DNA from: Paenibacillus stellifer
Lineage (GTDB): Bacteria > Bacillota > Bacilli > Paenibacillales > Paenibacillaceae
Length of the DNA stretch: 64,000 nt
Reading direction: 5' to 3'
Assembly (NCBI RefSeq): GCF_000758685.1
Contig: NZ_CP009286.1
Span: 2,510,501 to 2,574,500, forward strand
Under the pieces are notes generated by a model, which saw only the letters and a list, made by a program, of their open reading frames with translations, did not search any database and was not told the origin of the DNA. A program made the translations under genes and the position numbers. Of this stretch, positions 1 through 64,000 are shown piece by piece (the stretch's first letter is position 1; each line of letters starts with the position of its first letter).

Positions 1-338
1 ACAATTTGATCGCGCTTCGCGGGCTTCAGGATATATTCTTTTACCCCCAAAGAGAGTGCCTCCTGGGCATAGGCAAAATAATCGTACGCTGTCACAAGCA
101 CGAACCGGGTGTCCGGCAGCCGCTCCCGCAGCTCACGCAGCGCTTCAAGTCCGCCGATTCCGGGCATATTGATGTCCAGAAACACAATATGAGGACGATG
201 CTCTTCTGCGCATTCGATTGCTGTACGTCCATTCCCGGCATGGATGAAGCGGAATATGCCCGGCATGGACCGCTCCACGGTCAATTCCAGGCCTTCTCTT
301 TCCAGTGGCTCGTCATCCGCGATCAGCAGTCTGTACAT
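1..338 (-). CDS. Response regulator, YesN-like, N-terminal part (cut by window edge)
   Basis: Reading leftward, the product begins MYRLLIADDE and contains a complete-looking CheY-type receiver: acidic pair D8/D9, phospho-acceptor D55 in FLDINMPG, the conserved Thr in VTAYDY and the Lys in ILKPAKRD. It runs off the left edge, so the output domain (AraC-type in YesN relatives) is not seen. The start was chosen because AAGGAG lies 12 bases upstream; an in-frame ATG four codons earlier abuts that site directly and is unlikely. The gene overlaps the end of the kinase gene, so the two are translationally coupled and are surely cognate partners. Confidence 0.9.
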   Translation of the reverse strand, partial: MYRLLIADDEPLEREGLELTVERSMPGIFRFIHAGNGRTAIECAEEHRPHIVFLDINMPGIGGLEALRELRERLPDTRFVLVTAYDYFAYAQEALSLGVKEYILKPAKRDQI

Positions 339-1758
339 GTATCTGTTCATCTCCTTTTTTGGCAGGAATTCTAATGGTTATGGTTGTTCCTTGGCCAAGC
401 CCGCTGCGGATTTGGACCAGGTCATCCTCCCCGTAGAACAGCTGAAGCCGCTTCAGAACATTGCGTGTGCCAAGCCCGGTGGACTTGCCGCTATCGCTGC
501 TTGCTTCAAGCCGCATAATAGCCTGCAGGGTCTCCTCCGGTATTCCGGTCCCGTTGTCCGAAATCTCGATCAGTACCCCGGCTTCTGCTTTCAACACCTT
601 CAGACTGATGACGGCACCGCTCTCCATATTGGAAACTCCGTGGTGGTAAGCGTTCTCGACAAGAGGCTGAAGCGTCAGCGCCGGAATTTCCACTTGAAGC
701 ACGGCTGGATCAGCGTCGAGTTCAAAACGGATGCGTTCCCGAAAGCGCGCCTGCTGAATGGCGGCGTATTCCTTGATATGGGTGATTTCTTCCTGCAGCG
801 TAACCGGAGTGTCCAGTCTCTGCAGGCTGTATCTTAGCAAATTCGACATGGAGATGATCAAATCGCTCGTCTTGTCGGCCCCTTCCAGCAGTGCCAATCT
901 GGAGAGAACATTCAGGGTGTTGAATAAAAAATGAGGGTTAATCTGGCTCTGGAGGGCCTGAAGCTCCAGCTCTTTCACAAGACGCTGCATTTCCAGACTC
1001 TTTTTATCACGTTCAATGAGCACGCTGAGGTCTGACGACATTTGGTAAATTGCGCTTGACAGGATGCCGAGCTCGTCGTCTCTTCTTGGCTGGAGAGCGA
1101 TGTCCAGATTGCCGGTCGCGATTTGATTGGCCAGACGTACCAGTCTGCCGACAGGTCCCGTTATACTGCGCGAAGCCCAGACCGCAAACAGCAGGCCCAT
1201 CAGCGCGTTCATTCCGAACAACGCCGCGCCGAGCCGGTTCATCCGCTCGTTCTCCTCCCGGATATTATTGATGATCGGACGGTAAAAAGCCAGCTCCGCA
1301 TCAACCAGCCGCTGCCCTTCCTCCCGGATATAACCGGCTGTATTCTCGGCTTCCACATAATGATTAAAGGCGATCTGAGGCTGTTCGGAAGCGGACGCCT
1401 GAATAGCAGCCTGCTTCTGTTCAAGAAAAGTAGCTGTCAGATTAACGTAATCCTCCAGTGTGAAGGAAGCATCTCTCTGATTGCCTTCCTGACGGATTTC
1501 GCCGCTCAGCCGCTCCAGTTGTGCGCCCGCCGAATTCATCTCGGCCTGGTCTGTTCTCGGATCAAGCAGAAAGGCATAGAGGAGCTTTAAATTGGTGTCT
1601 GCGGATTCAGTATTCTGCTCAATCAGAAGAATCCGTCCCAGCATTTCATCGTAGCTTCGCTGTACAACCTTTCCGCTCTGGAATACGAAGAAAGCAACGG
1701 TATTGGCGAACACGACAAGAAGAGGGATAAAGATCAACAGCTTGGCCCGTATTGTCAT
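313..1758 (-). CDS. Sensor histidine kinase, LytS/YesM type
   Basis: A 481-residue membrane kinase. A first transmembrane segment lies at about residues 7-26, followed by an extracytoplasmic helical region to about 175, a second segment at about 178-195, a HAMP domain, and the phospho-acceptor motif SQINPHFLFN with His276. The HATPase domain has LQPLVENAYHHG (N box) and ISDNGTGI (G1 box). This order is typical of Paenibacillus sugar-sensing kinases. It overlaps the upstream binding-protein gene by four bases (ATGA) and the downstream regulator gene. The likely role is to relay occupancy of the neighbouring binding protein to the response regulator; the ligand is unknown. Confidence 0.93.
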   Translation of the reverse strand: MTIRAKLLIFIPLLVVFANTVAFFVFQSGKVVQRSYDEMLGRILLIEQNTESADTNLKLLYAFLLDPRTDQAEMNSAGAQLERLSGEIRQEGNQRDASFTLEDYVNLTATFLEQKQAAIQASASEQPQIAFNHYVEAENTAGYIREEGQRLVDAELAFYRPIINNIREENERMNRLGAALFGMNALMGLLFAVWASRSITGPVGRLVRLANQIATGNLDIALQPRRDDELGILSSAIYQMSSDLSVLIERDKKSLEMQRLVKELELQALQSQINPHFLFNTLNVLSRLALLEGADKTSDLIISMSNLLRYSLQRLDTPVTLQEEITHIKEYAAIQQARFRERIRFELDADPAVLQVEIPALTLQPLVENAYHHGVSNMESGAVISLKVLKAEAGVLIEISDNGTGIPEETLQAIMRLEASSDSGKSTGLGTRNVLKRLQLFYGEDDLVQIRSGLGQGTTITIRIPAKKGDEQIHVQTADRG

Positions 1759-2753
1759 GGCGTTTCGCCTCCGTCATTCTGACCCGTTGACCCTTTGCCG
1801 ATTATGTAGGTTCTCGTATAGGTCATACTTGGCGGAGTGCTTCCGCTGAAGTAATCGTGCAGCCGCTCAATGGCCTGCGCACCCATTTCCACGGGCTGCT
1901 GCACGATGGCCGATTCAATCTCCGACTGGCGAATCGCTGCCACCGTCTCCTCCATATCGTCAAAAGCGAAAATATGCAGGCCGCTTGTGCCAACCCGCTG
2001 AGCAGCTTCAAGTATACCCGGACCGTCCAAGGCGCTAAACCCGACCATGAACCGGATACCCGGACTTTGATTCAGTATGGTCTGAGCCTGCTGTACGGCT
2101 TGAAGCCGCGAGATGTTGGAGGATCGGATCTCCACGATATGAAGTCCTGGATAATGCCCGATGACAGAACGGAATCCGGCCAGTCTCAGCCGCTGATTCT
2201 CGACCTGCTCACTGCTGATCAGGACTCCAATATCGCCTTGCCCTCCGGCGGCATGCGCCACAAGCTCGCCCATTTGGCGGCCAGCGCCTTCGTTGTCCGT
2301 ACCCACATAGGCCAGCCGCTTGGAGCCGGGCTCGTCTGTGTCGACCGTGACAACGGGAATGCCGAGACTGGCGGCCTTATCAATCAACGCGCGATACTCC
2401 GGGTTGTTGATGCCCTGAATCACGATGGCGTCGGCCTTGGCTGAGATTGCCTTATCGAGCAGCTTGATCTGCTCGGACGGATTGATGCGGTCCGGTCCGG
2501 TATAGTCGAGACGCAAGCCATATTTGTCGGCGGCTTCGCGTGCGCCTTGTCCGATAGCCTGCCAGAAATAGTTGCCGCGTTCCTGTGAGATGAGCACGAT
2601 CTTTTTACCGAGACTACCGTCTATCGGCTCAACCGCCTCCAGCGGCCCGACAAGCTGATGAATATGGAGAAAGGAGAGCGTGAACCGGACAAGCAGCCAG
2701 GCGAATAACAAAAAGAGGGGGATGACGGCGAACGGCCATTTACGGTTTGACAT
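1755..2753 (-). CDS. Membrane-anchored sugar-binding protein (RbsB/LacI-type periplasmic fold)
   Basis: 332 residues with an N-terminal hydrophobic anchor (about residues 5-30, no lipobox Cys). A type I periplasmic binding fold follows: KIVLISQERGNYFWQAIGQG, then DAIVIQGINNPEYR, VVTVDTDEPGSKR and GFSALDGPGILEAAQ. The anchored form, and its position as first gene of a binding protein-kinase-regulator operon without a permease or ATPase in view, suggest a sensory co-receptor rather than an import component. That role is inferred; the sugar cannot be read from the sequence. Confidence 0.85.
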   Translation of the reverse strand: MSNRKWPFAVIPLFLLFAWLLVRFTLSFLHIHQLVGPLEAVEPIDGSLGKKIVLISQERGNYFWQAIGQGAREAADKYGLRLDYTGPDRINPSEQIKLLDKAISAKADAIVIQGINNPEYRALIDKAASLGIPVVTVDTDEPGSKRLAYVGTDNEGAGRQMGELVAHAAGGQGDIGVLISSEQVENQRLRLAGFRSVIGHYPGLHIVEIRSSNISRLQAVQQAQTILNQSPGIRFMVGFSALDGPGILEAAQRVGTSGLHIFAFDDMEETVAAIRQSEIESAIVQQPVEMGAQAIERLHDYFSGSTPPSMTYTRTYIIGKGSTGQNDGGETP

Positions 2754-3057
2754 GCCTTGGCTCCTTTATCCGGACTTAGAATAAACAGGTTTGGTATTAC
2801 CCATTATACACGAAGATATCCGGATATCCCGGATTCCCGATAGGTTTGTGCAAGGCATCAGCCGTTACAAATTGGAGGAACCGGGACTAAGGAAGGAACC
2901 AGATGCGTGCAAGCACTGAAGGACGCTTGAGGAGCAGATGGCAGAACGAAGACTGCTGTCTCAGAGCACACCGGTTCCTTTTTATAACTTTTACACGAGA
3001 TGGTCTATCCGGTAATGCTGAAAAGCCGCTTGCGATGCGCAGACGGAGAGAATTCGG

Positions 3058-3095
3058 CCACAAAGCTGGCGTCCGATCGGGCGTCAGCTTTGTGG
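3058..3095. repeat. Near-perfect 38-bp palindrome in the gap between operons
   Basis: The 404-bp gap 2754-3157 holds no convincing gene. Its main structure is this palindrome, two 19-base arms differing only by G-T type pairs, centred on CGATCG. No T-run follows on either strand, so it is not a classic intrinsic terminator. It could be a termination hairpin of another kind, an operator or a mobile-repeat unit. Confidence 0.5.
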
Positions 3096-3157
3096 CATAG
3101 AATGAGGTAAATTTTGGAAATGAGTGGGAAAATAAGAAGCCGTGCGATTGACCGGAG

Positions 3158-3397
3158 CTATATAGGCATGAACCAGACGATCTCGCTGATGCGCACGAAG
3201 AATCGTCTGCCATTCGTCTCCAGTACAACATGGTCCGGCTTGACCTCGATAATACAACCGTTGATCCTCCCACGAGATGTTTCCAGGACAACCGGTTTAC
3301 CGATCAGACATTTTAGAGCTTCTACGACATAAGGATCAACCGGATAGACAACAACGGGGTGGGGCATATGAGACATGGGTTGCATTGAACTATTCAT
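3158..3397 (-). CDS. DUF2642 (YuzF-like) small protein
   Basis: 79 residues. The core VVLETSRGRINGCIIEVKPDHV followed by FFVRISEIVWFMP is typical of the DUF2642 family, short beta-rich proteins of Bacillales often linked to spores. GGGAGG lies about 10 bases upstream of the chosen ATG. The N-terminus is rich in Met, Ser and Pro. No catalytic residues are apparent and the molecular role is unknown. It stands alone, transcribed leftward. The 250-bp stretch between it and the next gene holds only a candidate promoter. Confidence 0.75.
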   Translation of the reverse strand: MNSSMQPMSHMPHPVVVYPVDPYVVEALKCLIGKPVVLETSRGRINGCIIEVKPDHVVLETNGRRFFVRISEIVWFMPI

Positions 3398-3586
3398 CGT
3401 ATAGCTACCTCCCTAACGAGTATAGGGCATTCTATGCAGATGCCTAATGAATGGGCAGGGCGGCAGCCCGGTTGGTGGTTGATGCAGGGAGAGAAGAACG
3501 CCATGCTCTGACAGCCAGCTGATGTAGAAAGAGAAGGAGAAGCGGGTATAACAGGGACTTGCATTGCCCTGATTATTGACCATTGA

Positions 3587-3614
3587 TTGATCAATTTCAT
3601 TTATGGATTATACT
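3587..3614 (+). promoter_or_regulatory. Candidate SigA promoter for the ABM-domain gene
   Basis: TTGATC, 16 bases, TATACT, about 36 bases upstream of the start codon. It overlaps the small palindrome TTGATTGATCAA. Confidence 0.45.
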
Positions 3615-3649
3615 AAATGTAAGCAACATGAGATTATGGGAGGGGACAT

Positions 3650-3976
3650 ATGAGCGAAATAGCAAATACTCCGGAGCCGCCTTATTACGCTGTCATTTTT
3701 ACGTCGGAGCGAAGCGATGGAGATAACGGATATGGCGAAATGGCAGAGGAAATGGTTAGGCTTGCGGCGGCCCAACCCGGGTTTCTAGGTGTGGAAAGCG
3801 CCAGGGAAGGCGTGGGAATTACCGTATCCTACTGGGAATCGCTCGAAGCGATACATAATTGGAAGCAGAACGAACGGCATATGATAGCTCAGCAAAAAGG
3901 CATGTCCGAATGGTATCTCCGATACAAGACGAGGGTATGCAAGGTTGAGCGGGATTATGGGTTTGGGCGGGGCTAG
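3650..3976 (+). CDS. Antibiotic-biosynthesis-monooxygenase (ABM) fold protein
   Basis: 108 residues. The pattern YAVIFTSER, then AAQPGFLGVESAR, then GITVSYWESLEAIHNWKQ and HMIAQQKG is the ferredoxin-like ABM domain (heme-degrading and quinone monooxygenase-like families, YbaK/HmoB relatives). A strong GGGAGGGG site precedes the ATG. Many members of this subfamily have no known substrate, so enzyme activity is not certain. The gene appears monocistronic, with its own promoter and a weak terminator. Confidence 0.8.
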   Translation: MSEIANTPEPPYYAVIFTSERSDGDNGYGEMAEEMVRLAAAQPGFLGVESAREGVGITVSYWESLEAIHNWKQNERHMIAQQKGMSEWYLRYKTRVCKVERDYGFGRG

Positions 3977-4050
3977 AAAAAACATATTGTGTCTGATGTA
4001 TCGGGAGTCGTGCCACGAGGTTATCTTACAGATTTCTGAGAAAATGAAGA

Positions 4051-4070
4051 AGCCTTGATTGCTCAAGGCT
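4051..4070 (+). terminator. Weak hairpin after the ABM gene
   Basis: Stem AGCCTTGA/TCAAGGCT with a 4-base loop, followed by CCTTCG rather than a T-run; termination strength is doubtful. Confidence 0.35.
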
Positions 4071-4128
4071 CCTTCGATCGATGACAAGGGGGAATGAACT
4101 CATATCCTATGCCATATATATGTCTGCT

Positions 4129-4678
4129 TCAGTCCTTAGCAGCGTACTCATTTACTTCAAACGAGAGAATGTTCTTGAAAATCACATAATCCTTACGACT
4201 GATAAAAGGGCCTTTGTTGTTATCGTGCTTATCGATAGCATAGGAAGCAGGGCCGGTGCTGGCTTCTTTTTGCTTCATACCAGGAAATAAAGCTGTTTAC
4301 TTCGTCCATCGACAGGTCGAATTCCTTTTCTAAGCCGGTTGTCATGGTGATAGTAAGAATTCCCCGGCTTTCAGCTTGAGGAGTTGGACCAAATGAACCA
4401 GAGGCATTCAAAATGCGTGACTTAATTGTGTAGCTATCACCTAAATCAATGGTTAGATTTTGATTATTGAGTGTAACGCCCGTTTCTTTATCGTTATCTG
4501 TAGTTAAAAGAGTGGTTTCGCCCTCTCCCCAAAGGCTGGCGCTTAAAGTTGCAGTCTTCCCATCAACAAGTCCGCCTGGATAAGCATAGGATAAAGATGA
4601 AAAACGGAAGATTACTACCAGAAGTAAGGCCGTAATAACCGCGAGAATGCCTAGTTTCTTCTTTGATGCAATTCTCAT
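4129..4678 (-). pseudogene. Secreted or surface protein, frameshifted near the C-terminus
   Basis: The start at 4678 (MRIASKKKLGILAVITALLL) has AAGGAGT upstream and gives an N-terminal signal or anchor segment. The frame reads as far as NSFISWYEAK and then stops at 4229 after eight unrelated residues. One base later, the next frame continues with EASTGPASYAIDKHDNNKGP and ends FKNILSFEVNEYAAKD at 4129. Both halves look like one domain, so a single extra A in an AAAAA run (4271-4275 on this strand's complement) has broken the gene, or the assembly has a homopolymer error. The function is unknown. The IS lies just upstream, between the gene and any promoter. Confidence 0.65.
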
Positions 4679-4805
4679 AAATATCAGACTCCTTATAAAG
4701 TTTTTCCAAATCATCATAATAAATAGAAACAAGGATTGTCTAAACAAAAATGAGCAAATATGTAATTTTGAGTGCGTTCTTATGAGTAAATACTTCCAGA
4801 AAAAA

Positions 4806-5548
4806 TTAGCGCGTGTCTGAAAACTCATCATTGGTCAATTTGAAAATGGCAGCTATGTATGTAAACACCAGGAATGACTTAGCCAACTTGTCGTAACGAG
4901 TCACCACACGGTGAAAGTGTTTGATTTTATTTGAAAAAGCACTCAACCAAGAGGTGTTCTTTATACCGATACCAATCGACTTTCCATGGATGCTGACTAT
5001 TCGCTTTAGGCGGAATGGTGTAAGTGGCCTGTTTAGTCGTAATCCAGTTCCGAATGGCTTCTGAGCCATAGGCTTTATTGCCAAGAATATGGCTTCCTGT
5101 AATATCCGGTTCCTGGAGCAATTCGATCGCTGGAACGGAATCATGAACTTGGCCACCCGTCAGAAGAAAAGCCAGAGGGTTTCCTAATCCATCGACTACC
5201 GTATGAAGTTTGGTTGTCTTGCCGCCACGACTGACGCCGATGTGTTGATTTACTTCGTGTCCATCTGCGTTTTTTTGCACCCGCACTGTGTTGGTGGGCT
5301 TTGACCGATGTAGAATCAATGCTCAAGTTTTCAAAATCCGGTTCGATGTGAAGGGCTTGGAAGATCGCGATAAGTAGTCCGGAATCTCTCCATTTGCAGA
5401 AGCGACTATAGGCCGTTTTCCATGAACCATAACGTTCTTCCGGCAAATCTCGCCATGCCGCGCCACTTCGGGAAATCCAAAGAAAGGTATTAAACATCGT
5501 GCGATACCGTCTTTGAATCATGCTCGTTGCTCCATTCGCTTTTCTCAC
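4806..5548 (-). pseudogene. IS5-family transposase, in three frames
   Basis: The first part (ORF from 5548) has SGAAWRDLPEERYGSWKTAY and LSIDSTSVKAHQH, the usual DDE transposase start without its first 30 or so residues. The second part (frame of 4927-5319) has GGKTTKLHTVVDGLGNPL and the DAxxD-like region. The third part has NKIKHFHRVVTRYDKLAKSF, the usual C-terminus. The first junction matches the position where IS427-group elements use programmed frameshifting. The second junction, in a run of A residues after ECFF, is a plain one-base insertion and should inactivate the enzyme. The final stop codon falls across the element's end. Confidence 0.8.
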
Positions 5549-5585
5549 ATCATACCAAATGATTCTTCAGTTTTCAGACATGCCC
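4809..5585 (-). mobile_element. Decayed IS5-family (IS427-like) insertion sequence
   Basis: Terminal inverted repeats of 17 bp (4809-4825 and 5569-5585) share the core TGTCTGAAAACT and differ at two positions. TA flanks both ends, consistent with a 2-bp target duplication. The element is only 777 bp, and its transposase lacks the usual N-terminus and carries at least one inactivating frameshift. It sits between the frameshifted surface gene and the left end of the biosynthetic cluster. Confidence 0.8.
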
Positions 5586-5637
5586 TAGTAACACAACCTC
5601 CAATCCACAAGCCGCTCTCTGTGCAGTCCGGCTGCGG

Positions 5638-7167
5638 TTATGAGGGCTGTAACCGGACGCCGACGTCAGAGAAGGTGAGCGTCAGGGGCTTGTAGGTTCC
5701 CCATGTTTTGCAGCCTACGCCAAGCTGATCGACCGGCTTCAGCGCGGTTGTCCGGTACACCTCCTTCACTTCGTCCCGGCTGTATCCGTAACGGAACATA
5801 TACAGTCCGCCCGCATGCTCAAGCTCCAGAATGAAACGTTTGGCCGATAGGAGCACGGTGCTTGGAATATGATCGTCCCCGATTTTTTGCAGCACCAAGG
5901 ACTCGCCTCTGTAGATTCCCCAGAAGAACAGCTCTCCCGTCGTGCTTCGAAGCACAATGCCGCCGTGATACTCGGTCTCCGGCTCGGTCGCATCGGCGCA
6001 GACCTCGCAGGAGAACAGCCAATTGCGGCCCTTCAGGTCCTGATTCAGCAGCGCCTTGGGTGATTCGTCGTTGATCCAGGAATTGTACAGCTTCGAATTT
6101 GCGAAATGGAACAGCAGCCGGGTTCCATGTCCGGCAATCAGCTTGTCGCGGTTATTCTCGTAGATCCACAATGAACCCCGTTCCTCTATCCAGCAGGCCG
6201 CATGATGCGAGAGCCGCTCCCGCAACTCCTGCATCATCCGGCACATGTCCGCTTCTTCCTGGAATGCCGGCACGGTGATTTCGCGCCAGGAACCGGTTTT
6301 GCCGCGCTTGAAATGGACTGCATATCGGGTAATCGCCTTCCGCCATTTCTCCGCGAGCGAGTTGACCTTGTCCTTCATGCGATTGAGATCGTCGGGATCG
6401 ACACGGGAATACCGGGTCAACAGGGCGAACAATTCGGAGTAGTACACTTCCTTGTAGTTAATATGCTTCAGCAGCAAATTGGTCGACAGATCAATCGAAG
6501 GGGAAGGCGAGCTTGTCAGAGCCTCGAAGAAAGCAATCTCGACAGGAGGAGCATCGCTTCTCTGCGCAACATACAAATCCAGGCTTTCCTCGATAAAGCG
6601 CGGAATGTCGATCGCCTGCTCCGTTCTCTCCAGCGACACGATGCCGGTTTCGCTTGCGTAATTGCGCAGGTAGGACCTGTACATCTTATCTATAATAGGG
6701 TAAGGAATGACGAACTCTTCGTAGTTATGCTCATTGCTCCGCTTCTGGGTACCGTCGATTACAGAGAATAGCTCATGTTCCTTGTCATAGCCGGTAATCA
6801 GGAACATGTGCGGCCAATCAGTCGCATCGAAATGGGACGAGTAGTACAGTTCTCTGAGATTGCCGGGGACGAGTACGGGTCTTCCCGCGGCGATCTGCTC
6901 CTCAATCAAGAGAATGGGATCGCACTCCCGGAACAGGTTGAGGCGAAATCCGAGCTTCGGGAGTATTTCGCTGCAGAGATCATAGAGATCATAATCCGTA
7001 ATCAGGCATTCATGAGTGGTCAGCAATTTCAGATACATGTAGAACAGGGAGGAATGGCCGCTTGCCAGTCCTTCGACGGCAATGCCGAAGGGCTTCTCGA
7101 AGCAGGTGAGATGGGTAAGCGGGTAGTCGTCGTTGCCCGGTTTAATTTTGGTCAAGATATTTCGCAA
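5638..7167 (-). CDS. BtrH-like (C39-peptidase-fold) acyltransferase candidate with C-terminal lectin-like region
   Basis: About 509 residues. The N-terminal third has a conserved Cys in the TCFEKPFGIAVEG context, VLVPGNLRELYY and a later WPHMFLITGYDKE, resembling the papain/C39-like domain of BtrH, which transfers an ACP-bound acyl group onto an aminoglycoside in butirosin synthesis. The C-terminal third (TRLLFHFANSKLYNSWIND onward) looks like a DUF1349/concanavalin-like beta sandwich. It is transcribed divergently from the main operon and lies within the cluster. The TTG start is chosen because GAGGAG sits 10 bases upstream; an ATG at 7185 has no such site. The acyltransfer role is inference from fold resemblance and context. 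Confidence 0.6.
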   Translation of the reverse strand: MRNILTKIKPGNDDYPLTHLTCFEKPFGIAVEGLASGHSSLFYMYLKLLTTHECLITDYDLYDLCSEILPKLGFRLNLFRECDPILLIEEQIAAGRPVLVPGNLRELYYSSHFDATDWPHMFLITGYDKEHELFSVIDGTQKRSNEHNYEEFVIPYPIIDKMYRSYLRNYASETGIVSLERTEQAIDIPRFIEESLDLYVAQRSDAPPVEIAFFEALTSSPSPSIDLSTNLLLKHINYKEVYYSELFALLTRYSRVDPDDLNRMKDKVNSLAEKWRKAITRYAVHFKRGKTGSWREITVPAFQEEADMCRMMQELRERLSHHAACWIEERGSLWIYENNRDKLIAGHGTRLLFHFANSKLYNSWINDESPKALLNQDLKGRNWLFSCEVCADATEPETEYHGGIVLRSTTGELFFWGIYRGESLVLQKIGDDHIPSTVLLSAKRFILELEHAGGLYMFRYGYSRDEVKEVYRTTALKPVDQLGVGCKTWGTYKPLTLTFSDVGVRLQPS

Positions 7168-7372
7168 AAGAATCACGCTCCTCATATATGAATAAATATT
7201 ATGAATAATGTAATGATATGCAAGGTTGAGATTATGAATCCGACCAAAAAATCAGTAATGCGGGAACGCTCGGGAGAGCAGTCTGCATGAAATCGGCCCG
7301 CTGAAATTCAATCGGTCGCAGCGCCTGCAGCCAATGGATAGCGTAAATACACACTTAAGGAAGACAACCGTA

Positions 7373-7386
7373 AGAAAGCGTTCACA
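7373..7386. promoter_or_regulatory. Candidate CcpA-binding cre site in the divergent promoter region
   Basis: AGAAAGCGTTCACA matches the consensus TGWAANCGNTNWCA at all but the first base. It lies between the divergent cluster genes and about 135 bp upstream of the operon's strong -35 box. A CcpA gene is present at 61.8 kb. The rest of the 7168-7771 gap holds the promoter and leader described separately. Confidence 0.45.
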
Positions 7387-7519
7387 AAATGCATACGTTT
7401 GCATTTGACTATAGTTTATCTTCATATTTCGGCATATTTCTCGTGATTTCAGGCGATTTCATGCTCTATTTTCATGCAATGCTTTGCACGAATCGTCCAT
7501 TTATTTTGGATTCCATGTA

Positions 7520-7547
7520 TTGACATATCATCTGTTGGAAGTATAAT
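7520..7547 (+). promoter_or_regulatory. Strong consensus SigA promoter of the biosynthetic operon
   Basis: Perfect TTGACA and perfect TATAAT separated by 16 bases. The predicted transcript starts near 7554, giving a leader of roughly 220 bases before the first large gene. Confidence 0.75.
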
Positions 7548-7619
7548 ACATTACATACGCAGGAGGCAATGAACAAAAATTGAAGGTACGAAACCGTTTG
7601 GTCCCCTGAAGGAAACAAG

Positions 7620-7703
7620 ATGAAATCGGCTTTGATCCGGCAAACTCAAATCTGCCTCTCAGTGTATATCCATGCATTTTTACTGAAAATTTTGTCGGAT
7701 TGA
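7620..7703 (+). CDS. Possible 27-residue leader peptide or small precursor
   Basis: The ORF begins MKSALIRQTQ and ends AFLLKILSD, with GAAGGA six bases upstream, inside the operon leader. A four-codon mini-ORF (MNKN, 7569-7583) with a perfect AGGAGG precedes it. Conservation cannot be judged here. It could be a regulatory leader peptide, a tiny product or chance. Confidence 0.3.
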   Translation: MKSALIRQTQICLSVYIHAFLLKILSD

Positions 7704-7717
7704 TTTGTCGGATTGAT
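7692..7717 (+). repeat. Tandem 13-bp repeat at the end of the leader ORF
   Basis: Two perfect direct copies of TTGTCGGATTGAT. The first carries the stop codon of the 27-codon ORF. Confidence 0.7.
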
Positions 7718-7771
7718 ATGTGAAATTTGTAACTACCGGGCCTCCCGGCCCCTATACGTAAGGAGGGCATT

Positions 7772-8878
7772 GTGAAGAACGAATCCTTGGTGCTGGATTA
7801 TAACCTATGCGAGACAACAATTCGCATAACATCGGATAATAATGGTGTTGGACGGGTTGTCCGCGACTATTTCTATCCCTATGTCTCCGAGGCACTTCCG
7901 GAGAACGTCCGGCCGGAGGTGACGGTCTCCATTCATTTGGACGATACGCTCTTTCAACGGCTTCAAGACAATTACAATACCAGAATCAACGAATGGGTCA
8001 TTTCGTTGTGCCGGACGGAGAAGGGCACTTACCGTCTGATCGAGTATGAGTATCAAGAAGAAGGACGCCTGCTGAAGGCCCAGAAGACTGATTTCATCGT
8101 GATCGAGAAGGGCGGCGAGTACGAGGTCTTCGTGAAATCCGATTATTTGTCAAACGGCAAGCCGAACGACGATCTGTACCATCTGTTCGAGCACGTAATC
8201 AGCAAGAAAGCAGCCGCCAAGGGCTATATCCTGCTGCATGCCTCGTCGGTCGCCATCTGCGGCAAGGCCTTTCTTTTTATCGGGAAGAAACGCACAGGCA
8301 AGACCACAACATTCTTCGAGGCCTGCATCCGGAACGGAGCCGTGCCCCTCTCGGTGGACAAGACCTATGTGAAAGCTGTAGGATCCGGGCTGCTCATGGC
8401 CTGCCATCCGTCGCCGCTCCGGGTTCTGGCGGGCACGCTGAGAAAATATGAAGGCGGTTTCATTGACATCGTGCCGGAGCAGTACCGCTGCGCTTCATCC
8501 GAAGAACTGTGGAAGGGCAACGGCGACGGCAAAGTGAGGATGGGTCTTCACCGCCTGGAGGAGTTCATCGGACGGAGAGCGGCAACGTCGGCTTCCGTCG
8601 CTTGCCTGGTATTCCCCTATATCCATTATGACCGTCCGGACCGGTTGACGCCGTTAACCGACCCTGACCACATCGCCGTCGCTCTGAGAGAGAACCTGTT
8701 CACTCCGCATAATCCGGAAGAGGATTGGTGGTCGCGTATCGGCCTGGAAGAGATTGACCGCATCGCCGAAATGACGGACCGGACAATACTCAGAATGTCG
8801 GCCGCCCGTTCCTATCGGCTCGAATCGGCGGACGCCATCAGTTTGCTTATCAGCGAGGCCGCGTCGGAGATATGTTGA
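7772..8878 (+). CDS. HPr-kinase-like P-loop kinase
   Basis: 368 residues from a GTG start with AAGGAGGG upstream. The C-terminal half has LLHASSVAICGKAFLFIGKK running into RTGKTTT (Walker A), then LSVDKTYV, the pattern of HprK C-terminal catalytic domains. The N-terminal half is unlike HprK and unrecognised. Homologues of this type occur in RiPP clusters, where one (PadeK of the paeninodin cluster) phosphorylates a precursor peptide. Here it is first in the operon and its stop overlaps the decarboxylase start. A role as kinase of a pathway intermediate or product is inferred. Confidence 0.7.
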   Translation: MKNESLVLDYNLCETTIRITSDNNGVGRVVRDYFYPYVSEALPENVRPEVTVSIHLDDTLFQRLQDNYNTRINEWVISLCRTEKGTYRLIEYEYQEEGRLLKAQKTDFIVIEKGGEYEVFVKSDYLSNGKPNDDLYHLFEHVISKKAAAKGYILLHASSVAICGKAFLFIGKKRTGKTTTFFEACIRNGAVPLSVDKTYVKAVGSGLLMACHPSPLRVLAGTLRKYEGGFIDIVPEQYRCASSEELWKGNGDGKVRMGLHRLEEFIGRRAATSASVACLVFPYIHYDRPDRLTPLTDPDHIAVALRENLFTPHNPEEDWWSRIGLEEIDRIAEMTDRTILRMSAARSYRLESADAISLLISEAASEIC

Positions 8879-10107
8879 ACACCTTATACGTTCAGAACTA
8901 TTCGGTGAAGGACGAGCTGTACCGTGACATTTGCTCATGGGTGAGCCGGAGCGCGCGGGGGGCGGTGCTGCTCTACGATTTGAATAAAGTCGGGGCGCTG
9001 TATGAGGCGCTGACTGTTATGCTTCCCGGGGTGAGGAATCTCTTCGCGGTCAAATCGGCGCCTTGTCCCGAGCTGCTGACCTTTCTCGATTCATTGGGCT
9101 GCGGGTTCGAGATTGCGGGCGAGGGCGAGTTGGCATTGCTGCAAAGGCTTGGAATCGGCACATCGGCCTGCCTGTTCACGAATCCGATCAATAGCCCGGA
9201 GCTTATCGAACGATGCATCCGAAGCGGTGTGAAGACCTTCGTGGCGGACAATCTCTTCGAGCTTCACAAGTATGAGCCGTACCGCGGGCAATGCGAGCTG
9301 GTGATCCGGATCGCCATACGCAACCATGCGACCAGGATGGACCTCTCCAAGAAGTTCGGCTGCGCGCCGGAAGAGGCGTCCGCCCTACTGGAAGCTGCCG
9401 GAAGCCGCGGCCTTACCGTCAAGGGCCTAAGCTTCCATGTCGGGTCCAATGTGACCTCTTCCGAGAAGTATGTCTATGCGCTGAATGTATGCCATGAGCT
9501 GATCCGCGAGCAGCGGCATCACGATCTTCGGTTGCTGGACATCGGGGGCGGATTCCCGATATTTACCGATGAATCGCCGGAGGACATGACGGAGTTCTTC
9601 GCTCCCGTCAGGGAAGCGCTGGCCCGGTTCGAAGGGATGGACATCGTATCGGAGCCGGGAAGATTCCTGTCCGGGCCCGGAGGCATTCTCGCAGTGAGGG
9701 TAATGGGCAAAAATGTGAAGAACGGCAAGCGGTGGTACTACCTGAATGAAGGGGTGTACGGCGCCTTCTCGGGCAAGGTATTCGATTATGCCAGCTATCC
9801 GGTCTCGGTCTTCGGATCGGGGGAGGAACGGATCTATGAAAGCGTGCTGGCGGGCCCCACCTGCGACAGCTTCGACATTATCGAAGAGGATATTTTGTTG
9901 CCGGAGCTTGAGATCGGAGATGTGCTGCTGGTTCATAATATCGGAGCCTACTCCTGTGCGTCGATGACCGGATTCAACGGCGTTGAGCCATGCACAGTAC
10001 GGGCCAGCGATGATCCGGACAACCCTGTCATCAGGCATTCCCGTAAGGATACACCCATTATGAGGAGGATTTACAGTGAGCAACTACATGCACGTAGAGG
10101 ATTATGA
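8872..10107 (+). CDS. PLP-dependent fold-III (alanine-racemase fold) decarboxylase, ODC/DAPDC/BtrK-like
   Basis: 411 residues. Features in order: AVKSAPCP with PLP Lys61, HVGSN (189-193), GGGFP (225-229), EPGR (261-264) and GPTCDSFD with catalytic Cys331, then EIGDVLLVHNIGAYS. These are the full signature of eukaryotic-type ornithine and diaminopimelate decarboxylases. In butirosin and related pathways BtrK of this family decarboxylates glutamate while it is bound to an ACP, and two ACPs are encoded in this operon. A free amino acid is the alternative substrate. Its 3' end overlaps the radical SAM gene by 32 bases. Confidence 0.88.
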   Translation: MLNTLYVQNYSVKDELYRDICSWVSRSARGAVLLYDLNKVGALYEALTVMLPGVRNLFAVKSAPCPELLTFLDSLGCGFEIAGEGELALLQRLGIGTSACLFTNPINSPELIERCIRSGVKTFVADNLFELHKYEPYRGQCELVIRIAIRNHATRMDLSKKFGCAPEEASALLEAAGSRGLTVKGLSFHVGSNVTSSEKYVYALNVCHELIREQRHHDLRLLDIGGGFPIFTDESPEDMTEFFAPVREALARFEGMDIVSEPGRFLSGPGGILAVRVMGKNVKNGKRWYYLNEGVYGAFSGKVFDYASYPVSVFGSGEERIYESVLAGPTCDSFDIIEEDILLPELEIGDVLLVHNIGAYSCASMTGFNGVEPCTVRASDDPDNPVIRHSRKDTPIMRRIYSEQLHARRGL

Positions 10108-11134
10108 CGATTACAAGTATATTTTCGTAGAGACCACGGCCAATTGCAACCTGAGATGCACATATTGCTACTATCACAAGGAAGAGAAGCTGCCGGAATA
10201 TCGGATTGAAGACCTGGTGCAGAGCTTCAGCCGGATCGGCAAGCTCATTGTCTGCTTCCTCGGCGGGGAGCCCTTCAAAAACTCCAGGTACATGGAACAG
10301 ATTATGAGCGACGAGACGCTGAACCGGAATCAGATGCTCTACGCCAGCGTGACCAATGGCACCCAGTTCCGGAATATGGACCCTGAATTTCTGGGCAGGT
10401 TCACCTTCCACCACTTGTCCACCGACGGGGTAGGCGAGCACCACGACGAGTTCAGGGGCAAAGGTGTCTACGATCAAGTTATCGATAATATCAAGTATCT
10501 GCGGCAGTATTCCGATGCGGGGGTTGTCGCCAGAATGACTATTTCTTCGCCGGATCAGATTCTGGATATTCCCGAGATGTCCAAGCATTTCGATGCCGTA
10601 TACTGGCAGCTTAACAATACGCGAACCCAGTTGTCCGATACGTTCATCGCCAAATACAACGAGAACCTCGGAACGCTGTTCCAGTATTGGAAGGAGCATC
10701 TATATGACATGAAGCATTTCACCATCGCCCCCTTCATCGGAATGTGCCATCTCATTCTGACCGGCGGCATGGAGAAGCCCGATCTGATCTGCGGCGCGGG
10801 CAGCAAGAATCTGAACATCAGCATCAGCGGCGATGTGTACCCTTGTCCGGAGAGCTCGCACCGGCTGTCGGAGAAAGAGAGAATCGGCACGGTCGATAAC
10901 TTTGATTTCAAACCATATCCGCTCAAGAACCGATGTCTGGAATGCGATATCGTCAAGTTCTGCGGCGGAAGATGCGCGATGACGGACGACGATCTGTATT
11001 GCGACGGCGTGAAAGAGCTCTATCGGCTCTCCGCGGACTATATTGCCGGACTGGATGCACAGGAGATCGAGAAATTGAAGGAGCTTATCGACTATCAGAA
11101 AGGGCTGGCCTATACGGCGGAGATTATTCCCTGA
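10076..11134 (+). CDS. Radical SAM enzyme with SPASM/twitch domain
   Basis: 352 residues from a GTG with AGGAGG upstream. The AdoMet cluster motif is C24-xxx-C28-xx-C31 (NCNLRCTYCYYH), followed by GGEP. The C-terminus carries a SPASM-like Cys set: ICGAG, YPCPES, CLECDIVKFCGGRC and a last YCDG, for auxiliary iron-sulfur clusters. SPASM enzymes modify peptides or small molecules (for example BtrN, anSME, PqqE). The substrate is unknown; no clear precursor peptide is adjacent, so a small-molecule substrate such as a sugar alcohol (BtrN-like dehydrogenation) is possible. Confidence 0.9.
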   Translation: MSNYMHVEDYDDYKYIFVETTANCNLRCTYCYYHKEEKLPEYRIEDLVQSFSRIGKLIVCFLGGEPFKNSRYMEQIMSDETLNRNQMLYASVTNGTQFRNMDPEFLGRFTFHHLSTDGVGEHHDEFRGKGVYDQVIDNIKYLRQYSDAGVVARMTISSPDQILDIPEMSKHFDAVYWQLNNTRTQLSDTFIAKYNENLGTLFQYWKEHLYDMKHFTIAPFIGMCHLILTGGMEKPDLICGAGSKNLNISISGDVYPCPESSHRLSEKERIGTVDNFDFKPYPLKNRCLECDIVKFCGGRCAMTDDDLYCDGVKELYRLSADYIAGLDAQEIEKLKELIDYQKGLAYTAEIIP

Positions 11135-11156
11135 ACCAGGAAGGCGGGTAAGGCAA

Positions 11157-12137
11157 GTGAATAAATGGTTAACCGGCATTGCGGAAGCCCGGGACCCGCA
11201 GATGCGCGAGGCGCTGGACAGCAGGCTGCACAAGCAGCAAGAACTGTTCGCGGCCGCATCAACGAAGAGAGATTCTACAATCGGCAACAAGCTGCTGGTC
11301 AGAGGAAGCCTGGAATATTCCAATATATGTGCGAATTCCTGTTCATTCTGCGGAATGACGGTCAGGAACCGTGAATTGAACCGGTACACCGTATCGGAGA
11401 GCGATGCCAGGAAGGCGATATCCCTGATGGCCCGAATGGGCATCAAGCAGCTTCATATCGTGTCGGGCGAAGACCGGAGCCAGCCGATCCGGCCGGTCGT
11501 CGAAATGATTCAATACGCCGGAGAACTGGGCATCCATACAACCGTTGTGCTGGGGGAGAGACTGGAACGGGAATACAGGGAACTGTACGACGCCGGCGCC
11601 TCCAGGTATATCCTGAAGATCGAAACGTCGAACCCCGAAGTATATTACCGGAGCAAGGGAAGGAAGTCGCTCAAAGACCGGATCGACCACTTGATGAGGC
11701 TGCGGGACATCGGCTTCAAGATCGGGACGGGTGTCATTGTGGGCTTGCCAGGCACCACTCTTGAGGATGTTGTGAATGACATCAAGCTAATCAGGGAGAT
11801 TGACCCCGATATGGCGAGCGTCAGCGTATTCAGCCCTAACAAGCAGTCCGATTACAGGGACTATCCTCCGGGCGATGTTGACATCGCTCTGAATCTGATC
11901 GCGTTGCTGAGGCTTGTTCTGCGGGATGATGTACTGATCCCCATTGGCACTTCCTTCGCGCAGCGGCAAGCGGAAGGCTTGCTTGCAGGGGCCAATGTGG
12001 TATCCCACCACAGCACGCCCGAGCAGCATATCGACGACTTCTCGGCATACCGGGCAAGCTCCAGACTGAAGACGGGCTATGACCGGATCGTGTCATTGGC
12101 CGACTCTGCGAATATGGCGGTATCGGAATATATTTAA
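11157..12137 (+). CDS. Radical SAM enzyme, BioB/HydE/PylB-like
   Basis: 326 residues. SNICANSCSFCGM holds C58, C62 and C65, followed by HIVSGEDRSQPI, KIETSNPEVYY, GTGVIVGLPGTTLEDVVNDI and a C-terminal PIGTSFAQRQAEGLLAGANV. This matches the TIM-barrel biotin synthase/HydE/PylB group and lacks a SPASM domain. Members rearrange carbon skeletons or insert sulfur. It follows the SPASM enzyme by 22 bases. With a decarboxylase and ATP-grasp ligase nearby, a PylB-like amino-acid mutase reaction is one option; this is speculation. Confidence 0.85.
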   Translation: MNKWLTGIAEARDPQMREALDSRLHKQQELFAAASTKRDSTIGNKLLVRGSLEYSNICANSCSFCGMTVRNRELNRYTVSESDARKAISLMARMGIKQLHIVSGEDRSQPIRPVVEMIQYAGELGIHTTVVLGERLEREYRELYDAGASRYILKIETSNPEVYYRSKGRKSLKDRIDHLMRLRDIGFKIGTGVIVGLPGTTLEDVVNDIKLIREIDPDMASVSVFSPNKQSDYRDYPPGDVDIALNLIALLRLVLRDDVLIPIGTSFAQRQAEGLLAGANVVSHHSTPEQHIDDFSAYRASSRLKTGYDRIVSLADSANMAVSEYI

Positions 12138-12158
12138 TTCAGGGTTCGGAGGCATATG

Positions 12159-13208
12159 ATGCGGAAAAAGACGGTATTAGTGGTAAATGCGGGCGATGTC
12201 ACCGGGATCAATTTCTGTCGCTCTTTACAGGAAACGAAGGACTTCCACATCATCGGCGTCGAGTCCGGCCGGGAGGATTATTTCATGATCGCGGCGGATC
12301 AGAAGTATCTGGTTCCGGCCTGGGACGACCCTTCGTACATCAGCGTTCTGAACCGGATCATCGAACGGCATGATGTGGACTTGCTGTATGCGGCGGATAC
12401 GGGCAATGAGCTGTTGACCATCGCAAAGAACCGGCATCGGATCAAATGCAGAACGTTCCTGCCCGCCCAGGAAGATATTGAGGTCACGGAAGATAAATGG
12501 GCCACGTACAACAGGCTGAAGGCTTCGGGCGTTCCGGTTCCGGCAACCGTGCTGGTGGATTCCGAATCCGTACTGGAGGACTTCATTTTACAATACCGCG
12601 AGGTGTGGTTAAGAAGAATCTATGGAAGCGGAGGCGCCTGCTCGCTCCCTACAGACAGCTTCGAGCTAGCGGTGAACTGGGTGCGGCATCATGACGGCTG
12701 GGGCAAGTTCATCGTGTCGGAGAAGCTGTCCAAGAGGACGGGAACCTGGATCGGGGTATGGCTCGAGGGAGAGCTTCAGGTATGCCAACTGCGCGAGCGG
12801 CTGTACTGGAAATACGCGAACCTTGCTCCTTCGGGAGTAACTGGGATCACGGGGGACCAGAAGACCTTCTGGGACGAGAACTTGCATGAGCTGGCGATGA
12901 AATGCGTAAGATCGACCGTGAAGAAACCACACGGCATTATGTGCGTCGATTTCACCTGGGGGTTCGACGGCGTTCCGTATCCGACCGAAATCCAGGCGAG
13001 CCGGTTCTATTCCTCGATCTACTTCCTGACTAGGTCCGGCCTCAACCTCGCGGAAATATATTGCAATCTTGCGCTTGGCGGGAGCCGGTACGAGCAGCCT
13101 GTAATCAATCCGATCCGGGAGGAGTTCCACTGGATCAAGAGCGTGGATTGTACGCCGGTGCTGCTTACGAAGAGCGAGTACGACGGGGTCTCGCGTTATG
13201 GGAGTTAG
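12159..13208 (+). CDS. ATP-grasp ligase
   Basis: About 349 residues. An N-terminal pre-ATP-grasp segment (VLVVNAGDVTGINFCRSLQ) is followed by DKWATYNRLKASGVPVP and VWLRRIYGSGGACSLP (ATP-binding loop). Further on are VSEKLSKRTGTWIGVWLEG, MCVDFTWGFDG and PTEIQASRF, where acidic and Asn-like positions would bind magnesium. Such enzymes couple a carboxylate to an amine or thiol through an acyl phosphate; BtrJ of butirosin, which loads glutamate onto an ACP, is a functional precedent. The second ATG is chosen because GGAGG is better spaced. The end overlaps the next gene by 11 bases. Confidence 0.85.
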   Translation: MRKKTVLVVNAGDVTGINFCRSLQETKDFHIIGVESGREDYFMIAADQKYLVPAWDDPSYISVLNRIIERHDVDLLYAADTGNELLTIAKNRHRIKCRTFLPAQEDIEVTEDKWATYNRLKASGVPVPATVLVDSESVLEDFILQYREVWLRRIYGSGGACSLPTDSFELAVNWVRHHDGWGKFIVSEKLSKRTGTWIGVWLEGELQVCQLRERLYWKYANLAPSGVTGITGDQKTFWDENLHELAMKCVRSTVKKPHGIMCVDFTWGFDGVPYPTEIQASRFYSSIYFLTRSGLNLAEIYCNLALGGSRYEQPVINPIREEFHWIKSVDCTPVLLTKSEYDGVSRYGS

Positions 13209-14076
13209 CTCCCGTCAAGCGCTTGCGGATCTGATCGGCACATCCGGGCATATCATCGTCAGGGGGCCGCTAAACCATGCGTACCGGGTCGAATCGGGCC
13301 GTGATAAATGGTTCGTCCGGAAACGGATCATCGCCGACGGGGAATACAGCCAGACATTCGCGGCGGAGCGGTGGGTATACCCGAGCGTAAGCCATCTGGT
13401 GAACGTTCCGAGGCTGCATCAAGTGCTTCCGTCGCCGAACGGGCAGGGTGCCTGCGCGATATTCGACTATATCGACCATATCCCGATCGACTGGAGCCGG
13501 AAGGAGGTCATCGTCAAGCTCGCGGAAGCGCTGGCGCATATTCACAGTGTGGCGAGCGATTGCGTCGGCTATGTCGGAAGCGCCGGACCGGCGGCCGATT
13601 ACGACGGAGCCATGAAGAGTTTGCTGCATACGGAACTGGAACGTTTCCATTGCCCGAATCCGGGCATTACCGCTCTGCTCTCCGGATATAGCGAGTATGC
13701 AGATCGGCATGTTGTGTTCAACCCGGAGGACAATTGCTTGTGTCACGGAGACGTTCACCAGGGGAACTTTCTGCTGGACCACGCCGGGAAGCTGTGGGTG
13801 ATCGACTGGGAGGCCGCGCGCTTCAGGGCGGCAGCCTCCGATTTCAACCAGGCCCATTACCGCTGGCTGTCCGAGGACCGGCAGGACCTGCTGCTGGAGA
13901 CGTATTGCAAGCTGACGGGCAAGGACAAGGAAGCGTTCATGCGCGGTGTGGTGTTCTTCCGGGTTCTGTGGCATGTACGAACCTATAATTTCTACACCCG
14001 GGTCAAGAAAGAGCCGGAAGCGGATCATACCGATCAATTGACCGCGATTCAGGATATGTTGGGGAGGATGTTATGA
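13198..14076 (+). CDS. Aminoglycoside-phosphotransferase-family kinase
   Basis: 292 residues. NHAYRVESGRDKWFVRKRI is the N-lobe with its Lys, and CLCHGDVHQGNFLLD followed by LWVIDWEAARF is the Brenner catalytic motif with the metal-binding Asp of the APH/choline kinase superfamily. Substrates range from antibiotics to homoserine and sugars. In a cluster that also encodes a phosphoesterase and exporters, a self-protecting phosphorylation of a precursor is an attractive inference, as is phosphorylation of a sugar building block. Its stop overlaps the next start by four bases. Confidence 0.85.
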   Translation: MGVSSRQALADLIGTSGHIIVRGPLNHAYRVESGRDKWFVRKRIIADGEYSQTFAAERWVYPSVSHLVNVPRLHQVLPSPNGQGACAIFDYIDHIPIDWSRKEVIVKLAEALAHIHSVASDCVGYVGSAGPAADYDGAMKSLLHTELERFHCPNPGITALLSGYSEYADRHVVFNPEDNCLCHGDVHQGNFLLDHAGKLWVIDWEAARFRAAASDFNQAHYRWLSEDRQDLLLETYCKLTGKDKEAFMRGVVFFRVLWHVRTYNFYTRVKKEPEADHTDQLTAIQDMLGRML

Positions 14077-14996
14077 GAATACTGGTGCTTGGCGGTTCCT
14101 ATTTTATCGGTCTGGCGATCGTGGAGAAGCTGAAGGAGCTTGGAGAGGTTACGGTCCTCAACCGGGGAACGCGGCCAATCCCGCTGCCGGGAATCCGGTC
14201 GATCCGGTGCGACAGAAGAGACGCCGCGGGACTTGAGAGCCGATTGACGGAGGAATACGATGTCGTCGTGGATATTTCGGCTCTGGAGCCCAAGGATATC
14301 GAGTGCGTGCTGCGGGCGCTGAAGAAGAAGCCGGACAAGTATGTGTTCATCAGCTCTGCGGCTATCTACAACCGGGAGCTGTCTCCGCTTCCCTTTGCCG
14401 AAGAAGCGCCCGGAGGCGGCGATCCGATCTGGGAAGATTACGGCACTCTCAAGTATGAGTGCGAGCAGATGCTCTCCGCTTACAGCCTGCCGAAGCTCTT
14501 CATGATCCGTCCGCCGTATGTATACGGCCCCCATAATTACAATGAGCGGGAACAGTTCATCTGGGCCCGGCTTCTACATAACCGGCCTGTGTTTGTGCCG
14601 GGAGACGGCGAGACGCTTGTTCAGTTCTGTTATGTTCATGACCTGGCCGATTTCGTCGGGGATATTGTCCGGAACGATCGGATCGAAGAGGGCGCATACA
14701 ATATCGGCGAGAGCGCCTATTACTCCTTCAACGATTACATTCGGATTCTGGGCGAAATCTCAGGAACGGTCCCCCGGCTGGAGTATGTGCGGAACACGGA
14801 GGTCCGGGCAAGAGCGTATTTTCCATTCCGCCACAATCACTTCTTCCTGGATGTCGGCAAGTTCAAGCAGATTCCGGGGTTCAGGGAGACGAAGCTGCAA
14901 GACGGCTTGAGGCTGACCTACGACTGGTTCAAGACGAATGGTTCGTTCGAGTACACGCCGACGGAGACAGAGGCGGAGTGGACGGCGCGCGGATGA
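14073..14996 (+). CDS. NAD-dependent epimerase/dehydratase (extended SDR)
   Basis: 307 residues. GGSYFIGLAIVEKL is the Rossmann dinucleotide motif, FISSAAIY carries the catalytic Ser and YGTLKYECE the YxxxK pair. RPPYVYGPHNYNEREQF and GDGETLVQFCYVHDLADFV are typical of nucleotide-sugar or isoflavone-reductase-like SDRs. Its family suggests oxidation, reduction or epimerisation of a nucleotide sugar or acyl intermediate. It is translationally coupled to the APH-like kinase and followed by a nucleotidyltransferase, which hints at a sugar moiety in the product. Confidence 0.85.
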   Translation: MRILVLGGSYFIGLAIVEKLKELGEVTVLNRGTRPIPLPGIRSIRCDRRDAAGLESRLTEEYDVVVDISALEPKDIECVLRALKKKPDKYVFISSAAIYNRELSPLPFAEEAPGGGDPIWEDYGTLKYECEQMLSAYSLPKLFMIRPPYVYGPHNYNEREQFIWARLLHNRPVFVPGDGETLVQFCYVHDLADFVGDIVRNDRIEEGAYNIGESAYYSFNDYIRILGEISGTVPRLEYVRNTEVRARAYFPFRHNHFFLDVGKFKQIPGFRETKLQDGLRLTYDWFKTNGSFEYTPTETEAEWTARG

Positions 14997-15021
14997 AGGA
15001 TACGATACAAGGAGGGCAGCC

Positions 15022-16185
15022 ATGAAGACGGAATACGGGCTGATTCTTGAAATGTGCCGGGACCGGACGGATATCGAGGTTCAGCTTGACAAGGACGAAT
15101 TGCGCAAGCTGGATTGGGCCGATGCCTTATGGTTCATGAGCCTGAACAAGATCGACTGCATGTTCGCCAGGAAGACGATCAACGGCATGAGCTGGAGCGA
15201 GATCAACAAGATTGTCGCGAGAGATTTAAGATGCAAGTATCTGGCGACCCATTACCGCAACTCCCTGGTGTACCGCAGAATTATCCCCGAGATTGTGCAG
15301 ATCTTCGAGTCTCTATCCGTCGATTTCGCCATGTCCAAAGGGGTTGTGCATGCAAGCCGGCTGTACGGCAGCATCGGCGAAAGGTATTTCGGCGACATCG
15401 ACTTGATGGTAAGGAAGAAGGACCTCAAGCGGATCAAGGAGGCTTTTGTCCTGGCGGGTTATACAAGCGGCGAGTACAGCTTCAGCAAGGGTGTTATCCT
15501 TGAAGCGACGCCGGAGGCGGTCAAATTCTATGAAATGACGACGCATCAGACGTTCCCGTTCAGCAAGGTCTTCGATGATCCCGTAACTGATTTCATCGAG
15601 ATTGATCTGAACTTCGGGCTTGGCCCCGATCGGAATATGAAGGATGCGGGACTGACGGACAGGCTGCTTGCGCGTAGAACGATGATCCAATGCGGGGACG
15701 CGGCGTTCCCCGGCCTGTCCAGGGAAGATTTGGTGCTGCATTGCTGTCTCGAGATATTCAGGGATACGACGGCGGTCTTTCACATCAAGGATCAGGACGA
15801 TCTGAAGCTGTATCAATTCGTCGAATTGAGCCGGATGATTGCGAATTGGGCCGGCGAACTGGATTGGCCGTACATGACCTCTACCGCTACGGAGTTCGGT
15901 CTGGACAAGCCTGTCTATTACGCGCTGTATTATTGCGGCCAGGTCTTCCCGGACATCGGACCGTTAACGGAAGAGTTCCTGCGTTCCATCGAGCCTGAAG
16001 ACAAGTCCTATCTGAATCAATATGGCGCGGAGAACAAGCAGGGAGCCGAATGGGAAATGCCCTTCATCGAGAGAATCTTCAATAAGGACCGGTATGAGCT
16101 GATTAGACAGACTGTCGAGACGGGAGATTTCGGGGCATTCAAGAAGCGGGAGGATTTTGCGTCTAAAAATTTCCAGCCCAAATAA
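15022..16185 (+). CDS. Nucleotidyltransferase family protein (PF14907-like)
   Basis: 387 residues from an ATG with GGAGGG upstream. LYGSIGERYFGDIDLMVRKK holds the G-S and D125/D127 pattern of the Pol-beta-like superfamily as seen in NTP_transf_5. Later FIEIDLNFGLGP supplies another acidic pair. Homologues are known beside HPr-kinase-like genes in lasso peptide clusters of Paenibacillus, and the same pairing recurs in this operon. Substrate and nucleotide are unknown; it may adenylylate a phosphorylated or hydroxylated intermediate. Confidence 0.75.
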   Translation: MKTEYGLILEMCRDRTDIEVQLDKDELRKLDWADALWFMSLNKIDCMFARKTINGMSWSEINKIVARDLRCKYLATHYRNSLVYRRIIPEIVQIFESLSVDFAMSKGVVHASRLYGSIGERYFGDIDLMVRKKDLKRIKEAFVLAGYTSGEYSFSKGVILEATPEAVKFYEMTTHQTFPFSKVFDDPVTDFIEIDLNFGLGPDRNMKDAGLTDRLLARRTMIQCGDAAFPGLSREDLVLHCCLEIFRDTTAVFHIKDQDDLKLYQFVELSRMIANWAGELDWPYMTSTATEFGLDKPVYYALYYCGQVFPDIGPLTEEFLRSIEPEDKSYLNQYGAENKQGAEWEMPFIERIFNKDRYELIRQTVETGDFGAFKKREDFASKNFQPK

Positions 16186-16223
16186 TCCGGACGAGTGTCT
16201 GTCCTTAGCGGAGGTGTGAAGGC

Positions 16224-16466
16224 ATGAGCGGTAACGTTGACAAGATTATGGCTATAATCAGCGAAGCAAGCGGCATCGCGTTGGATGAATTGGGACCCGG
16301 AACTCCGATTGGAGATGCAGGGATTAATTCCATTACGTTCATTGAAATTGTAGTGAAGCTCGAGCAGGAGCTGGATATTGAACTGGACGATGAGGCGCTG
16401 GACCTGTCCCGGTATGAGGTGGTCTCGGATCTGCTTCGGGCCCTTGATGAAGAAGTAGGGGTCTAG
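16224..16466 (+). CDS. Acyl carrier protein 1
   Basis: 80 residues, acidic, four-helix ACP pattern. DAGINSITFIE contains the phosphopantetheine-accepting Ser36 in an NS context rather than the usual DS. A clear GGAGG precedes the ATG. It is two bases from the ketosynthase gene, so it most likely serves the KS/CLF pair. It needs a phosphopantetheinyl transferase in trans, since the one at the end of the operon looks broken. Confidence 0.92.
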   Translation: MSGNVDKIMAIISEASGIALDELGPGTPIGDAGINSITFIEIVVKLEQELDIELDDEALDLSRYEVVSDLLRALDEEVGV

Positions 16467-16468
16467 CC

Positions 16469-17629
16469 ATGGAGACAGGAGCGGGAGCGGTAATTACCGG
16501 ATATGACCTGTGTACGGTGGCAGGCCATTCCCTGGAAGCCAATGTAGCCTCTCTGAGAGCCGGAGCCGGCTGCACCTCCGGCCCGGAACGCGGCTGGAAC
16601 ACGCTGGAGTACGATTACGGGAATCCATCCGGGGTCGCGGACCTCATCCGTGACTGCGTGCTTGGAGCCCTGGAGCTTGCCGGATGGACGCGGCAGGACG
16701 TAGTCTCGCTGACTGCAAGCGGGTCAAGGGTAAGCCTCATATTCGGCTCCAACTTCTTCGAGACGGGGCAATGGGAGCAGGGCGGCCGGAGCGGCAGCCT
16801 GTTATGGGCGTGCAATTCTGCGATTCACAGACTGACGGCAGAGCTTGCGATCAATGGGGTCTCGCTTAACGCTTCCACGGCGTGCTCTTCCGGTGCCAGC
16901 GCGGAAGTGCTGGCCTGCCAACTGATCGAGGCGGGCGAATCCGGGCTGGTCATTGTGTGCGGGTATGATGTGCGGACTGTAATTCCCGAGAATGGCATGC
17001 GCGTGATCGGCGCGTTGTCGAAGGACCGGATACAACCGTTCGCCTTGAACCGGTCCGGCACCGAGCTGGCGGACGGCGTCGGGGTTCTGGTGCTGGAGAG
17101 CAGGGAATGGGCCGAGAGAAGAAGCGCGGTTGTCTATGCCTCTGTCGCAGGTTATGGAATCCGCAGCGACGCTTACAATATTTCCGCTCCCGATCCGGAA
17201 GGCGCCGCGCTGGAGAAGGCCATGAGGTCGGCCATTGCGATGTCCGGCATAGACCCGGACCAAGTCGGGTACATCAATGCCCACGGTTCGGGCACGCCGC
17301 TGAATGACGAGCTAGAGACGAGGATCATCCGGAAGGTGTTCGGCGGACATGCCGGCAAGCTGCTGATTAATTCCTCCAAGTCCATCATCGGGCATACGCT
17401 GGGCGCCGCCGGGGTCATAGAATCGGTTATCACGGTTCTGGCGCTGGTCCACGGTCGGGTTCATGCAACCGCCAACTATACGGATGCCGATCCGGATTGT
17501 GATCTGAATTACTGCACGAGCGGATATGTCGATATGGACCTTCGGTTCGCCATGTCGAACTCCATCGGCTTCGGCGGGACGAATGTCTGTATCGTCTTCG
17601 AGAAGGGCGGGCCTTGCGATGAAGCATAG
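16469..17629 (+). CDS. Beta-ketoacyl-ACP synthase, type II PKS KS-alpha-like
   Basis: 386 residues. The catalytic triad is complete: Cys139 in STACSSG, His272 in NAHGSGTPLND and His309 in SKSIIGHTLGAAG, with Lys304. SNSIGFGGTNVCIVFEK is the usual C-terminus. It is shorter than FabF at the N-terminus. It is followed at once by a catalytically dead paralogue and flanked by two ACPs, the arrangement of minimal type II polyketide synthases. No malonyl transferase is in the cluster, so fatty-acid FabD may serve. Confidence 0.92.
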   Translation: METGAGAVITGYDLCTVAGHSLEANVASLRAGAGCTSGPERGWNTLEYDYGNPSGVADLIRDCVLGALELAGWTRQDVVSLTASGSRVSLIFGSNFFETGQWEQGGRSGSLLWACNSAIHRLTAELAINGVSLNASTACSSGASAEVLACQLIEAGESGLVIVCGYDVRTVIPENGMRVIGALSKDRIQPFALNRSGTELADGVGVLVLESREWAERRSAVVYASVAGYGIRSDAYNISAPDPEGAALEKAMRSAIAMSGIDPDQVGYINAHGSGTPLNDELETRIIRKVFGGHAGKLLINSSKSIIGHTLGAAGVIESVITVLALVHGRVHATANYTDADPDCDLNYCTSGYVDMDLRFAMSNSIGFGGTNVCIVFEKGGPCDEA

Positions 17630-18842
17630 GTATGTCATTACGGGCCTCGGCCAAGTATCGTCCATGGGCAACGATATGAGCGAGATGAGAAGCGGCTTCA
17701 GCGGGGACAAAACCGGCTTTGCGGTTGAGCACCGCGGGGAGAGCGCATACCCCGTCGCGAAGGCAACGGGATTCGATTTCTACAAGCTGGGATTTCAGTT
17801 GAAGACGTATGCCGATCGGGTAAGCCAGCTATGCGCCTGTGCGGCAAGGCAGGCCATAGGACATTCGGAGCTGGAACTGGAGGAGGACGATGCCGATGCG
17901 GCTGGAAGAGGTCTTCTTACCGCCTCCCAGTTCGGCTGTCTGGATTCCGCCTCCCGGTACTTGCATCAGCTCAAGACGCTGAAGAAATCGAGGTTCGCAA
18001 GCCCGCTCTATTTCATGCATTCGATCTGCAATATGCCTAATTCCATAACTGCCACGGAGCTTCGGCTTAAGGGTGTCTCGAATCATCTGGCCGGGTCGTC
18101 CGAGTCTGGACTGATGACGCTCTGGCAGGGCATCCGGTTCATGGAGTCCGGCCAGTCGGAATATGTGATTGCGGGCGGGGCGGACGGCATATCGGATGAA
18201 CTGATCGGACAGCTTCATAGTCTCGGTCTCCTCGGGACTGGACCGGAGCCCGCGCGCTGGAGGGGACCGTTCGATCAGGAACGCAAGCATGCGGTGTGGG
18301 GCGAGGCGGCGGCGTTTGTCCGAATGGAGAAGGAAGAAACGGCGCTTCGCGGCGGCAAGCGGGTGTACGGAGTGGTGAAAGGGATCGGAATGGCGACTTC
18401 AGCTTCCGGCCGGAGCCGGGCGCGCGCAATTGAAGAGGCGATGAGAGCCGCGATTGAGCGAAGCGGAATCCGTCCAGGCAGCCTGTCCTTTGTCGCAGCC
18501 AACGCCAACGGGACTATGACGGCGGATTGGCTGGAGGCAGCCGCCATTGAGGCAGTTTGCGGACCGGATACCCCGGTGTATGCTCCAAAATCTTATTTCG
18601 GCGAAACCTCTTCCGCGGCGGGGCTGCTTGGCATCGTCTCCGTTCTCGCACTGACCGGGGAGCGGCTGCCGGTCAATCGGCATACGTATGAGCCCGATCG
18701 CAGAATCGCCCTGAACGTGGGATACGGAGACAGGGAGAAAGTGTGCATCCGTCCGGGCGATCATTTCATCGTTAACGGGTATAACCGCGGCGGAGTGTCG
18801 GTATCTGTTTGTATTGAAGTGTACGGAGGTGGTTCGCGGTGA
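17619..18842 (+). CDS. Chain-length-factor-like KS-beta
   Basis: 407 residues with ketosynthase fold landmarks (VITGLGQVSSMGND, VIAGGADGI). All three catalytic positions are changed: the Cys site reads HLAGSSESG, the first His site reads AANANGTMT and the second reads KSYFGETSSAAG. This loss of Cys and both His residues is the hallmark of chain length factors, which pair with an active KS, though the usual CLF Gln at the Cys position is Gly here. The start overlaps the KS stop by 11 bases, consistent with a heterodimer. Confidence 0.85.
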   Translation: MKHRYVITGLGQVSSMGNDMSEMRSGFSGDKTGFAVEHRGESAYPVAKATGFDFYKLGFQLKTYADRVSQLCACAARQAIGHSELELEEDDADAAGRGLLTASQFGCLDSASRYLHQLKTLKKSRFASPLYFMHSICNMPNSITATELRLKGVSNHLAGSSESGLMTLWQGIRFMESGQSEYVIAGGADGISDELIGQLHSLGLLGTGPEPARWRGPFDQERKHAVWGEAAAFVRMEKEETALRGGKRVYGVVKGIGMATSASGRSRARAIEEAMRAAIERSGIRPGSLSFVAANANGTMTADWLEAAAIEAVCGPDTPVYAPKSYFGETSSAAGLLGIVSVLALTGERLPVNRHTYEPDRRIALNVGYGDREKVCIRPGDHFIVNGYNRGGVSVSVCIEVYGGGSR

Positions 18843-19120
18843 CAATTCTTACCGAAGAACAGAATGAAATTATGCTGACTGTGAAAGGCCATTTGCTCAA
18901 TCATGTATTGTTCGGCTACGCCGAGGAAGATCTGGACCCGGATTCGTCGTTTCTGGAACTCGGAATTCTGGATTCAACAGGAATTATGGAGCTGGTATCC
19001 ATGATCGAGAGCCACTTCGACGTGGAGGTGCTGGATTCGGAGATTATTCCAGAGAATCTTGATTCCCTCCGCTGCATCTCCGCGTTTGTCTGGGGCAAAC
19101 AACACCGGGACCGGGGGTGA
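18839..19120 (+). CDS. Acyl carrier protein 2
   Basis: 93 residues from a GTG that overlaps the preceding stop by four bases. SSFLELGILDSTGIMELVSMI carries Ser46 in a DST context. It differs clearly from ACP 1 in length and sequence, so the two probably have separate clients, for instance one for loading an aminoacyl or acyl unit and one for elongation. That division is inference. Confidence 0.9.
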   Translation: MTILTEEQNEIMLTVKGHLLNHVLFGYAEEDLDPDSSFLELGILDSTGIMELVSMIESHFDVEVLDSEIIPENLDSLRCISAFVWGKQHRDRG

Positions 19121-19124
19121 TCGG

Positions 19125-20138
19125 ATGAATGTATGCAAAAGATGCGTACTGAACGATAACATCGCCTCTGTCCGGATCAATGAGGAAGGCGTGTGCAATT
19201 ACTGCGAGCGGGAGAATAGCGCGAATCACGGCGCTACATCGCCCGATTACGCGCGAAAGAGCCGTCTGCTTGCAGAGGCTGCCGATTCCTTCAGGGATCG
19301 CGACTACCAGGTTCTGCTTGCGTACAGCGGAGGCAAGGACAGCACGTATGCGCTCCATATGCTGCGCAAGCAATATGGATTCTCGGTGCTGGCGGTCACA
19401 TTCGACAACGGGTTCCTGAACGACCAATGCCGCCGGAACATGCATGCGGCGACAACGGCTCTTGATGTCGATCATCTCGTCATCAAGCCGTCATTCGCCA
19501 ACTTGGCCAAGGTGTTCGACGCGGCGGGCAAGCTGGATATTTTCCCCGGGAAAGCACTGGAACGGGCAAGCTCGATCTGTACGGCATGCATCGGTCTGAT
19601 TAAATCGGCCATCTACAAGGAAGCGATGCTAAGGCGGATTCCGTATATTTCCTTCGGCTGGACTCCCGGGCAAGTTCTCCCGAAATCATCGGTTGTCCGG
19701 CTGGACCGCAGCATGATTCTGGCGAATCAAAGGCAGATCAAGGAGCCGCTTGTCCGCCTCTTCGGGCTTGGGATGGGCAAATATTTCATTGATGACGACT
19801 GGATGGAAGAGAGACAAGCGGATATTCCCGCCCAGATTTATCCACTTGTCTTCGGTCTGTACGACGAGGAACTTATACTGGATACAATCCGGACGATCGG
19901 GTGGAGGAAGCCCGAGGATACGGACACGAACAGCACCAATTGTCTTCTCAATGCTTACGCGAACGATATCCATATGAAGCGATACGGATTCAATCCGTAC
20001 AGTCTGGAGATCGCGGCTCTCGTCCGAAGCGGGTCGATGACCCGGGAGGAAGGGATGCGCAGGCTAATGAAGCCGGGAGATGAGCGCATCATTGGCGAGG
20101 TGAAGCAGGTAATCGGGCAAGCATGCAATCCAAATTGA
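19125..20138 (+). CDS. PP-loop ATP pyrophosphatase (N-acetyl sugar amidotransferase-like)
   Basis: 337 residues. The N-terminus has a four-Cys zinc-type motif, CKRC (C4/C7) and CNYC (C24/C27), followed by LLAYSGGKDSTYALHML, the adenylating PP-loop. TACIGLIKSAIYKEA and YISFGWTPGQ follow. This is the WbpG/PseA/LnmX-type layout, in which an activated carbonyl is amidated with ammonia from a partner. The glutaminase partner could be the AsnB-like enzyme two genes downstream. It may instead act in sulfur insertion; the reaction is not fixed by sequence. Confidence 0.8.
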   Translation: MNVCKRCVLNDNIASVRINEEGVCNYCERENSANHGATSPDYARKSRLLAEAADSFRDRDYQVLLAYSGGKDSTYALHMLRKQYGFSVLAVTFDNGFLNDQCRRNMHAATTALDVDHLVIKPSFANLAKVFDAAGKLDIFPGKALERASSICTACIGLIKSAIYKEAMLRRIPYISFGWTPGQVLPKSSVVRLDRSMILANQRQIKEPLVRLFGLGMGKYFIDDDWMEERQADIPAQIYPLVFGLYDEELILDTIRTIGWRKPEDTDTNSTNCLLNAYANDIHMKRYGFNPYSLEIAALVRSGSMTREEGMRRLMKPGDERIIGEVKQVIGQACNPN

Positions 20139-20150
20139 AAACGCCGGGGG

Positions 20151-21668
20151 ATGGAGATGGGTACAATTTTTGCGTTCTTGGCGGATCGCGCAAGCGGGCA
20201 ACCGGACCGCACCTATATCGAAGAGCATCATCGCAGCTGGAGTTATCGGGAGGTGTTCGATCTGGCAACCGGCCTGGCTGGCCATCTGGCCCGGCTCGGG
20301 ATCGGTGAAGACGACAGAGTCTTGCTATGGATGGACAATTCGGCCGAGTACATCATCGCCTACTTTGCGGTGCTGCGCGCCGGGGCGATCGCCGTTCCGG
20401 TCAGCCCCGCCGCAAGCGGCGAGCATCTGCGGTTCATTCTGGATGATGTAGCCCCCAAGGCGATTCTCACTCATGCAAGAAGCGCGGGAAGAGTGAGCGG
20501 ACCGGCAAGCGAACGGCATGCGGTGGTCTTGCCAGTTGACGAATGGGTGAAGGCTGCAACCGCAGCGCAAAGACATATGCCGGCTGCGGCAGGTCTTCCT
20601 TCCGCCGAGCCTGAACGGGTGGCGCTAATTCTGTACACCTCGGGCACAACCCGAAACCCGAAGGGCGTCATGCTGACGCACCGCAACCTGGAGGCCAATA
20701 CGGAATCGATACTGGCTTATCTCCCCATACAGCCGGAAGACTCGCTGCTGGTTGCCATTCCTTTCTACTATGCTTACGGCAATTCTCTGATTCTGACGCA
20801 GACGAAGGCGGGCGGGACGTTATACCTGGACAACCGGGCGGCTTTTCCGGTGAAGATTCTGGAGCGACTGCGGGACGGGAACATGAGCGGCTTCTCGACT
20901 GTCGGCTCGTATCTGCATCTTCTTCTGAAGCAGGATACGGTATCCGATCTTGATTTTGCCGGACTCAAGTATCTGACTGTTGCGGGGGAAGCCTGCTCTG
21001 CCGAGGATGTGGACAGATTGAGCGCTCTGGCGCCCGGTCTCAGCATCTATATGATGTACGGCCAGACCGAGGCTGCGGCGAGATTAAGCTATCTGGAGCC
21101 ACCCTTGCTGCCGCTGAAGAGAGGCTCGATCGGAAGAGCGATTCCCGGAGTCGAGCTTCGGGTGGTGAACGATGACGGGATGGAGGTCCGGCCCGGCGAG
21201 ATTGGCGAGATTATCGCTTCCGGCCCCAATATTATGAAGGGGTACTGGAACAACCGGATCGAGACAGAGGCGGCGGTCAGGGACGGGTGGCTGCACACCG
21301 GGGATCTCGCAACAGCCGATTCCGAAGGGTTCCTGTATATAAAAGGAAGAAAGAATGACATCATTAAATATTTGGGCCACCGAATCAGTCCCCTCGAAGT
21401 GGAGACGGCGATCAATCAATGTGAAGGCGTATTGGAGTGCGCGGTCGTCGAATCGGAGATTCATCAAGAGAAACAAATTGTAGCTTATGTGGTCCGTCAG
21501 GACGAGAACTGCGACGAGAACAGAATCGACCGAACTGTGCGAAAGATTTTGCCTCCTTATAAAAGACCCCATGCCTACCGGTTCATCGGTTCGCTGCCGC
21601 GCACCGCAAACGGTAAGATCAAGCGAAGCGAATTAAGAAGCTCTGAGGTTCATCCAAACTACCAGTAA
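20151..21668 (+). CDS. Acyl-AMP ligase / acyl-CoA synthetase (ANL family)
   Basis: 505 residues. ILYTSGTTRNPKGVM at about 162-174 is the phosphate loop, MMYGQTEAA the adenylate motif, GWLHTGDLA and IKGRKNDIIKYLGHRI the hinge, and RTANGKIKRSE carries the catalytic C-terminal Lys. No carrier or condensation domain is fused. It likely activates a carboxylic acid and loads CoA or one of the operon's ACPs. Substrate cannot be deduced by eye. Confidence 0.9.
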   Translation: MEMGTIFAFLADRASGQPDRTYIEEHHRSWSYREVFDLATGLAGHLARLGIGEDDRVLLWMDNSAEYIIAYFAVLRAGAIAVPVSPAASGEHLRFILDDVAPKAILTHARSAGRVSGPASERHAVVLPVDEWVKAATAAQRHMPAAAGLPSAEPERVALILYTSGTTRNPKGVMLTHRNLEANTESILAYLPIQPEDSLLVAIPFYYAYGNSLILTQTKAGGTLYLDNRAAFPVKILERLRDGNMSGFSTVGSYLHLLLKQDTVSDLDFAGLKYLTVAGEACSAEDVDRLSALAPGLSIYMMYGQTEAAARLSYLEPPLLPLKRGSIGRAIPGVELRVVNDDGMEVRPGEIGEIIASGPNIMKGYWNNRIETEAAVRDGWLHTGDLATADSEGFLYIKGRKNDIIKYLGHRISPLEVETAINQCEGVLECAVVESEIHQEKQIVAYVVRQDENCDENRIDRTVRKILPPYKRPHAYRFIGSLPRTANGKIKRSELRSSEVHPNYQ

Positions 21669-21683
21669 CGGAGACAAGGGATT

Positions 21684-23576
21684 ATGTGCGGAATTGCCGG
21701 TATATTCAATGCCAGTGGAGTAGACGCAACGACGTTGCATGTGATGACGGAGAGTCTCGGGCACCGCGGACCGGATGATATCGGCTTCTTCCATGACGGT
21801 CAGATTGGCCTGGGCCATGTCCGGCTGAGCATCCTGGACCCTGAACACGGCAAGCAGCCGGTTGCGAATGAGGATGGGTCCGTAATTGTGATATTTAACG
21901 GCGAAATCTTCAATTATTTAGCACTGAGGGACATGCTGATGAGGTGCGGACATGCCGTCTTGAACGATTCCGATACCGCTATATTGCCGCATATGTACGA
22001 AGAATACGGTCTTGATATGTTCAGCCGGCTGAACGGACAGTTCGCCATCGCAATCTGGGACCGGAGACAGAGCACCCTGATTCTGGCGAGGGACAGAATG
22101 GGCGAGAAGCCCCTCTATTACGCGCGGGAAGGAAACAGGCTCTGCTTCGCCTCGGAATGCAAAGCGATTCTGAAGAGCGGATTCGTGAAGCCGGTCATCT
22201 CTCCCAGGGCAATGAGGCAAGTATTCACGTACTGGTCCACTCTGGGCGATACGAGCGTATTCGAGCATATCTCTTCCGTCCCTCCGGGTTCGATGCTGGT
22301 CTGTCAGAAGGGAGAGGTGCGGATTGCGCCGTATTGGTCGTTCACGTATCCGGCCGGCTGCACGAAGGAGACCTGCAGTCTTGAGGATTACATAGAGGAA
22401 CTGGATGTCAGGCTGACTCGGGCGATTGAGCGGCGCTTGTTGTCCGATGTGCCGGTTTCCTTCTATTTAAGCGGAGGCCTCGATTCGAGCCTGATTCTCG
22501 CCATCGCATCGAGACGCTTGAGCCGCAGGCCCGACACCTTCTCTCTCACGTTCGAGGATCGTCATTTCGACGAATCGCGATATCAGAGGGCGATGCTGGA
22601 TACGCTTGAGACGAATCATCATGAAGTCCGTTATTCCATGGACGATCTGCCCGGGGTCATCCGGGAGACGGTCCGTCATACGGAGACGCCGCTCGTGCGC
22701 ACCGGGGCATTCCCCATGTTCGTGCTGGCGCGGCTGGTGGGCAGCCGGGGCAGAAAGGTGGTGCTGTCGGGGGAAGGCTCGGACGAGCTGTTCGGCGGTT
22801 ACGATCTGTTCCGTGAAGTGAAGATCCGGACGTTCGTCAGCCGCAACCCGGATTCGAACTTCCGAAGCGCGTTGTACAAGAGAGTGAATCAGTTCGTGAA
22901 CGGGCTGAACGACCAGCCTGTCCGGAGCCTGGCCATGTACTATGGCAGCTCGTCCGCGGATTCCGTTCTGGGTTCGCATGTATCGCGATGGCGGTTGTTC
23001 GACAGCAGTCTGCGTCTCTTCTCGGCGGATTACCGGTATGAGATGGCCCAAGGCGGGAAGTTTCAGGATGTGGAAGGCTTTCTTCCGCCGGGATTTGCGG
23101 AATGGACGCCGATCCGGAGGGCGCAATTTCTGGAATTGCTTATTTTCCTGCCGAATTATTTGTTGTCCTCCCAGGGAGACCGGGTCGCGATGGCCGCCGG
23201 GGTGGAATGCCGATACCCGTTCCTGGACAGCGATATGCTGGATTATGCAATGAACTTGCCGGATTCGCTGAAGCTGAAAGGTCTTGACGAGAAGTATATT
23301 CTGAAGAAGCTGGCCCGGAAATACGTTCCCGGGGAGATTATTAACCGGACCAAGTTCCCTTACCGGGCGCCGGTTGATCTTGCGCGGCTGCTGAATGACG
23401 AATATATCCGATATGTTCTGGAGCCGGACACGATCAGGAGGTTCGGCATCTTCGATCCGGAGTCCGCCGGCAAATACATCGCGTTCCTGTCGAGCAAAGA
23501 GCGTGTCAACGAGAAGGATATTATGCGGTTCATGGGGATTCTGACCACGCAAGTATTGGCAGAGCAATTCATGTGA
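21684..23576 (+). CDS. asnB: Asparagine-synthetase-type glutamine amidotransferase
   Basis: 630 residues. MCGIAGIF has the Ntn nucleophile Cys2, and FNGEIFNYLALRD, DSDTAILPHMYEEYG and RMGEKPLYYA complete the glutaminase half. SFYLSGGLDSSLILAIA is the synthetase PP-loop and LSGEGSDELFGGYD the second signature. The enzyme is complete. In oxytetracycline synthesis a homologue (OxyD) provides an amidated malonyl starter for a type II PKS, a relevant precedent with KS/CLF in the same operon. Lasso peptide cyclases also belong here. Housekeeping asparagine synthesis is less likely given the operon. Confidence 0.88.
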   Translation: MCGIAGIFNASGVDATTLHVMTESLGHRGPDDIGFFHDGQIGLGHVRLSILDPEHGKQPVANEDGSVIVIFNGEIFNYLALRDMLMRCGHAVLNDSDTAILPHMYEEYGLDMFSRLNGQFAIAIWDRRQSTLILARDRMGEKPLYYAREGNRLCFASECKAILKSGFVKPVISPRAMRQVFTYWSTLGDTSVFEHISSVPPGSMLVCQKGEVRIAPYWSFTYPAGCTKETCSLEDYIEELDVRLTRAIERRLLSDVPVSFYLSGGLDSSLILAIASRRLSRRPDTFSLTFEDRHFDESRYQRAMLDTLETNHHEVRYSMDDLPGVIRETVRHTETPLVRTGAFPMFVLARLVGSRGRKVVLSGEGSDELFGGYDLFREVKIRTFVSRNPDSNFRSALYKRVNQFVNGLNDQPVRSLAMYYGSSSADSVLGSHVSRWRLFDSSLRLFSADYRYEMAQGGKFQDVEGFLPPGFAEWTPIRRAQFLELLIFLPNYLLSSQGDRVAMAAGVECRYPFLDSDMLDYAMNLPDSLKLKGLDEKYILKKLARKYVPGEIINRTKFPYRAPVDLARLLNDEYIRYVLEPDTIRRFGIFDPESAGKYIAFLSSKERVNEKDIMRFMGILTTQVLAEQFM

Positions 23577-23610
23577 GTGAATTAACAAAAAAAGTTAGGA
23601 GGAGAGCCTG

Positions 23611-24063
23611 TTGTCGGCAAGGAAAGCCAGTTTGGTCCATTTGTATATGAATCTCTGCGTCAGAACGCCCATCCTTGTAATCGCCCTGTCTGCGGTGATA
23701 TTCGCGATTCTGTATAACCTGGCCGTCGTCTCGACTATGGAGGTCTATTCTTCCCACAAGGGGGAACTCGTCTCCGGCAAGAACGGGATCATTCGGGTGC
23801 AAGCCGCGATTGACGGACTCGAGAGCGCGGAGGTCGGTCTTCATGACCGGGCTTACTGGTATTATGACAAGAATCGGGCAGTGTATCAGGCCGAAATCAT
23901 AGACGTTGTGAAGACGGAGGGCCGGAACGTTGTTGTGCTTGAGACCCGGTCCGGGGATGTGGCGGACGCCGATCGCAGGGGGAACGGTGATGCGGTAACG
24001 GTGGAGCTTGCTACTGGTGAAGAGAGACTGCTGGACCGTCTGATGGCGAAGGGGGAAAAGTGA
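23611..24063 (+). CDS. Small single-pass membrane protein ahead of the exporters
   Basis: 150 residues from a TTG with AGGAGG upstream. A hydrophobic segment at about 19-42 (ILVIALSAVIFAILYNLAVV) is followed by a soluble beta-rich domain ending in LLDRLMAKGEK. The layout recalls a shortened HlyD-type adaptor with a beta-barrel, but no family is certain. One base separates it from the first ABC gene, so a transport-accessory role is likely by context. Confidence 0.6.
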   Translation: MSARKASLVHLYMNLCVRTPILVIALSAVIFAILYNLAVVSTMEVYSSHKGELVSGKNGIIRVQAAIDGLESAEVGLHDRAYWYYDKNRAVYQAEIIDVVKTEGRNVVVLETRSGDVADADRRGNGDAVTVELATGEERLLDRLMAKGEK

Positions 24064-24064
24064 T

Positions 24065-25810
24065 ATGGCGCAGATGCGTAACCGGGACCAACTGAGGGTA
24101 ATTTGGGGATTTGCCCGAAAATATAAGTTCAGCTTCGTCTCTCTGTACCTGTGTCTGGCGATCGAGGCCTTGCTCGCGATGCTTACGCCGCTGATTATCG
24201 GTCTCTTGGTCGATGAGGTCGTTTACTACAGGAACATCGAGTTCTTCTGGAGAATTGCGCTCGTGTTCGGGATATGCATCGCGTTCATGAGCGTTCTGTA
24301 CACGATACATCCGAATATATGGCAATATTTGATGTCCCGGTTTATTTTCGATATCAAGCTGAAACTGTTTGACCAGATTACTTACGCGAAGGCGTCATTT
24401 CTCTCGGAAGCCAAGACCGGCGATCTGATATCACGGAATGTCCATGATGCTTCGGAGTTCATGAATATTATCCAGCGGAATATGTTCCATTTCTTCAACG
24501 GCATTGTCCAGGTTGCGCTGGCCCTGATCTTCGTCTGGATCTACAGCTGGAAGGCCGCCATGCTTATGCTGGTCGTCATTCCGCTCTCGACGCTGTTGTC
24601 CCTGCATTTTGGAGGCAGAGCCAGGAAGCGTTCGGCGGAAGCGCGGGCCGCATACGGCGGTTACATCAGCTGGATGGTGGAATGGCTGAAGGGGCTGCGG
24701 GAGATCCGGCTGCTGGCGGCGGAGCGGAATTCGAAGGTTGCTTTTGTCCGGCATTACAAAGAGATGGTTCTGATTAAAATTAAAACGTCGATCATTCAGC
24801 TCAAGGCGACTCTGTTCATTGAAGGCATTGCGCTTCTCTCGAATTTGAGCCTATACAGCCTGTCCGGGTTTCTTGTGCTGCGGGGTGAAATCACGCTAGG
24901 AGCCTTCATTGCCATGGCGGAATATTTCGCGACGGCGAATCTCAAGTTGGCCGACCTGGTGAACAACAATGTGGACAGGCAGCTTAGACAAGCGGCCGTG
25001 GACCGGGTGTGCGAGCTGCTTGAAGTGGATACGGAGAAGAATGATGAAGCCAACAGGCCCCTGCTGGTGCCGCAAGGAAATATCCGGTTCCGGAATGTGT
25101 CATTCTCGTACAATGACCGGGACCCCGTACTGAAGAATATCAATCTGGATATCCAGGAGGGCCAGCATCTGTCGATCGTGGGTGCGAGCGGGTCGGGCAA
25201 GACGACGCTGATGAATTTGCTGCTCCGGCTGTATTCGGCCGGCTCCGGGGAGATTCTGGTGGACGGAAGCGATATTGGCCGCTGCACGCTGAAGTCGATT
25301 CGCAAGAATATCGGAATTGTCCAGCAGGAGACGCTGTTATTTAATGAGAGCATCCGCAGCAATCTCTCTCTCGGCAACCGGCATTGTACGGACGCGGAGA
25401 TTATAGAGGCGTGCGACAAGGCGGATATCGGCGGGTTCATCCGGCAGCTTCCCGCAGGTCTGGATACGATTGTCGGCCATGGTGGAATCGACTTGTCCGG
25501 AGGACAGAAGCAGCGGCTGGGCATTGCCCGGATTTATCTCAAGGACCCCCGGATTCTCGTCTTCGACGAAGCGACCTCGGCACTGGATTTCGAAACAGAG
25601 AAGTCCGTTCATCAAGCATGGGATACGGTCAGCCGGGGCAGAACGACCATCACCATCGCCCATCGGCTGACGACGATTCTCAAGAGCGACAAGGTTGCGG
25701 TACTGCATGAGGGCGAGATTGTGTCGTGCGCCAACCATGCGGAATTGCTTGAGACCTGCGCCCATTATCAAAAGCTGTTCAAATCTCAATATATCGGACA
25801 GGGGGCGTAA
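24065..25810 (+). CDS. ABC exporter, fused membrane and ATPase domains (1)
   Basis: 581 residues. A six-helix exporter domain in the first 310 residues (SFVSLYLCLAIEALLAMLTP, then MLMLVVIPLSTLLS) precedes the ATPase with VGASGSGKTTL (Walker A), GIVQQETLLF, LSGGQKQRLGIARI (signature), ILVFDEATSALD (Walker B) and AHRLTT. No peptidase C39 domain is attached. With the next gene it probably forms a heterodimeric exporter for the product. Confidence 0.92.
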   Translation: MAQMRNRDQLRVIWGFARKYKFSFVSLYLCLAIEALLAMLTPLIIGLLVDEVVYYRNIEFFWRIALVFGICIAFMSVLYTIHPNIWQYLMSRFIFDIKLKLFDQITYAKASFLSEAKTGDLISRNVHDASEFMNIIQRNMFHFFNGIVQVALALIFVWIYSWKAAMLMLVVIPLSTLLSLHFGGRARKRSAEARAAYGGYISWMVEWLKGLREIRLLAAERNSKVAFVRHYKEMVLIKIKTSIIQLKATLFIEGIALLSNLSLYSLSGFLVLRGEITLGAFIAMAEYFATANLKLADLVNNNVDRQLRQAAVDRVCELLEVDTEKNDEANRPLLVPQGNIRFRNVSFSYNDRDPVLKNINLDIQEGQHLSIVGASGSGKTTLMNLLLRLYSAGSGEILVDGSDIGRCTLKSIRKNIGIVQQETLLFNESIRSNLSLGNRHCTDAEIIEACDKADIGGFIRQLPAGLDTIVGHGGIDLSGGQKQRLGIARIYLKDPRILVFDEATSALDFETEKSVHQAWDTVSRGRTTITIAHRLTTILKSDKVAVLHEGEIVSCANHAELLETCAHYQKLFKSQYIGQGA

Positions 25811-25812
25811 AG

Positions 25813-27630
25813 GTGTCAGGCATAATGAAAGAGAGATTCGCGATTCTCAAGCGGATTATTCCGTTTGCCAGAGGGCTGGAGAGGTACTTTGCCATCTTGT
25901 TCATATCCAGTCTGGTGCTGATGTTCGCAGGGATGCTGACGCCGGTGTTCTATAAAATACTGGTCGACGACGTGATCCTGAACCGGGAGGTGCATGCGCT
26001 CTGGTACGTGGTTGCTGGATATGCGGCGGTGTACCTCATCACCTCGGGCATGAAGACGGCCGGGAATTACGCCTCGAACCGTTTTTTGAACAAGCTTGTT
26101 TTCAATATGCGGCTCAGAATCTGGAGCAATTATCTGAAGATGCCGCTGACGAGATACAACCGGTATCAGGTCGGCGATCTGAAGATGCGGATGGACGACG
26201 ACACGAACAAAATCGAAGAGTTCATCAATCAGCAAACGTACAGCTATATCATCAACTTGCTGATTATTGTCTCCTACGGCGGCGTGTTGCTGTATCTCAG
26301 TTGGAAGCTGGCTCTGTTCTCCGTCATTATGGTACCCGTTACCTTCTTCATCGGCCATGTGCTGGGCAGGAACGAGAACGCGCTCAACGAGCAGCGGAGG
26401 GAGGTCTGGGCGAGGAAGGATGACTGGATGCTGAGCAGTCTTCAAGGCTGGAAGGAGGTCAAGGCGCTCTGCATTGAGAACAGGGAACGGAGAATCTTCA
26501 CTCAATATCATCACAGAAGCGGGATTCTCGATGCACGGTGGATTAACTATTGGCTGCTCCACGATTTGATTCTGCCGGCGATCAAGGATGAATTTATAAT
26601 GAAGTTCGCGCTGTATCTGGCGGGCAGCCTTCTGGTAATGAACGGCGATTTTACAATCGGCAGCTTGCTGATCTTCATGAAATTCTATTCAGGATTCTAT
26701 GAAAGCGTCAATAGGGTCAATGAGTGCAATATTAGCCTGAATAACGACAAGCCGCTGTTTCATCGGATATTCGATGTCATTCATGACAAGGAAGGCGAGC
26801 AGTCAGAACAGGGAGAGCAGTCAGAACAGCCAGAACGGGAAGTACACGCAGAACGGGGAGGACGGGGAGAACGGGCCGGTCAATTGGCGCAAACCCCGTT
26901 TCAGGGAGAAGTTAGGCTCAAGAATGTTACATTCGGGTATGAGAACGGCACCCGCCATATTCTGGAGGATGTCTCGTTAACGATCACTCCCGGCGAGAAG
27001 GTCGCTATTGTCGGCAAGAGCGGCGCGGGCAAAAGCACACTTGCCAAGCTGCTGCTCGGAATCGAACGGTGCCGGGCGGGGCAAGTCCTGTATGACCATA
27101 CCGACATCGACAGCTTGCATGAGCCGCTGCTCCACCGGAATGTCGGTGCGGTGATGCAGGACAGCATTCTGTTCAACATGTCGATCAAGGATAATCTGAA
27201 GCTGGCGAGAAGCCGGGCGACCGATGAGGAAATTGTGGAGGCTTGCCGGAAGGCCCATATCGACGAGTTCATTGACACTCTTCCGGATCAATATGATACG
27301 ATCATCGGAGAGAGAGGCGTGAAGCTGTCGGGCGGACAAAGGCAGCGTCTTGCCATTGCCCGGGTGTTCCTGAGCAGAGCGAACATATGGATTCTGGACG
27401 AGGCGACCTCCTCGCTCGACCATGAATCCGAACGAATGATCCATGATGTGATCCGGAACGCAACTGGCGACAAGACGATCATTCTGATTGCCCACCGGTT
27501 GTCGTCGCTGCTGCTGGCCGACCGGGTCATTGTTCTGAAGGATGGAAGAATCGCGGCAAGCGGGCATCATACCGAGCTTCTGGACCGCAATGAAGCGTAT
27601 GATGAATTGTTCAAAGAGCAGTATGCGTAA
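25813..27630 (+). CDS. ABC exporter, fused membrane and ATPase domains (2)
   Basis: 605 residues. Membrane domain to about residue 315; ATPase with VGKSGAGKSTLAKLL, VMQDSILFNM, LSGGQRQRLAIARV, IWILDEATSSLD and AHRLSS. Between the domains lies a charged low-complexity linker rich in Glu, Gln, Gly and Arg that the partner lacks. The start may be the GTG given or the ATG at 25825; both have imperfect sites. Translationally close to its partner (two bases). Confidence 0.9.
   Translation: MSGIMKERFAILKRIIPFARGLERYFAILFISSLVLMFAGMLTPVFYKILVDDVILNREVHALWYVVAGYAAVYLITSGMKTAGNYASNRFLNKLVFNMRLRIWSNYLKMPLTRYNRYQVGDLKMRMDDDTNKIEEFINQQTYSYIINLLIIVSYGGVLLYLSWKLALFSVIMVPVTFFIGHVLGRNENALNEQRREVWARKDDWMLSSLQGWKEVKALCIENRERRIFTQYHHRSGILDARWINYWLLHDLILPAIKDEFIMKFALYLAGSLLVMNGDFTIGSLLIFMKFYSGFYESVNRVNECNISLNNDKPLFHRIFDVIHDKEGEQSEQGEQSEQPEREVHAERGGRGERAGQLAQTPFQGEVRLKNVTFGYENGTRHILEDVSLTITPGEKVAIVGKSGAGKSTLAKLLLGIERCRAGQVLYDHTDIDSLHEPLLHRNVGAVMQDSILFNMSIKDNLKLARSRATDEEIVEACRKAHIDEFIDTLPDQYDTIIGERGVKLSGGQRQRLAIARVFLSRANIWILDEATSSLDHESERMIHDVIRNATGDKTIILIAHRLSSLLLADRVIVLKDGRIAASGHHTELLDRNEAYDELFKEQYA
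26797..26878 (+). repeat. Low-complexity coding repeat in the second ABC exporter
   Basis: Two perfect 15-bp direct copies (GAGCAGTCAGAACAG at 26797 and 26815) followed by degenerate CAGAACGG-like units. They encode the Glu/Gln/Ser then Glu/Arg/Gly linker. The array could change length by slippage in whole codons. Confidence 0.75.
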
Positions 27631-27666
27631 ATCGACAACCGCTTGGGCATAGCTTGGAGACTGTTT

Positions 27667-28515
27667 ATGGAAAGGGGGCGTCCTCGCTTGGGCGAGTATA
27701 TTGATCTGCATGTGCATACCCACTACTCGGACGGGTCCATGTCTCCATCGGAAATTATTCACTACGCCCGATCCCGCCATGTGGGGACCATTGCGATCAC
27801 GGATCATGATACGATTGCGGGCGTAAGAGAAGGGATGGAAGAAGGCGGGCGCTGCGGGGTAAGAGTCATCCCGGGAATCGAGCTGAGCGCGGACTATGAG
27901 GAAGAGATGCATATTCTCGGTTACTTCATCGACATCAATTCCGAGCATCTGATTCGGTATATGGAAGAGATCAGAAAGCATCGCACGCAGGAGACGATCC
28001 GGCTGCTGAGGACATTGAAGAAGCTGGGCATGCCCGTTCCATATGAGGAGTTGCTTAACTCAAAGGGCGTGATTGACATAAACAGCATCATTCACGCCTT
28101 GATTAAGCTCGGATACGCGAAGGACCGGAGGGATGCTGTCGGGAGTTATCTGGGACAAGGCCGGCCGGCGTACATCAAGACGTATAAATGGCTGCCGGCG
28201 GATTGCATTAATCTGATTAAGGCGGCGGGCGGCATTGCGGTTCTTGCGCACCCGGTGCGTCTCAACAAGAGCATGGAGGAGCTAAAGCCTGTACTGGCCG
28301 AGCTTATCCGGTATGGGCTGGACGGTATCGAATGCTATCACTCCGAGCATACGGACGATTGGGCAGCCTATTGTCTCCGATTGGCCAAAGAGAACGGGCT
28401 GCGAATAACGGGAGGAAGCGATTTTCACGGAAGCCACAGACCGGGCATTGATCTCGCTCACGGAAAATTGCGAGCCGGGATGCTCGCCTGGGAACGGGCA
28501 GAGGAGAGCAGATGA
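27667..28515 (+). CDS. PHP-domain phosphoesterase
   Basis: About 282 residues. The PHP metal motifs are all present: DLHVHTHYSDGSMSP, AITDHDTIAG, IPGIELSADY, VLAHPVR, GIECYHSEHT and GGSDFHG. This is the YciV/TrpH-like nucleotide or sugar phosphate phosphatase layout. ATG 27667 has GGAG seven bases upstream; TTG 27688, with AAAGGGGG upstream, is an equally good start closer to the family pattern. At the end of an operon that begins with kinases, it may remove a protecting or activating phosphate, or recycle pAp-type by-products. Confidence 0.85.
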   Translation: MERGRPRLGEYIDLHVHTHYSDGSMSPSEIIHYARSRHVGTIAITDHDTIAGVREGMEEGGRCGVRVIPGIELSADYEEEMHILGYFIDINSEHLIRYMEEIRKHRTQETIRLLRTLKKLGMPVPYEELLNSKGVIDINSIIHALIKLGYAKDRRDAVGSYLGQGRPAYIKTYKWLPADCINLIKAAGGIAVLAHPVRLNKSMEELKPVLAELIRYGLDGIECYHSEHTDDWAAYCLRLAKENGLRITGGSDFHGSHRPGIDLAHGKLRAGMLAWERAEESR

Positions 28516-28743
28516 TGCGGGTGAGAGCGGTGATCATCGCCGGCCGACTGAATGAATCGGACGTCCGTGATGCGCTTCGGCTGGTACCGCTTCCGGTGCA
28601 GACTCGGTGTCCCTCTTCAAGAGGTGGAAATCGCCCAATCGGCATATGGCAAACCTTACTACGTCAATCCCGGCCAGGGCTGCTTCAACATCTCTATCCA
28701 TATCGATAAGCGCCAGATGTTTCTCCAAAGAAAATTAATGTGA
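28512..28743 (+). pseudogene. Sfp-type phosphopantetheinyl transferase remnant
   Basis: The start overlaps the PHP stop by four bases and reads MMRVRAVIIAGRLNESD, a plausible family N-terminus. The family core then continues in another frame (from about 28570): WYRFRCRLGVPLQEVEIAQS, then AYGKPYY and CFNIS, the GKP and FNIS(H) motifs. Everything beyond, including the acidic metal triad and WxxKEA motif, is missing and the frame ends at 28743. So it is both frameshifted and 3'-truncated. An intact copy would have activated the two ACPs. Confidence 0.65.
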
Positions 28744-29469
28744 GGATTGGATTGCTGCATTGATCAATTCGGCAATTTGTTTCGGATGGGTAATTGGAGC
28801 CAGATGGCCAGCATTTATTTCAAAGGTATGCCACCTGTCTTTGGCTGCGATGGATGCCGTTTGATGAAACATAGGAAATTCCTTGCAGCAAATGTAGGAA
28901 CGGGACATTTGTGCTTGTTTTTCTAAAGAGAAGTTGAGCTTCTCCGTATGCGTTGCAAGAGGCATTTTGGTTAGGAAGGGAGTAATGGCTGCAGAGATTT
29001 CGGCATCGTTTAATCCAAATGTCTCTACAGGCGGCGGTTCAACCAAGGAGCTGTTCGGTGACAAGAAATTCTGCATGAGAGCGTACACAGTCGGATAATG
29101 ATCTACAATAGACTCACCGGGTTCGGTAACAAAGCCGTCTACGATAACGATATCACAACGTACTCGACCGAACAAACGGTCTGCGGCTCCTGCAGCAACC
29201 ATAGCTCCATAACTGTGTCCGACCAGCACAACATTTGTAATGTTTTCGTACAAGATTAGATTAACAATATCCTCGATGTGGACGGATAAATTAATGTCTC
29301 CAGTCAGCAGATGATTACGTTCGCCAAGTCCTGTTAAAGTCGGAGCCAGAACATGATACCCTTGAGCGGCTAAGTGTCCGGCAACTTCTCTCCAGCTCCA
29401 TCCCCCTAACCAAGAACCATGAATGAGTACAACCGATGGATTGTTTAAAATTTCTGCATTGTCAAACAT
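28735..29469 (-). CDS. Alpha/beta hydrolase, esterase / hydroxynitrile-lyase-like
   Basis: 244 residues. VVLIHGSWLGGWSWREVAGH is the oxyanion region, LVGHSYGAMVA the nucleophile elbow with Ser, and INAGHLAPITHPKQIAELI the C-terminal His. This is the plant-MES/hydroxynitrile-lyase-like subfamily common in soil bacteria. MFDNAEI is taken as the start because GGAGGG lies eight bases upstream. It has its own promoter and an operator copy shared with the operon on the other side of the IclR gene. Its stop region overlaps the PPTase debris. Confidence 0.85.
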   Translation of the reverse strand: MFDNAEILNNPSVVLIHGSWLGGWSWREVAGHLAAQGYHVLAPTLTGLGERNHLLTGDINLSVHIEDIVNLILYENITNVVLVGHSYGAMVAAGAADRLFGRVRCDIVIVDGFVTEPGESIVDHYPTVYALMQNFLSPNSSLVEPPPVETFGLNDAEISAAITPFLTKMPLATHTEKLNFSLEKQAQMSRSYICCKEFPMFHQTASIAAKDRWHTFEINAGHLAPITHPKQIAELINAAIQSSH

Positions 29470-29490
29470 AGTACGTTTCCCTCCAATTTT

Positions 29491-29525
29491 GTTCACTATT
29501 AGTGTACATATACACTATATGTGAA
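29491..29525. promoter_or_regulatory. Operator copy 1 (hydrolase side), probable IclR target
   Basis: Contains GTTCACTATTAGTGTA followed by a second palindrome, TAGTGTA-CATA-TACACTA read through this strand. The 16-bp core recurs in reverse orientation at the other unit's promoter. It lies just downstream of the hydrolase -10 box, a repression position. Confidence 0.7.
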
Positions 29526-29538
29526 TGTTTTTAACATT

Positions 29539-29566
29539 ATTATATAGGCGTTTATCTTTTTTGCAA
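29539..29566 (-). promoter_or_regulatory. Promoter of the hydrolase gene
   Basis: Read leftward: TTGCAA, 16 bases, TATAAT; transcription would start near 29532 and run into operator copy 1. Confidence 0.6.
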
Positions 29567-29741
29567 CTATTTTCAGCACGTATGTCAACTTTATTTACAA
29601 AAGAGAAAAGGGGGGCATACCGCAAGTGGCCAAAATAAACGGCCCTGTCCCTTCCTTGCGAAGAAAAATCAGATCCATTACTATTAAAACAACATCAACA
29701 AATGAATGAGCTAGAACACTACTTTTAGGCAGGGTGAATTC

Positions 29742-30521
29742 ATGAAAGAGCTGGAAGCCGCAACTCATTTAAGTTCCTCATCTCAGGGTATCCAATCGCT
29801 TGAGACCGCTTTTTCCATACTGAATTGTTTTAAAGAGGCAAAAACTCCTTTGTCCGTATCGGAATTGTCCAAAAGAATGGAAATGCCGAAGAATAAAATT
29901 CATAAATACTTGGTTAGTTTTATAAGAGTTGGCGCGCTTATTCAGAATAAAAAAGACTCGACTTACGCAATGGGGCCAGCGCTGATTGAATTGGGTTTGG
30001 TCGCGCTTCAACAATTCGATGTTGCCAAGATCGCCAAACCGCATATCCGCGAATTTAGCAAACAGATCAATCACTCCGTAGCGCTTGCGATTTGGAGCGA
30101 GGGAGGGCCGATAATTGCAGAATACGAACGAAGCAATAAACCGATACAGGTCGAGATTCAAGCTGGATATCGCTTTCCGTTATTGATGACAGCCCTTGGT
30201 AAGTGTTTTGCCGCTTTTCTTCCGTCCTCGCAGGTTCAGTCATTGATACAAAGGGAGATCGACAACTATCAACTTGACGAGCAAGTGGTGGAGCAGGAAT
30301 TACAGGCAATTCGGGAAGAAGGAGTTTCCTTTCGCAATACGCTCTTTGCCGGAATACCTGGGAGCATGTCGGTAGCAAGTCCGATTTTTGACTATACGGG
30401 AAAGATGGTTGCAGCACTTTGTCTCATCGGGTTTACAGGCGAAATCGATACTAGTCCATCCTCCCTAAATGTCCTCAAGCTCAAGGAGAAAGCCAATCAA
30501 ATAACCAATCAACTGTCATAG
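29742..30521 (+). CDS. IclR-family transcriptional regulator
   Basis: 259 residues. A winged helix at about 20-85 (QSLETAFSILNCF, LSVSELSKRMEMPKNKIHKY) precedes the effector domain (HIREFSKQINHSVALAIWSE, LMTALGKCFAAFLP, REEGVSFRNTLFAGIPGSMS, SPIFDYTGKMVAALCLIG). It lies between two units with matching operators and is the likely binder. IclR proteins usually sense small aromatic or aliphatic acids; the effector is unknown. It carries its own terminator. Confidence 0.9.
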   Translation: MKELEAATHLSSSSQGIQSLETAFSILNCFKEAKTPLSVSELSKRMEMPKNKIHKYLVSFIRVGALIQNKKDSTYAMGPALIELGLVALQQFDVAKIAKPHIREFSKQINHSVALAIWSEGGPIIAEYERSNKPIQVEIQAGYRFPLLMTALGKCFAAFLPSSQVQSLIQREIDNYQLDEQVVEQELQAIREEGVSFRNTLFAGIPGSMSVASPIFDYTGKMVAALCLIGFTGEIDTSPSSLNVLKLKEKANQITNQLS

Positions 30522-30526
30522 TGTGC

Positions 30527-30568
30527 AAAAGACACTGCGGTCAAATCGGCTGTAGTGTCTTTTTTTTA
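30527..30568 (+). terminator. Intrinsic terminator of the IclR gene
   Basis: Stem AAAAGACACT/AGTGTCTTTT with a run of eight T. Confidence 0.8.
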
Positions 30569-30612
30569 TTTTTATAGGACGGCAAAACCGTTTCTGCTTT
30601 TGAAAATTTTCC

Positions 30613-30641
30613 TTGCACAAGCAAGAAAGCTAAATTATACT
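30613..30641 (+). promoter_or_regulatory. Promoter of the nitrilase-remnant/NHLP operon
   Basis: TTGCAC, 17 bases, TATACT. Predicted start near 30648, just ahead of operator copy 2. Confidence 0.6.
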
Positions 30642-30659
30642 AAGCAAAAATCACTAAAG

Positions 30660-30687
30660 GTGTATTGTATACACTAATAGTGAACTA
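30660..30687. promoter_or_regulatory. Operator copy 2 (operon side), probable IclR target
   Basis: GTGTATTGTATACAC is a perfect 6-3-6 palindrome and runs into TACACTAATAGTGAAC, the exact reverse complement of the core at 29491-29506. The placement downstream of the start site mirrors the hydrolase promoter. Confidence 0.7.
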
Positions 30688-30719
30688 ATATTAATAAATG
30701 AATAAGGAGTTGTTCAATC

Positions 30720-31127
30720 ATGAATCAAACCTTCAAAGCCGCTGCCGTTCAGGCTGCCGCCGTCTATTTGGATCTGGATGCTACGATTGACAAAACATGC
30801 AGGCTCGTGGATGAGGCAGCAGCTAACGGCGCTAAGGTCATTGCTTCTCCAAATTATATGAAGATTGGATATGGCTTTGCGAAGATCATTGCGCCGAATG
30901 GTCATGTTATCAGCAATACGCTAAAGCATGATGAGGAAGGTATTGTGTATGCGGACATTGATCTCAAACAGATCATTCCCGGCAAATTCCTGATCGATCA
31001 TGCGGGGCATTACTCCACTCCCGGCTTCTTAAGCTTAAATTTTGATAAATCTGTTCATGAGCCCGTAAGAGTGATCGGGAAATCGAAGCCAAGCGTTATC
31101 GGTTACGAGGCTATTCAAAATAGCTAA
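30720..31127 (+). pseudogene. Nitrilase with in-frame deletion of the catalytic core
   Basis: 135 residues against about 310-330 for nitrilases. The first 40 residues (FKAAAVQAAAVYLDLDATID, ANGAKVIASP) match the nitrilase N-terminus and the last 90 (AKIIAPNGHVIS, HDEEGIVYADIDL, LIDHAGHYSTPGFLSLNFD) its C-terminus. The intervening 190 or so residues, with the Lys and Cys of the triad, are gone, and the Glu region after VIA is altered. The frame is kept and a good AAGGAG precedes the ATG, so a small protein may still be made, but not an active nitrilase. Confidence 0.8.
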
Positions 31128-31158
31128 CAACATTAGTCGGAGAGGGACAATAAAAACC

Positions 31159-31485
31159 ATGAATAGCAGTCTTGAACGGAAAATTACCGAACTTGCTTGG
31201 AGAGACCCCTTGTTTGCTGGATTGATTGAAAGAAACCCGCACCAGGCGCTTGCGCAAATAGGAGTAGAAGTGCCCGAAGGTGTTAAGCTCGACATCCGGC
31301 GGCAAAGGAGAGATACCCTTTACTATGTCATACCGCCGTATTCAGAGGAGCCGGACCAAGCCGATAGCGTCATTAATCAAATGGATCTGTGGCAGAGCGC
31401 CGAGTTGTTTGTCTGGATCATGCCTCAGAAACTGAAAGTGCAGCTCTTGGCGATGCGACAAAGCTTCAGGAGGAATAACCCCTAA
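31159..31485 (+). CDS. NHLP-type (nitrile-hydratase-leader-like) small protein 1
   Basis: 108 residues. LAWRDPLFAGLIERNPHQAL, then IGVEVPEGVKLDIRRQ and DTLYYVIPP, is the characteristic NHLP leader pattern derived from the nitrile hydratase alpha subunit. In other bacteria such leaders carry RiPP cores. Here the remaining 47 residues are hydrophobic and basic, with no Cys and few Ser/Thr, unlike a heterocyclised core. Its stop overlaps the next start. It may be a standalone accessory protein; no RiPP maturase is adjacent. Confidence 0.7.
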   Translation: MNSSLERKITELAWRDPLFAGLIERNPHQALAQIGVEVPEGVKLDIRRQRRDTLYYVIPPYSEEPDQADSVINQMDLWQSAELFVWIMPQKLKVQLLAMRQSFRRNNP

Positions 31486-31850
31486 TGGATCAACATGATA
31501 TCTTTACCGCTCATTACCGATTGCTTCAACGAAATCAAGCTGCCCGCCAACGCTTAATTCTTGATCCAAAAGCAGGGCTCAATGAGTATTTTGGATCAGG
31601 CACGGTACCCGAGGGGCAGTTTCAAGTGAAAATCATCCCCCAAGAACCGGATACCATTACGATTCTCCTTCCATCGCCCATAGAGGAAGATACAAGCAAT
31701 GAGGCATTGGATGCTGCTTGCCGTCGCATTTTTGACATCTTGTTTACAGACGGAGTGGGGGGGTATCTGATCCCCGATGATTCCTTGACATGGGTTCTTC
31801 GGGACATGCGCTCTAACATACTCTCTCATTCTCAAGGGACAGCTTTTTAA
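31485..31850 (+). CDS. NHLP-type small protein 2
   Basis: 121 residues. RLILDPKAGLNEYFGSGTVP and QVKIIPQEPDTITILLPSP follow the NHLP pattern, more diverged than its upstream neighbour. The tail (IFDILFTDGVGGYLIPDDSL) is also Cys-free. Overlap with the first NHLP gene suggests a heteromeric pair or tandem duplication followed by divergence. Confidence 0.6.
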   Translation: MDQHDIFTAHYRLLQRNQAARQRLILDPKAGLNEYFGSGTVPEGQFQVKIIPQEPDTITILLPSPIEEDTSNEALDAACRRIFDILFTDGVGGYLIPDDSLTWVLRDMRSNILSHSQGTAF

Positions 31851-31880
31851 TCTGTGAAAAATCAAATTGGAGGATTTCAT

Positions 31881-32285
31881 ATGAAGAAAATAAATCCCGA
31901 TACTCTAACGAGTACAGTAACAAGTTTGATTACACAAATCGTCGTCGCTCCCGTGTCTGAATTAGCCTTTATTTCCGGGCAAGTCGCGTTAAATGAAAAG
32001 GGAGAGCTTATCGGAGAAGGGGACTACGGGCTGCAGGCAAGACAAGTGTTTATTAACTTAAAGCTCGCATTGGATGCTATTGCAGCTGGGCCAGAGAATA
32101 TTGTTCAAATGAAAATTCATGTTGTTAACCATAGGCCAGAGCTGGTTGATTCGATCTTTAAAGCCGGCTTTGAAGTATTCGGCGACCAGTGGCCGCTTAC
32201 TGCAAGTACTTTTATAGGCGTTCAGGCGCTTGGCTTTGAGGAATGGTTAGTTGAAGTCGATGCGATCGTCACCGTTTCTAACTAA
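31881..32285 (+). CDS. RidA/YjgF-family protein
   Basis: 134 residues from the ATG preceded by GGAGG. FISGQVALNEKGELIGEGDY, QARQVFINLKLALDAIAAGP and DQWPLTASTFIGVQALG match the RidA fold. RidA itself hydrolyses reactive enamines and imines; members in catabolic operons often have specialised roles. The usual catalytic Arg region near the C-terminus (R-x-A-V-E type) reads STFIGVQALGFEEWLVEVDA, so the enamine deaminase activity is doubtful. Same operon as the flavin monooxygenase. Confidence 0.8.
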   Translation: MKKINPDTLTSTVTSLITQIVVAPVSELAFISGQVALNEKGELIGEGDYGLQARQVFINLKLALDAIAAGPENIVQMKIHVVNHRPELVDSIFKAGFEVFGDQWPLTASTFIGVQALGFEEWLVEVDAIVTVSN

Positions 32286-32302
32286 GAGAGGAGTAAATAA
32301 GG

Positions 32303-33802
32303 ATGGATTATGACGTTATTGTAGTCGGCGGAGGACCGGTCGGAATGATGTTGGCTGGGGAACTCGCATTGGCTGATGTTAAGGTTTGCGTCTTGGAAAA
32401 GCTGGAAGCCACTACGCCTTACTCGCGAGCGCTTAGTATCCATCCCCGTACATTAGAGATTATGGATTTGCGTGGATTGAAATCGGAATTGTTGAAGATT
32501 GGAAAAACGCTGCCTACAGGCCACTTTGCAGGCTTGGAAACCCGGCTGGACTTTACAGTCATCGACTCATCCTCTAATTATTCCTTGTTTATCGCCCAGT
32601 CAGAAACGGAAAAGGCGCTGGAGCTGAGAGCGAAGGAGCTTGGCGCCGATATTCGCCGCGGAATAGATGTATTATCGGTGACTCAGAGCTCTGATTGTGT
32701 CGAGGTGATTGCTTCCGGAGATACCGGACAAATTACATTAACGGCAGCTTATGCGATTGGCGCCGATGGAGCTGGCAGTATTGTACGAAAGCAGGCCAAC
32801 ATTGCGTTCAACGGCACGGATGCAACACTTACTGCGGTTCAAGGGGATGTCGTATTTAAAAGTCCGCCGAAAACGACCGTCGTTTCCAGCTTTAATGAAA
32901 AAGGAATGATTATGATTGTCCCTGTCTCGAAGGAGCTGCACCGTGTTGTCTTTATCGATCCGGAAAGAAATTCAATACCGAAGGATGAGCCCGTTACTTT
33001 GGAAGAATTACGCTCGGGAATGATCCGCATGTTAGGGGATGACTACGGAATTTCCGATCCCTACTGGATGACTCGTTTCGGTAATGCTACCCGTCAAGCG
33101 GAGCGCTATAGGGAAGGAAGACTGTTCCTTGCGGGGGACGCTGCTCATATTCATTTCCCAGCCGGCGGGCAGGGAATGAATGTGGGCTTGCAGGAAGCCA
33201 TGAATCTTGGATGGAAACTTGCTGCCGAAGTGAAAGGATGGGCTCCCGAGGACTTGCTGGACAGTTACCATGCGGAACGATTCCCCGTTAATACGACACT
33301 GCTTCGAAATACCAAGGTACAAACTCTATTGTTCGGCACCGATTTTTCGCCTACAGCAATCCACCTCCGCAGTATGATTTCGGATTTGCTGCTAAGCCCG
33401 GATGCAAACTATCGCTTAGCCAGTCAAATTGCGGCCGTGGATGTTCAATACAACGTGCGAGAGAATGTATCGTCACATCTACTAAATGGCCGCCGGCTTG
33501 CAGAGATTAAATTGCGATCGCAGAATGGCGATGTCTTCAGTAGTTATGAGCTTTTTCGTGAAGGTAAATATGTACTATTGAATCTAGCATCGGATAAGAT
33601 CACAGAAACCATTGTAAGCAATTTGCAGCACCAACATTTCAAATTCGCAAGTGCAACTTTGTCTGATCAAGTTAATGGCTGGGAAGATGTGCACACGGCG
33701 TTGATTAGACCAGATGGATACATTGCATGGGCAGTCTCCGTAGCCGAAGCCGATGTAATTTCCCGAATTGAGCTGGGAATTAAGCAAATCAGCAGAGGTT
33801 AA
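32303..33802 (+). CDS. FAD-dependent aromatic-type monooxygenase
   Basis: 499 residues. DVIVVGGGPVGMMLAGELA is the FAD dinucleotide motif, IGADGAGSIVRKQ the DG motif and LFLAGDAAHIHFPAGGQGMN the GD motif, followed by GLQEAMNLGWKLAAEVKG and a thioredoxin-like C-terminal region. This is the PheA/TfdB/MHPCO group that hydroxylates phenols or polyketide aromatics. Final gene of the IclR-controlled operon and probably its main enzyme. The substrate is unknown. Confidence 0.9.
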   Translation: MDYDVIVVGGGPVGMMLAGELALADVKVCVLEKLEATTPYSRALSIHPRTLEIMDLRGLKSELLKIGKTLPTGHFAGLETRLDFTVIDSSSNYSLFIAQSETEKALELRAKELGADIRRGIDVLSVTQSSDCVEVIASGDTGQITLTAAYAIGADGAGSIVRKQANIAFNGTDATLTAVQGDVVFKSPPKTTVVSSFNEKGMIMIVPVSKELHRVVFIDPERNSIPKDEPVTLEELRSGMIRMLGDDYGISDPYWMTRFGNATRQAERYREGRLFLAGDAAHIHFPAGGQGMNVGLQEAMNLGWKLAAEVKGWAPEDLLDSYHAERFPVNTTLLRNTKVQTLLFGTDFSPTAIHLRSMISDLLLSPDANYRLASQIAAVDVQYNVRENVSSHLLNGRRLAEIKLRSQNGDVFSSYELFREGKYVLLNLASDKITETIVSNLQHQHFKFASATLSDQVNGWEDVHTALIRPDGYIAWAVSVAEADVISRIELGIKQISRG

Positions 33803-33828
33803 GCCTTATCTTTGTTTATCAAAACATA

Positions 33829-33876
33829 TTCTGCCCGGGAGCAAATTAATTAAATGCATTCCGGGCAGAAGCCTTT
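33829..33876 (+). terminator. Terminator of the monooxygenase operon
   Basis: TTCTGCCCGGGA pairs with TTCCGGGCAGAA across an 18-base AT-rich loop, followed by GCCTTTTT. Confidence 0.8.
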
Positions 33877-33892
33877 TTAATGGGGAGTTCTT

Positions 33893-34143
33893 ATGAAGAA
33901 AGTTTCTGAATGGATTTTCAAAGGCGATGGATGCGAGTTATCCCAAGACCGAGATCCAGAAGCGCAAGTTTTTGTATGACTGACATTGCCAATAAGCTAG
34001 GATAAGCCGGACGAATTTTTTTTAGAACGAAGTCTCCCTTAAACTATCCAAAGGTTTATAAACACTTTACTCAGAGTAATGAAACTCATTTTGATTTGGT
34101 TGATGTTGATCTTGAAGAGATACTCTATGAATTATGTGGATGA
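33893..34143 (+). pseudogene. Remnant of an unidentified small gene
   Basis: The first frame reads MKKVSEWIFKGDG to a stop at 33979. A different frame ends with NYPKVYKHFTQSNETHFDLV and EEILYELCG at 34143. The two look like one degraded protein with frameshifts between. Family not recognised; an immunity-type or DUF protein is possible. From 34144 to 34400 I see no gene, only a strong hairpin (about 34347-34389). Confidence 0.4.
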
Positions 34144-34400
34144 TTCTCCCTTATTTAATCTAGTAAAAGCCCTATAATTGTAGGTGAAATCTATAAGTGG
34201 TGATCCACTTATAATCTCCGGATTAAGCCAAATCATTTACCATGCCCACAGCTGCTTTTTTTTCAGTGTAAAGATGAAAGCATTACTAGGGAGAAAATGG
34301 TCCTTACCCTGGACACTACTAACTGTTGGTAATCAGTATGCTGATCTGAGTACGAGAACCATACAGAGCGATAGGCTCCCGTACTCAGCGTCCTTGAAGC

Positions 34401-34484
34401 TTAGAACGTTCTTAAGACAATAACCAAGAGAATGTAGAGTACCAGAATGACGGTAGTGGAAGTAAATCCTGCACATTCGCCCAT
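34401..34484 (-). CDS. YjcZ-like sporulation microprotein
   Basis: 27 residues: MGECAGFTST then a hydrophobic run TVILVLYILLVIVLRTF, preceded by AAAGGAGG eight bases from the ATG. Short Gly/Cys-start single-helix peptides of this kind are typical YjcZ-family sporulation proteins of Bacillales. It lies amid gene debris yet has intact signals. Confidence 0.55.
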   Translation of the reverse strand: MGECAGFTSTTVILVLYILLVIVLRTF

Positions 34485-34647
34485 TCGTATTCCTCCTTTG
34501 CAAACTTTCTACACTAATGTATGTGTACATCTGTGGATGGAAACTGCAAACACCTATGGTGTTGTTCAGAAATTTATACAGAATGTCCTGTAAATTATTG
34601 AGTCACTTCCGAGCGGCCAGACCATTGACGATATAGTTTTTGTCCTG

Positions 34648-34777
34648 TATCTCTCAAGTATTCTGGATCTGTACAGCGGGGAGATCGTTGCGTACAGCAT
34701 AGCGGACAAGCATGCTACTCCATAGCGACCATGGCAGCGTGTATAAGTCTCAGGCGTACCAGGCTATAGTGAAGTGA
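34648..34777 (+). pseudogene. IS3-family transposase (ORFB) scraps
   Basis: YLSSILDLYSGEIVAYSIAD and, after a deletion and frame change, HSDHGSVYKSQAYQAIVK match two DDE-domain blocks of IS3-type integrases. Flanking sequence shows no intact ends. The stretch onward to 34955 has no gene; a GGGGTCAGTCCCC motif at about 34836-34848 may be a REP-like repeat. Confidence 0.7.
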
Positions 34778-34955
34778 AGAGAAAGGGTATGATCATAAGT
34801 GTGTCCCGCAGGTATTGTTCCCTGTCTCATAAGCAGGGGTCAGTCCCCCCACGGAGAAACTCCTTGCATTTTTTAGTAGAAAAAATTCCGTCCCCAATCC
34901 GTTCCCAACAACTCTGATTTTTACTGAGTCGACAAAAAAGTAAATGGACACAAAA

Positions 34956-34985
34956 AGAAAAAACCCTTATAAAATAAGGGTTTTT
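34956..34985 (-). terminator. Terminator downstream of tRNA-Val
   Basis: AAACCCTTAT/ATAAGGGTTT hairpin; on the minus strand it is followed by TTTTTTCTTTTT. Confidence 0.75.
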
Positions 34986-34999
34986 CGAGGTGAATCGTA

Positions 35000-35071
35000 T
35001 AGGACGGATGGGGATCGAACCCATGACCCCTACCCTGTCAAGATAGTGCTCTCCCGCTGAGCTACCGTCCT
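35000..35071 (-). tRNA. tRNA-Val (anticodon GAC)
   Basis: The cloverleaf folds fully on the minus strand: acceptor AGGACGG/CCGTCCT, D stem GCTC/GAGC, anticodon stem CTATC/GGTAG with one T-G pair and loop TTGACAG, five-base variable loop and T arm ATGGG-TTCGATC-CCCAT. The anticodon GAC reads GUC/GUU. The discriminator base is A and CCA is not encoded. It stands alone, with debris of mobile elements on its 3' side. Confidence 0.93.
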
Positions 35072-35204
35072 GCAACAAAAATTATCTTATCATAAATTCT
35101 AAAGGGAATGCAACAGTTTTTTTATAATTAGTGAAATGGTGAAAATTTCGCTTCCTGATATTTTCAAAACCCTTGCAATCTGATACATTAGGGTCTGTTG
35201 GAAA

Positions 35205-35238
35205 CGCTGCTTGTTCGGATGAACAAACGCAGTTAGCG
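35205..35238. repeat. Nested inverted repeat in the gap before malic enzyme
   Basis: CTGC-TTGTTC-GGAT-GAACAA-ac-GCAG, with outer CGCT/AGCG. The 418-bp gap 35072-35489 shows no gene and no clear riboswitch; this hairpin is its only notable structure and could be an interspersed element. Confidence 0.4.
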
Positions 35239-35489
35239 GGCAAGCTATGTTAGCTGTAAGTTAATTTTTCGTATACCTGGGGAAACGTGATGAATCACAA
35301 AATATTCCTTGAATTGAAAGGCTTTTTTGCACGGGAAATGTGACACATGTGGCAGTAAGGAGCCCGGCAATATGTTTGAATTAAGAAATGCAGAATCCTG
35401 AATAAATATCAGTCCCGGGTGATGATTCATCCGAACGGGAATAGATGGACAAGACCTGACAGGCGGGCCAATTAACGGGAGGGAATTTA

Positions 35490-36674
35490 ATGAGTAATCT
35501 GGAAGAAATCATGCGGCTTCATCAGGGCGGGAAGCTGGAGACCACGCTAAAGCATCCGATCGAAACGATGGAGGATCTGGCCAAGGTCTACACGCCTGGG
35601 GTAGCCAAGGTCTGTCAGGCGATTGCTTCCGATGAAGAGAAGGCTTACGAGCTCACGATCAAAAAGAATACGGTGGCTGTAATCAGTGACGGTACAGCGG
35701 TGCTGGGACTCGGAGACATCGGTCCGCGGGCGGCCATGCCGGTCATGGAGGGGAAGGCAGCGCTGTTCAAACAGTTCGCTGACGTGGATGCCGTCCCGAT
35801 CTGTCTTGATACGAAGAATACGGAAGAGATAATCGCGGTCGTCAAGGCGCTGGCGCCGACATTCGGCGGCATTAATCTGGAGGATATTTCGTCGCCGCGC
35901 TGCTTTGAGATCGAACGCCGGCTTCAGGAGGAACTCGACATCCCGGTATTCCACGATGACCAGCACGGAACGGCTATTGTGGTGCTGGCGGGCGTACTGA
36001 ATGCGCTGAAGGTTGTGAACAAGGACATCCGGGATGTGAAGATCGTCGTCAACGGCTGCGGAGCGGCGGGCATTTCGGTCGCTAAAATGCTGCTGAACGC
36101 CGGTGCTGTCAATCTGATCGGTGTAGACCGGGACGGAGCGATCAACCGGTCGAATGTCTACGAGAAGCCGCATTGGGCCGAGTTCGCGCAGCTCAGCAAT
36201 CCTAATCAGGAAGAAGGCTCGCTGTCGGACTGCATTAAGGGAGCTGATGTCTTTATCGGCGTATCGGCGCCGAATGTGCTGAAGGTGGAGGACGTGCGGA
36301 ACATGGCCAAGGACGCGATCGTGTTCGCCATGGCCAATCCGACGCCGGAGATCGATCCGGAGCTGGCTGCGCCTTATGTCAAGGTTATGGCGACAGGACG
36401 CTCCGATTACCCGAACCAGATTAACAATGTGCTCTGCTTCCCGGGTATTTTCCGGGGGGCGCTGGACTGCGGAGCGAGAGAAATCAATGATGCGATGAAG
36501 CTCGCGGTTGCCGAGGCGATTGCAGCGGCTGTCGATCCGGCGGAACTGAGTGAGCATTTCATTATTCCGAACCCCTTCGACAAGCGAGTGGTGGAAAATA
36601 TCCGGATTGCGGTCGCCGAAGCGGCGATCCGTACCGGAGTTGCCCGGACCAGCCAATTGATCGGGGTACGTTAA
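35490..36674 (+). CDS. NAD(P)-dependent malic enzyme
   Basis: 394 residues. [33 protein letters not shown] and [20 protein letters not shown] are signature malic enzyme blocks; [20 protein letters not shown] holds metal ligands and [14 protein letters not shown] the dinucleotide site. It oxidatively decarboxylates malate to pyruvate. The compact size matches the YtsJ/MaeB-N type without a phosphotransacetylase domain. GGGAGGG lies upstream of the ATG. It stands alone. Confidence 0.95.
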
Positions 36675-36719
36675 GAGCTGGTATTTTAGCTGTCATGTGA
36701 AAAAACAGATACAACAATG

Positions 36720-36761
36720 AACGGACCTGATCTCCGCATCATATCGGAGATCAGGTCCGTT
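36720..36761. terminator. Bidirectional terminator between malic enzyme and the ABC ATPase gene
   Basis: A perfect 17-bp stem (AACGGACCTGATCTCCG and its complement) with an 8-base loop. T-rich sequence follows on the minus strand; the plus strand has a weaker TGTAGTTT. Confidence 0.8.
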
Positions 36762-36777
36762 GTAGTTTCCGGCTGGC

Positions 36778-37596
36778 TTAAGCCGGACAGGAGCCGCTTC
36801 CCAGCGAAGATCCGCTCAAGCGCTCGCCGCGCCGCAGCTTCTCGCGGATCGCCATCAGGGCGGCGTCCGTGCGCTGCAGCTCCTGGAGCAGCGCTGCTTC
36901 CTCGGCATCGCCTTGCAGCACGCCGGCGATGCCGCCGCCCTTCAGGACGATGCGGCTGTGGGCGAGCAGCGCGAGAATGGGATCATGCGTCGCCATGAGC
37001 ACGATTTTCTGATTCTGGACGAGCACGTCCAGCGCCTGGCGGCGGTCGATGCCCGCGTTCTCGATCTCGTCGATCAGCACGATCGGGCTATCGGACAGAA
37101 TGGCCGTGTCGGCGATCATCAGTGCGCGCGACTGGCCGCCGCTGAGCGCGGTGAGCGGCGAATCCGGCATGATCGGCTCGCCGGTAAGCCGGTTCGCCTG
37201 CGCGATAACCTCATGTATCAGCTTCTCTGCGTAAGCTTCGTCAAGATTGCCGTCTCCGCGGCACTCGGCGTGCATCGTAATGAACTCGGCAACGGTGGCA
37301 TCCATGACGAAGTTCATATTCTGCGACAGCTGAGCGATCAGCCTCCGGCCCCAGGAGAAGCGAAGCTCGGGATCAGGCGTGTCGTCGTTGATGAGAATCT
37401 GGCGCCCGCTCGGGGTATCCCTCTGGGCGATGTATTCGATGTCGGCCAGCAGGCGGCTTTTGCCGGAGCCGGTAGGTCCAACGACAGCGACCAAATCCCC
37501 GGGAACAAGCCGGAGGTTCACCTCTTCGGGCTCTCCGGATTTGGAGCGTCCGCCGAGCAGGGTTACGGACGTAATGACGTCGTTCAGTTCGGTCAT
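36778..37596 (-). CDS. ABC-type ATPase, soluble
   Basis: 272 residues. VAVVGPTGSGKSRLLADIEY is Walker A, LTALSGGQSRALMIADTAIL the signature and IVLIDEIENAGID Walker B with ATHD switch. No permease gene is adjacent. It is the last of three genes with four-base or near overlaps (a GTPase and a cytosolic-looking binding protein precede it). The unusual Walker B ending (DEIENAG) sets it apart from common importers. I infer a dedicated intracellular or metal-related role, substrate unknown. Confidence 0.85.
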   Translation of the reverse strand: MTELNDVITSVTLLGGRSKSGEPEEVNLRLVPGDLVAVVGPTGSGKSRLLADIEYIAQRDTPSGRQILINDDTPDPELRFSWGRRLIAQLSQNMNFVMDATVAEFITMHAECRGDGNLDEAYAEKLIHEVIAQANRLTGEPIMPDSPLTALSGGQSRALMIADTAILSDSPIVLIDEIENAGIDRRQALDVLVQNQKIVLMATHDPILALLAHSRIVLKGGGIAGVLQGDAEEAALLQELQRTDAALMAIREKLRRGERLSGSSLGSGSCPA

Positions 37597-38309
37597 GCCG
37601 TCTCACCTCCGGAGACTTCGGACTCGGGAATAGCGATGCTTCGCACATTCCCCATCTGATAATCCTTCCCGATCTTGGTCTCGCCCAGGCAATAGGAGCA
37701 GACGGCAGCCGGCATGGAGAACCGAAGTTTCCGGCCTTCCAAATCTCCGGTATCGGGGGCCTGGGCGAGAAGGGCACCGAGGCGCTCCCGCCCCTGGCCG
37801 GTCAGGCCATTCATTTGCAGCACTTCGGCTCTGGCATTGACCTTGCGCACCTGGTACTGGAAGACCTCGCGCTCGGCCTGGGAGACGATATCTCCCTTGG
37901 TAATAACGACGATATCGGCCTGCTTGAGCAGGGGCCCCATCTTCGTCGGGGTGTTCGCCCCCGCGAGATTGTCGATGACGCAGACTCCCAGCGCCTGGCG
38001 GATGAAAGGCGAACAGCGGTTGCACAGCCCCGCGCTCTCGCTGATGAACAGGTCGAGACCGAGCGATTGTCCCCAGTTGGCGCAGGCCTCGATATTCGTC
38101 ACAAAATAATGGTCCGGACACAGATTGCCGGCAAGACCGAGCAGCACCGGCACATCTTTTGCCCGGTAGCGCTCATCGTCCCTGGAGGCGACACAGTCGA
38201 ATTTGACAACCCCCGCTTTCAATCCCTGCTCCTTCAGCCATTCGATCACGCGCAGAAGCATGGAGGTCTTGCCGCTCGACGGCGGTCCCGCCACGGTTAT
38301 GAGCTTCAT
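37593..38309 (-). CDS. HypB/UreG/CobW-like SIMIBI GTPase
   Basis: 238 residues. TVAGPPSSGKTSMLLRVIEW is the P-loop, LDLFISESAGLCNRCSPFIR the switch region with two Cys and VITKGDIVSQAE a T/NKxD-like base motif. A further CSYCLGE lies near the C-terminus. Four or more Cys suggest metal binding, as in HypB and UreG, which insert nickel using GTP. No hydrogenase or urease gene is in view. Overlaps the ATPase gene by four bases. Confidence 0.75.
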   Translation of the reverse strand: MKLITVAGPPSSGKTSMLLRVIEWLKEQGLKAGVVKFDCVASRDDERYRAKDVPVLLGLAGNLCPDHYFVTNIEACANWGQSLGLDLFISESAGLCNRCSPFIRQALGVCVIDNLAGANTPTKMGPLLKQADIVVITKGDIVSQAEREVFQYQVRKVNARAEVLQMNGLTGQGRERLGALLAQAPDTGDLEGRKLRFSMPAAVCSYCLGETKIGKDYQMGNVRSIAIPESEVSGGETA

Positions 38310-38312
38310 CTG

Positions 38313-39305
38313 TCAGCCCTCCTGCTTGAAGCCCCGCAGGAATGCGGCGTTCGCCTCATCAGTCAGCTTCTGGATGTCGCGGTTCCACACCAGGTCCCAT
38401 CCCATCCACAGCAGCTTGCGGTCCGGTACGGAGGTCTGAACCGAAGGATGCGGCGAGGGGAAGAAGGCGTCCTCGTAGAGCTGCGCCGACTCGGCGCCGG
38501 TGAAGAAATCGGCCAGGCGCCGGCCGGATTCCGAGGCTTGCCGTTTGGCCAGCAGGAAGACGGGGCTGGCGATCGCGCCTTCCTCAGGCCAGATGATGCT
38601 GACCTTCTCCTTCTTGCGGATATTGTTGGCGTAGAAATAGGGCATAACATACAGCGCCGTTGCGTCTTCGCTGTCGGTTCCCGCGAGCTTCGCCATCTGG
38701 CCGGGATGCAGTCCTTGCCGGACAGACCGGCCAAGCCCGGTCAGCATCTCCTGGCCGAAGGATTGGCCGATCGTCAGGAGCACCGTCTCGCAGAAGCTGC
38801 CCTTATGGCCACGCATGGTCACCTGCTTCTTGTACGCCGGATTCAGCAGATCGCTCCAGGAGCGGGGCTCCGGCAATCCGCCGAGACGGGCTTTGTCCGC
38901 GACGATGACGAGCGGATTGACGCATAAGAGAGTAACGCGTCCAAGCGGGTCCTTCATGCCGATCTCGGTGAATCTGGCGTTCGGGGTATAGTCCGCTGCG
39001 TCGGCAAATACATCATGGTCAAGAAACCGGGTGCGGAAGCTCTGGTGAAAGAAGCTGCTGATCCCGGGAGTGATGACGGCTTCCGGCAGTTCATCCTCGG
39101 ATTCGAAGCCGTCTACCGTTTTATAGAAGTCGTGCTGGTTCGCATTTCCCTCGAAGGCAACCTCTTGCGGGTCCAGTTCGGACCACAAGCCCTCATTCTG
39201 CTGACGCACGAAGGTTTCTTCGAGCGGCACTTTCAGCGGGCACGGAAGCATAGCTAGCAAATGTCTGGGCAACTGTTCTTGAACTTCAGCGGTTCCTGAA
39301 CTCAT
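38313..39305 (-). CDS. ABC substrate-binding-like protein without signal peptide
   Basis: 330 residues starting MSSGTAEVQEQLPRHLLAML, with no hydrophobic export signal or lipobox. The body resembles type 2 periplasmic binding proteins of the iron(III)/2-aminoethylphosphonate group: VTLLCVNPLVIVADKARLGG, PRSWSDLLNPAYKKQVTMRG, ALYVMPYFYANNI and GAIASPVFLLAKRQ. A binding protein in the cytosol beside a SIMIBI GTPase and an ABC ATPase is odd and suggests a ligand carrier for cofactor assembly. GGATGGAGA precedes the ATG. Confidence 0.75.
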   Translation of the reverse strand: MSSGTAEVQEQLPRHLLAMLPCPLKVPLEETFVRQQNEGLWSELDPQEVAFEGNANQHDFYKTVDGFESEDELPEAVITPGISSFFHQSFRTRFLDHDVFADAADYTPNARFTEIGMKDPLGRVTLLCVNPLVIVADKARLGGLPEPRSWSDLLNPAYKKQVTMRGHKGSFCETVLLTIGQSFGQEMLTGLGRSVRQGLHPGQMAKLAGTDSEDATALYVMPYFYANNIRKKEKVSIIWPEEGAIASPVFLLAKRQASESGRRLADFFTGAESAQLYEDAFFPSPHPSVQTSVPDRKLLWMGWDLVWNRDIQKLTDEANAAFLRGFKQEG

Positions 39306-39377
39306 GGAATCTCCATCCTCTCGCAGCCTAATGCTGGATACACAGGCGCTCTAAAGTTATGTTTAATTATAAATATC

Positions 39378-39393
39378 AGTGAATGATTTCACA
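39378..39393 (-). promoter_or_regulatory. Candidate CRP/FNR-type box
   Basis: Read leftward TGTGA-AATCAT-TCACT, one base off the TGTGA-N6-TCACA consensus. It overlaps the predicted start of transcription for the three-gene unit. Confidence 0.35.
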
Positions 39394-39394
39394 A

Positions 39395-39422
39395 TTTATA
39401 CGGGACTCAAAGATTTGACAAT
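39395..39422 (-). promoter_or_regulatory. Candidate promoter of the binding protein-GTPase-ATPase unit
   Basis: Leftward TTGTCA, 16 bases, TATAAA, about 90 bases upstream of the binding-protein gene. Confidence 0.45.
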
Positions 39423-39526
39423 CCTACAAACATTCCCATAATAGCTGCCTAATAAACCTGTGGAGCTGGAAAAAGCAAGGGGCGGAAGCTGAAATGAAGC
39501 ACAGCTTATTTACGGTTATACATATG

Positions 39527-39551
39527 AAAAAAGAGGGATCTAGGATCCCTC
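39527..39551 (-). terminator. Terminator overlapping the stop codon of the P-loop kinase gene
   Basis: GAGGGATC-TAG-GATCCCTC; on the minus strand the stem is followed by TTTTTT. Confidence 0.75.
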
Positions 39552-40133
39552 CGGATAGACGAAGCGTTCAATGGCGTCGGCGGCCAGCAGCGGGTCTGTG
39601 CCTGAATTGTCAAAATGCAGGACCGAGGAAGCGGGAAGAGGCCAGCTGACCCCACACTTCCCGAGAGCCGAGCGAAACTCGTCCCAGTGCCGGAGCTTCC
39701 AGTCGTCCAGCCTGGAATTTCTCGCCAGGATTCTTTTTTTATAAAGAGCTTCATCAGACAGGCTTACGATGATCACCTTGACCTCGACGTTCTCAAGCGA
39801 CCGGCCGATCCGGGCCAGCTCATCTGAAATCCAGCCCTCGTCAGCGGCTTCCTTGGTGAAAGGTCCGACGACGAGACAATCGACATTCAGACCAACGTTA
39901 TCAAGAGCGGCATCCATTGTAATACGATAGCCCAAATCGCGGCACAGCTTCTTGTAGGCGTCTGAATCCCGGTCGTCCGGGTCCAGCCCGTTCTGCTCCA
40001 TCAAAGCGTTCGCCGCAGGCCGCAGCAGCACATCCATATCGAAGAATGCGGCCTTGCGTCTTTCGGCCAGGGCTTTGGCCAGCGTCGTCTTGCCCGCTCC
40101 TGCCGCGCCGAGAAAGAATACGAGTTTGCTCAT
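39540..40133 (-). CDS. P-loop kinase-like protein (shikimate/gluconate kinase fold)
   Basis: 197 residues. LVFFLGAAGAGKTTLAKALA is the P-loop and AFFDMDVLLRPAAN the acidic second motif of small-molecule kinases. VKVIIVSLSDEALYKKRILA followed by RNSRLDDWKLRHW resembles the LID region with Arg residues. Substrate unknown. The ATG at 40133 is preferred, with GGAGG upstream; an in-frame GTG at 40151 falls on the ribosome binding site itself. Confidence 0.75.
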   Translation of the reverse strand: MSKLVFFLGAAGAGKTTLAKALAERRKAAFFDMDVLLRPAANALMEQNGLDPDDRDSDAYKKLCRDLGYRITMDAALDNVGLNVDCLVVGPFTKEAADEGWISDELARIGRSLENVEVKVIIVSLSDEALYKKRILARNSRLDDWKLRHWDEFRSALGKCGVSWPLPASSVLHFDNSGTDPLLAADAIERFVYPEGS

Positions 40134-40308
40134 TTGCCGGTCAACCTCCACAATCTGTTATATGCGATCAGGTTACAGCCTCACGCTTCAAATCCCCACG
40201 ATAATCCTGGTCAATAATGCTCTAACTACTTCCCATCCTTCACTAATCCCTGTTCGTTAAAAATGAATTTGAAAACGGCTTAATCCGCCGAATCGGCTGC
40301 GATGCGCA

Positions 40309-41232
40309 TCAAACGATCCAGCGCGCCAGCATAATCAGTCCGGTGATCGTCAGCACATTGACAAGCGTGGAGATCAGCACTGTCTGGGCGGCAAAATCGG
40401 GCTCATTGTTGTATTCCTCAGCGAGCAGGGAGGCGTTCACTCCGGTCGGCATACCGGAGGCGATCATAAGCGCCTGTGCCGGGATTCCCTTGATGCCGAG
40501 GGCCAGCACGATAACCACACCGATCAGCGGTGCGGCCAGCAGGCGAAGCACGAGGCTTAAATATATTTCGGCCCGGTCCAGCCGGATCGGGTATTTCATA
40601 ATCTGGGCGCCTAGTGTAAACAGCGCAAGAGCGACCATCGACTGCTGGGCGTAAGTTAACGGCTGTAAGAGAAACGCCGGCAGCGGTACAGACCAGGCAT
40701 GCAGCAGAAGCCCGAAGACGAGCGCATAAGGAACGGGCATTTTGAGAAATCCGATGATGACGACCCGGTAATTGCCCTTCAGCTTCGCGCGTTGGATCGA
40801 CATGACGCCGTAAGTGAAGGTCAGCAGGGCCTGGAGCGTCATAATCAGCGATTGCAGGGAAGCGGCCAGCGGGTTGCCATGAAAAGCGAGGCTGTTGACG
40901 GGCATGCCGTAATTCCCCGAGTTGTCCAGCATTACGCTATTGGTGAAGGCGGCCCTCATGCCGGGCTTGAATTTCAGTGCGCGGGTGAGCGTGAATGACA
41001 GCAGATACAGAATCATGATGTAGATTGCATAGAAGCCGACAACCATTCCAAGCAGGGAGTAAGACATCTCTGACTGGTACATGCTCATAAACACGGCAGC
41101 CGGAGTTATGTAATAGAAGTTGATTTTGGCCAGCGTATACAGATCCAGCCGGAACAGCCGCTGAAGCAGCGAGCCGGCTCCGATAAGAATAAAGACCGGC
41201 AGGACAACCTGCAGCAGAATCTCTCCGATCAT
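40309..41232 (-). CDS. AEC-family (auxin-efflux-carrier-type) transporter
   Basis: 307 residues with about ten hydrophobic segments in two five-helix repeats, beginning EILLQVVLPVFILIGAGSLL. Family features include SVMLDNSGNYGMPVNSLAF and a late IASGMPTGVNASLLAEEY, each with Asn/Gly/Pro helix breaks. Bacterial members move organic acids such as malate; the substrate is not fixed. Single gene. Confidence 0.88.
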   Translation of the reverse strand: MIGEILLQVVLPVFILIGAGSLLQRLFRLDLYTLAKINFYYITPAAVFMSMYQSEMSYSLLGMVVGFYAIYIMILYLLSFTLTRALKFKPGMRAAFTNSVMLDNSGNYGMPVNSLAFHGNPLAASLQSLIMTLQALLTFTYGVMSIQRAKLKGNYRVVIIGFLKMPVPYALVFGLLLHAWSVPLPAFLLQPLTYAQQSMVALALFTLGAQIMKYPIRLDRAEIYLSLVLRLLAAPLIGVVIVLALGIKGIPAQALMIASGMPTGVNASLLAEEYNNEPDFAAQTVLISTLVNVLTITGLIMLARWIV

Positions 41233-41445
41233 TCAATCTGCTTCCTTCCTATAAATAAGCATTTGGATTATTAATTATGGCGTACACTGCGGACTTGAAG
41301 CGCAGCAATTCTACTATAGCATAATTATATCGGATAATTCTTCAGCATATTTTGCGTTAATTCTTCTAAGGGTTATAAAACGGATGGCCCTGGCTCAAAC
41401 TGTGGAAAAGCATTCCAATCGTCCCCCGAAAGGAGAGTTATCGTT

Positions 41446-41664
41446 ATGAGCATCAAAGCAATGGCCGCAGCAGCGGCCGCGGCACTTATCCTGATGATTC
41501 CCGCAGGATGCCGCCCTAACGGATCGGATCGGGAGAATCCCGTCTTCCTTCCAATGGACGTTGACGGTTCCGGGTTAGTCGGAGCCAATGACGAACTTCC
41601 CTCCATCATGCAGGATGTTTATACGAAATCCATACCGGAGGATGTGTACGGCAACGAACAATAA
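41446..41664 (+). CDS. Small lipoprotein
   Basis: 72 residues. An Ala-rich hydrophobic signal (MAAAAAAALILMIPAGC) ends in a lipobox with Cys at about residue 22. The short mature part is acidic (PMDVDGSGLVGANDELPSIM) and has no known domain. AAAGGAGAG lies upstream of the ATG. Function unknown. Confidence 0.7.
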   Translation: MSIKAMAAAAAAALILMIPAGCRPNGSDRENPVFLPMDVDGSGLVGANDELPSIMQDVYTKSIPEDVYGNEQ

Positions 41665-41760
41665 GCGCGCCGGACTCTTCATCTGTACAGAGAATGACAA
41701 TTTCAGTATAATAGTTCAATTGCGGTTGGATTGAAACAGATGAGAGGGGAGCAGCATGAT

Positions 41761-42207
41761 ATGGCGGCGGAAATTGTTCGTGTGACGACGGAGGAACAGC
41801 TCCAGCTGGGGTTGAAGATCCGAAAAGAAGTGTTCGTGAAAGAGCAGAAGGTGCCGGTTGAAGAAGAAATCGACCAGTATGACTGCATCGGACCGGATGC
41901 CCATCATCTGTTGGTAATGGACGGAGAGACCGCAGCTGCGACGGGGCGGCTGACCTATTACCGCGAGGGAACCGCGAAGATGCAGCGGATTGCGGTGCTG
42001 AAGGAATACCGGGACAAAGGCTACGGCAGAGTTCTGCTGCTGGCGCTAGAAGAGCTGGCCCGCGAGCTGGGGCTTGAGACTTCCATTCTGGACGGGCAGT
42101 GTCAGGCGGAGAAATTCTATACCAAGCTCGGATACCGGGTCATATCGGAGCAGCCTTTTTATGATGCAGGGATTCTGCATGTCCGGATGCAAAAGGATTT
42201 ACAGTAA
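41761..42207 (+). CDS. GNAT-family N-acetyltransferase
   Basis: 148 residues. LGLKIRKEVFVKEQKVPVEE, RLTYYREGTAKMQRIAVLKE followed by YRDKGYGRVLLLALEELA (acetyl-CoA site Q/RxxGxG/A) and FYTKLGYRVISEQPFYDAGI match the ElaA/YjcF-like GNAT type. The acceptor is unknown. ATG 41761 is chosen for its GAGGGGA site; in-frame starts at 41731 and 41740 are possible. Confidence 0.85.
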   Translation: MAAEIVRVTTEEQLQLGLKIRKEVFVKEQKVPVEEEIDQYDCIGPDAHHLLVMDGETAAATGRLTYYREGTAKMQRIAVLKEYRDKGYGRVLLLALEELARELGLETSILDGQCQAEKFYTKLGYRVISEQPFYDAGILHVRMQKDLQ

Positions 42208-42299
42208 TCCACGAGTAATCCGGGAATAGTCCGGCCTTCCTTTGGGAAATCTAGGAATTAGCCTCGAGGGGCAAATTTCGATCAAAGGAGCAAGGACTC

Positions 42300-42536
42300 A
42301 TGATCAATGGAGGACGCGAACGTTTTGTGGCTGTGCAGAAGAATGGAGACGGGGATATCACCTCGTTCCAGACTTCAACCGGCCGGACTCTGGACTATCA
42401 GCAGGCTATTCGGGAAGTGCAGGCCGGCGCGATTGCCGGAGTGAATGTGTTCAAAGGCCGGGATGGAGCTCCCCATATCCGGGGGGATGCCGACGGCGAT
42501 CCGACCAACAATCTCGATCAATTGCCGCTGTTCTAA
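42300..42536 (+). CDS. DUF3892 protein
   Basis: 78 residues: RFVAVQKNGDGDITSFQTST, then GRTLDYQQAIREVQAGAIAG and GRDGAPHIRGDADGDPTNNL, typical of DUF3892. AAAGGAG precedes the ATG. Family function unknown. Terminator follows at once. Confidence 0.75.
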   Translation: MINGGRERFVAVQKNGDGDITSFQTSTGRTLDYQQAIREVQAGAIAGVNVFKGRDGAPHIRGDADGDPTNNLDQLPLF

Positions 42537-42558
42537 GAGCAGCAGGTGCAGGACGGAT

Positions 42559-42596
42559 GCCGTCCGGATGGCGATTAGGCCTCCGGGCGGCTTTTT
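42559..42596 (+). terminator. Terminator after the DUF3892 gene
   Basis: GCCGTCCGG/CCGGGCGGC stem followed by TTTTT. Confidence 0.7.
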
Positions 42597-42602
42597 ACAT
42601 TA

Positions 42603-43346
42603 TTATCCCTGAAGAGGGTATACCACATGCTGCTCCAGGAAGGGCATCCCGTCTGTCCGCCCGACATAGTCCGGCTTCTCGTCTCCGTAATGCATCAGCG
42701 AGATCACGCTCCGGACATCCTCAGGAAGGCTCTTAAGCTCCTCCAGTGTGGTATGGACAACGCCCGGGCCTTCGAGCTGGCAGTCATGAAAGATTAGGCG
42801 GCAGCCTTGATTTCGCACAAGGTTCGTTAGCAGCTCCGGCTCAAAAGTCATATCGGCGCTGTAAAATATATCGTCGTTCAGCAGCAGCGAATAGCTGAGC
42901 TTGCCCGGTATATGTGGAGTTTGAATCAAGTTGACCGTGAGATCCCGGGACAGTCTGCAGGGCATATCCGGAACGATAGGGCGTACATCAAAGATATCCT
43001 CAAGTCTGGTGATCTTGCCTTCCTGGTACATGCTTCCCATCAGCGTATGCTCCCATAAGGGATCGATCAGCGCCTCTGCCAGCAGCAAGGTCATTTTGCG
43101 GGCGCCGCGCGAACGAAGAGAGAAGGCCAGCTCTTCCAGCCCTCCGATATGATCGGCATGGATATGGGTAACCAGCACTGCGTCAACCTCCTCGAAGGAG
43201 CGCCCGAGGTCGTACATCGCAAGCGGGCCGGTAAATCCGCAGTCCACGAGCAGGGTGTAATCCGGAGTGATCAGCAGGGCGTTGTTATTGTAATAATTTT
43301 TGGCAAAAGCGCTGCCCGTTCCCAGCATTTGAAGCTGAAGCGTCAT
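42603..43346 (-). CDS. Metallo-beta-lactamase-fold hydrolase (RNase Z/YhfI-like)
   Basis: 247 residues. LGTGSAFAKNYYNNNALLIT, LLVDCGFTGPLAMYDLG and VLVTHIHADHIGGLEELAF give the HxHxDH zinc motif; HDCQLEGPGVVHTTLEEL and ISLMHYGDEKPD give later ligands. The layout matches the small arylsulfatase/RNase Z-like MBL group. Exact substrate unknown. Confidence 0.85.
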   Translation of the reverse strand: MTLQLQMLGTGSAFAKNYYNNNALLITPDYTLLVDCGFTGPLAMYDLGRSFEEVDAVLVTHIHADHIGGLEELAFSLRSRGARKMTLLLAEALIDPLWEHTLMGSMYQEGKITRLEDIFDVRPIVPDMPCRLSRDLTVNLIQTPHIPGKLSYSLLLNDDIFYSADMTFEPELLTNLVRNQGCRLIFHDCQLEGPGVVHTTLEELKSLPEDVRSVISLMHYGDEKPDYVGRTDGMPFLEQHVVYPLQG

Positions 43347-43543
43347 CTTCTTATCCCTCCAAAGTTAGCCGTTGTACCCATTGTACATAGTATCAGCAAA
43401 TTGTTAAGCGGCGATAAAGAATCATTTTTCCAGCTGAACCTTTATTTCTGAAAGATTGAAGAAAAATATCCCTTGGCTGCCGCAACTTGCTTCTGAAGAC
43501 GAAGTATATATTAACAGCATGAATTAGTGTGGAGGTCAGGGGT

Positions 43544-44107
43544 ATGATGAACAAGAGATGGAGAAAGGTTGCCGTGTGTGTGATTGCATTTTCCCTAATG
43601 GGCGGCTCAATGCTGTTCGCCGATTCCGTCTATCAAAAGGTGCGCGTATGGAGCAACGGAAAAGAGATCGCCGACGGGGGATATTTGATCGATGGCAAAA
43701 CCTACGTCCCCGCCCGTGAAATGGACGCGCTGGTGGTCTGGGATGATTCGGGAAAGGTGAAGATTATCAAGCCGAACGTCCATATTACGCTGTTCGACTC
43801 AAATGACCGGGTATTTGGCAATGTGAAGACGGGCAAGCTCAAATTCAGGGCGCTTACCCAGGTGGACAGCCTCTCCGACAATATCGCCGGTGTCAAGCTG
43901 TCTATTACCGATCCGTCAGGCAACACCAAAGATTTGGACTCACGGGATCTTGACAGCGGACAGGATGATAACTTCTGGTATTCGACCAAGGAGATCACTT
44001 ACGAGTTCAAATCGTCTGGCAAATATAAAATCGGCATCTACATGAAAGCCACCAAGAACGGGGATTACTCGCTGGTTTCGGAGAAAGTTATAACGGCAAT
44101 GAATTGA
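43544..44107 (+). CDS. Secreted stalk-domain (copper amine oxidase N-terminal-like) protein
   Basis: About 187 residues. A signal peptide (KVAVCVIAFSLMGGSMLFAD) is followed by VRVWSNGKEIADGGYLIDGK, TYVPAREMDALVVWDDSGKV and IIKP, the stalk domain common in Paenibacillus exoproteins, and a second beta domain from about residue 75. ATG 43544 has GGAGG upstream. Likely cell-surface; role unknown. Confidence 0.75.
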   Translation: MMNKRWRKVAVCVIAFSLMGGSMLFADSVYQKVRVWSNGKEIADGGYLIDGKTYVPAREMDALVVWDDSGKVKIIKPNVHITLFDSNDRVFGNVKTGKLKFRALTQVDSLSDNIAGVKLSITDPSGNTKDLDSRDLDSGQDDNFWYSTKEITYEFKSSGKYKIGIYMKATKNGDYSLVSEKVITAMN

Positions 44108-44200
44108 CAAAAGCTCGCCATCTTCGCAAATTGACCTGGGGTTGTCTTACGTGTTACCATACCAAATGTAGGATAATTCAACTTAAAGCGAGGTATTTCA

Positions 44201-44560
44201 ATGAGCGAACACAAACATGAGCATGGCGAAGCATGCGGCTGCGGGCACGACCATGACCATGAACATAACCACGACCATGGCGACGGCTGCGGCTGCGGAC
44301 ACGACCATGAGCACGAGGAATTTGTACTGACTCTGACCAACGAACAGGGCGAGGATGTAGAGATGGTACTTGTCGAAACGTTCGATGTGAACGAGAAGCT
44401 CTACGCGCTGCTGCTGGAACGCGAAAATCCGGAAGCAGACGGCATCATCCTGCGTATGGAAGAAGAAGACGAGGAAATGGTGCTTTACAATATCGAAGAC
44501 GAAGCGGAATGGAAGGCTGTCGAAGAAGCCTACAACGAGCTGCTTGCCCGTCAGGGATAG
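44201..44560 (+). CDS. DUF1292 (YrzB-like) protein with His/Cys-rich N-terminal extension
   Basis: 119 residues. The C-terminal 80 are a standard acidic DUF1292 domain (FVLTLTNEQGEDVEMVLVET, EEMVLYNIEDEAEWKAVEEA). The first 38 residues hold about 14 His and four Cys in repeated GHDHDHEHNHDH and ACGCGH/GCGCGH units, an apparent metal-binding tail absent from short YrzB proteins. DUF1292 function is unknown. Confidence 0.85.
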   Translation: MSEHKHEHGEACGCGHDHDHEHNHDHGDGCGCGHDHEHEEFVLTLTNEQGEDVEMVLVETFDVNEKLYALLLERENPEADGIILRMEEEDEEMVLYNIEDEAEWKAVEEAYNELLARQG

Positions 44561-44680
44561 ATTTTCCGAAGCAAAATATGGAATCAAGGATAACGCCTGT
44601 CGGTGTCCTTTGACGCCGAGCGTTTACCGGAGAAGATCAGAGAGGGCACCGGACAATTATATACTTTCTGATCATGAAGA

Positions 44681-44713
44681 AACCCGATACCTTTGGCCAG
44701 GTATCGGGTTTTT
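44681..44713. terminator. Terminator between DUF1292 and decarboxylase genes
   Basis: AACCCGATACC/GGTATCGGGTT hairpin followed by TTT; usable by both converging genes. Confidence 0.75.
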
Positions 44714-44742
44714 GTATGAGATGCCGGGCTGAAAGCCGGCGG

Positions 44743-46218
44743 TCAGAAGATCGGGTCGGCCTCGACGATAACCTTGACATGAGTGAGTGTCTTGTCTTCC
44801 GGTCCTTTGACGGGGAGGCCGATTTCTACATGATCACGAATATAGTCGATATTGTCCTGGGTAATAACTTCGCCCGGGAGAAGAATCGGAATTCCCGGCG
44901 GATACACGTAGATGAATTCGGCGATAATCCGGTCAGCTGATTCCTTGAATGGAACAAGCTCGGTATCGGCATAGAAGGCGTCCCGCGGAGTGAGTGCCAG
45001 CTGCGGAATCTCGGGAACCTGCACCTTGAGCTCGTAGATGTCGCCCTTGCCGAAATGGATGGCGGACAGCACGCGCAGCGCCGAGAGCAGCTTGTCTACA
45101 GACTGCCGGGTATCTCCGGGAGTAATTAGGCAAAGAATGTTATACATGTCGCTCATTTCGACTTCAATGTTATACTTCTCACGCAGCCAGTTCTCCGCTT
45201 CCCAGCCCGTGATGCCGAGATGGCGAACATGAATGCTGAGCTTGGTCGGATCATGGTCATAGGTCGCTTCCGTACCGAGAATCTCGTTGCCGAAGCTGTA
45301 CAAGCCGTCGATCTCGTTGACAGCTTCCCTGGCGTATTTCGCCAGCGCGATGGCGTGTGATGCCATATCATGTCCGTGAAGGGCCAGTTGGCGTCTTGAG
45401 GTATCCAGAGAGGCCATAAGGACATAGGAAGTCGATGTCGTCGTCAGCATGCTCATCATGGTCTGGACGCGCTGCGGGTTAATGAATCCTGTGTCCGCGT
45501 TGACGTTGAGCACTGAGCTTTGAGTCATGGAGCCGCCAAGTTTGTGTACGCTGGTTGCGGCCATATCGGCGCCAGCCTGCATGGCCGACATCGGCAGCTC
45601 CTCGTGAAAATGGATCAATACCCCGTGCGCTTCATCCACAAGCACCGGGATGCCGTAGCTGTGGGCAAGCTCTACAATGGAGCGCAAATCGGCGCATACC
45701 CCGAAATAGGTCGGATTGATGACTAGCACGCCTTTGGCGTCCGGATGACGCTGAAGGGCGCGGCTGAGCGAACTGGTCGTGATGCCGTGGTCGATCCCCA
45801 GATTCTCGTCTTGTACAGGAGAGACGAAGATGGGCTTGGCTCCCGAAAGAATGATGGCAGACATGATCGACTTATGGACATTGCGGGGAACGATGAGTTT
45901 ATCCCCGGGCGAGACTACCGACATGATCATCGTAATGATGGCTCCGCTGGTGCCCTGGACGCTGAAATACGTATAGTCCGCTCCAAATGCTTCCGCCGCC
46001 AGATTCTGGGCTTGAGCGATTACGCCTTTGGGCTGGTGCAGGTCGTCAAGCGGTGCAATATTGATCAGATCTATGGAAAGGACATTGTCGCCGATGAATT
46101 CCCTGAATTCGGGATCGGTTCCTGCTCCTTTTTTATGACCGGGAATATGAAATTGCACCGGATTTCCGGCAACGTGCTTTTTTAGAGCCGTGAAGAGAGG
46201 GGTAAGCGATTGATCCAT
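44743..46218 (-). CDS. Orn/Lys/Arg decarboxylase, fold I
   Basis: 491 residues. GTSGAIITMIMSVVSPGDKL, VDEAHGVLIHFHEELP and TSVHKLGGSMTQSS (PLP Lys) are the Orn/Lys/Arg decarboxylase large-domain blocks; the C-terminal domain has PPGIPILLPGEVITQ. Size matches the short Bacillus SpeA-type arginine decarboxylase rather than the 700-residue inducible enzymes. Substrate preference cannot be read with certainty. ATG 46218 is chosen because GGGAG is six bases upstream. Confidence 0.88.
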   Translation of the reverse strand: MDQSLTPLFTALKKHVAGNPVQFHIPGHKKGAGTDPEFREFIGDNVLSIDLINIAPLDDLHQPKGVIAQAQNLAAEAFGADYTYFSVQGTSGAIITMIMSVVSPGDKLIVPRNVHKSIMSAIILSGAKPIFVSPVQDENLGIDHGITTSSLSRALQRHPDAKGVLVINPTYFGVCADLRSIVELAHSYGIPVLVDEAHGVLIHFHEELPMSAMQAGADMAATSVHKLGGSMTQSSVLNVNADTGFINPQRVQTMMSMLTTTSTSYVLMASLDTSRRQLALHGHDMASHAIALAKYAREAVNEIDGLYSFGNEILGTEATYDHDPTKLSIHVRHLGITGWEAENWLREKYNIEVEMSDMYNILCLITPGDTRQSVDKLLSALRVLSAIHFGKGDIYELKVQVPEIPQLALTPRDAFYADTELVPFKESADRIIAEFIYVYPPGIPILLPGEVITQDNIDYIRDHVEIGLPVKGPEDKTLTHVKVIVEADPIF

Positions 46219-46304
46219 TAATACTCCCACAACCTTTCTAAAAGTGAAGTCACAAACAAATGAAGTATAACAAAACCATGATCATAATACTAGGATGTGA
46301 TGTA

Positions 46305-47621
46305 ATGCCGCTGAATTCGAAGCCGCGCACCCATATCAACCTTGCGTCTCCGTTTATTCTTGAGATGTGGATCATCATTTTTTTGGTCGAATTCATCAAG
46401 GGATCGCTGCTCGTCGCGCTGCTGCCCGTCTATATGGAGAACGTTCTGGATCTGTCCGTGACCGTTGTCGGCGTAGCCTTCGCGCTTCAATATCTGGGCG
46501 ATAATCTGTTCCGCGGCCCGTCGGGCTGGATCATGGAGCGAATCGGCTATCGCTGGACGATGACCGGGGCTCTGTTTCTGATCGCGGTCGCCGTCTGCCT
46601 GATCATCTATGCGAAGGACGCTGTCTCGCTGTCACTGGCCTGCCTGATCCTCGGTGTAGGGACCTCTCCGCTATGGCCCTGCGTCATGACCGGTGTGACT
46701 GAGCTGGCCGGCTCTACAACGAGCGGCGGAAGCGGAGCGGCGATGGGGGCGGTAGAGATGGCATCGCTGGCGGGAACCGGCATCGGTCCTATCACGGTCA
46801 ACTTCCTGATGGATCACGGGCATTACAGCTATCATGCCGTATTCCTGGTGCTTCTAATCTTCGCCGCGCTCGTCATCGCCGTTGCCCTGCTGCTGCCGGC
46901 GAAGCTAGCGCATGGCGTTCATGCGGTCAGCCGGTCCGGGGAGCCGACGGAAGAGGAGAGAGTCAAGCTGAATCCGCTGCGGAGCCTCCAGCGGACGATG
47001 CGCAACGTGAGACAGTCGCTGCGGGTAAGCCGCCTGCTGTACCCAGCCTTGTTCTTACAGGCGTTCGCCATCGGCCTGATGACTCCGGTCGTGACGCTGT
47101 TCACCCGGACGGAGCTTCATCTGTCGCCGATGCAGTTCAATCTTCTGCTGATCGCAGGCGGGGGATTCACTGTCCTGGCGCTCATACCGGCCGGCAAGCT
47201 GGTGGACAAGATCGGCACGTCGGTTTTTCTGAGCACCGGATTTCTTCTGGCTGCCGTTTCACTGTCGATCTTCTCGCATGTGCGTGTGCTGTCACTCGTC
47301 TTTATAATGGTCGCGCTCGTCGGAGTCAGCTATGCGATGATCCTCCCGGCCTGGAACGCTTTCCTGGCGTCACAGGTACCCAAGGAGGAGCGAGGGACTG
47401 TCTGGGGGATATTCCTTACCCTGCAGGGCTCCGGCATGGTGTTCGGCCCTATCGTATCGGGCAAGCTATGGGATTCGGTAAGCCATAACGCGCCGTTCGT
47501 CGCCAGTGCGGCCGTCATGCTGCTGCTCTTCGTGCTTCACCGGGTCATTGTGCTGCGGACGAAGCGGAAGGCCAGCGCGTCATCCGTGCGCGCCCTGCGG
47601 ACCCGTGAGGCGGACAAATAA
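46305..47621 (+). CDS. Major facilitator superfamily transporter
   Basis: About 438 residues, twelve hydrophobic segments with a central hydrophilic loop near residue 205 (SRSGEPTEEERVKLNPLRSL). The loop between TM2 and TM3 has GPSGWIMERIGYRW, and the second half KLVDKIGTSVFL, the MFS GxxxDRxGRR-like positions. A drug-efflux-like carrier; substrate unknown. Divergent from the decarboxylase gene. Confidence 0.85.
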   Translation: MPLNSKPRTHINLASPFILEMWIIIFLVEFIKGSLLVALLPVYMENVLDLSVTVVGVAFALQYLGDNLFRGPSGWIMERIGYRWTMTGALFLIAVAVCLIIYAKDAVSLSLACLILGVGTSPLWPCVMTGVTELAGSTTSGGSGAAMGAVEMASLAGTGIGPITVNFLMDHGHYSYHAVFLVLLIFAALVIAVALLLPAKLAHGVHAVSRSGEPTEEERVKLNPLRSLQRTMRNVRQSLRVSRLLYPALFLQAFAIGLMTPVVTLFTRTELHLSPMQFNLLLIAGGGFTVLALIPAGKLVDKIGTSVFLSTGFLLAAVSLSIFSHVRVLSLVFIMVALVGVSYAMILPAWNAFLASQVPKEERGTVWGIFLTLQGSGMVFGPIVSGKLWDSVSHNAPFVASAAVMLLLFVLHRVIVLRTKRKASASSVRALRTREADK

Positions 47622-47724
47622 TTCAGCCGACATAGGAATGAATAGGAATCGCAAGGGATCTTCAATAAGAGCCTTTTAAAATAGTTCCCCATAAAGAGAT
47701 CCTCAAAAAGAGAACCTTCAAAAA

Positions 47725-47765
47725 AATAACCTTCAAGCCCACATGTCAGGGGTTTGAAGGTTATT
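47725..47765 (-). terminator. Strong terminator between the MFS and DUF1054 genes
   Basis: A 16-bp stem (AATAACCTTCAAGCCC and complement) with seven T on the minus strand; may also stop plus-strand transcripts. Confidence 0.8.
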
Positions 47766-47810
47766 CTTGTTTCGGTCATGGAACTTCCGGCTGGTCAGCT
47801 CAGCTCTCCC

Positions 47811-48434
47811 TCAGAACGACATCCGGTACAGCGGCAGCAGCTTCTCGAAAGTGCTCTCCACCAGCTGAAGTAGTGCCGCTCCATCTCCAAGCACCGGATC
47901 ATTCCGTTCAATCCGCAGTCCGCATGTCACTTCGGCTTTCTTAACCTCCTTCAAGCGCCGGATGAGCTCTTCGAACTGGACTCTGCCCATATCTCGATGC
48001 ATCGTTCCCCGCAGGTCCAGATGATCTGTAGACCAAAAGTAATTTCCGGGCAGCTCTTTCCGGACCATATCCATATTGTCTGCAAGGGCATCGGCAAAAG
48101 CAATCTTGTTCGGGCTTTCGTAGATGATGGCAAAAACGGCGAACAAGTGCGTGCTGAACATCCCGGTCTGGAAATGGGGCAGCGCCTTGTAGCCCCTCTT
48201 CGATGGGCCCCAGGCGACCCAGGTATCGTTAGGCGGATGCACCGTACGACGGGCATGCTTGGCCACATGCGGATACATCTCCTCGCCGCAGAGTGCGGAG
48301 AGGAAGGGTGCGGTCTCTTCTCCCAGCGCGTTCAGCTTGGGCCGGACGGTGGCGATAAGGGCATCCATGCGCGGCTCAAGCCCTTCAATGGCCATGGTAT
48401 CGAAATCTTGCGAGGCAAAACCTTCAAACGGCAT
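47811..48434 (-). CDS. DUF1054 (YktB-like) protein
   Basis: 207 residues, the usual size of this Firmicute family. FEGFASQDFDTMAIEGLEPR, VHPPNDTWVAWGPSKRGYKA and HFQTGMFSTHLFAVFAIIYE are highly characteristic. Crystal homologues exist but function is unknown. Single gene with a strong terminator. Confidence 0.88.
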   Translation of the reverse strand: MPFEGFASQDFDTMAIEGLEPRMDALIATVRPKLNALGEETAPFLSALCGEEMYPHVAKHARRTVHPPNDTWVAWGPSKRGYKALPHFQTGMFSTHLFAVFAIIYESPNKIAFADALADNMDMVRKELPGNYFWSTDHLDLRGTMHRDMGRVQFEELIRRLKEVKKAEVTCGLRIERNDPVLGDGAALLQLVESTFEKLLPLYRMSF

Positions 48435-48721
48435 CTCATGTCACCTCAATACAGAATGTCCCATTTTTCCATAACGACTTCACCTATCACCGAAAAAGGC
48501 GTTTGGAATCATGGGGAAGCGGGTAAAAATAGTCAATAAACCAAGTTACCGCTACATAAGCTGAAGTATAAAATAAGTGTAGGATGAACGCAAAATCCTT
48601 CTCATGCGTCGCACGGGCACTGGTCCGGCCTGGAGCTATCGCATTATGGGCTGGATTGGGCGAGCCGGACTGATCAACAAGCCGGTTAAACGATCGTCAA
48701 CTTTCTAAGGGGGAGTGGGCC

Positions 48722-49318
48722 GTGAACAAGAATGACGAAGTGGAATACTGCAACCTGGAACTGCGGTTTGACCGGCTGCATATTCAGAACCTGATCAAGG
48801 ACCTGATTCAGGAAGGCTACTCGCTCTACTGGAGCGAGAGCGACAATCTGTTTATCATCTCGGTTCGCACGGGCCGCAAACTGGTGAAGCTGCGCTTTCA
48901 GCGGATCAAGGAAGGCTACAAGCTGGTCGGCGATTATATGATCAAGGATGCGCGTCTAGCCGAGTGGATGGAGAAGCTGATCGGCGACATGCGAGGACAT
49001 GCGGTTGTCAAACGTTTCCGCGACCGTCAGATTCTTATTGAGAACATTTTGTTCGGCGAGGTTATCCGGCTGGTGGAGATTTCAGGCTATCAGCAGAGAG
49101 TGCTGTATCAGAAAGGACCGCTGCTCTCTGACCAGGAATTGACCAAGATGTTCTACTCCAAGCTTGGTGAAGAGCGCATCGAGGAGCGCAAGAGGGAACT
49201 TGATGCCGAACTCGACCGTCTTAGCGACGCACTGGCACGTAAGGACGAAATTCAGGCCACTGTATCCAAGGAAAAGCTGCGGGAGCTGACTCTTGAATTA
49301 TTCAGGCTGGAGTGGTAA
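48722..49318 (+). CDS. Conserved hypothetical protein with C-terminal coiled coil
   Basis: 198 residues, charged, soluble. The N-terminal part (LIKDLIQEGYSLYWSESDNL, ISVRTGRKLVKLRFQRI) is mixed alpha/beta; from about residue 150 a helical KLGEERIEERKRELDAELDR stretch suggests a coiled coil. Similar Paenibacillus proteins carry misleading names; I see no adenylation or carrier motif. GTG start after GGGGGAG. It lies upstream of gnd with a weak hairpin (49344-49367) between. Confidence 0.65.
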   Translation: MNKNDEVEYCNLELRFDRLHIQNLIKDLIQEGYSLYWSESDNLFIISVRTGRKLVKLRFQRIKEGYKLVGDYMIKDARLAEWMEKLIGDMRGHAVVKRFRDRQILIENILFGEVIRLVEISGYQQRVLYQKGPLLSDQELTKMFYSKLGEERIEERKRELDAELDRLSDALARKDEIQATVSKEKLRELTLELFRLEW

Positions 49319-49528
49319 ATATAGTAGGAAGAATCAGGATTTAGGCACCTCTTGTCAAAGGGGTGTCTTCAATTTGCGAAAGCAATTATTCGTGGGGGTT
49401 CACTTCTTGCGAAAAAAAAGTTAAAATGGTTACATTGCGGGTCAAATTCCATAAAGTCTTGTTTGTCAATGAATTTGATCTCTATAGGTTTCACACAAAA
49501 ACAAAGTGTGCAAAGGGTGGAGGACCAG

Positions 49529-50953
49529 ATGGCAAAACAACAAATCGGCGTTATCGGCCTGGCTGTTATGGGCAAAAACTTGGCTCTCAACATCGAGAGC
49601 AGAGGCTTTACCGTTTCGGTATTCAACCGTTCCCCTGAGAAGACGCATGATCTTCTGGAAGAGGCGAAAGGCAAGAATCTGTTCGGCACGTTCACCGTTG
49701 AGGAGTTCGTGAATTCGCTTGAAACTCCCCGCAAAATCCTGATCATGGTTCAGGCGGGCAAAGCAACCGACGCGACGATTGAGCAGCTTATTCCTTACCT
49801 GGATCAGGGGGATATCATCATCGACGGCGGCAACGCCTACTTCCCTGATACTGTTAGACGCAACAAGGAGCTTGAAGAGAAAGGCTTCCGCTTCATCGGC
49901 ACCGGCGTATCCGGCGGCGAAGAAGGCGCTCTGAAGGGACCTTCCATCATGCCGGGCGGACAGGAAAGCGCCTATGAGCTGGTTGAGCCAATTCTGACTG
50001 CTATTTCTGCCAAGGTTGACGGAGAACCCTGCTGTACATATATCGGACCGGACGGAGCGGGCCACTATGTGAAGATGGTCCACAACGGCATCGAGTACGG
50101 CGATATGCAGCTGATCTGCGAAGCCTACCAGCTTCTTAAGGATGTTGTCGGTCTGGATGAAAAAGAATTGCATGCAACGTTCGCGGAATGGAACAAGGGC
50201 GAGCTTGACAGCTACCTGATCGAAATTACACGTGACATCTTCGCGCAATATGATAAGGACACCGGCAAACCGATGGTGGACGTCATTCTCGACGCAGCCG
50301 GACAAAAGGGCACCGGCAAATGGACAAGCCAAAGCTCGCTGGATCTCGGCGTGCCGCTGTCCATGATTACCGAGTCCGTATTCTCCCGCTTCCTCTCCGC
50401 CCTGAAGGAAGAACGCGTGGAAGCCAGCAAGGTGCTGAACGGCCCGTCCGCTCCGGCATTTGCAGGCGACAAGGCCGAGTTCGTGGAGAATGTCCGCAGA
50501 GCGCTGTTCACCAGCAAAATCGTATCCTATGCACAGGGCTTCGCCCAGCTGCGCGTCGCTTCGGAAGAATACGGCTGGAACCTGAAATACGGCAGTCTCG
50601 CCAAGATCTGGCGCGGCGGCTGCATCATCCGTTCCCAGTTCCTGCAGAAGATCACGGACGCTTACGAGAACAATCCGGATCTCAAGAACCTGATGCTTGA
50701 TCCGTATTTCAAGGACATTATGACGAACTATCAGGACGCATGGCGCAAGGTTGTCGCTGAAGCCATTACACGCGGTATCCCGGTTCCGGGCTTCGCAAGC
50801 GCACTGGCATACTATGACAGCTACCGCACGGAGCGTCTGCCTGCCAACCTGCTTCAGGCGCAGCGCGACTACTTCGGCGCCCATACCTTCAAACGCGTGG
50901 ACAAGGAAGGCGTCTTCCACCACGACTGGATCGCCGAGGCACAGGGCGAATAA
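49529..50953 (+). CDS. gnd: 6-phosphogluconate dehydrogenase, decarboxylating
   Basis: 474 residues. [20 protein letters not shown] is the NADP site, [20 protein letters not shown] and [20 protein letters not shown] the substrate-binding signature, [20 protein letters not shown] holds the catalytic Lys-Asn-Glu region, and [20 protein letters not shown] the C-terminal tail. It converts 6-phosphogluconate to ribulose 5-phosphate in the oxidative pentose phosphate pathway. ATG 49529 follows GGAGG; longer in-frame extensions lack family similarity. Confidence 0.96.
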
Positions 50954-50982
50954 TACGCTTCATCCCTGCACGTTCTTACAAG

Positions 50983-51023
50983 GCCCGGAATGTCCCGCAG
51001 TCAAGCGGGCTTCCGGGCTTTTT
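50983..51023 (+). terminator. Terminator of gnd
   Basis: GCCCGGAA/TTCCGGGC outer stem with an inner CCCGC/GCGGG helix and TTTTT. Confidence 0.85.
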
Positions 51024-51143
51024 CAAAATGAATAGCAAGCAAAAGCTTCACACAGAACTGAGCGCGAACGGGAAAAAGCAAGCATTGTGCCGGGTTTTAC
51101 CCATGTGTTATGATAGATCGAAAGAAGCTTGGTGGTGATAAAT

Positions 51144-51704
51144 ATGACTTCAGAGGAAGAGCGGCTTTCGGATAATCGCGGCCTTTCGGGAAATCTGATT
51201 CTGATCGGGATGATGGCAACGGGCAAGTCGGCGATAGGTACGCTGCTGGCGGAAGAGCTGGGGTACGAGATGGTCGATCTTGATGCCGAGATAGTCCGTC
51301 ATGAGGGACGGAGCATACCCGAGATTTTTGCAGAGAACGGAGAAGTGTACTTCCGGACGTCCGAGAGCGACAGGCTTCGCGAGGTTCTGGAGCGGGATCG
51401 TGTGATCGTCGCTACAGGCGGCGGTGCGGTGCTGGCTGCGGCCAATGCCAATCTGATGAAAGAGAAGGGCATTGTGGTGGCGCTCAGCGCGACGGCGGAG
51501 GAGATTATCGCCAGAGTAGCAGGAGACCGGAACAGACCCCTCCTGGCCGGCAATGCGGAAGAGAATGTGAGACGAATCCTGGAGGAACGCAAGGATGCCT
51601 ACAGCTTCGCGCACTGCACGGTGGATACGACGGGACTAACAGAGGATGAAGTATGTCAACGGATTTTAACGCACTACCGCGTTTTAGCTTTTAAGCATGT
51701 GTGA
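51144..51704 (+). CDS. aroK: Shikimate kinase
   Basis: 186 residues. LILIGMMATGKSAIGTLLAE is the P-loop, MVDLDAEIVRHEGRSIPEIF the shikimate-binding DxD region, VIVATGGGAVLAAANANLMK the GGG motif and RNRPLLAG the LID Arg. Fifth step of chorismate synthesis. EPSP synthase, the next pathway step, is encoded 450 bp downstream, but a convergent rhodanese gene intervenes. ATG 51144 after GGTGGTGA is preferred. Confidence 0.93.
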   Translation: MTSEEERLSDNRGLSGNLILIGMMATGKSAIGTLLAEELGYEMVDLDAEIVRHEGRSIPEIFAENGEVYFRTSESDRLREVLERDRVIVATGGGAVLAAANANLMKEKGIVVALSATAEEIIARVAGDRNRPLLAGNAEENVRRILEERKDAYSFAHCTVDTTGLTEDEVCQRILTHYRVLAFKHV

Positions 51705-51715
51705 ATCTGTGCTGC

Positions 51716-52027
51716 TCAAGCTTCGCCAAGCTCGTTCCAGTCAATCATACCGCCGCTGAGGTTGACGACGCCCTTGTGCCCTTGCGCTTCAAGGTACTGG
51801 CAGACCCGCTGGCTGCGGGAACCCGAGCGGCAGATGAAGATCACTTCGTCCTCCTCCGGAATATCGGACATGCGGTATGGAATTTCACCCATGGGAATGT
51901 GAAGGGCTCCGGGAATCATGCCGAGAGCGACTTCTTCATCCTCTCTGACATCGATCAGAATCAAATCTTCACCGGCCTGGATGCGCTGCTGCAGCTCCTC
52001 CGCCGAAATTTGCGGAATTTCACTCAT
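51716..52027 (-). CDS. Rhodanese-like domain protein
   Basis: 103 residues, single domain. LILIDVREDEEVALGMIPGA and VIFICRSGSRSQRVCQYLEA contain the active-site loop CRSGSRS with its persulfide Cys, then VVNLSGGMIDWNE. Likely a sulfur carrier or sulfurtransferase in the cytosol. Converges on aroK; a start with AAAGAGGT upstream. Confidence 0.9.
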   Translation of the reverse strand: MSEIPQISAEELQQRIQAGEDLILIDVREDEEVALGMIPGALHIPMGEIPYRMSDIPEEDEVIFICRSGSRSQRVCQYLEAQGHKGVVNLSGGMIDWNELGEA

Positions 52028-52148
52028 TGTTATGACCTCTTTCCTTGACAGATTGGAAATGAGTTAATAATACCATACAAGCGGAACAGCCTGTCAAACA
52101 GAGCAGGATGAACATCCGCTTAAGTAAATGATAGAGGAGACAATAATC

Positions 52149-53441
52149 ATGGACGTTATCGTTAGGCCAACACCGGTGTTGAACGGGGAAATCGGCGCCT
52201 TGTCCTCCAAGAACTATACGACCCGCTACCTGCTGGTAGCCGCCCTGTCCGAAGGCACCAGCACGATCTACCATCCCGCCCACAGCGAGGACAGTGATGC
52301 GATTCGCCGCTGCATCGCGGATCTTGGTGCGGAGCTTACCGAGGACGATGAGAAGATTGTCATCAAGGGTTTTGGCAGACGGCCGAAGGATATCAAGGAA
52401 CTGAATGTAGGCAACGCGGGAGCGGTTCTGCGCTTTCTGATGGCGATCGCGACTTTCTGTCCGGAGGTAACATTCGTCAATACATATCCCGATTCTCTAG
52501 GCAAGCGTCCCCATGACGATCTCATTGACGCGCTCGGTCAGCTCGGCGTGGAGGTTCAGCATAACGAGGGCCGTCTGCCGATTACGATCCGGGGTGGACA
52601 TCCGAAGGGCGGACGCATTACCGTCTCGGGTTCGGTCAGCTCCCAGTATTTGAGTGCGCTGCTGTTCCTGACGCCGCTGCTTGAAGAAGACAGCGAGATC
52701 ATCGTGTTGAACGATCTTAAATCGAAGGTGGTCGTAGGCCAGACGCTGGAGGTGCTGGAGCAGGCGGGAATTACGATTCATGCTGCGGACGATTACATGT
52801 CGTTCAAGGTGCCGGGAAGACAGTCCTATGAAGCGAAGACCTATACGGTACAAGGCGATTACCCGGGCTCGGCGGCCGTTCTCGCCGCTGCGGCGGTGAC
52901 CGAATCCGACGTCAAGATTCACCGGCTTGCCGAGAAGAGCCGCCAGGGGGAACGCGCCATAATCGATGTGCTGCGGATGATGGAAGTGCCGCTTACGCAC
53001 GAGAACGGCACGGTTCACGTCAAAGGCAACAAGAAGCTGAAAGCTGTCAGTTTCGACGGAGACGCGGCAACCGATGCGGTGCTGGCCATGGTTGCGGCGG
53101 CTGTCTTTGCAGAAGGCACATCGCGCTTCTACAATGTCGAGAATTTGCGCTATAAGGAATGCGACCGCATTACGGATTATCTGGCCGAGCTTGCCAAAGC
53201 GGGCGCGAGAGTGGAAGAGAAGCGCGACGAGATCATCGTGCACGGCCTTCCGGAAGGCGTACGGGGAGGCGTGACGATCAACGCCCATTATGACCACCGT
53301 GTAATCATGGCGCTTACTGTAGTCGGTCTCCGCGCCGCAGAGCCGCTGCTGATCAAGGATGCGCATCATGTCGCCAAATCATATCCGCAGTATTTCGACC
53401 ATTTACGTGCGCTCGGTGCCGATGTAGAATGGGTAAAATAG
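52149..53441 (+). CDS. aroA: EPSP synthase (3-phosphoshikimate 1-carboxyvinyltransferase), divergent
   Basis: 430 residues from an ATG with GAGGAG upstream. Catalytic landmarks are kept: SSKNYTTR (Lys21, Arg26), SGSVSSQYLSALL, ATDAVLAM with its Asp, NLRYKECDRI and DHRVIMAL. The phosphoenolpyruvate loop reads GNAGAVLRF where most enzymes have GNAGTAMRP: Ala92 and Phe96 replace the Thr and Pro (positions 97 and 101 of the E. coli enzyme). It probably performs the sixth shikimate step; a paralogue elsewhere is possible. Confidence 0.88.
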   Translation: MDVIVRPTPVLNGEIGALSSKNYTTRYLLVAALSEGTSTIYHPAHSEDSDAIRRCIADLGAELTEDDEKIVIKGFGRRPKDIKELNVGNAGAVLRFLMAIATFCPEVTFVNTYPDSLGKRPHDDLIDALGQLGVEVQHNEGRLPITIRGGHPKGGRITVSGSVSSQYLSALLFLTPLLEEDSEIIVLNDLKSKVVVGQTLEVLEQAGITIHAADDYMSFKVPGRQSYEAKTYTVQGDYPGSAAVLAAAAVTESDVKIHRLAEKSRQGERAIIDVLRMMEVPLTHENGTVHVKGNKKLKAVSFDGDAATDAVLAMVAAAVFAEGTSRFYNVENLRYKECDRITDYLAELAKAGARVEEKRDEIIVHGLPEGVRGGVTINAHYDHRVIMALTVVGLRAAEPLLIKDAHHVAKSYPQYFDHLRALGADVEWVK

Positions 53442-53492
53442 TGACGCACCAGCCGATAAACGGCGACAGAAATATTAAGGAGTGATTTGAAA

Positions 53493-53933
53493 ATGGCATT
53501 CGAGAATCCGACCCGTGAAGAAATCGGCGATATCCTGGCTTCAGCAGGCAACATCGCCGTTGTGGGCCTGTCAGACAAATCCGACCGCACCTCTTACATG
53601 GTCGCTTATGCCATGCAGCTGAAGGGGTACCGGATTATCCCGGTTAACCCGCTTGTGGACGACGATATTCTTGGCGAGAAGTGCTACCACTCGCTGGCCG
53701 AGATACCAGAGCCGGTCGACATCGTGGATGTATTCCGCCGGAGCGAATTCTGCCCCGAGGTGGCGCGTGAGGCGGCTGCCATCGGCGCTAAGGTGCTGTG
53801 GCTGCAGCAGGGTGTTATCAGTCAGGAGGCGGCCGAAATCGCCCAGGAGGCCGGAATGACGGTTATTATGGACCGCTGCATCAAGGTCGAGGAAGCCATT
53901 ACGATGCGGGACCGTACCCGGAGCCCGAAATAA
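53493..53933 (+). CDS. CoA-binding-domain protein (YccU-like)
   Basis: 146 residues. NIAVVGLSDKSDRTSYMVAY, LKGYRIIPVNPLVDDDILGE, IVDVFRRSEFCPEVAREAAA and LWLQQGVISQEAAEIAQEAG match the single-domain CoA-binding family related to succinyl-CoA synthetase alpha. Biological role unknown. ATG 53493 follows AAGGAG. Own terminator. Confidence 0.88.
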   Translation: MAFENPTREEIGDILASAGNIAVVGLSDKSDRTSYMVAYAMQLKGYRIIPVNPLVDDDILGEKCYHSLAEIPEPVDIVDVFRRSEFCPEVAREAAAIGAKVLWLQQGVISQEAAEIAQEAGMTVIMDRCIKVEEAITMRDRTRSPK

Positions 53934-53969
53934 TAGCCGATTTCTTGAGAAGAGATAAGGCAATGGCTA

Positions 53970-54003
53970 GAAACGTCCTGCCGGGATGGCAGGACGTTTC
54001 TTC
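53970..54003 (+). terminator. Terminator after the CoA-binding gene
   Basis: GAAACGTCCTGCC/GGCAGGACGTTTC, 13-bp perfect stem, five-base loop, then TTCTT. Confidence 0.8.
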
Positions 54004-54141
54004 TTGTCCGCCGGGCGACGCTGCAAGGATGGATGCAAGGGGCGTTACATAAGACTGACAGCTGCGGGACATGGCGGGAGCAACCCGGGAGCCTGTATGC
54101 CCTGCCTTAGTGCCTCTGTGACAAGACTCCTTCCAATTGCT

Positions 54142-54170
54142 TTGACAAAACGGACAGCAGGCCGTACCAT
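54142..54170 (+). promoter_or_regulatory. Candidate promoter of the PTS operon
   Basis: TTGACA, 17 bases, TACCAT, 30 bases upstream of the EIICBA start. No antiterminator (RAT)-type hairpin is visible in the short leader. Confidence 0.4.
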
Positions 54171-54199
54171 TCAATATAGTATGAAAGGAGAGATAAGTC

Positions 54200-56083
54200 T
54201 TGAACTGGCTTGGATCACTGCAGCAGCTGGGCAGAGCCATAATGCTCCCTACCATGGTGCTCCCGGCGGCCGCCATCCTGCTAAGCCTGGGAAGCCTCCC
54301 CTGGTCCTCTTGGGGTATGGCGCCGGTTGCGGAAGTGGCGACTTATGCGGGACAGGGAATCTTTTTTTACATGCCCTATCTGTTCGCGGTAGGTGTGGCA
54401 TGGGGCCTGTCCAATCAGGCCGGGCCCGCAGGTCTTGCGGCGCTGGCCGGAATGTTCACCTATGACCGGATTGTGATGAAGCTGGGCGACGGATCTCTCC
54501 AGCCAGCCACATTAATCGGCGTTCTGCTCGGGATAGTCGCGGGTATAGCGCATAACCGGTTTAAGCATATCAAGCTTCCCGAGGCGATCCAGTTTTTTGG
54601 AGGATCGCGTTTTGTGCTGCTGTTCATGGGCCTCTTCTCCGCGGTCTTCGCGAGCGTCATGCTCGGCATCTCGCCGCATATCCAGAGCGGACTCGACAGC
54701 CTGCTGAGCCTCGTGGATACGACTGGGGGCTTCGGCCTCTTTCTGTATGGGGTGCTGAACCGGGTGCTGACCGCCTTCGGGCTGCATCATATTTTGAACA
54801 ATGTGTTCTGGTTTCAATTGGGAAGCTATAAGACACCAGACGGCTCCATCATTCAGGGCGATTTGCCCCGGTTCTTTGCCGGAGATCCGACGGCTGGGAG
54901 CTTCATGGCCGGGCTGTTCCCGATCATGATGTTCGCTCTTCCCGCGATCGCTTTCGCCATTATTCATGAGGCGCGTGAGGATCTGAAGCCACAGGTCAAA
55001 AAAACGTTCATGAGGGCGGCTCTAGTCTGCTTCCTGACCGGCGTGTCGGAGCAGATCGAGTTCGCTTTTCTGTTCGCTTCGCCCTACTTGTTCGCCGTGC
55101 ATACCGTGATGGCGGGTCTGGCTATGACGCTGACTTACGAGCTCGGCATTTACCACGGCTTCTCCTATTCGGCCGGCTTTATCGACTTCATTCTGAACCT
55201 TCATCTGGCCCGGCGCGCCTGGCTGCTGATACCGATCGGCATCGTTTACGGCATAGTCTACTACAATCTCTTCCGGTGGGCTATCCGCCGGTTCCAAATT
55301 CCGACGCCGGGGCGCGAGGAAGGATCAGAGCTTGGAGACTGGGCGGGGAACATTCCTTACCAGGCCCCTCTGATCCTCCAGGCCCTCGGAGGCAAGGAGA
55401 ACATCGTGCAGGTGCAGGCGTGCATCACTCGCCTGAGACTAACCGTCAGAAACGACCGCGAAGTGGACACCGGCGCGCTCAAAAGCCTGGGCTCGGCCGG
55501 CATTATCAAGCTTGGCGGCGGCAATGTGCAGGTAGTCTTCGGCACCTATTCCGAGCTGATCCGGGAAGAGATCGACAAGCTCATGCTGCGCGATCTGCCG
55601 CAGGTGCTGTTCAGTGCGCCCATGCAGGGGCGGATGCTGCCCATCGAAGAAGTGCCGGATCATATTTTTGCCCAGAAGCTGGTTGGTGACGGCGTTGCGT
55701 TCATTCCGGAGAAAGGCGAGCTTGTCTCCCCTGTATTCGGCAAGGTCATGCATATTTATCCGACGATGCATGCCATCGGCATCTCCACGCCCGAAGGTCT
55801 TGAGGTTCTGATGCACATCGGTATCGATACCTCGCAATTGAAAGGCCCCTTCGAAGCGGAGGTCAAGGAGGGGGACGGCGTTGAGCCTGGTCAGCTTCTG
55901 ATCCGGTTCGACCTGGAGTATCTGAAAGAGCATGCGGCCTCGCTGGCAACTCCGATGGTCATAACGAATCCCGAGCGGGTCAAATCCTGGAGCTACGCTC
56001 CGTTCAAGTCGGTCAAAAAAGGACAGTCGTCGGTCATGTCCGTCGTGCTGCATGAAAGCAATGTTGGGGGAGTGGAATCATGA
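54200..56083 (+). CDS. PTS EIICBA permease, glucose/N-acetylglucosamine family
   Basis: 627 residues from a TTG with AAAGGAGAG upstream. EIIC covers about 1-360 with ten or so hydrophobic segments ([35 protein letters not shown]). EIIB follows at about 390-465 with phospho-Cys in [16 protein letters not shown] fills the C-terminus, phospho-His in [10 protein letters not shown] near residue 540. It imports and phosphorylates a hexose, probably glucose or N-acetylglucosamine. It overlaps the enzyme I gene by four bases, giving a nearly complete private phosphorelay that lacks only HPr. Confidence 0.92.
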
Positions 56084-57843
56084 TACAAGGTATAGGCGCC
56101 TCAGCGGGTGTGGCCATCGGAAAGGCCTTCGTTCTGCCGAACTGGGAATGGAGCATGCCGGAGACGCAGGTCAATCCGGTAGATCTGGCAAAAGAATTCG
56201 AGCGTTTATATGAAGGCATCAAGACCTCCAAAGATGAGATCGAGTACATTAAGCGCGAATTCCGTGAGGTGGTTGGCCCCGAGGAGTCGAGTATTTTTGA
56301 CGCCCATCTGGCGATACTGGACGATCCGGTGTTCATGAGCGAGATCCGCGGCATTATTGAGCGGCAGTACAAGGCGGCGGAGGTGGCCGTCAAGGAAGCT
56401 ATCGATCACTTTGTCGCGATGTTCGACCTCCTTGACGACGAATACATGAAGGAACGGGCGGTCGATATCAAGGATGTCGGCAACCGTCTGCTGAAGCATC
56501 TGCTCGGAGCGCCCGAGGTTACGCTGCCCTCCGACACGCAGCCGTATATTTTGGTCGCCAAGGAGCTGTCGCCTTCCCAGCTTGCCCATCTGAATCCGGC
56601 CTACGTGCTCGGGATTGTCACCATGATGGGCGGCAAAACATCGCATTCCTCCATCATGGCCCGCGCTCTCGGGATTCCGCTCATAGCGGGACTTGAGAAC
56701 AAGCTTCAGACTCCGGTTCAGACGGGTGATTTCCTGATTATCGACGGAGACAACGGCTATCTCATCATCAGTCCGGATGAAGCAACCGCCGAGCATTACC
56801 GGGTTGTCCGCGACAGACAGCGGGAGAAGCGGGAACAGCTTGAACTGCTGGCTTCGGTGGACGCCATGACCCGGGACGGTGTGAGAATGAGGCTGGCGGG
56901 CAATATCAGCTCCGTGAAGGAGCTGGATATGGCGCTCAAGTACGGAGCCGAAGGCGTCGGTCTCTTCCGGACGGAATTTCTGTACATGGACCGGCAGAGC
57001 TTCCCTACGGAGGATGAACAGTATGAGGTCTACAGGCTTGTTGCGGAAAAGGTAGGAGAGCATCCTGTCGTCATCCGGACGCTGGATATCGGCGGTGACA
57101 AGCACCTGGATTACTTCCAGCTGCCGGAGGAGCAAAATCCGTTCCTCGGTTACCGGGCCATTCGGATCTGCCTGGACCGCAAGGACATGTTCCAGACGCA
57201 GCTTGCGGCTATCCTGCGGGCCAGCGCGCACGGCAGCATCAAAATGATGCTGCCCATGATCTCCTCGGTCGAGGAGGTCAGAGAGGCCAAAGCGGTGCTT
57301 CAGGAAGTGAAAAAAGATCTTGACCAACGCGGCATTCCTTATAACCGGGACATGCAAGTTGGCATCATGATCGAGGTTCCCGCAGCGGTTATGATCGCCG
57401 ATCTGCTGGCGGAGGAGGTCGACTTCTTCAGCATCGGCACGAATGATCTCGTGCAGTACGTGCTGGCGGTCGACCGGATGAACGAGCAGATCGCCCATAT
57501 GTATCATCCGTATCATCCGGCTGTGTTGCGGATGATACGGATGACGGTCGAAGCCGCACATGCGGCGGGCATTGGCGTCAGCGTCTGCGGGGAGCTGGCC
57601 GGCGATGAGCGGTCGCTTCCGATTTGGCTGGAGCTCGGCGTCAGCGACCTCAGCATGTCGCCTCAGGCGCTGCTGCGCATGAAGCACCGGACGCTTAATA
57701 CCGAGGCTGCCAAGGCAAGAGAGGTCGCGCGGCTCTGCTTCACTAGCCGTGAAAGCGGGGAGAACGAGCAGCGGCTTACTCACTTCCTCGAGCAAGCTGT
57801 TATGGAGAAAGTATTCAAGCAGGATGGAGTAGAACCGGCTTAA
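56080..57843 (+). CDS. ptsI: PTS enzyme I (phosphoenolpyruvate-protein phosphotransferase)
   Basis: 587 residues. [17 protein letters not shown] at the N-terminus, [17 protein letters not shown] with phospho-His189, [27 protein letters not shown] and the PEP-binding [19 protein letters not shown] with SVCGELAG. It transfers phosphate from PEP to HPr. No HPr gene is in the operon. It could be the sole enzyme I or a second copy. Confidence 0.93.
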
Positions 57844-57928
57844 GCTGGGTTCCTGCCTCGCTGAGCAGGCTTGGACAGGCTGTATCGTTTTTATGACATC
57901 ATCAATCATATCTCATCCGAAGAGAAGG

Positions 57929-57952
57929 CCGCTCATGCTGGAGCGGTCTTTT
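57929..57952 (+). terminator. Terminator of the PTS operon
   Basis: CCGCTC/GAGCGG stem followed by TCTTTT. Confidence 0.6.
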
Positions 57953-58074
57953 CTGGTATAGAGCGGAAATTTCAGCATTGATCCAAAAAAGTAAAACCGT
58001 TTGGAGCTCCAGGAAGTCATAACGGATGTAAGGCTCGGTAGAGCCTGCCATCCGGATATAGAGGGGGGAGGAGG

Positions 58075-58614
58075 ATGGGACTGGATATGAACTTTGAACA
58101 GAGGGACCTCGCCACAGCCGATGACGATACAGAGGAAGAGCGATTCTTTCGGCAGGTTGCAGAGCAGAAACGGATATTGTACGGAATTGCTTACAGCTAT
58201 CTCCGTAACGAGGCCGATGCGCTCGAAATGCTGCAGGAGGCTACCTGCAGAGCATGGATTAAACGCGGCAGCCTGAAGGATAGCGGCCGGTTCGCTCCTT
58301 GGATCATCCGCATTCTCATTAACTGCTGCAACGATGAACTGAAGCGCCGAAGCCGCATAGTGCCGTCCGGGCAAGAGGTTGAAGATTCGGGCTCCACCGT
58401 CATGACCAGTGACCGGAAGCTGGATATGGAGCGGGCACTGGACGCCGTCAAGCCCAAATACCGTCAGGTGCTTGTCCTGAAATATTATCGGGACTTAACG
58501 ATTCCGGAAATCGCGGAAATTCTGGACAGACCGGAGGGAACGGTCAAAACCTGGATGAACAAAGGGTTGAAGCAGTTAAGGGAGCATATGAGAAGAAAGG
58601 GGGAGTACAGATGA
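58075..58614 (+). CDS. ECF-type RNA polymerase sigma factor
   Basis: 179 residues. Region 2 reads YGIAYSYLRNEADALEMLQE, with AWIKRGSLKDSGRFAPWIIR; region 4 reads YRQVLVLKYYRDLTIPEIAE then EGTVKTWMNKGLKQLREHM. No region 3. A long acidic N-terminus of about 30 residues is extra. It overlaps the next gene by four bases, whose product should be its membrane-bound regulator. Confidence 0.9.
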   Translation: MGLDMNFEQRDLATADDDTEEERFFRQVAEQKRILYGIAYSYLRNEADALEMLQEATCRAWIKRGSLKDSGRFAPWIIRILINCCNDELKRRSRIVPSGQEVEDSGSTVMTSDRKLDMERALDAVKPKYRQVLVLKYYRDLTIPEIAEILDRPEGTVKTWMNKGLKQLREHMRRKGEYR

Positions 58615-60032
58615 CGCCGGAACGCGAGGAAGAGAGGGCGCTTCGGGCCTATTTTACCGAGGTGGAGATCGGGTCTGAGGAACAGGCGGTTCCGGACTGG
58701 AAGCTGGATGAAGCCGTTCGTGCAGGGATTGAGCGGGGAAGACAAAGCAGGCTACCGTCTCTACGATGGCGCGCGGGGATTGCCATAGCAGCTGCTGCTC
58801 TGCTTGTGCTTGTACTGCTCCCATGGCTGACCGGTCTCGTGGACCAGAAGGTACCTGCAAGAAAGCCGCTGATGAACTGGGGAGACCTTGAGCCCTTCCG
58901 GGAGATTCTCAAGAATCAGATTTCACCCAAAACGGCGCTGGATTACGGGGAGGTGTACCGGATTGGCGCTGAGAGCGGGGAGAAGAATGGATACCGGTTC
59001 AAGGTGGATGCCGTCATTGCAGACCAGCGGGGCATGTTCGTTCTGTATACCACAGAGAATCATAATGACCAGAAAGCGCAAATCGCCGGTTTTGTGCTCA
59101 AGGATCAGGGTACAGGCAAGAGCATCTATGCGAGTTATTCGAGTTGGGGAGATATGGAGAGCGGCAAGGGAACGGCTCGACACATCATCCAGGTCACTTG
59201 GGACCGGGCGGTGCAGAAGATTCCGGCAAGTGTGACTGCGACGCTGACGATGACGGAGAACAGCCCGGAGGCTCTGACTTCAAGCAGTATGAAATACCGG
59301 ACCGAGCTTGTGACGAGCTTCCGGCTTGACGGTTCAGGTGCTGTCCAGGAAGGCGAGGACATTCCAATTAACAGCTCGATGGTAATTGGCGGTCAGGAAA
59401 TTTTTCTGTCCAAGGCGTATATCGGCCCGACCGGAATTTACGTCGATTATGATTACAAGGATAGCAACTCCATGAAGATCTTCGGGCTGATCTCGCCTGT
59501 CATTCTTTCTGAGAAGGATGGGGAGGCTACCGAGCTTGCCTCCTGGTTGTCTTACGGTGGGGATATCGTAACCGGAACGATGGTGTTCAGCAACGACAAC
59601 GGAAATGAGCGCGGCCCGCTTACGCTGACCGTAGATGGCATTCAAGCACTGGACAAAGGACGTCTGTCGCTCGTGGTTGATACGGAGAAGAAGGAAATCC
59701 TGAAGGCGCCCGATAGCAAACTCAAGTTCTCGGAGGTCCCTGCCGCGAAGGGACAAATGGTTCTGAGCTATTCGGAGCCGGGCACTTCCGGCGGTAATAA
59801 CCCCTGGTACAGCTTAAGTCTCGACGGTGACTATATGGACGGTAAAGGAGAGAAGCACAAACTGGATAGCTCGCATTCGGAAGTGACGCACCGGGAAGAT
59901 GCAGATGGCCGAACAGCCGATTACTATATCAATTTGGGAGCGCCGTCCGAAGATCTTCCACAGCCTCTGACCTTTACGCTTGACAGTTATCCGAGTCCGG
60001 TTCTGGAGCATAAGTCGCTGCGCATCCGCTAG
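58611..60032 (+). CDS. DUF4179 membrane protein, probable anti-sigma partner
   Basis: 473 residues. A cytosolic N-terminus of about 50 residues, one transmembrane helix (IAIAAAALLVLVLLPWLTGL) and a large extracytoplasmic part with the DUF4179 pattern (YGEVYRIGAESGEKNGYRFK, VDAVIADQRGMFVLYTTENH). Sigma/DUF4179 pairs are common in Paenibacillus and are presumed sigma/anti-sigma systems for envelope signals. The signal is unknown. Confidence 0.82.
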   Translation: MTPEREEERALRAYFTEVEIGSEEQAVPDWKLDEAVRAGIERGRQSRLPSLRWRAGIAIAAAALLVLVLLPWLTGLVDQKVPARKPLMNWGDLEPFREILKNQISPKTALDYGEVYRIGAESGEKNGYRFKVDAVIADQRGMFVLYTTENHNDQKAQIAGFVLKDQGTGKSIYASYSSWGDMESGKGTARHIIQVTWDRAVQKIPASVTATLTMTENSPEALTSSSMKYRTELVTSFRLDGSGAVQEGEDIPINSSMVIGGQEIFLSKAYIGPTGIYVDYDYKDSNSMKIFGLISPVILSEKDGEATELASWLSYGGDIVTGTMVFSNDNGNERGPLTLTVDGIQALDKGRLSLVVDTEKKEILKAPDSKLKFSEVPAAKGQMVLSYSEPGTSGGNNPWYSLSLDGDYMDGKGEKHKLDSSHSEVTHREDADGRTADYYINLGAPSEDLPQPLTFTLDSYPSPVLEHKSLRIR

Positions 60033-60077
60033 ATTTCTTTCCCACTAAATATTTCTGTCTCTATAGCTGCAAAAAGA

Positions 60078-60124
60078 AAACCTCCGCATGTCCGCGTCGA
60101 TATGACGCTTCATAGCGGAGGTTT
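60078..60124 (-). terminator. Terminator of the DJ-1 gene
   Basis: AAACCTCCGC/GCGGAGGTTT stem; on the minus strand followed by TCTTTTT. Confidence 0.75.
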
Positions 60125-60130
60125 CGTCAT

Positions 60131-60658
60131 TTAAGATTCTCCGGCGAGTGTGTCACAGAACGCTTTGCCGTAAGGAGGAAGGTCGGGCGGACGCCGGGCC
60201 GAGATGATATGGCCGTCCGTGACGACCGGCTCGTCCTTCCAGATCGCTCCCGCATTCTCCATATCGTCGCGTATACCCGGCGTGGAGGTCACAGTGACGC
60301 CATCCAGAATTTTGGCGGAAATCAGAACCCAGCCGGCGTGGCAGATTTGCCCGATCGGCTTCTTGGCCTCGTTAAATTCCCGGATCAGCTCCAGCACCTT
60401 GGGGTATCGGCGGATCTTGTCCGGAGCCCAGCCTCCCGGAACAAGGATGCCGTCATAATCGGACGCATTCAGTTCATTCCAGGAGTATTCCGAAACGGCG
60501 GGTACGCCGTATTTACCGACATAGGTTTTATTCTTCTCAAGTCCGGCCAAGTGGACCTCGGCCCCTTCTTCTCTCACCCGGTAGACAGGATACCAGAGCT
60601 CCAGATCCTCAAATTCATCGTCTACCAATGCAATTACTTTTTTACCCGCGAGTCTCAA
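60131..60658 (-). CDS. DJ-1/PfpI family protein
   Basis: 175 residues from the proposed TTG. KVIALVDDEFEDLELWYPVY, DGILVPGGWAPDKIRRYPKV and IGQICHAGWVLISAKIL (nucleophile elbow Cys) are typical of PfpI/YhbO-like proteins acting as general stress chaperones, deglycases or peptidases. The TTG has GGGAG upstream and matches the usual family N-terminus; a GTG 66 bases earlier lacks a site. Confidence 0.85.
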   Translation of the reverse strand: MRLAGKKVIALVDDEFEDLELWYPVYRVREEGAEVHLAGLEKNKTYVGKYGVPAVSEYSWNELNASDYDGILVPGGWAPDKIRRYPKVLELIREFNEAKKPIGQICHAGWVLISAKILDGVTVTSTPGIRDDMENAGAIWKDEPVVTDGHIISARRPPDLPPYGKAFCDTLAGES

Positions 60659-60848
60659 ATCACTAGCAGCTCCCTTCGTAGGCGTTATCCCGGCTATTTT
60701 ATCAAATTTAAAATTTATTGTCACTTAACGTGTGAAAAAGAAATACATATTTGGTAATTAAAACACAAGATGCAAATCGAAAGGATTTATCCAGGCCGCG
60801 GCGAATATAAAAGAATGATTGCGAAAAATCCGTATTGAGGTGCTTGCC

Positions 60849-61295
60849 ATGACTCGAATTGTTCCACTACAACAAACCTGCCGCTGCGGCGGTGAGATGA
60901 TTATACATATGCATACCCTGATCTACAAAGCCCGTGTCAAAATCGAGAAAGTCCCAGTCTTTATGTGTCAATCCTGCTTCTCCTACGAACCGCATCCGGC
61001 GGTCAAAGCCGATCTTGCCGCACTTCTGGCAGAGCTGGGCGAATTTCCCGGAAGAAGACGTATTTCCTTTGCGGAAAGAAATGAGTGGGCGTACGTGCTG
61101 AACTCTACCTTCCAAGGCTATACCGGTGAGGAGCGTGATTTGGAGCCTGCGGTACGCCAGGCGGTTGCGGAGCGGATTGATCTTCTTCTTGATTTACTCC
61201 GCGTTGCATCGGAATTATCGGATAAGAAATGGATGGAGGAGATCGAGAGCAGGCTGCTCGGGCTTGTTCCACACTATAAAACCGGAGTGTATTGA
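60849..61295 (+). CDS. YgiT-type zinc-finger-like protein
   Basis: 148 residues. Two Cys pairs in the first 50 residues (CRCGG and MCQSC) with EKVPVFMCQSCFSYEPHPAV resemble YgiT-type zinc fingers of antitoxin-like proteins, but no toxin gene is adjacent. The C-terminal half is helical (AVAERIDLLLDLLRVASELS). ATG 60849 follows GAGGTG. Function unknown. Confidence 0.6.
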   Translation: MTRIVPLQQTCRCGGEMIIHMHTLIYKARVKIEKVPVFMCQSCFSYEPHPAVKADLAALLAELGEFPGRRRISFAERNEWAYVLNSTFQGYTGEERDLEPAVRQAVAERIDLLLDLLRVASELSDKKWMEEIESRLLGLVPHYKTGVY

Positions 61296-61406
61296 AATTT
61301 TTTTCTGTAACTCAATGAAAAACTTTCAGAAATGTTGGATTTTTTCGTCGTTTTTTGATACCATAAAGAAAGAGGTTACATTTCTCGCACAAGGGGATGG
61401 AAACTT

Positions 61407-61754
61407 ATGGCACAACTGATCAAACTCGGCTCCACCCCGGAACTGGCGGAGGCTCTTGCCCTTTCGGAAGATCAGCCCCTGCTGATCTTCAAGCACAGTA
61501 CACGCTGTCCGATCAGCGCCGGAGCTTATGAACAGATGCAGTCTTACCTTCGCGGCGAACCTGAAGAACCCGTAACGTATGCTTTAATCGACGTCATTGA
61601 GTCTCGGGACGTATCAGGCGAAGTAGCGGCGAAATTGGGGATTGAGCACCAGTCGCCCCAAGCGATCCTTGTCAAAAACGGTAAAGCGGTATGGAACACG
61701 TCCCATTCCCGGATAACGGAAACGGCTTTGAAAGAAGTTCTGAATGGAAATTGA
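61407..61754 (+). CDS. ytxJ: Monothiol bacilliredoxin BrxC/YtxJ
   Basis: 115 residues. PLLIFKHSTRCPISAGAYEQ holds the single active-site Cys in the family-specific RCPIS context; HQSPQAILVKNGKAVWNTSH is the cis-Pro strand of a thioredoxin fold. BrxC members debacillithiolate proteins under oxidative stress, so the host likely makes bacillithiol. AAGGGGATGG precedes the ATG. Confidence 0.9.
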   Translation: MAQLIKLGSTPELAEALALSEDQPLLIFKHSTRCPISAGAYEQMQSYLRGEPEEPVTYALIDVIESRDVSGEVAAKLGIEHQSPQAILVKNGKAVWNTSHSRITETALKEVLNGN

Positions 61755-61843
61755 AGCGTTATCATTGCACAAAAGTACAAATTATCGTATCATGATTTTA
61801 ATTCGATCGAAACGATAAAATTTATCGCAATGGAGAGAGTAAT

Positions 61844-62854
61844 TTGACTGTAACCATTTACGATGTAGCGCGTGAAGCAGGCGTATCCATGGCAACGGTA
61901 TCACGGGTGGTTAACAATAACCCCAACGTGAAGCCGCAGACTCGAAAGAAGGTTTATGAGGCGATTGAGCGTTTGGGCTATCGTCCCAACGCGGTGGCAA
62001 GAGGTCTTGCCAGCAAGAAGACGACGACTGTCGGCGTGGTTATTCCCGACATATCGAATTCGATCTTCGCCGAAATCGCCCGCGGTATCGAAGATATCGC
62101 GAATATGTATCATTATAATATTATTTTGTGTAACGCCGACAAGCGCAAGGAGAAGGAAATCCGCGTTATCAACACTCTGCTCGAGAAGCAGGTGGACGGG
62201 CTCCTCTTCATGGGCGGAACCGTTACGGAAGAGCATATTCTGGCCTTCCAGACGTCGGCCGTTCCGATCGTGCTCTGCGCGACGAGCGATGAGAAGGGAA
62301 CCTATCCTTCGGTTGACATCGATCACGAAGCTGCGGCGTTTGATGCCGTCAACACGCTGATCCGTCACGGCCACCGCGACATCGCTATGATCAGCGGCAC
62401 GCTGCAGGACCCGGCTAATGGCTTCTCCCGGTTCCAGGGCTACAAGCGGGCGCTGGAGACCGCTGGCATCGAGTATCAGGAGGATCTGGTCCGTATCGGC
62501 AATTACCGTTATGAATCCGGCGTGGAAGCCATGAAGTACTTCCTCGGTCTTAAGAAGAAGCCGACGGCTATCTTCGCAGCGACCGATGAAATGGCGATCG
62601 GCGCGATCCACAGCATTCAGGACGAAGGCCTGAAGGTTCCGGACGATTTCTCGATCATCAGTGTCGACAATATCCGTATGGCTTCCATGGTACGGCCGCT
62701 GCTGACCACGGTTGCCCAGCCGATGTATGACCTTGGCGCTGTCGCCATGCGGCTTTTGACGAAGCTGATGAAGAAGGAGACCGTAGAGAATCCGCGTGTC
62801 ATTCTTCCGCATGAGACGATTCTGCGTCTCTCTGTCAGTCATGTGAACGAATAA
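61844..62854 (+). CDS. ccpA: Catabolite control protein A
   Basis: 336 residues from TTG with GGAGAG upstream. [20 protein letters not shown] and [20 protein letters not shown] with [20 protein letters not shown] form the LacI-type DNA-binding domain and hinge helix; the core follows ([59 protein letters not shown]). Strong CcpA resemblance throughout. With HPr-Ser-P it binds cre sites; one candidate lies upstream of the biosynthetic operon. Confidence 0.93.
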
Positions 62855-62937
62855 TTGGACGATTGTATAATTCGGACCTCATCCCTATGGGAACGGCCGG
62901 CGATCTGCCGGACGGAATGTTTGAAGCCGACGTAAAG

Positions 62938-62958
62938 AGCCCCGTCTTGGGGCTTTTT
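62938..62958 (+). terminator. Terminator of ccpA
   Basis: AGCCCC/GGGGCT with loop GTCTT, followed by TTTT. Confidence 0.8.
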
Positions 62959-63019
62959 GCGTTTGTACATCTAACTATGTCTGCTATACATATGAAACTC
63001 TAGGAGAAGGAGGCGGCTT

Positions 63020-63721
63020 ATGAAACCGGTTATCGGCATTATCGGAGCGATGGATGAAGAAATCAAGCGGCTGCTGAAAGATATGGAGCATAGCGAAGCG
63101 GAGATTCACGCGGGGATCACGTTCTATAAAGGGACGATTGGAGGACATTCAGTCGTCGTTACCAAATGCGGCGTCGGCAAAGTCAATGCAGCGGTCGCCA
63201 CGCAGATTTTGATTCAGCAATGCGGAGCCGCGAAGGTCGTATTTACCGGCGTGGCAGGCGCGCTGCACCCGGAGCTTGACGTAGGCGATATTGTCATATC
63301 GTCGGAATGCATGCAGCATGATATGGATGTGACAGCGCTGGGCTACGCTCCGGGCGTCATTCCCTATCAGGACACTTCCGTGTTTCCAGCCGATCCGGAG
63401 CTTGTCCGAATCGCCGGCAAGGTATGCTTGGAACGGGAGGTCCGGTATGTGACAGGCCGAGTCCTGTCGGGCGACCGGTTTGTTGCGAATCACGAGCTTG
63501 TCGCTTGGCTCAGAGAAGAGATGAACGGAGCTTGTGCGGAGATGGAGGGAGCGGCTCTGGCCCAGGCCTGTTATATGAACGGTGTTCCGTACGTGGTTAT
63601 CCGGGCAATGTCCGACAAAGCGGACGGATCGGCGGATGTTAGTTATACTGAATTCACCGAAACGGCTTCAAGGCTGTCCCACGAGATTGTCATCGGCATA
63701 CTGGGGGAACTGGAGAAGTAG
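63020..63721 (+). CDS. mtnN: 5'-methylthioadenosine/S-adenosylhomocysteine nucleosidase
   Basis: 233 residues, full length. IGIIGAMDEEIKRLLKDM, VFTGVAGALHPELDVGDIVI, LSGDRFV, AEMEGAALAQACYMNGVPYV and IRAMSDKADGSADVSY cover the catalytic Glu and Asp. It cleaves MTA, SAH and 5'-deoxyadenosine, so it also relieves product inhibition of radical SAM enzymes. Single gene. Confidence 0.95.
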   Translation: MKPVIGIIGAMDEEIKRLLKDMEHSEAEIHAGITFYKGTIGGHSVVVTKCGVGKVNAAVATQILIQQCGAAKVVFTGVAGALHPELDVGDIVISSECMQHDMDVTALGYAPGVIPYQDTSVFPADPELVRIAGKVCLEREVRYVTGRVLSGDRFVANHELVAWLREEMNGACAEMEGAALAQACYMNGVPYVVIRAMSDKADGSADVSYTEFTETASRLSHEIVIGILGELEK

Positions 63722-63742
63722 AGATTCGGGGCATCTTCAAAA

Positions 63743-63789
63743 AAAGACGGCTGACTCATCGCCCGGTTGGGCGACGGTCAGCCGTCTTT
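63743..63789. terminator. Bidirectional terminator between mtnN and the leftward gene
   Basis: AAAGACGGCTGAC/GTCAGCCGTCTTT with an inner CGCCC/GGGCG helix; seven T on the minus strand. Confidence 0.8.
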
Positions 63790-63857
63790 GCTTATGGATG
63801 ATGTGAGTTCTAGACTTCATCATCTCCGTTCTACAGTTGGTGCAGCCGGTTCACGTT

Positions 63858-64000
63858 TTAATTGCCGGTCCCTGTCTGCGTACCCTCCTGGGTGGCGGGG
63901 CTTCCGGTTCCCGTCCCGGCATCAGTTCCGGCTCCAGCGTTGGTTCCGGTCCCGTCGGTACCGCCTGTTCCGGGGGGCGCAGGGCTAGGCGTCACAATGA
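63858..64000 (-). CDS. C-terminal low-complexity tail of a leftward gene (cut by window edge)
   Basis: 47 codons open to the edge, rich in Gly, Thr, Pro and Ala: TPSPAPPGTGGTDGTGTNAG and later SPATQEGTQTGTGN before TAA. Such tails are common at the end of class A penicillin-binding proteins in Paenibacillus, which is my best guess; no catalytic domain is visible to support it. Confidence 0.5.
   Translation of the reverse strand, partial: IVTPSPAPPGTGGTDGTGTNAGAGTDAGTGTGSPATQEGTQTGTGN

Follow-up and report, generated by a model that had tools for sequence, protein, structure and literature searches.

A candidate biosynthetic operon of Paenibacillus stellifer that combines a ketosynthase/CLF-like pair, two carrier proteins and radical SAM enzymes

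Nineteen close-set genes within the 64,000-nucleotide stretch of Paenibacillus stellifer DNA analysed here (the window) encode an active ketosynthase (KS) beside a catalytically dead partner, together with enzymes of carrier-protein and amino-acid chemistry. Gene content and motifs are those of a hybrid, as the initial annotation had proposed, and the operon is best modelled as at least two merged modules. We tentatively read it, with slightly less than even confidence, as an orphan biosynthetic operon. Its product would be a small molecule, built on two free-standing carriers by a ligase, the KS and its partner and a PP-loop enzyme, then joined to a second unit, masked and exported. Each enzyme type named in the initial annotation was found between 5638 and 28515, by Pfam and NCBIfam models and by residues. 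The features are the following.

5638..7185, minus strand: BtrH-like acyl/aminoacyl transferase candidate, C39-like fold by family kin (PF14399, 26.1 bits)
7520..7547, plus strand: putative sigma-70-like promoter, TTGACA-N16-TATAAT (sequence pattern match)
7772..8878, plus strand: HprK-like P-loop kinase (P-loop; 32% identity to L029:12373-13500)
8872..10107, plus strand: PLP fold-III decarboxylase, lysine/ornithine type (PF02784/PF00278; 2plj, 272.8 bits)
10076..11134, plus strand: SPASM-type radical SAM enzyme (PF04055, 48 bits; TIGR04084, 163.5, cut-off 225)
11157..12137, plus strand: HydE-like radical SAM enzyme of a separate clade (TIGR03956, 182.7, cut-off 254.6; 21-row clade, 99/96)
12156..13208, plus strand: ATP-grasp ligase (Pfam/NCBIfam matches; 47% identity to the L029 copy)
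13198..14076, plus strand: APH-family kinase (PF01636, 66.3 bits)
14073..14996, plus strand: SDR, epimerase/dehydratase family (PF01370, 68.8 bits)
14938..16185, plus strand: NTP_transf_5 nucleotidyltransferase, start probably 15022 (PF14907, 118.1 bits)
16224..16466, plus strand: ACP1 (PF00550, 47.5 bits)
16469..17629, plus strand: KS with C139, H272, K304 and H309 (PF02801, 126.9; PF00109, 56.9)
17619..18842, plus strand: catalytically dead KS partner, CLF-like, 407 aa (PF02801, 53.5; PF00109, 44.5; residues S/N/K/E; KS fold)
18839..19120, plus strand: ACP2 (PF00550, 34.7 bits; AmcB model, 41.5, cut-off 80)
19125..20138, plus strand: PP-loop (AANH) enzyme with a Zn-type tetracysteine, a CxxC and a third Cys (TIGR03573, 121.3, cut-off 203.2; invariant residues; fold)
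20151..21668, plus strand: acyl-AMP ligase (PF00501, 269.8 bits)
21684..23576, plus strand: AsnB-type glutamine amidotransferase/ligase (PF00733, 267.8; TIGR01536, 447.6, above cut-off 267.1)
23611..24063, plus strand: small one-TM protein, exporter accessory candidate (TM segment read from sequence; no family match in Pfam or NCBIfam models)
24065..25810, plus strand: ABC exporter 1 (PF00664, PF00005)
25813..27630, plus strand: ABC exporter 2 (PF00664, PF00005)
27643..28515, plus strand: PHP-domain phosphoesterase (PF02811, 49.1 bits; NF041577, 175.2, cut-off 400)

As annotated, the intergenic distances within the 19 plus-strand genes (7772-28515) range from -59 to +38 bp, the latter being the largest gap. 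If the nucleotidyltransferase starts at 15022, as is likely, the -59 bp overlap would vanish. The description of the region as one long operon therefore stands for these genes; its end had been set at 28743 and lies at 28515, and the divergent BtrH-like gene adjoins the operon but is outside it.

All four catalytic residues are kept in the KS, and the matching places in the partner hold S, N, K and E, respectively. Cys and both His are missing in all five members of the partner family, the window's own copy counted. Residues and gene adjacency thus bear out the claim of an active KS beside a dead partner, and the arrangement is that of type II PKS KS/CLF pairs, a KS with Cys-His-His and Lys adjoining a partner without that set. 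The partner is predicted to adopt a full KS fold over its 407 aa, and a Foldseek search with this model returned FabF-type folds in the 50 matches listed. Two KS-like chains of the solved entry 9s5h matched the KS (191.6 bits, second) and the partner (98.4 bits, third); no paper on this entry was found in the openly licensed literature. The candidate phosphopantetheine Ser is kept in both carriers (S36 within GINS in ACP1, S46 within ILDS in ACP2), and the genome holds two PPTase-family genes.

A role in primary fatty acid synthesis was rejected, since the KS scored 253.5 with the FabF equivalog model, far below its cut-off of 493.75, and since the genome has two other free-standing KS genes (frames of 414 and 413 aa); the initial placement of the pair outside primary metabolism agrees with this. 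The KS also remained below the cut-off of the AmcF model (208.0, cut-off 325). Its residue 120 aligns to position 110 of AmcF and to position 143 of FabF, so that its N-terminal part is short like that of AmcF. The dead partner is very rare: from about 5.8 billion proteins, of which 7993 were scored as candidates, a search yielded its own copy and four near relatives, and no CLF match was found among 72,556 plasmid records.

The PP-loop enzyme is a member of a conserved family: all 24 aligned proteins share D72, S73, C152, C155 and C273. Its cysteine triad, a CxxC plus a third Cys, has the pattern described for CtaC (Ccel_3258), the enzyme that forms thioamides on carrier proteins in closthioamide synthesis. 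For CtaC, the available part of the description gives D77, S78, C154, C157 and C284 and action on a carrier-bound chain (PMC6772006). The three cysteines were rejected as proof of thioamide chemistry, because one of the two family-level sugar amidotransferases checked has the triad as well; the other, in L047, has F, F and D at these positions. The cut-off of the N-acetyl sugar amidotransferase model (WbuX, TIGR03573) was not reached. From the initial label of a PP-loop amidotransferase-like enzyme we therefore retain the PP-loop, on fold and residues, and replace the rest: its chemistry may be of the thioamide type as well as of the amide type.

At E <=1e-15, 2057 proteins matched the PP-loop enzyme, and the best 120 of the 2057 were inspected. 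For three of the four CLF relatives, a PP-loop relative lies on a contig of equal length; the contigs with CLF relatives include one of 62,369 and one of 13,940 bases. L046 holds PP-loop, AMP-ligase and ACP2-like proteins together among acyl-CoA-type enzymes. One of 246 genomes had a match (G684, 37%), as did one of 200, its own genome, in a second, overlapping draw; overlapping draws run without a positive control gave none in 341 genomes at E 1e-100 and none in 236 at E 1e-40. The 72,556 plasmid records contained one match (28%) and the viral contigs three partial ones (29-35%).

Like HydE and the methylornithine synthase PylB, the HydE-like enzyme belongs to the radical SAM family and has the CX3CX2C motif. 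Unlike them, it falls in a separate clade and scores below both cut-offs, that of the HydE maturase model given above and that of PylB (101.2, cut-off 348.2). The genome's own HydE, apart from that clade, reaches 477.1 bits, above the cut-off, and is encoded elsewhere beside HydG and HydF, which led us to reject a hydrogenase-maturase role for the window enzyme. Ten HydE-type records were found among the 72,556 plasmid records, with identities of 31-34% or less, all below 60%, and no relative was found in viral contigs. The SPASM enzyme stays below the TIGR04084 cut-off.

Among solved proteins, the decarboxylase matched the Lys/Orn decarboxylase 2plj far better than BtrK (2j66, 69.5 bits). The BtrK model was consequently discarded, and with it the earlier suggestion of BtrK-type decarboxylation of an aminoacyl-ACP. 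The BtrH_N match of the divergent gene is below the Pfam cut-off of 29.7. For the ATP-grasp ligase, no solved relative was found, nor any match among the 72,556 plasmid records. Enzymes that adenylate alpha-amino acids carry an Asp in motif A4. Judged by eye, this Asp is presumably missing from the window's AMP-ligase, so that loading of an alpha-aminoacyl starter by it is unlikely; the initial annotation had proposed an aminoacyl- or amide-type start. AsnB lies above the asparagine synthase cut-off and below that of the lasso cyclase model (205.7, cut-off 525).

The HprK-like label is based on the P-loop GKKRTGKT and on the identity to the L029 protein, which itself matches HprK_rel_B weakly (40.2 bits, cut-off 200); the window protein had no Pfam match and one very weak NCBIfam match. 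The sugar- or cyclitol-like unit first suggested for the product found no backing, as the nucleotidyltransferase family PF14907 is by name not a sugar-nucleotide family and the WbuX cut-off was not reached.

Two gene modules of the operon recur elsewhere. L029, a 17.3 kb locus of Eubacteriaceae bacterium B88_13_EV_BP that begins at a contig edge, encodes relatives of the HydE-like enzyme (46% identity), the ATP-grasp ligase (47%), the AMP-ligase (34%), the HprK-like protein (32%), the SDR (32%), NTP_transf_5 (28%) and the APH kinase (22%), as well as an ACP and a PF14399 protein above the cut-off (39.9 bits). Unlike the operon, it also encodes another HydE-like protein, an aminotransferase, two more SDRs and a histidine-phosphatase family member; KS, CLF, PP-loop, AsnB, decarboxylase, SPASM and exporters had no match in these 17.3 kb, which the contig start cuts short. 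G243, which bears on two of the alternatives below, has in one row genes for AsnB, NTP_transf_5, an ABC protein and an HprK-like protein that scores 32.1 bits against a cut-off of 33.3; a capsule-type locus of G243 holds an ATP-grasp relative (35%).

What follows on substrates, step order and product is our inference. The AMP-ligase would load a carboxylic acid on one ACP, and the KS with its dead partner would add one or a few malonyl extensions from units carried by the other. The PP-loop enzyme, with ATP, would activate a carbonyl of the carrier-bound chain and insert sulfur (our first choice, as for CtaC) or nitrogen. An amino acid or diamine may be produced and attached by the HydE-like enzyme together with the Lys/Orn-type decarboxylase and the ATP-grasp ligase; AsnB may form an amide, and the BtrH-like enzyme may transfer or release the chain. 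Inside the cell, phospho-protection by the HprK-like and APH-like kinases and the nucleotidyltransferase would mask the product; the ABC pair would export it, and the PHP enzyme would take off the phosphate. A more specific version is rather improbable in our estimate: a short polyketide thioamidated on the ACP would carry an amino acid or diamine cap made by a new HydE-like family that rearranges a Lys/Orn-type amino acid in PylB fashion, the first merger of KS/CLF and carrier-protein thioamide chemistry.

Two alternatives leave the pathway largely in place. The PP-loop enzyme could use ammonia, as its sugar amidotransferase kin do, and give an amide, amidine or nitrile with nitrogen from AsnB or a host glutaminase. 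We consider this doubtful, though worth weighing: besides the low TIGR03573 score, the triad is dispensable in the sugar amidotransferase family (L047) yet invariant here, and the relative in L046 stands in an acyl, not a sugar, context. Alternatively, the pair could perform one elongation and a cyclisation, as described for AmcF-AmcG of cispentacin (PMC10698177), and give a small ring and no chain. The AmcF and AmcB models do match KS and ACP2, and the short N-terminal part of the KS fits; both scores are below the cut-offs, the general FabF model outscores AmcF on the KS, and the partner is predicted to have the full KS fold, whereas AmcG is described, in the part of that paper available, as being without CLF motifs and part of the CLF secondary structure. 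This makes the ring unlikely.

The two remaining alternatives would change the product class. A RiPP or lasso-like route with decoration bound to ACPs, in which a peptide is the substrate of the HprK-like kinase, nucleotidyltransferase, AsnB, SPASM enzyme and NHLM-like exporters, would fit the kinase and nucleotidyltransferase pairs reported, in the portion of the source available, to tailor lasso peptides (PMC9266682), the gene row of G243 and the best model of ABC exporter 2 (TIGR03796, 356.5, cut-off 853.3). We regard it as very unlikely, given that no B1/B2 lasso proteins are among the annotated genes, that AsnB scores as an asparagine synthase, and that a non-exhaustive inspection by eye of small ORFs in the gaps examined showed no evident peptide precursor. 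A cassette of the XrtA/PEP-CTERM kind, decorating a cell-surface polysaccharide, seems scarcely more than a slight chance. XrtA-associated models rank second or third for the ligase (292.7), decarboxylase (101.6) and amidotransferase (371), and the capsule-type locus of G243 agrees; their cut-offs (592.35, 478.45 and 816.9, respectively) are not reached, and glycosyltransferase, polymerase and flippase families had no match in the 20 genes scanned.

The operon unites type II PKS pairs, candidate carrier-chain PP-loop enzymes and HydE-like radical SAM enzymes, which are usually apart. Its function, once solved, could give a role to close kin among the 2057 PP-loop matches. The HydE-like clade is a testable case of a hydrogenase-maturation enzyme type entering secondary metabolism; if the PylB-fashion rearrangement is true, its 21 rows would be a HydE-type branch recruited to it.

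No described pathway with the same gene set was found in the openly licensed literature, in line with the initial annotation, and three systems share parts of it. The cta pathway of closthioamide (Ruminiclostridium cellulolyticum) combines two carrier proteins with an ATP-grasp enzyme, a decarboxylase, an acyl ligase and a peptidyl transferase (PMC6772006). The gene set here has counterparts of these, the transferase again being separate, and its AANH PP-loop enzyme has a CxxC and a third Cys that are spaced similarly to those of CtaC. Compared by description, the available part of which names no KS/CLF, radical SAM, AsnB, kinases or nucleotidyltransferase, cta differs from the operon in these. 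With the type II PKS-like AmcF-AmcG/AmcB system of cispentacin, as far as described in the part available (PMC10698177), the operon shares a KS with short N-terminus, a dead partner, an ACP and an adenylating ligase; it differs in scoring below the AmcF and AmcB cut-offs, in its CLF-like, full-length partner and in that no other amc genes were recognised. Finally, the ACP, ATP-grasp ligase, fold-III PLP decarboxylase and BtrH_N-like protein recall BtrI/J/K/H of butirosin, from which the operon is set apart by its Lys/Orn-type decarboxylase, its below-cut-off BtrH_N match and the added KS/CLF pair, PP-loop enzyme and radical enzymes.

The operon is a real orphan carrier-protein pathway, with substrates and a product that are only putative. 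It combines two or more modules, which are met again elsewhere separately from each other. Module one is the KS/CLF pair with the PP-loop enzyme, and module two is the HydE-like radical SAM protein with the ATP-grasp ligase and the phospho genes. The proposal made in the initial annotation, that this is a hybrid cluster, is upheld, and all of the enzyme types it named were recovered in the ORF listing and in Pfam and NCBIfam scans. The host genome is a single contig of 5.66 Mb, in which the relevant features of the window are the following:

5141–5548: remnant of an IS4/5-type transposase (PF13340), to the left of the BtrH-like gene
5638–7185: BtrH-like gene, divergent from the operon
7520–7547: promoter-like site, TTGACA-N16-TATAAT (pattern match)
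7772–28515, + strand: operon of 19 genes
16469–17629, + strand: KS
17619–18842, + strand: catalytically dead KS partner

All gaps between genes of the operon are of 38 bp or less, and overlaps are frequent. Its GC content is 55.3%, compared with 49.8% for the left flank and 53.1% for the right part of the window. The transposase remnant is a possible border of the cluster. To the right, the operon is followed by an alpha/beta hydrolase gene and the gene of an IclR regulator. The segment 29742–33802, which encodes the IclR regulator, a carbon-nitrogen hydrolase fragment, a RidA-like protein and an FAD aromatic-ring hydroxylase, resembles a small degradation operon.

The KS has the residues C139, H272, K304 and H309. 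At the KS catalytic positions its partner carries S, N, K and E, and in its four near relatives (52–54% identity) the first of these positions is S or G and the others are N, K and E as in the partner. The partner is modelled with a KS fold (pTM 0.91; TM-score 0.87 versus 2alm). In the partner search, for which the best 7993 candidates were scored, 43 proteins in all were found at E<=1e-10, those beyond the four near relatives being weaker KS-family proteins. Metagenome proteins of 712–741 aa from this search (P0006–P0012) carry KS families; the one that was read, P0006, seems to combine an active and a dead KS in a single chain, as a fused KS/CLF.

Of the 150 genomes in the relatives set, which included the own one, 149 gave a KS match at E<=1e-40. 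The best score outside the own copy was 202.1 bits, versus 856.1 bits for the self match, and the matches listed from this set share 38–44% identity confined to residues 113–385. Such similarity is of FabF level, so that no second copy of the window KS was seen among the 150 genomes. Other KS in the host genome consist of two free-standing genes (frames of 414 and 413 aa) and four domains within larger frames. The nearest specific models were AmcF and AmcB, both under cut-off.

The HydE-like protein scored 182.7 with the HydE model and 101.2 with the PylB model, both under cut-off. The HydE of the same genome reaches 477.1 bits, above cut-off, shares 34% identity with the window protein and is adjoined by HydG (699.8 bits) and HydF (560.4 bits). 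The three genes of this second locus of the host (L059:5711–9636) serve the maturation of [FeFe] hydrogenase. In a tree of 68 rows, the window protein fell within a clade of 21 rows (support 99/96), separate from the own HydE. A scan of genome contigs gave five relatives: the one from an Eubacteriaceae contig (L029, 46% identity) is placed inside the clade, three others (L030–L032) are outside, and the last one (L033) was left unplaced.

The Eubacteriaceae locus matches the operon at the HydE-like protein, of which it has two counterparts (46% and 34%), and at the ATP-grasp ligase (47%); it also matches the HprK-like, APH, SDR, NTP_transf_5 and AMP-ligase proteins, and has an ACP and a BtrH_N protein. 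Two adjacent HydE-like genes, an aminotransferase, the ATP-grasp, ACP and BtrH-like genes and phospho genes are found at L029:238–14053, in a cluster that is truncated on the left because the contig begins there. Could such a grouping have arisen by chance? At E<=1e-70, the HydE-like protein was found in one out of 295 genomes of the order to which L029 belongs, namely the L029 genome itself, where the only two HydE-type matches are both genes of this cluster. Relatives of the window ATP-grasp occur in two of 398 genomes of the class, own included. Because both families are rare and share the same short locus in distant bacteria, their co-occurrence is hard to explain by chance.

As for the remaining enzymes, AsnB scored 447.6, above the asparagine synthase cut-off of 267.1. 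Judged by eye, the stretch of the AMP-ligase that we take to be motif A4 is without the Asp of alpha-amino-acid adenylation domains. Two PPTase-family genes are present in the host genome.

Comparison with butirosin biosynthesis did not bear out the decarboxylation of that type suggested initially: the decarboxylase is of the lysine/ornithine type (272.8 bits with 2plj versus 69.5 bits with BtrK). The sugar part of the product proposed at the same time found no support either. Another uncharacterised cluster, as it looks, is present in a 4.1 Mb genome (L046:487–16453), where a relative of the PP-loop enzyme adjoins an AMP-ligase, together with NAD synthase-like, acyl-CoA dehydrogenase, KS III-like, ETF and ThDP enzymes. 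The NTP_transf_5, HprK-like, AsnB and ABC genes of the operon may serve masking and export functions. In another genome (G243), genes of these four kinds stand in a row (L040:839–7408) adjoining a capsule-type region. By its gene content this row would be lasso-like; a review (PMC9266682) covers lasso clusters that include genes for a kinase and a nucleotidyltransferase.
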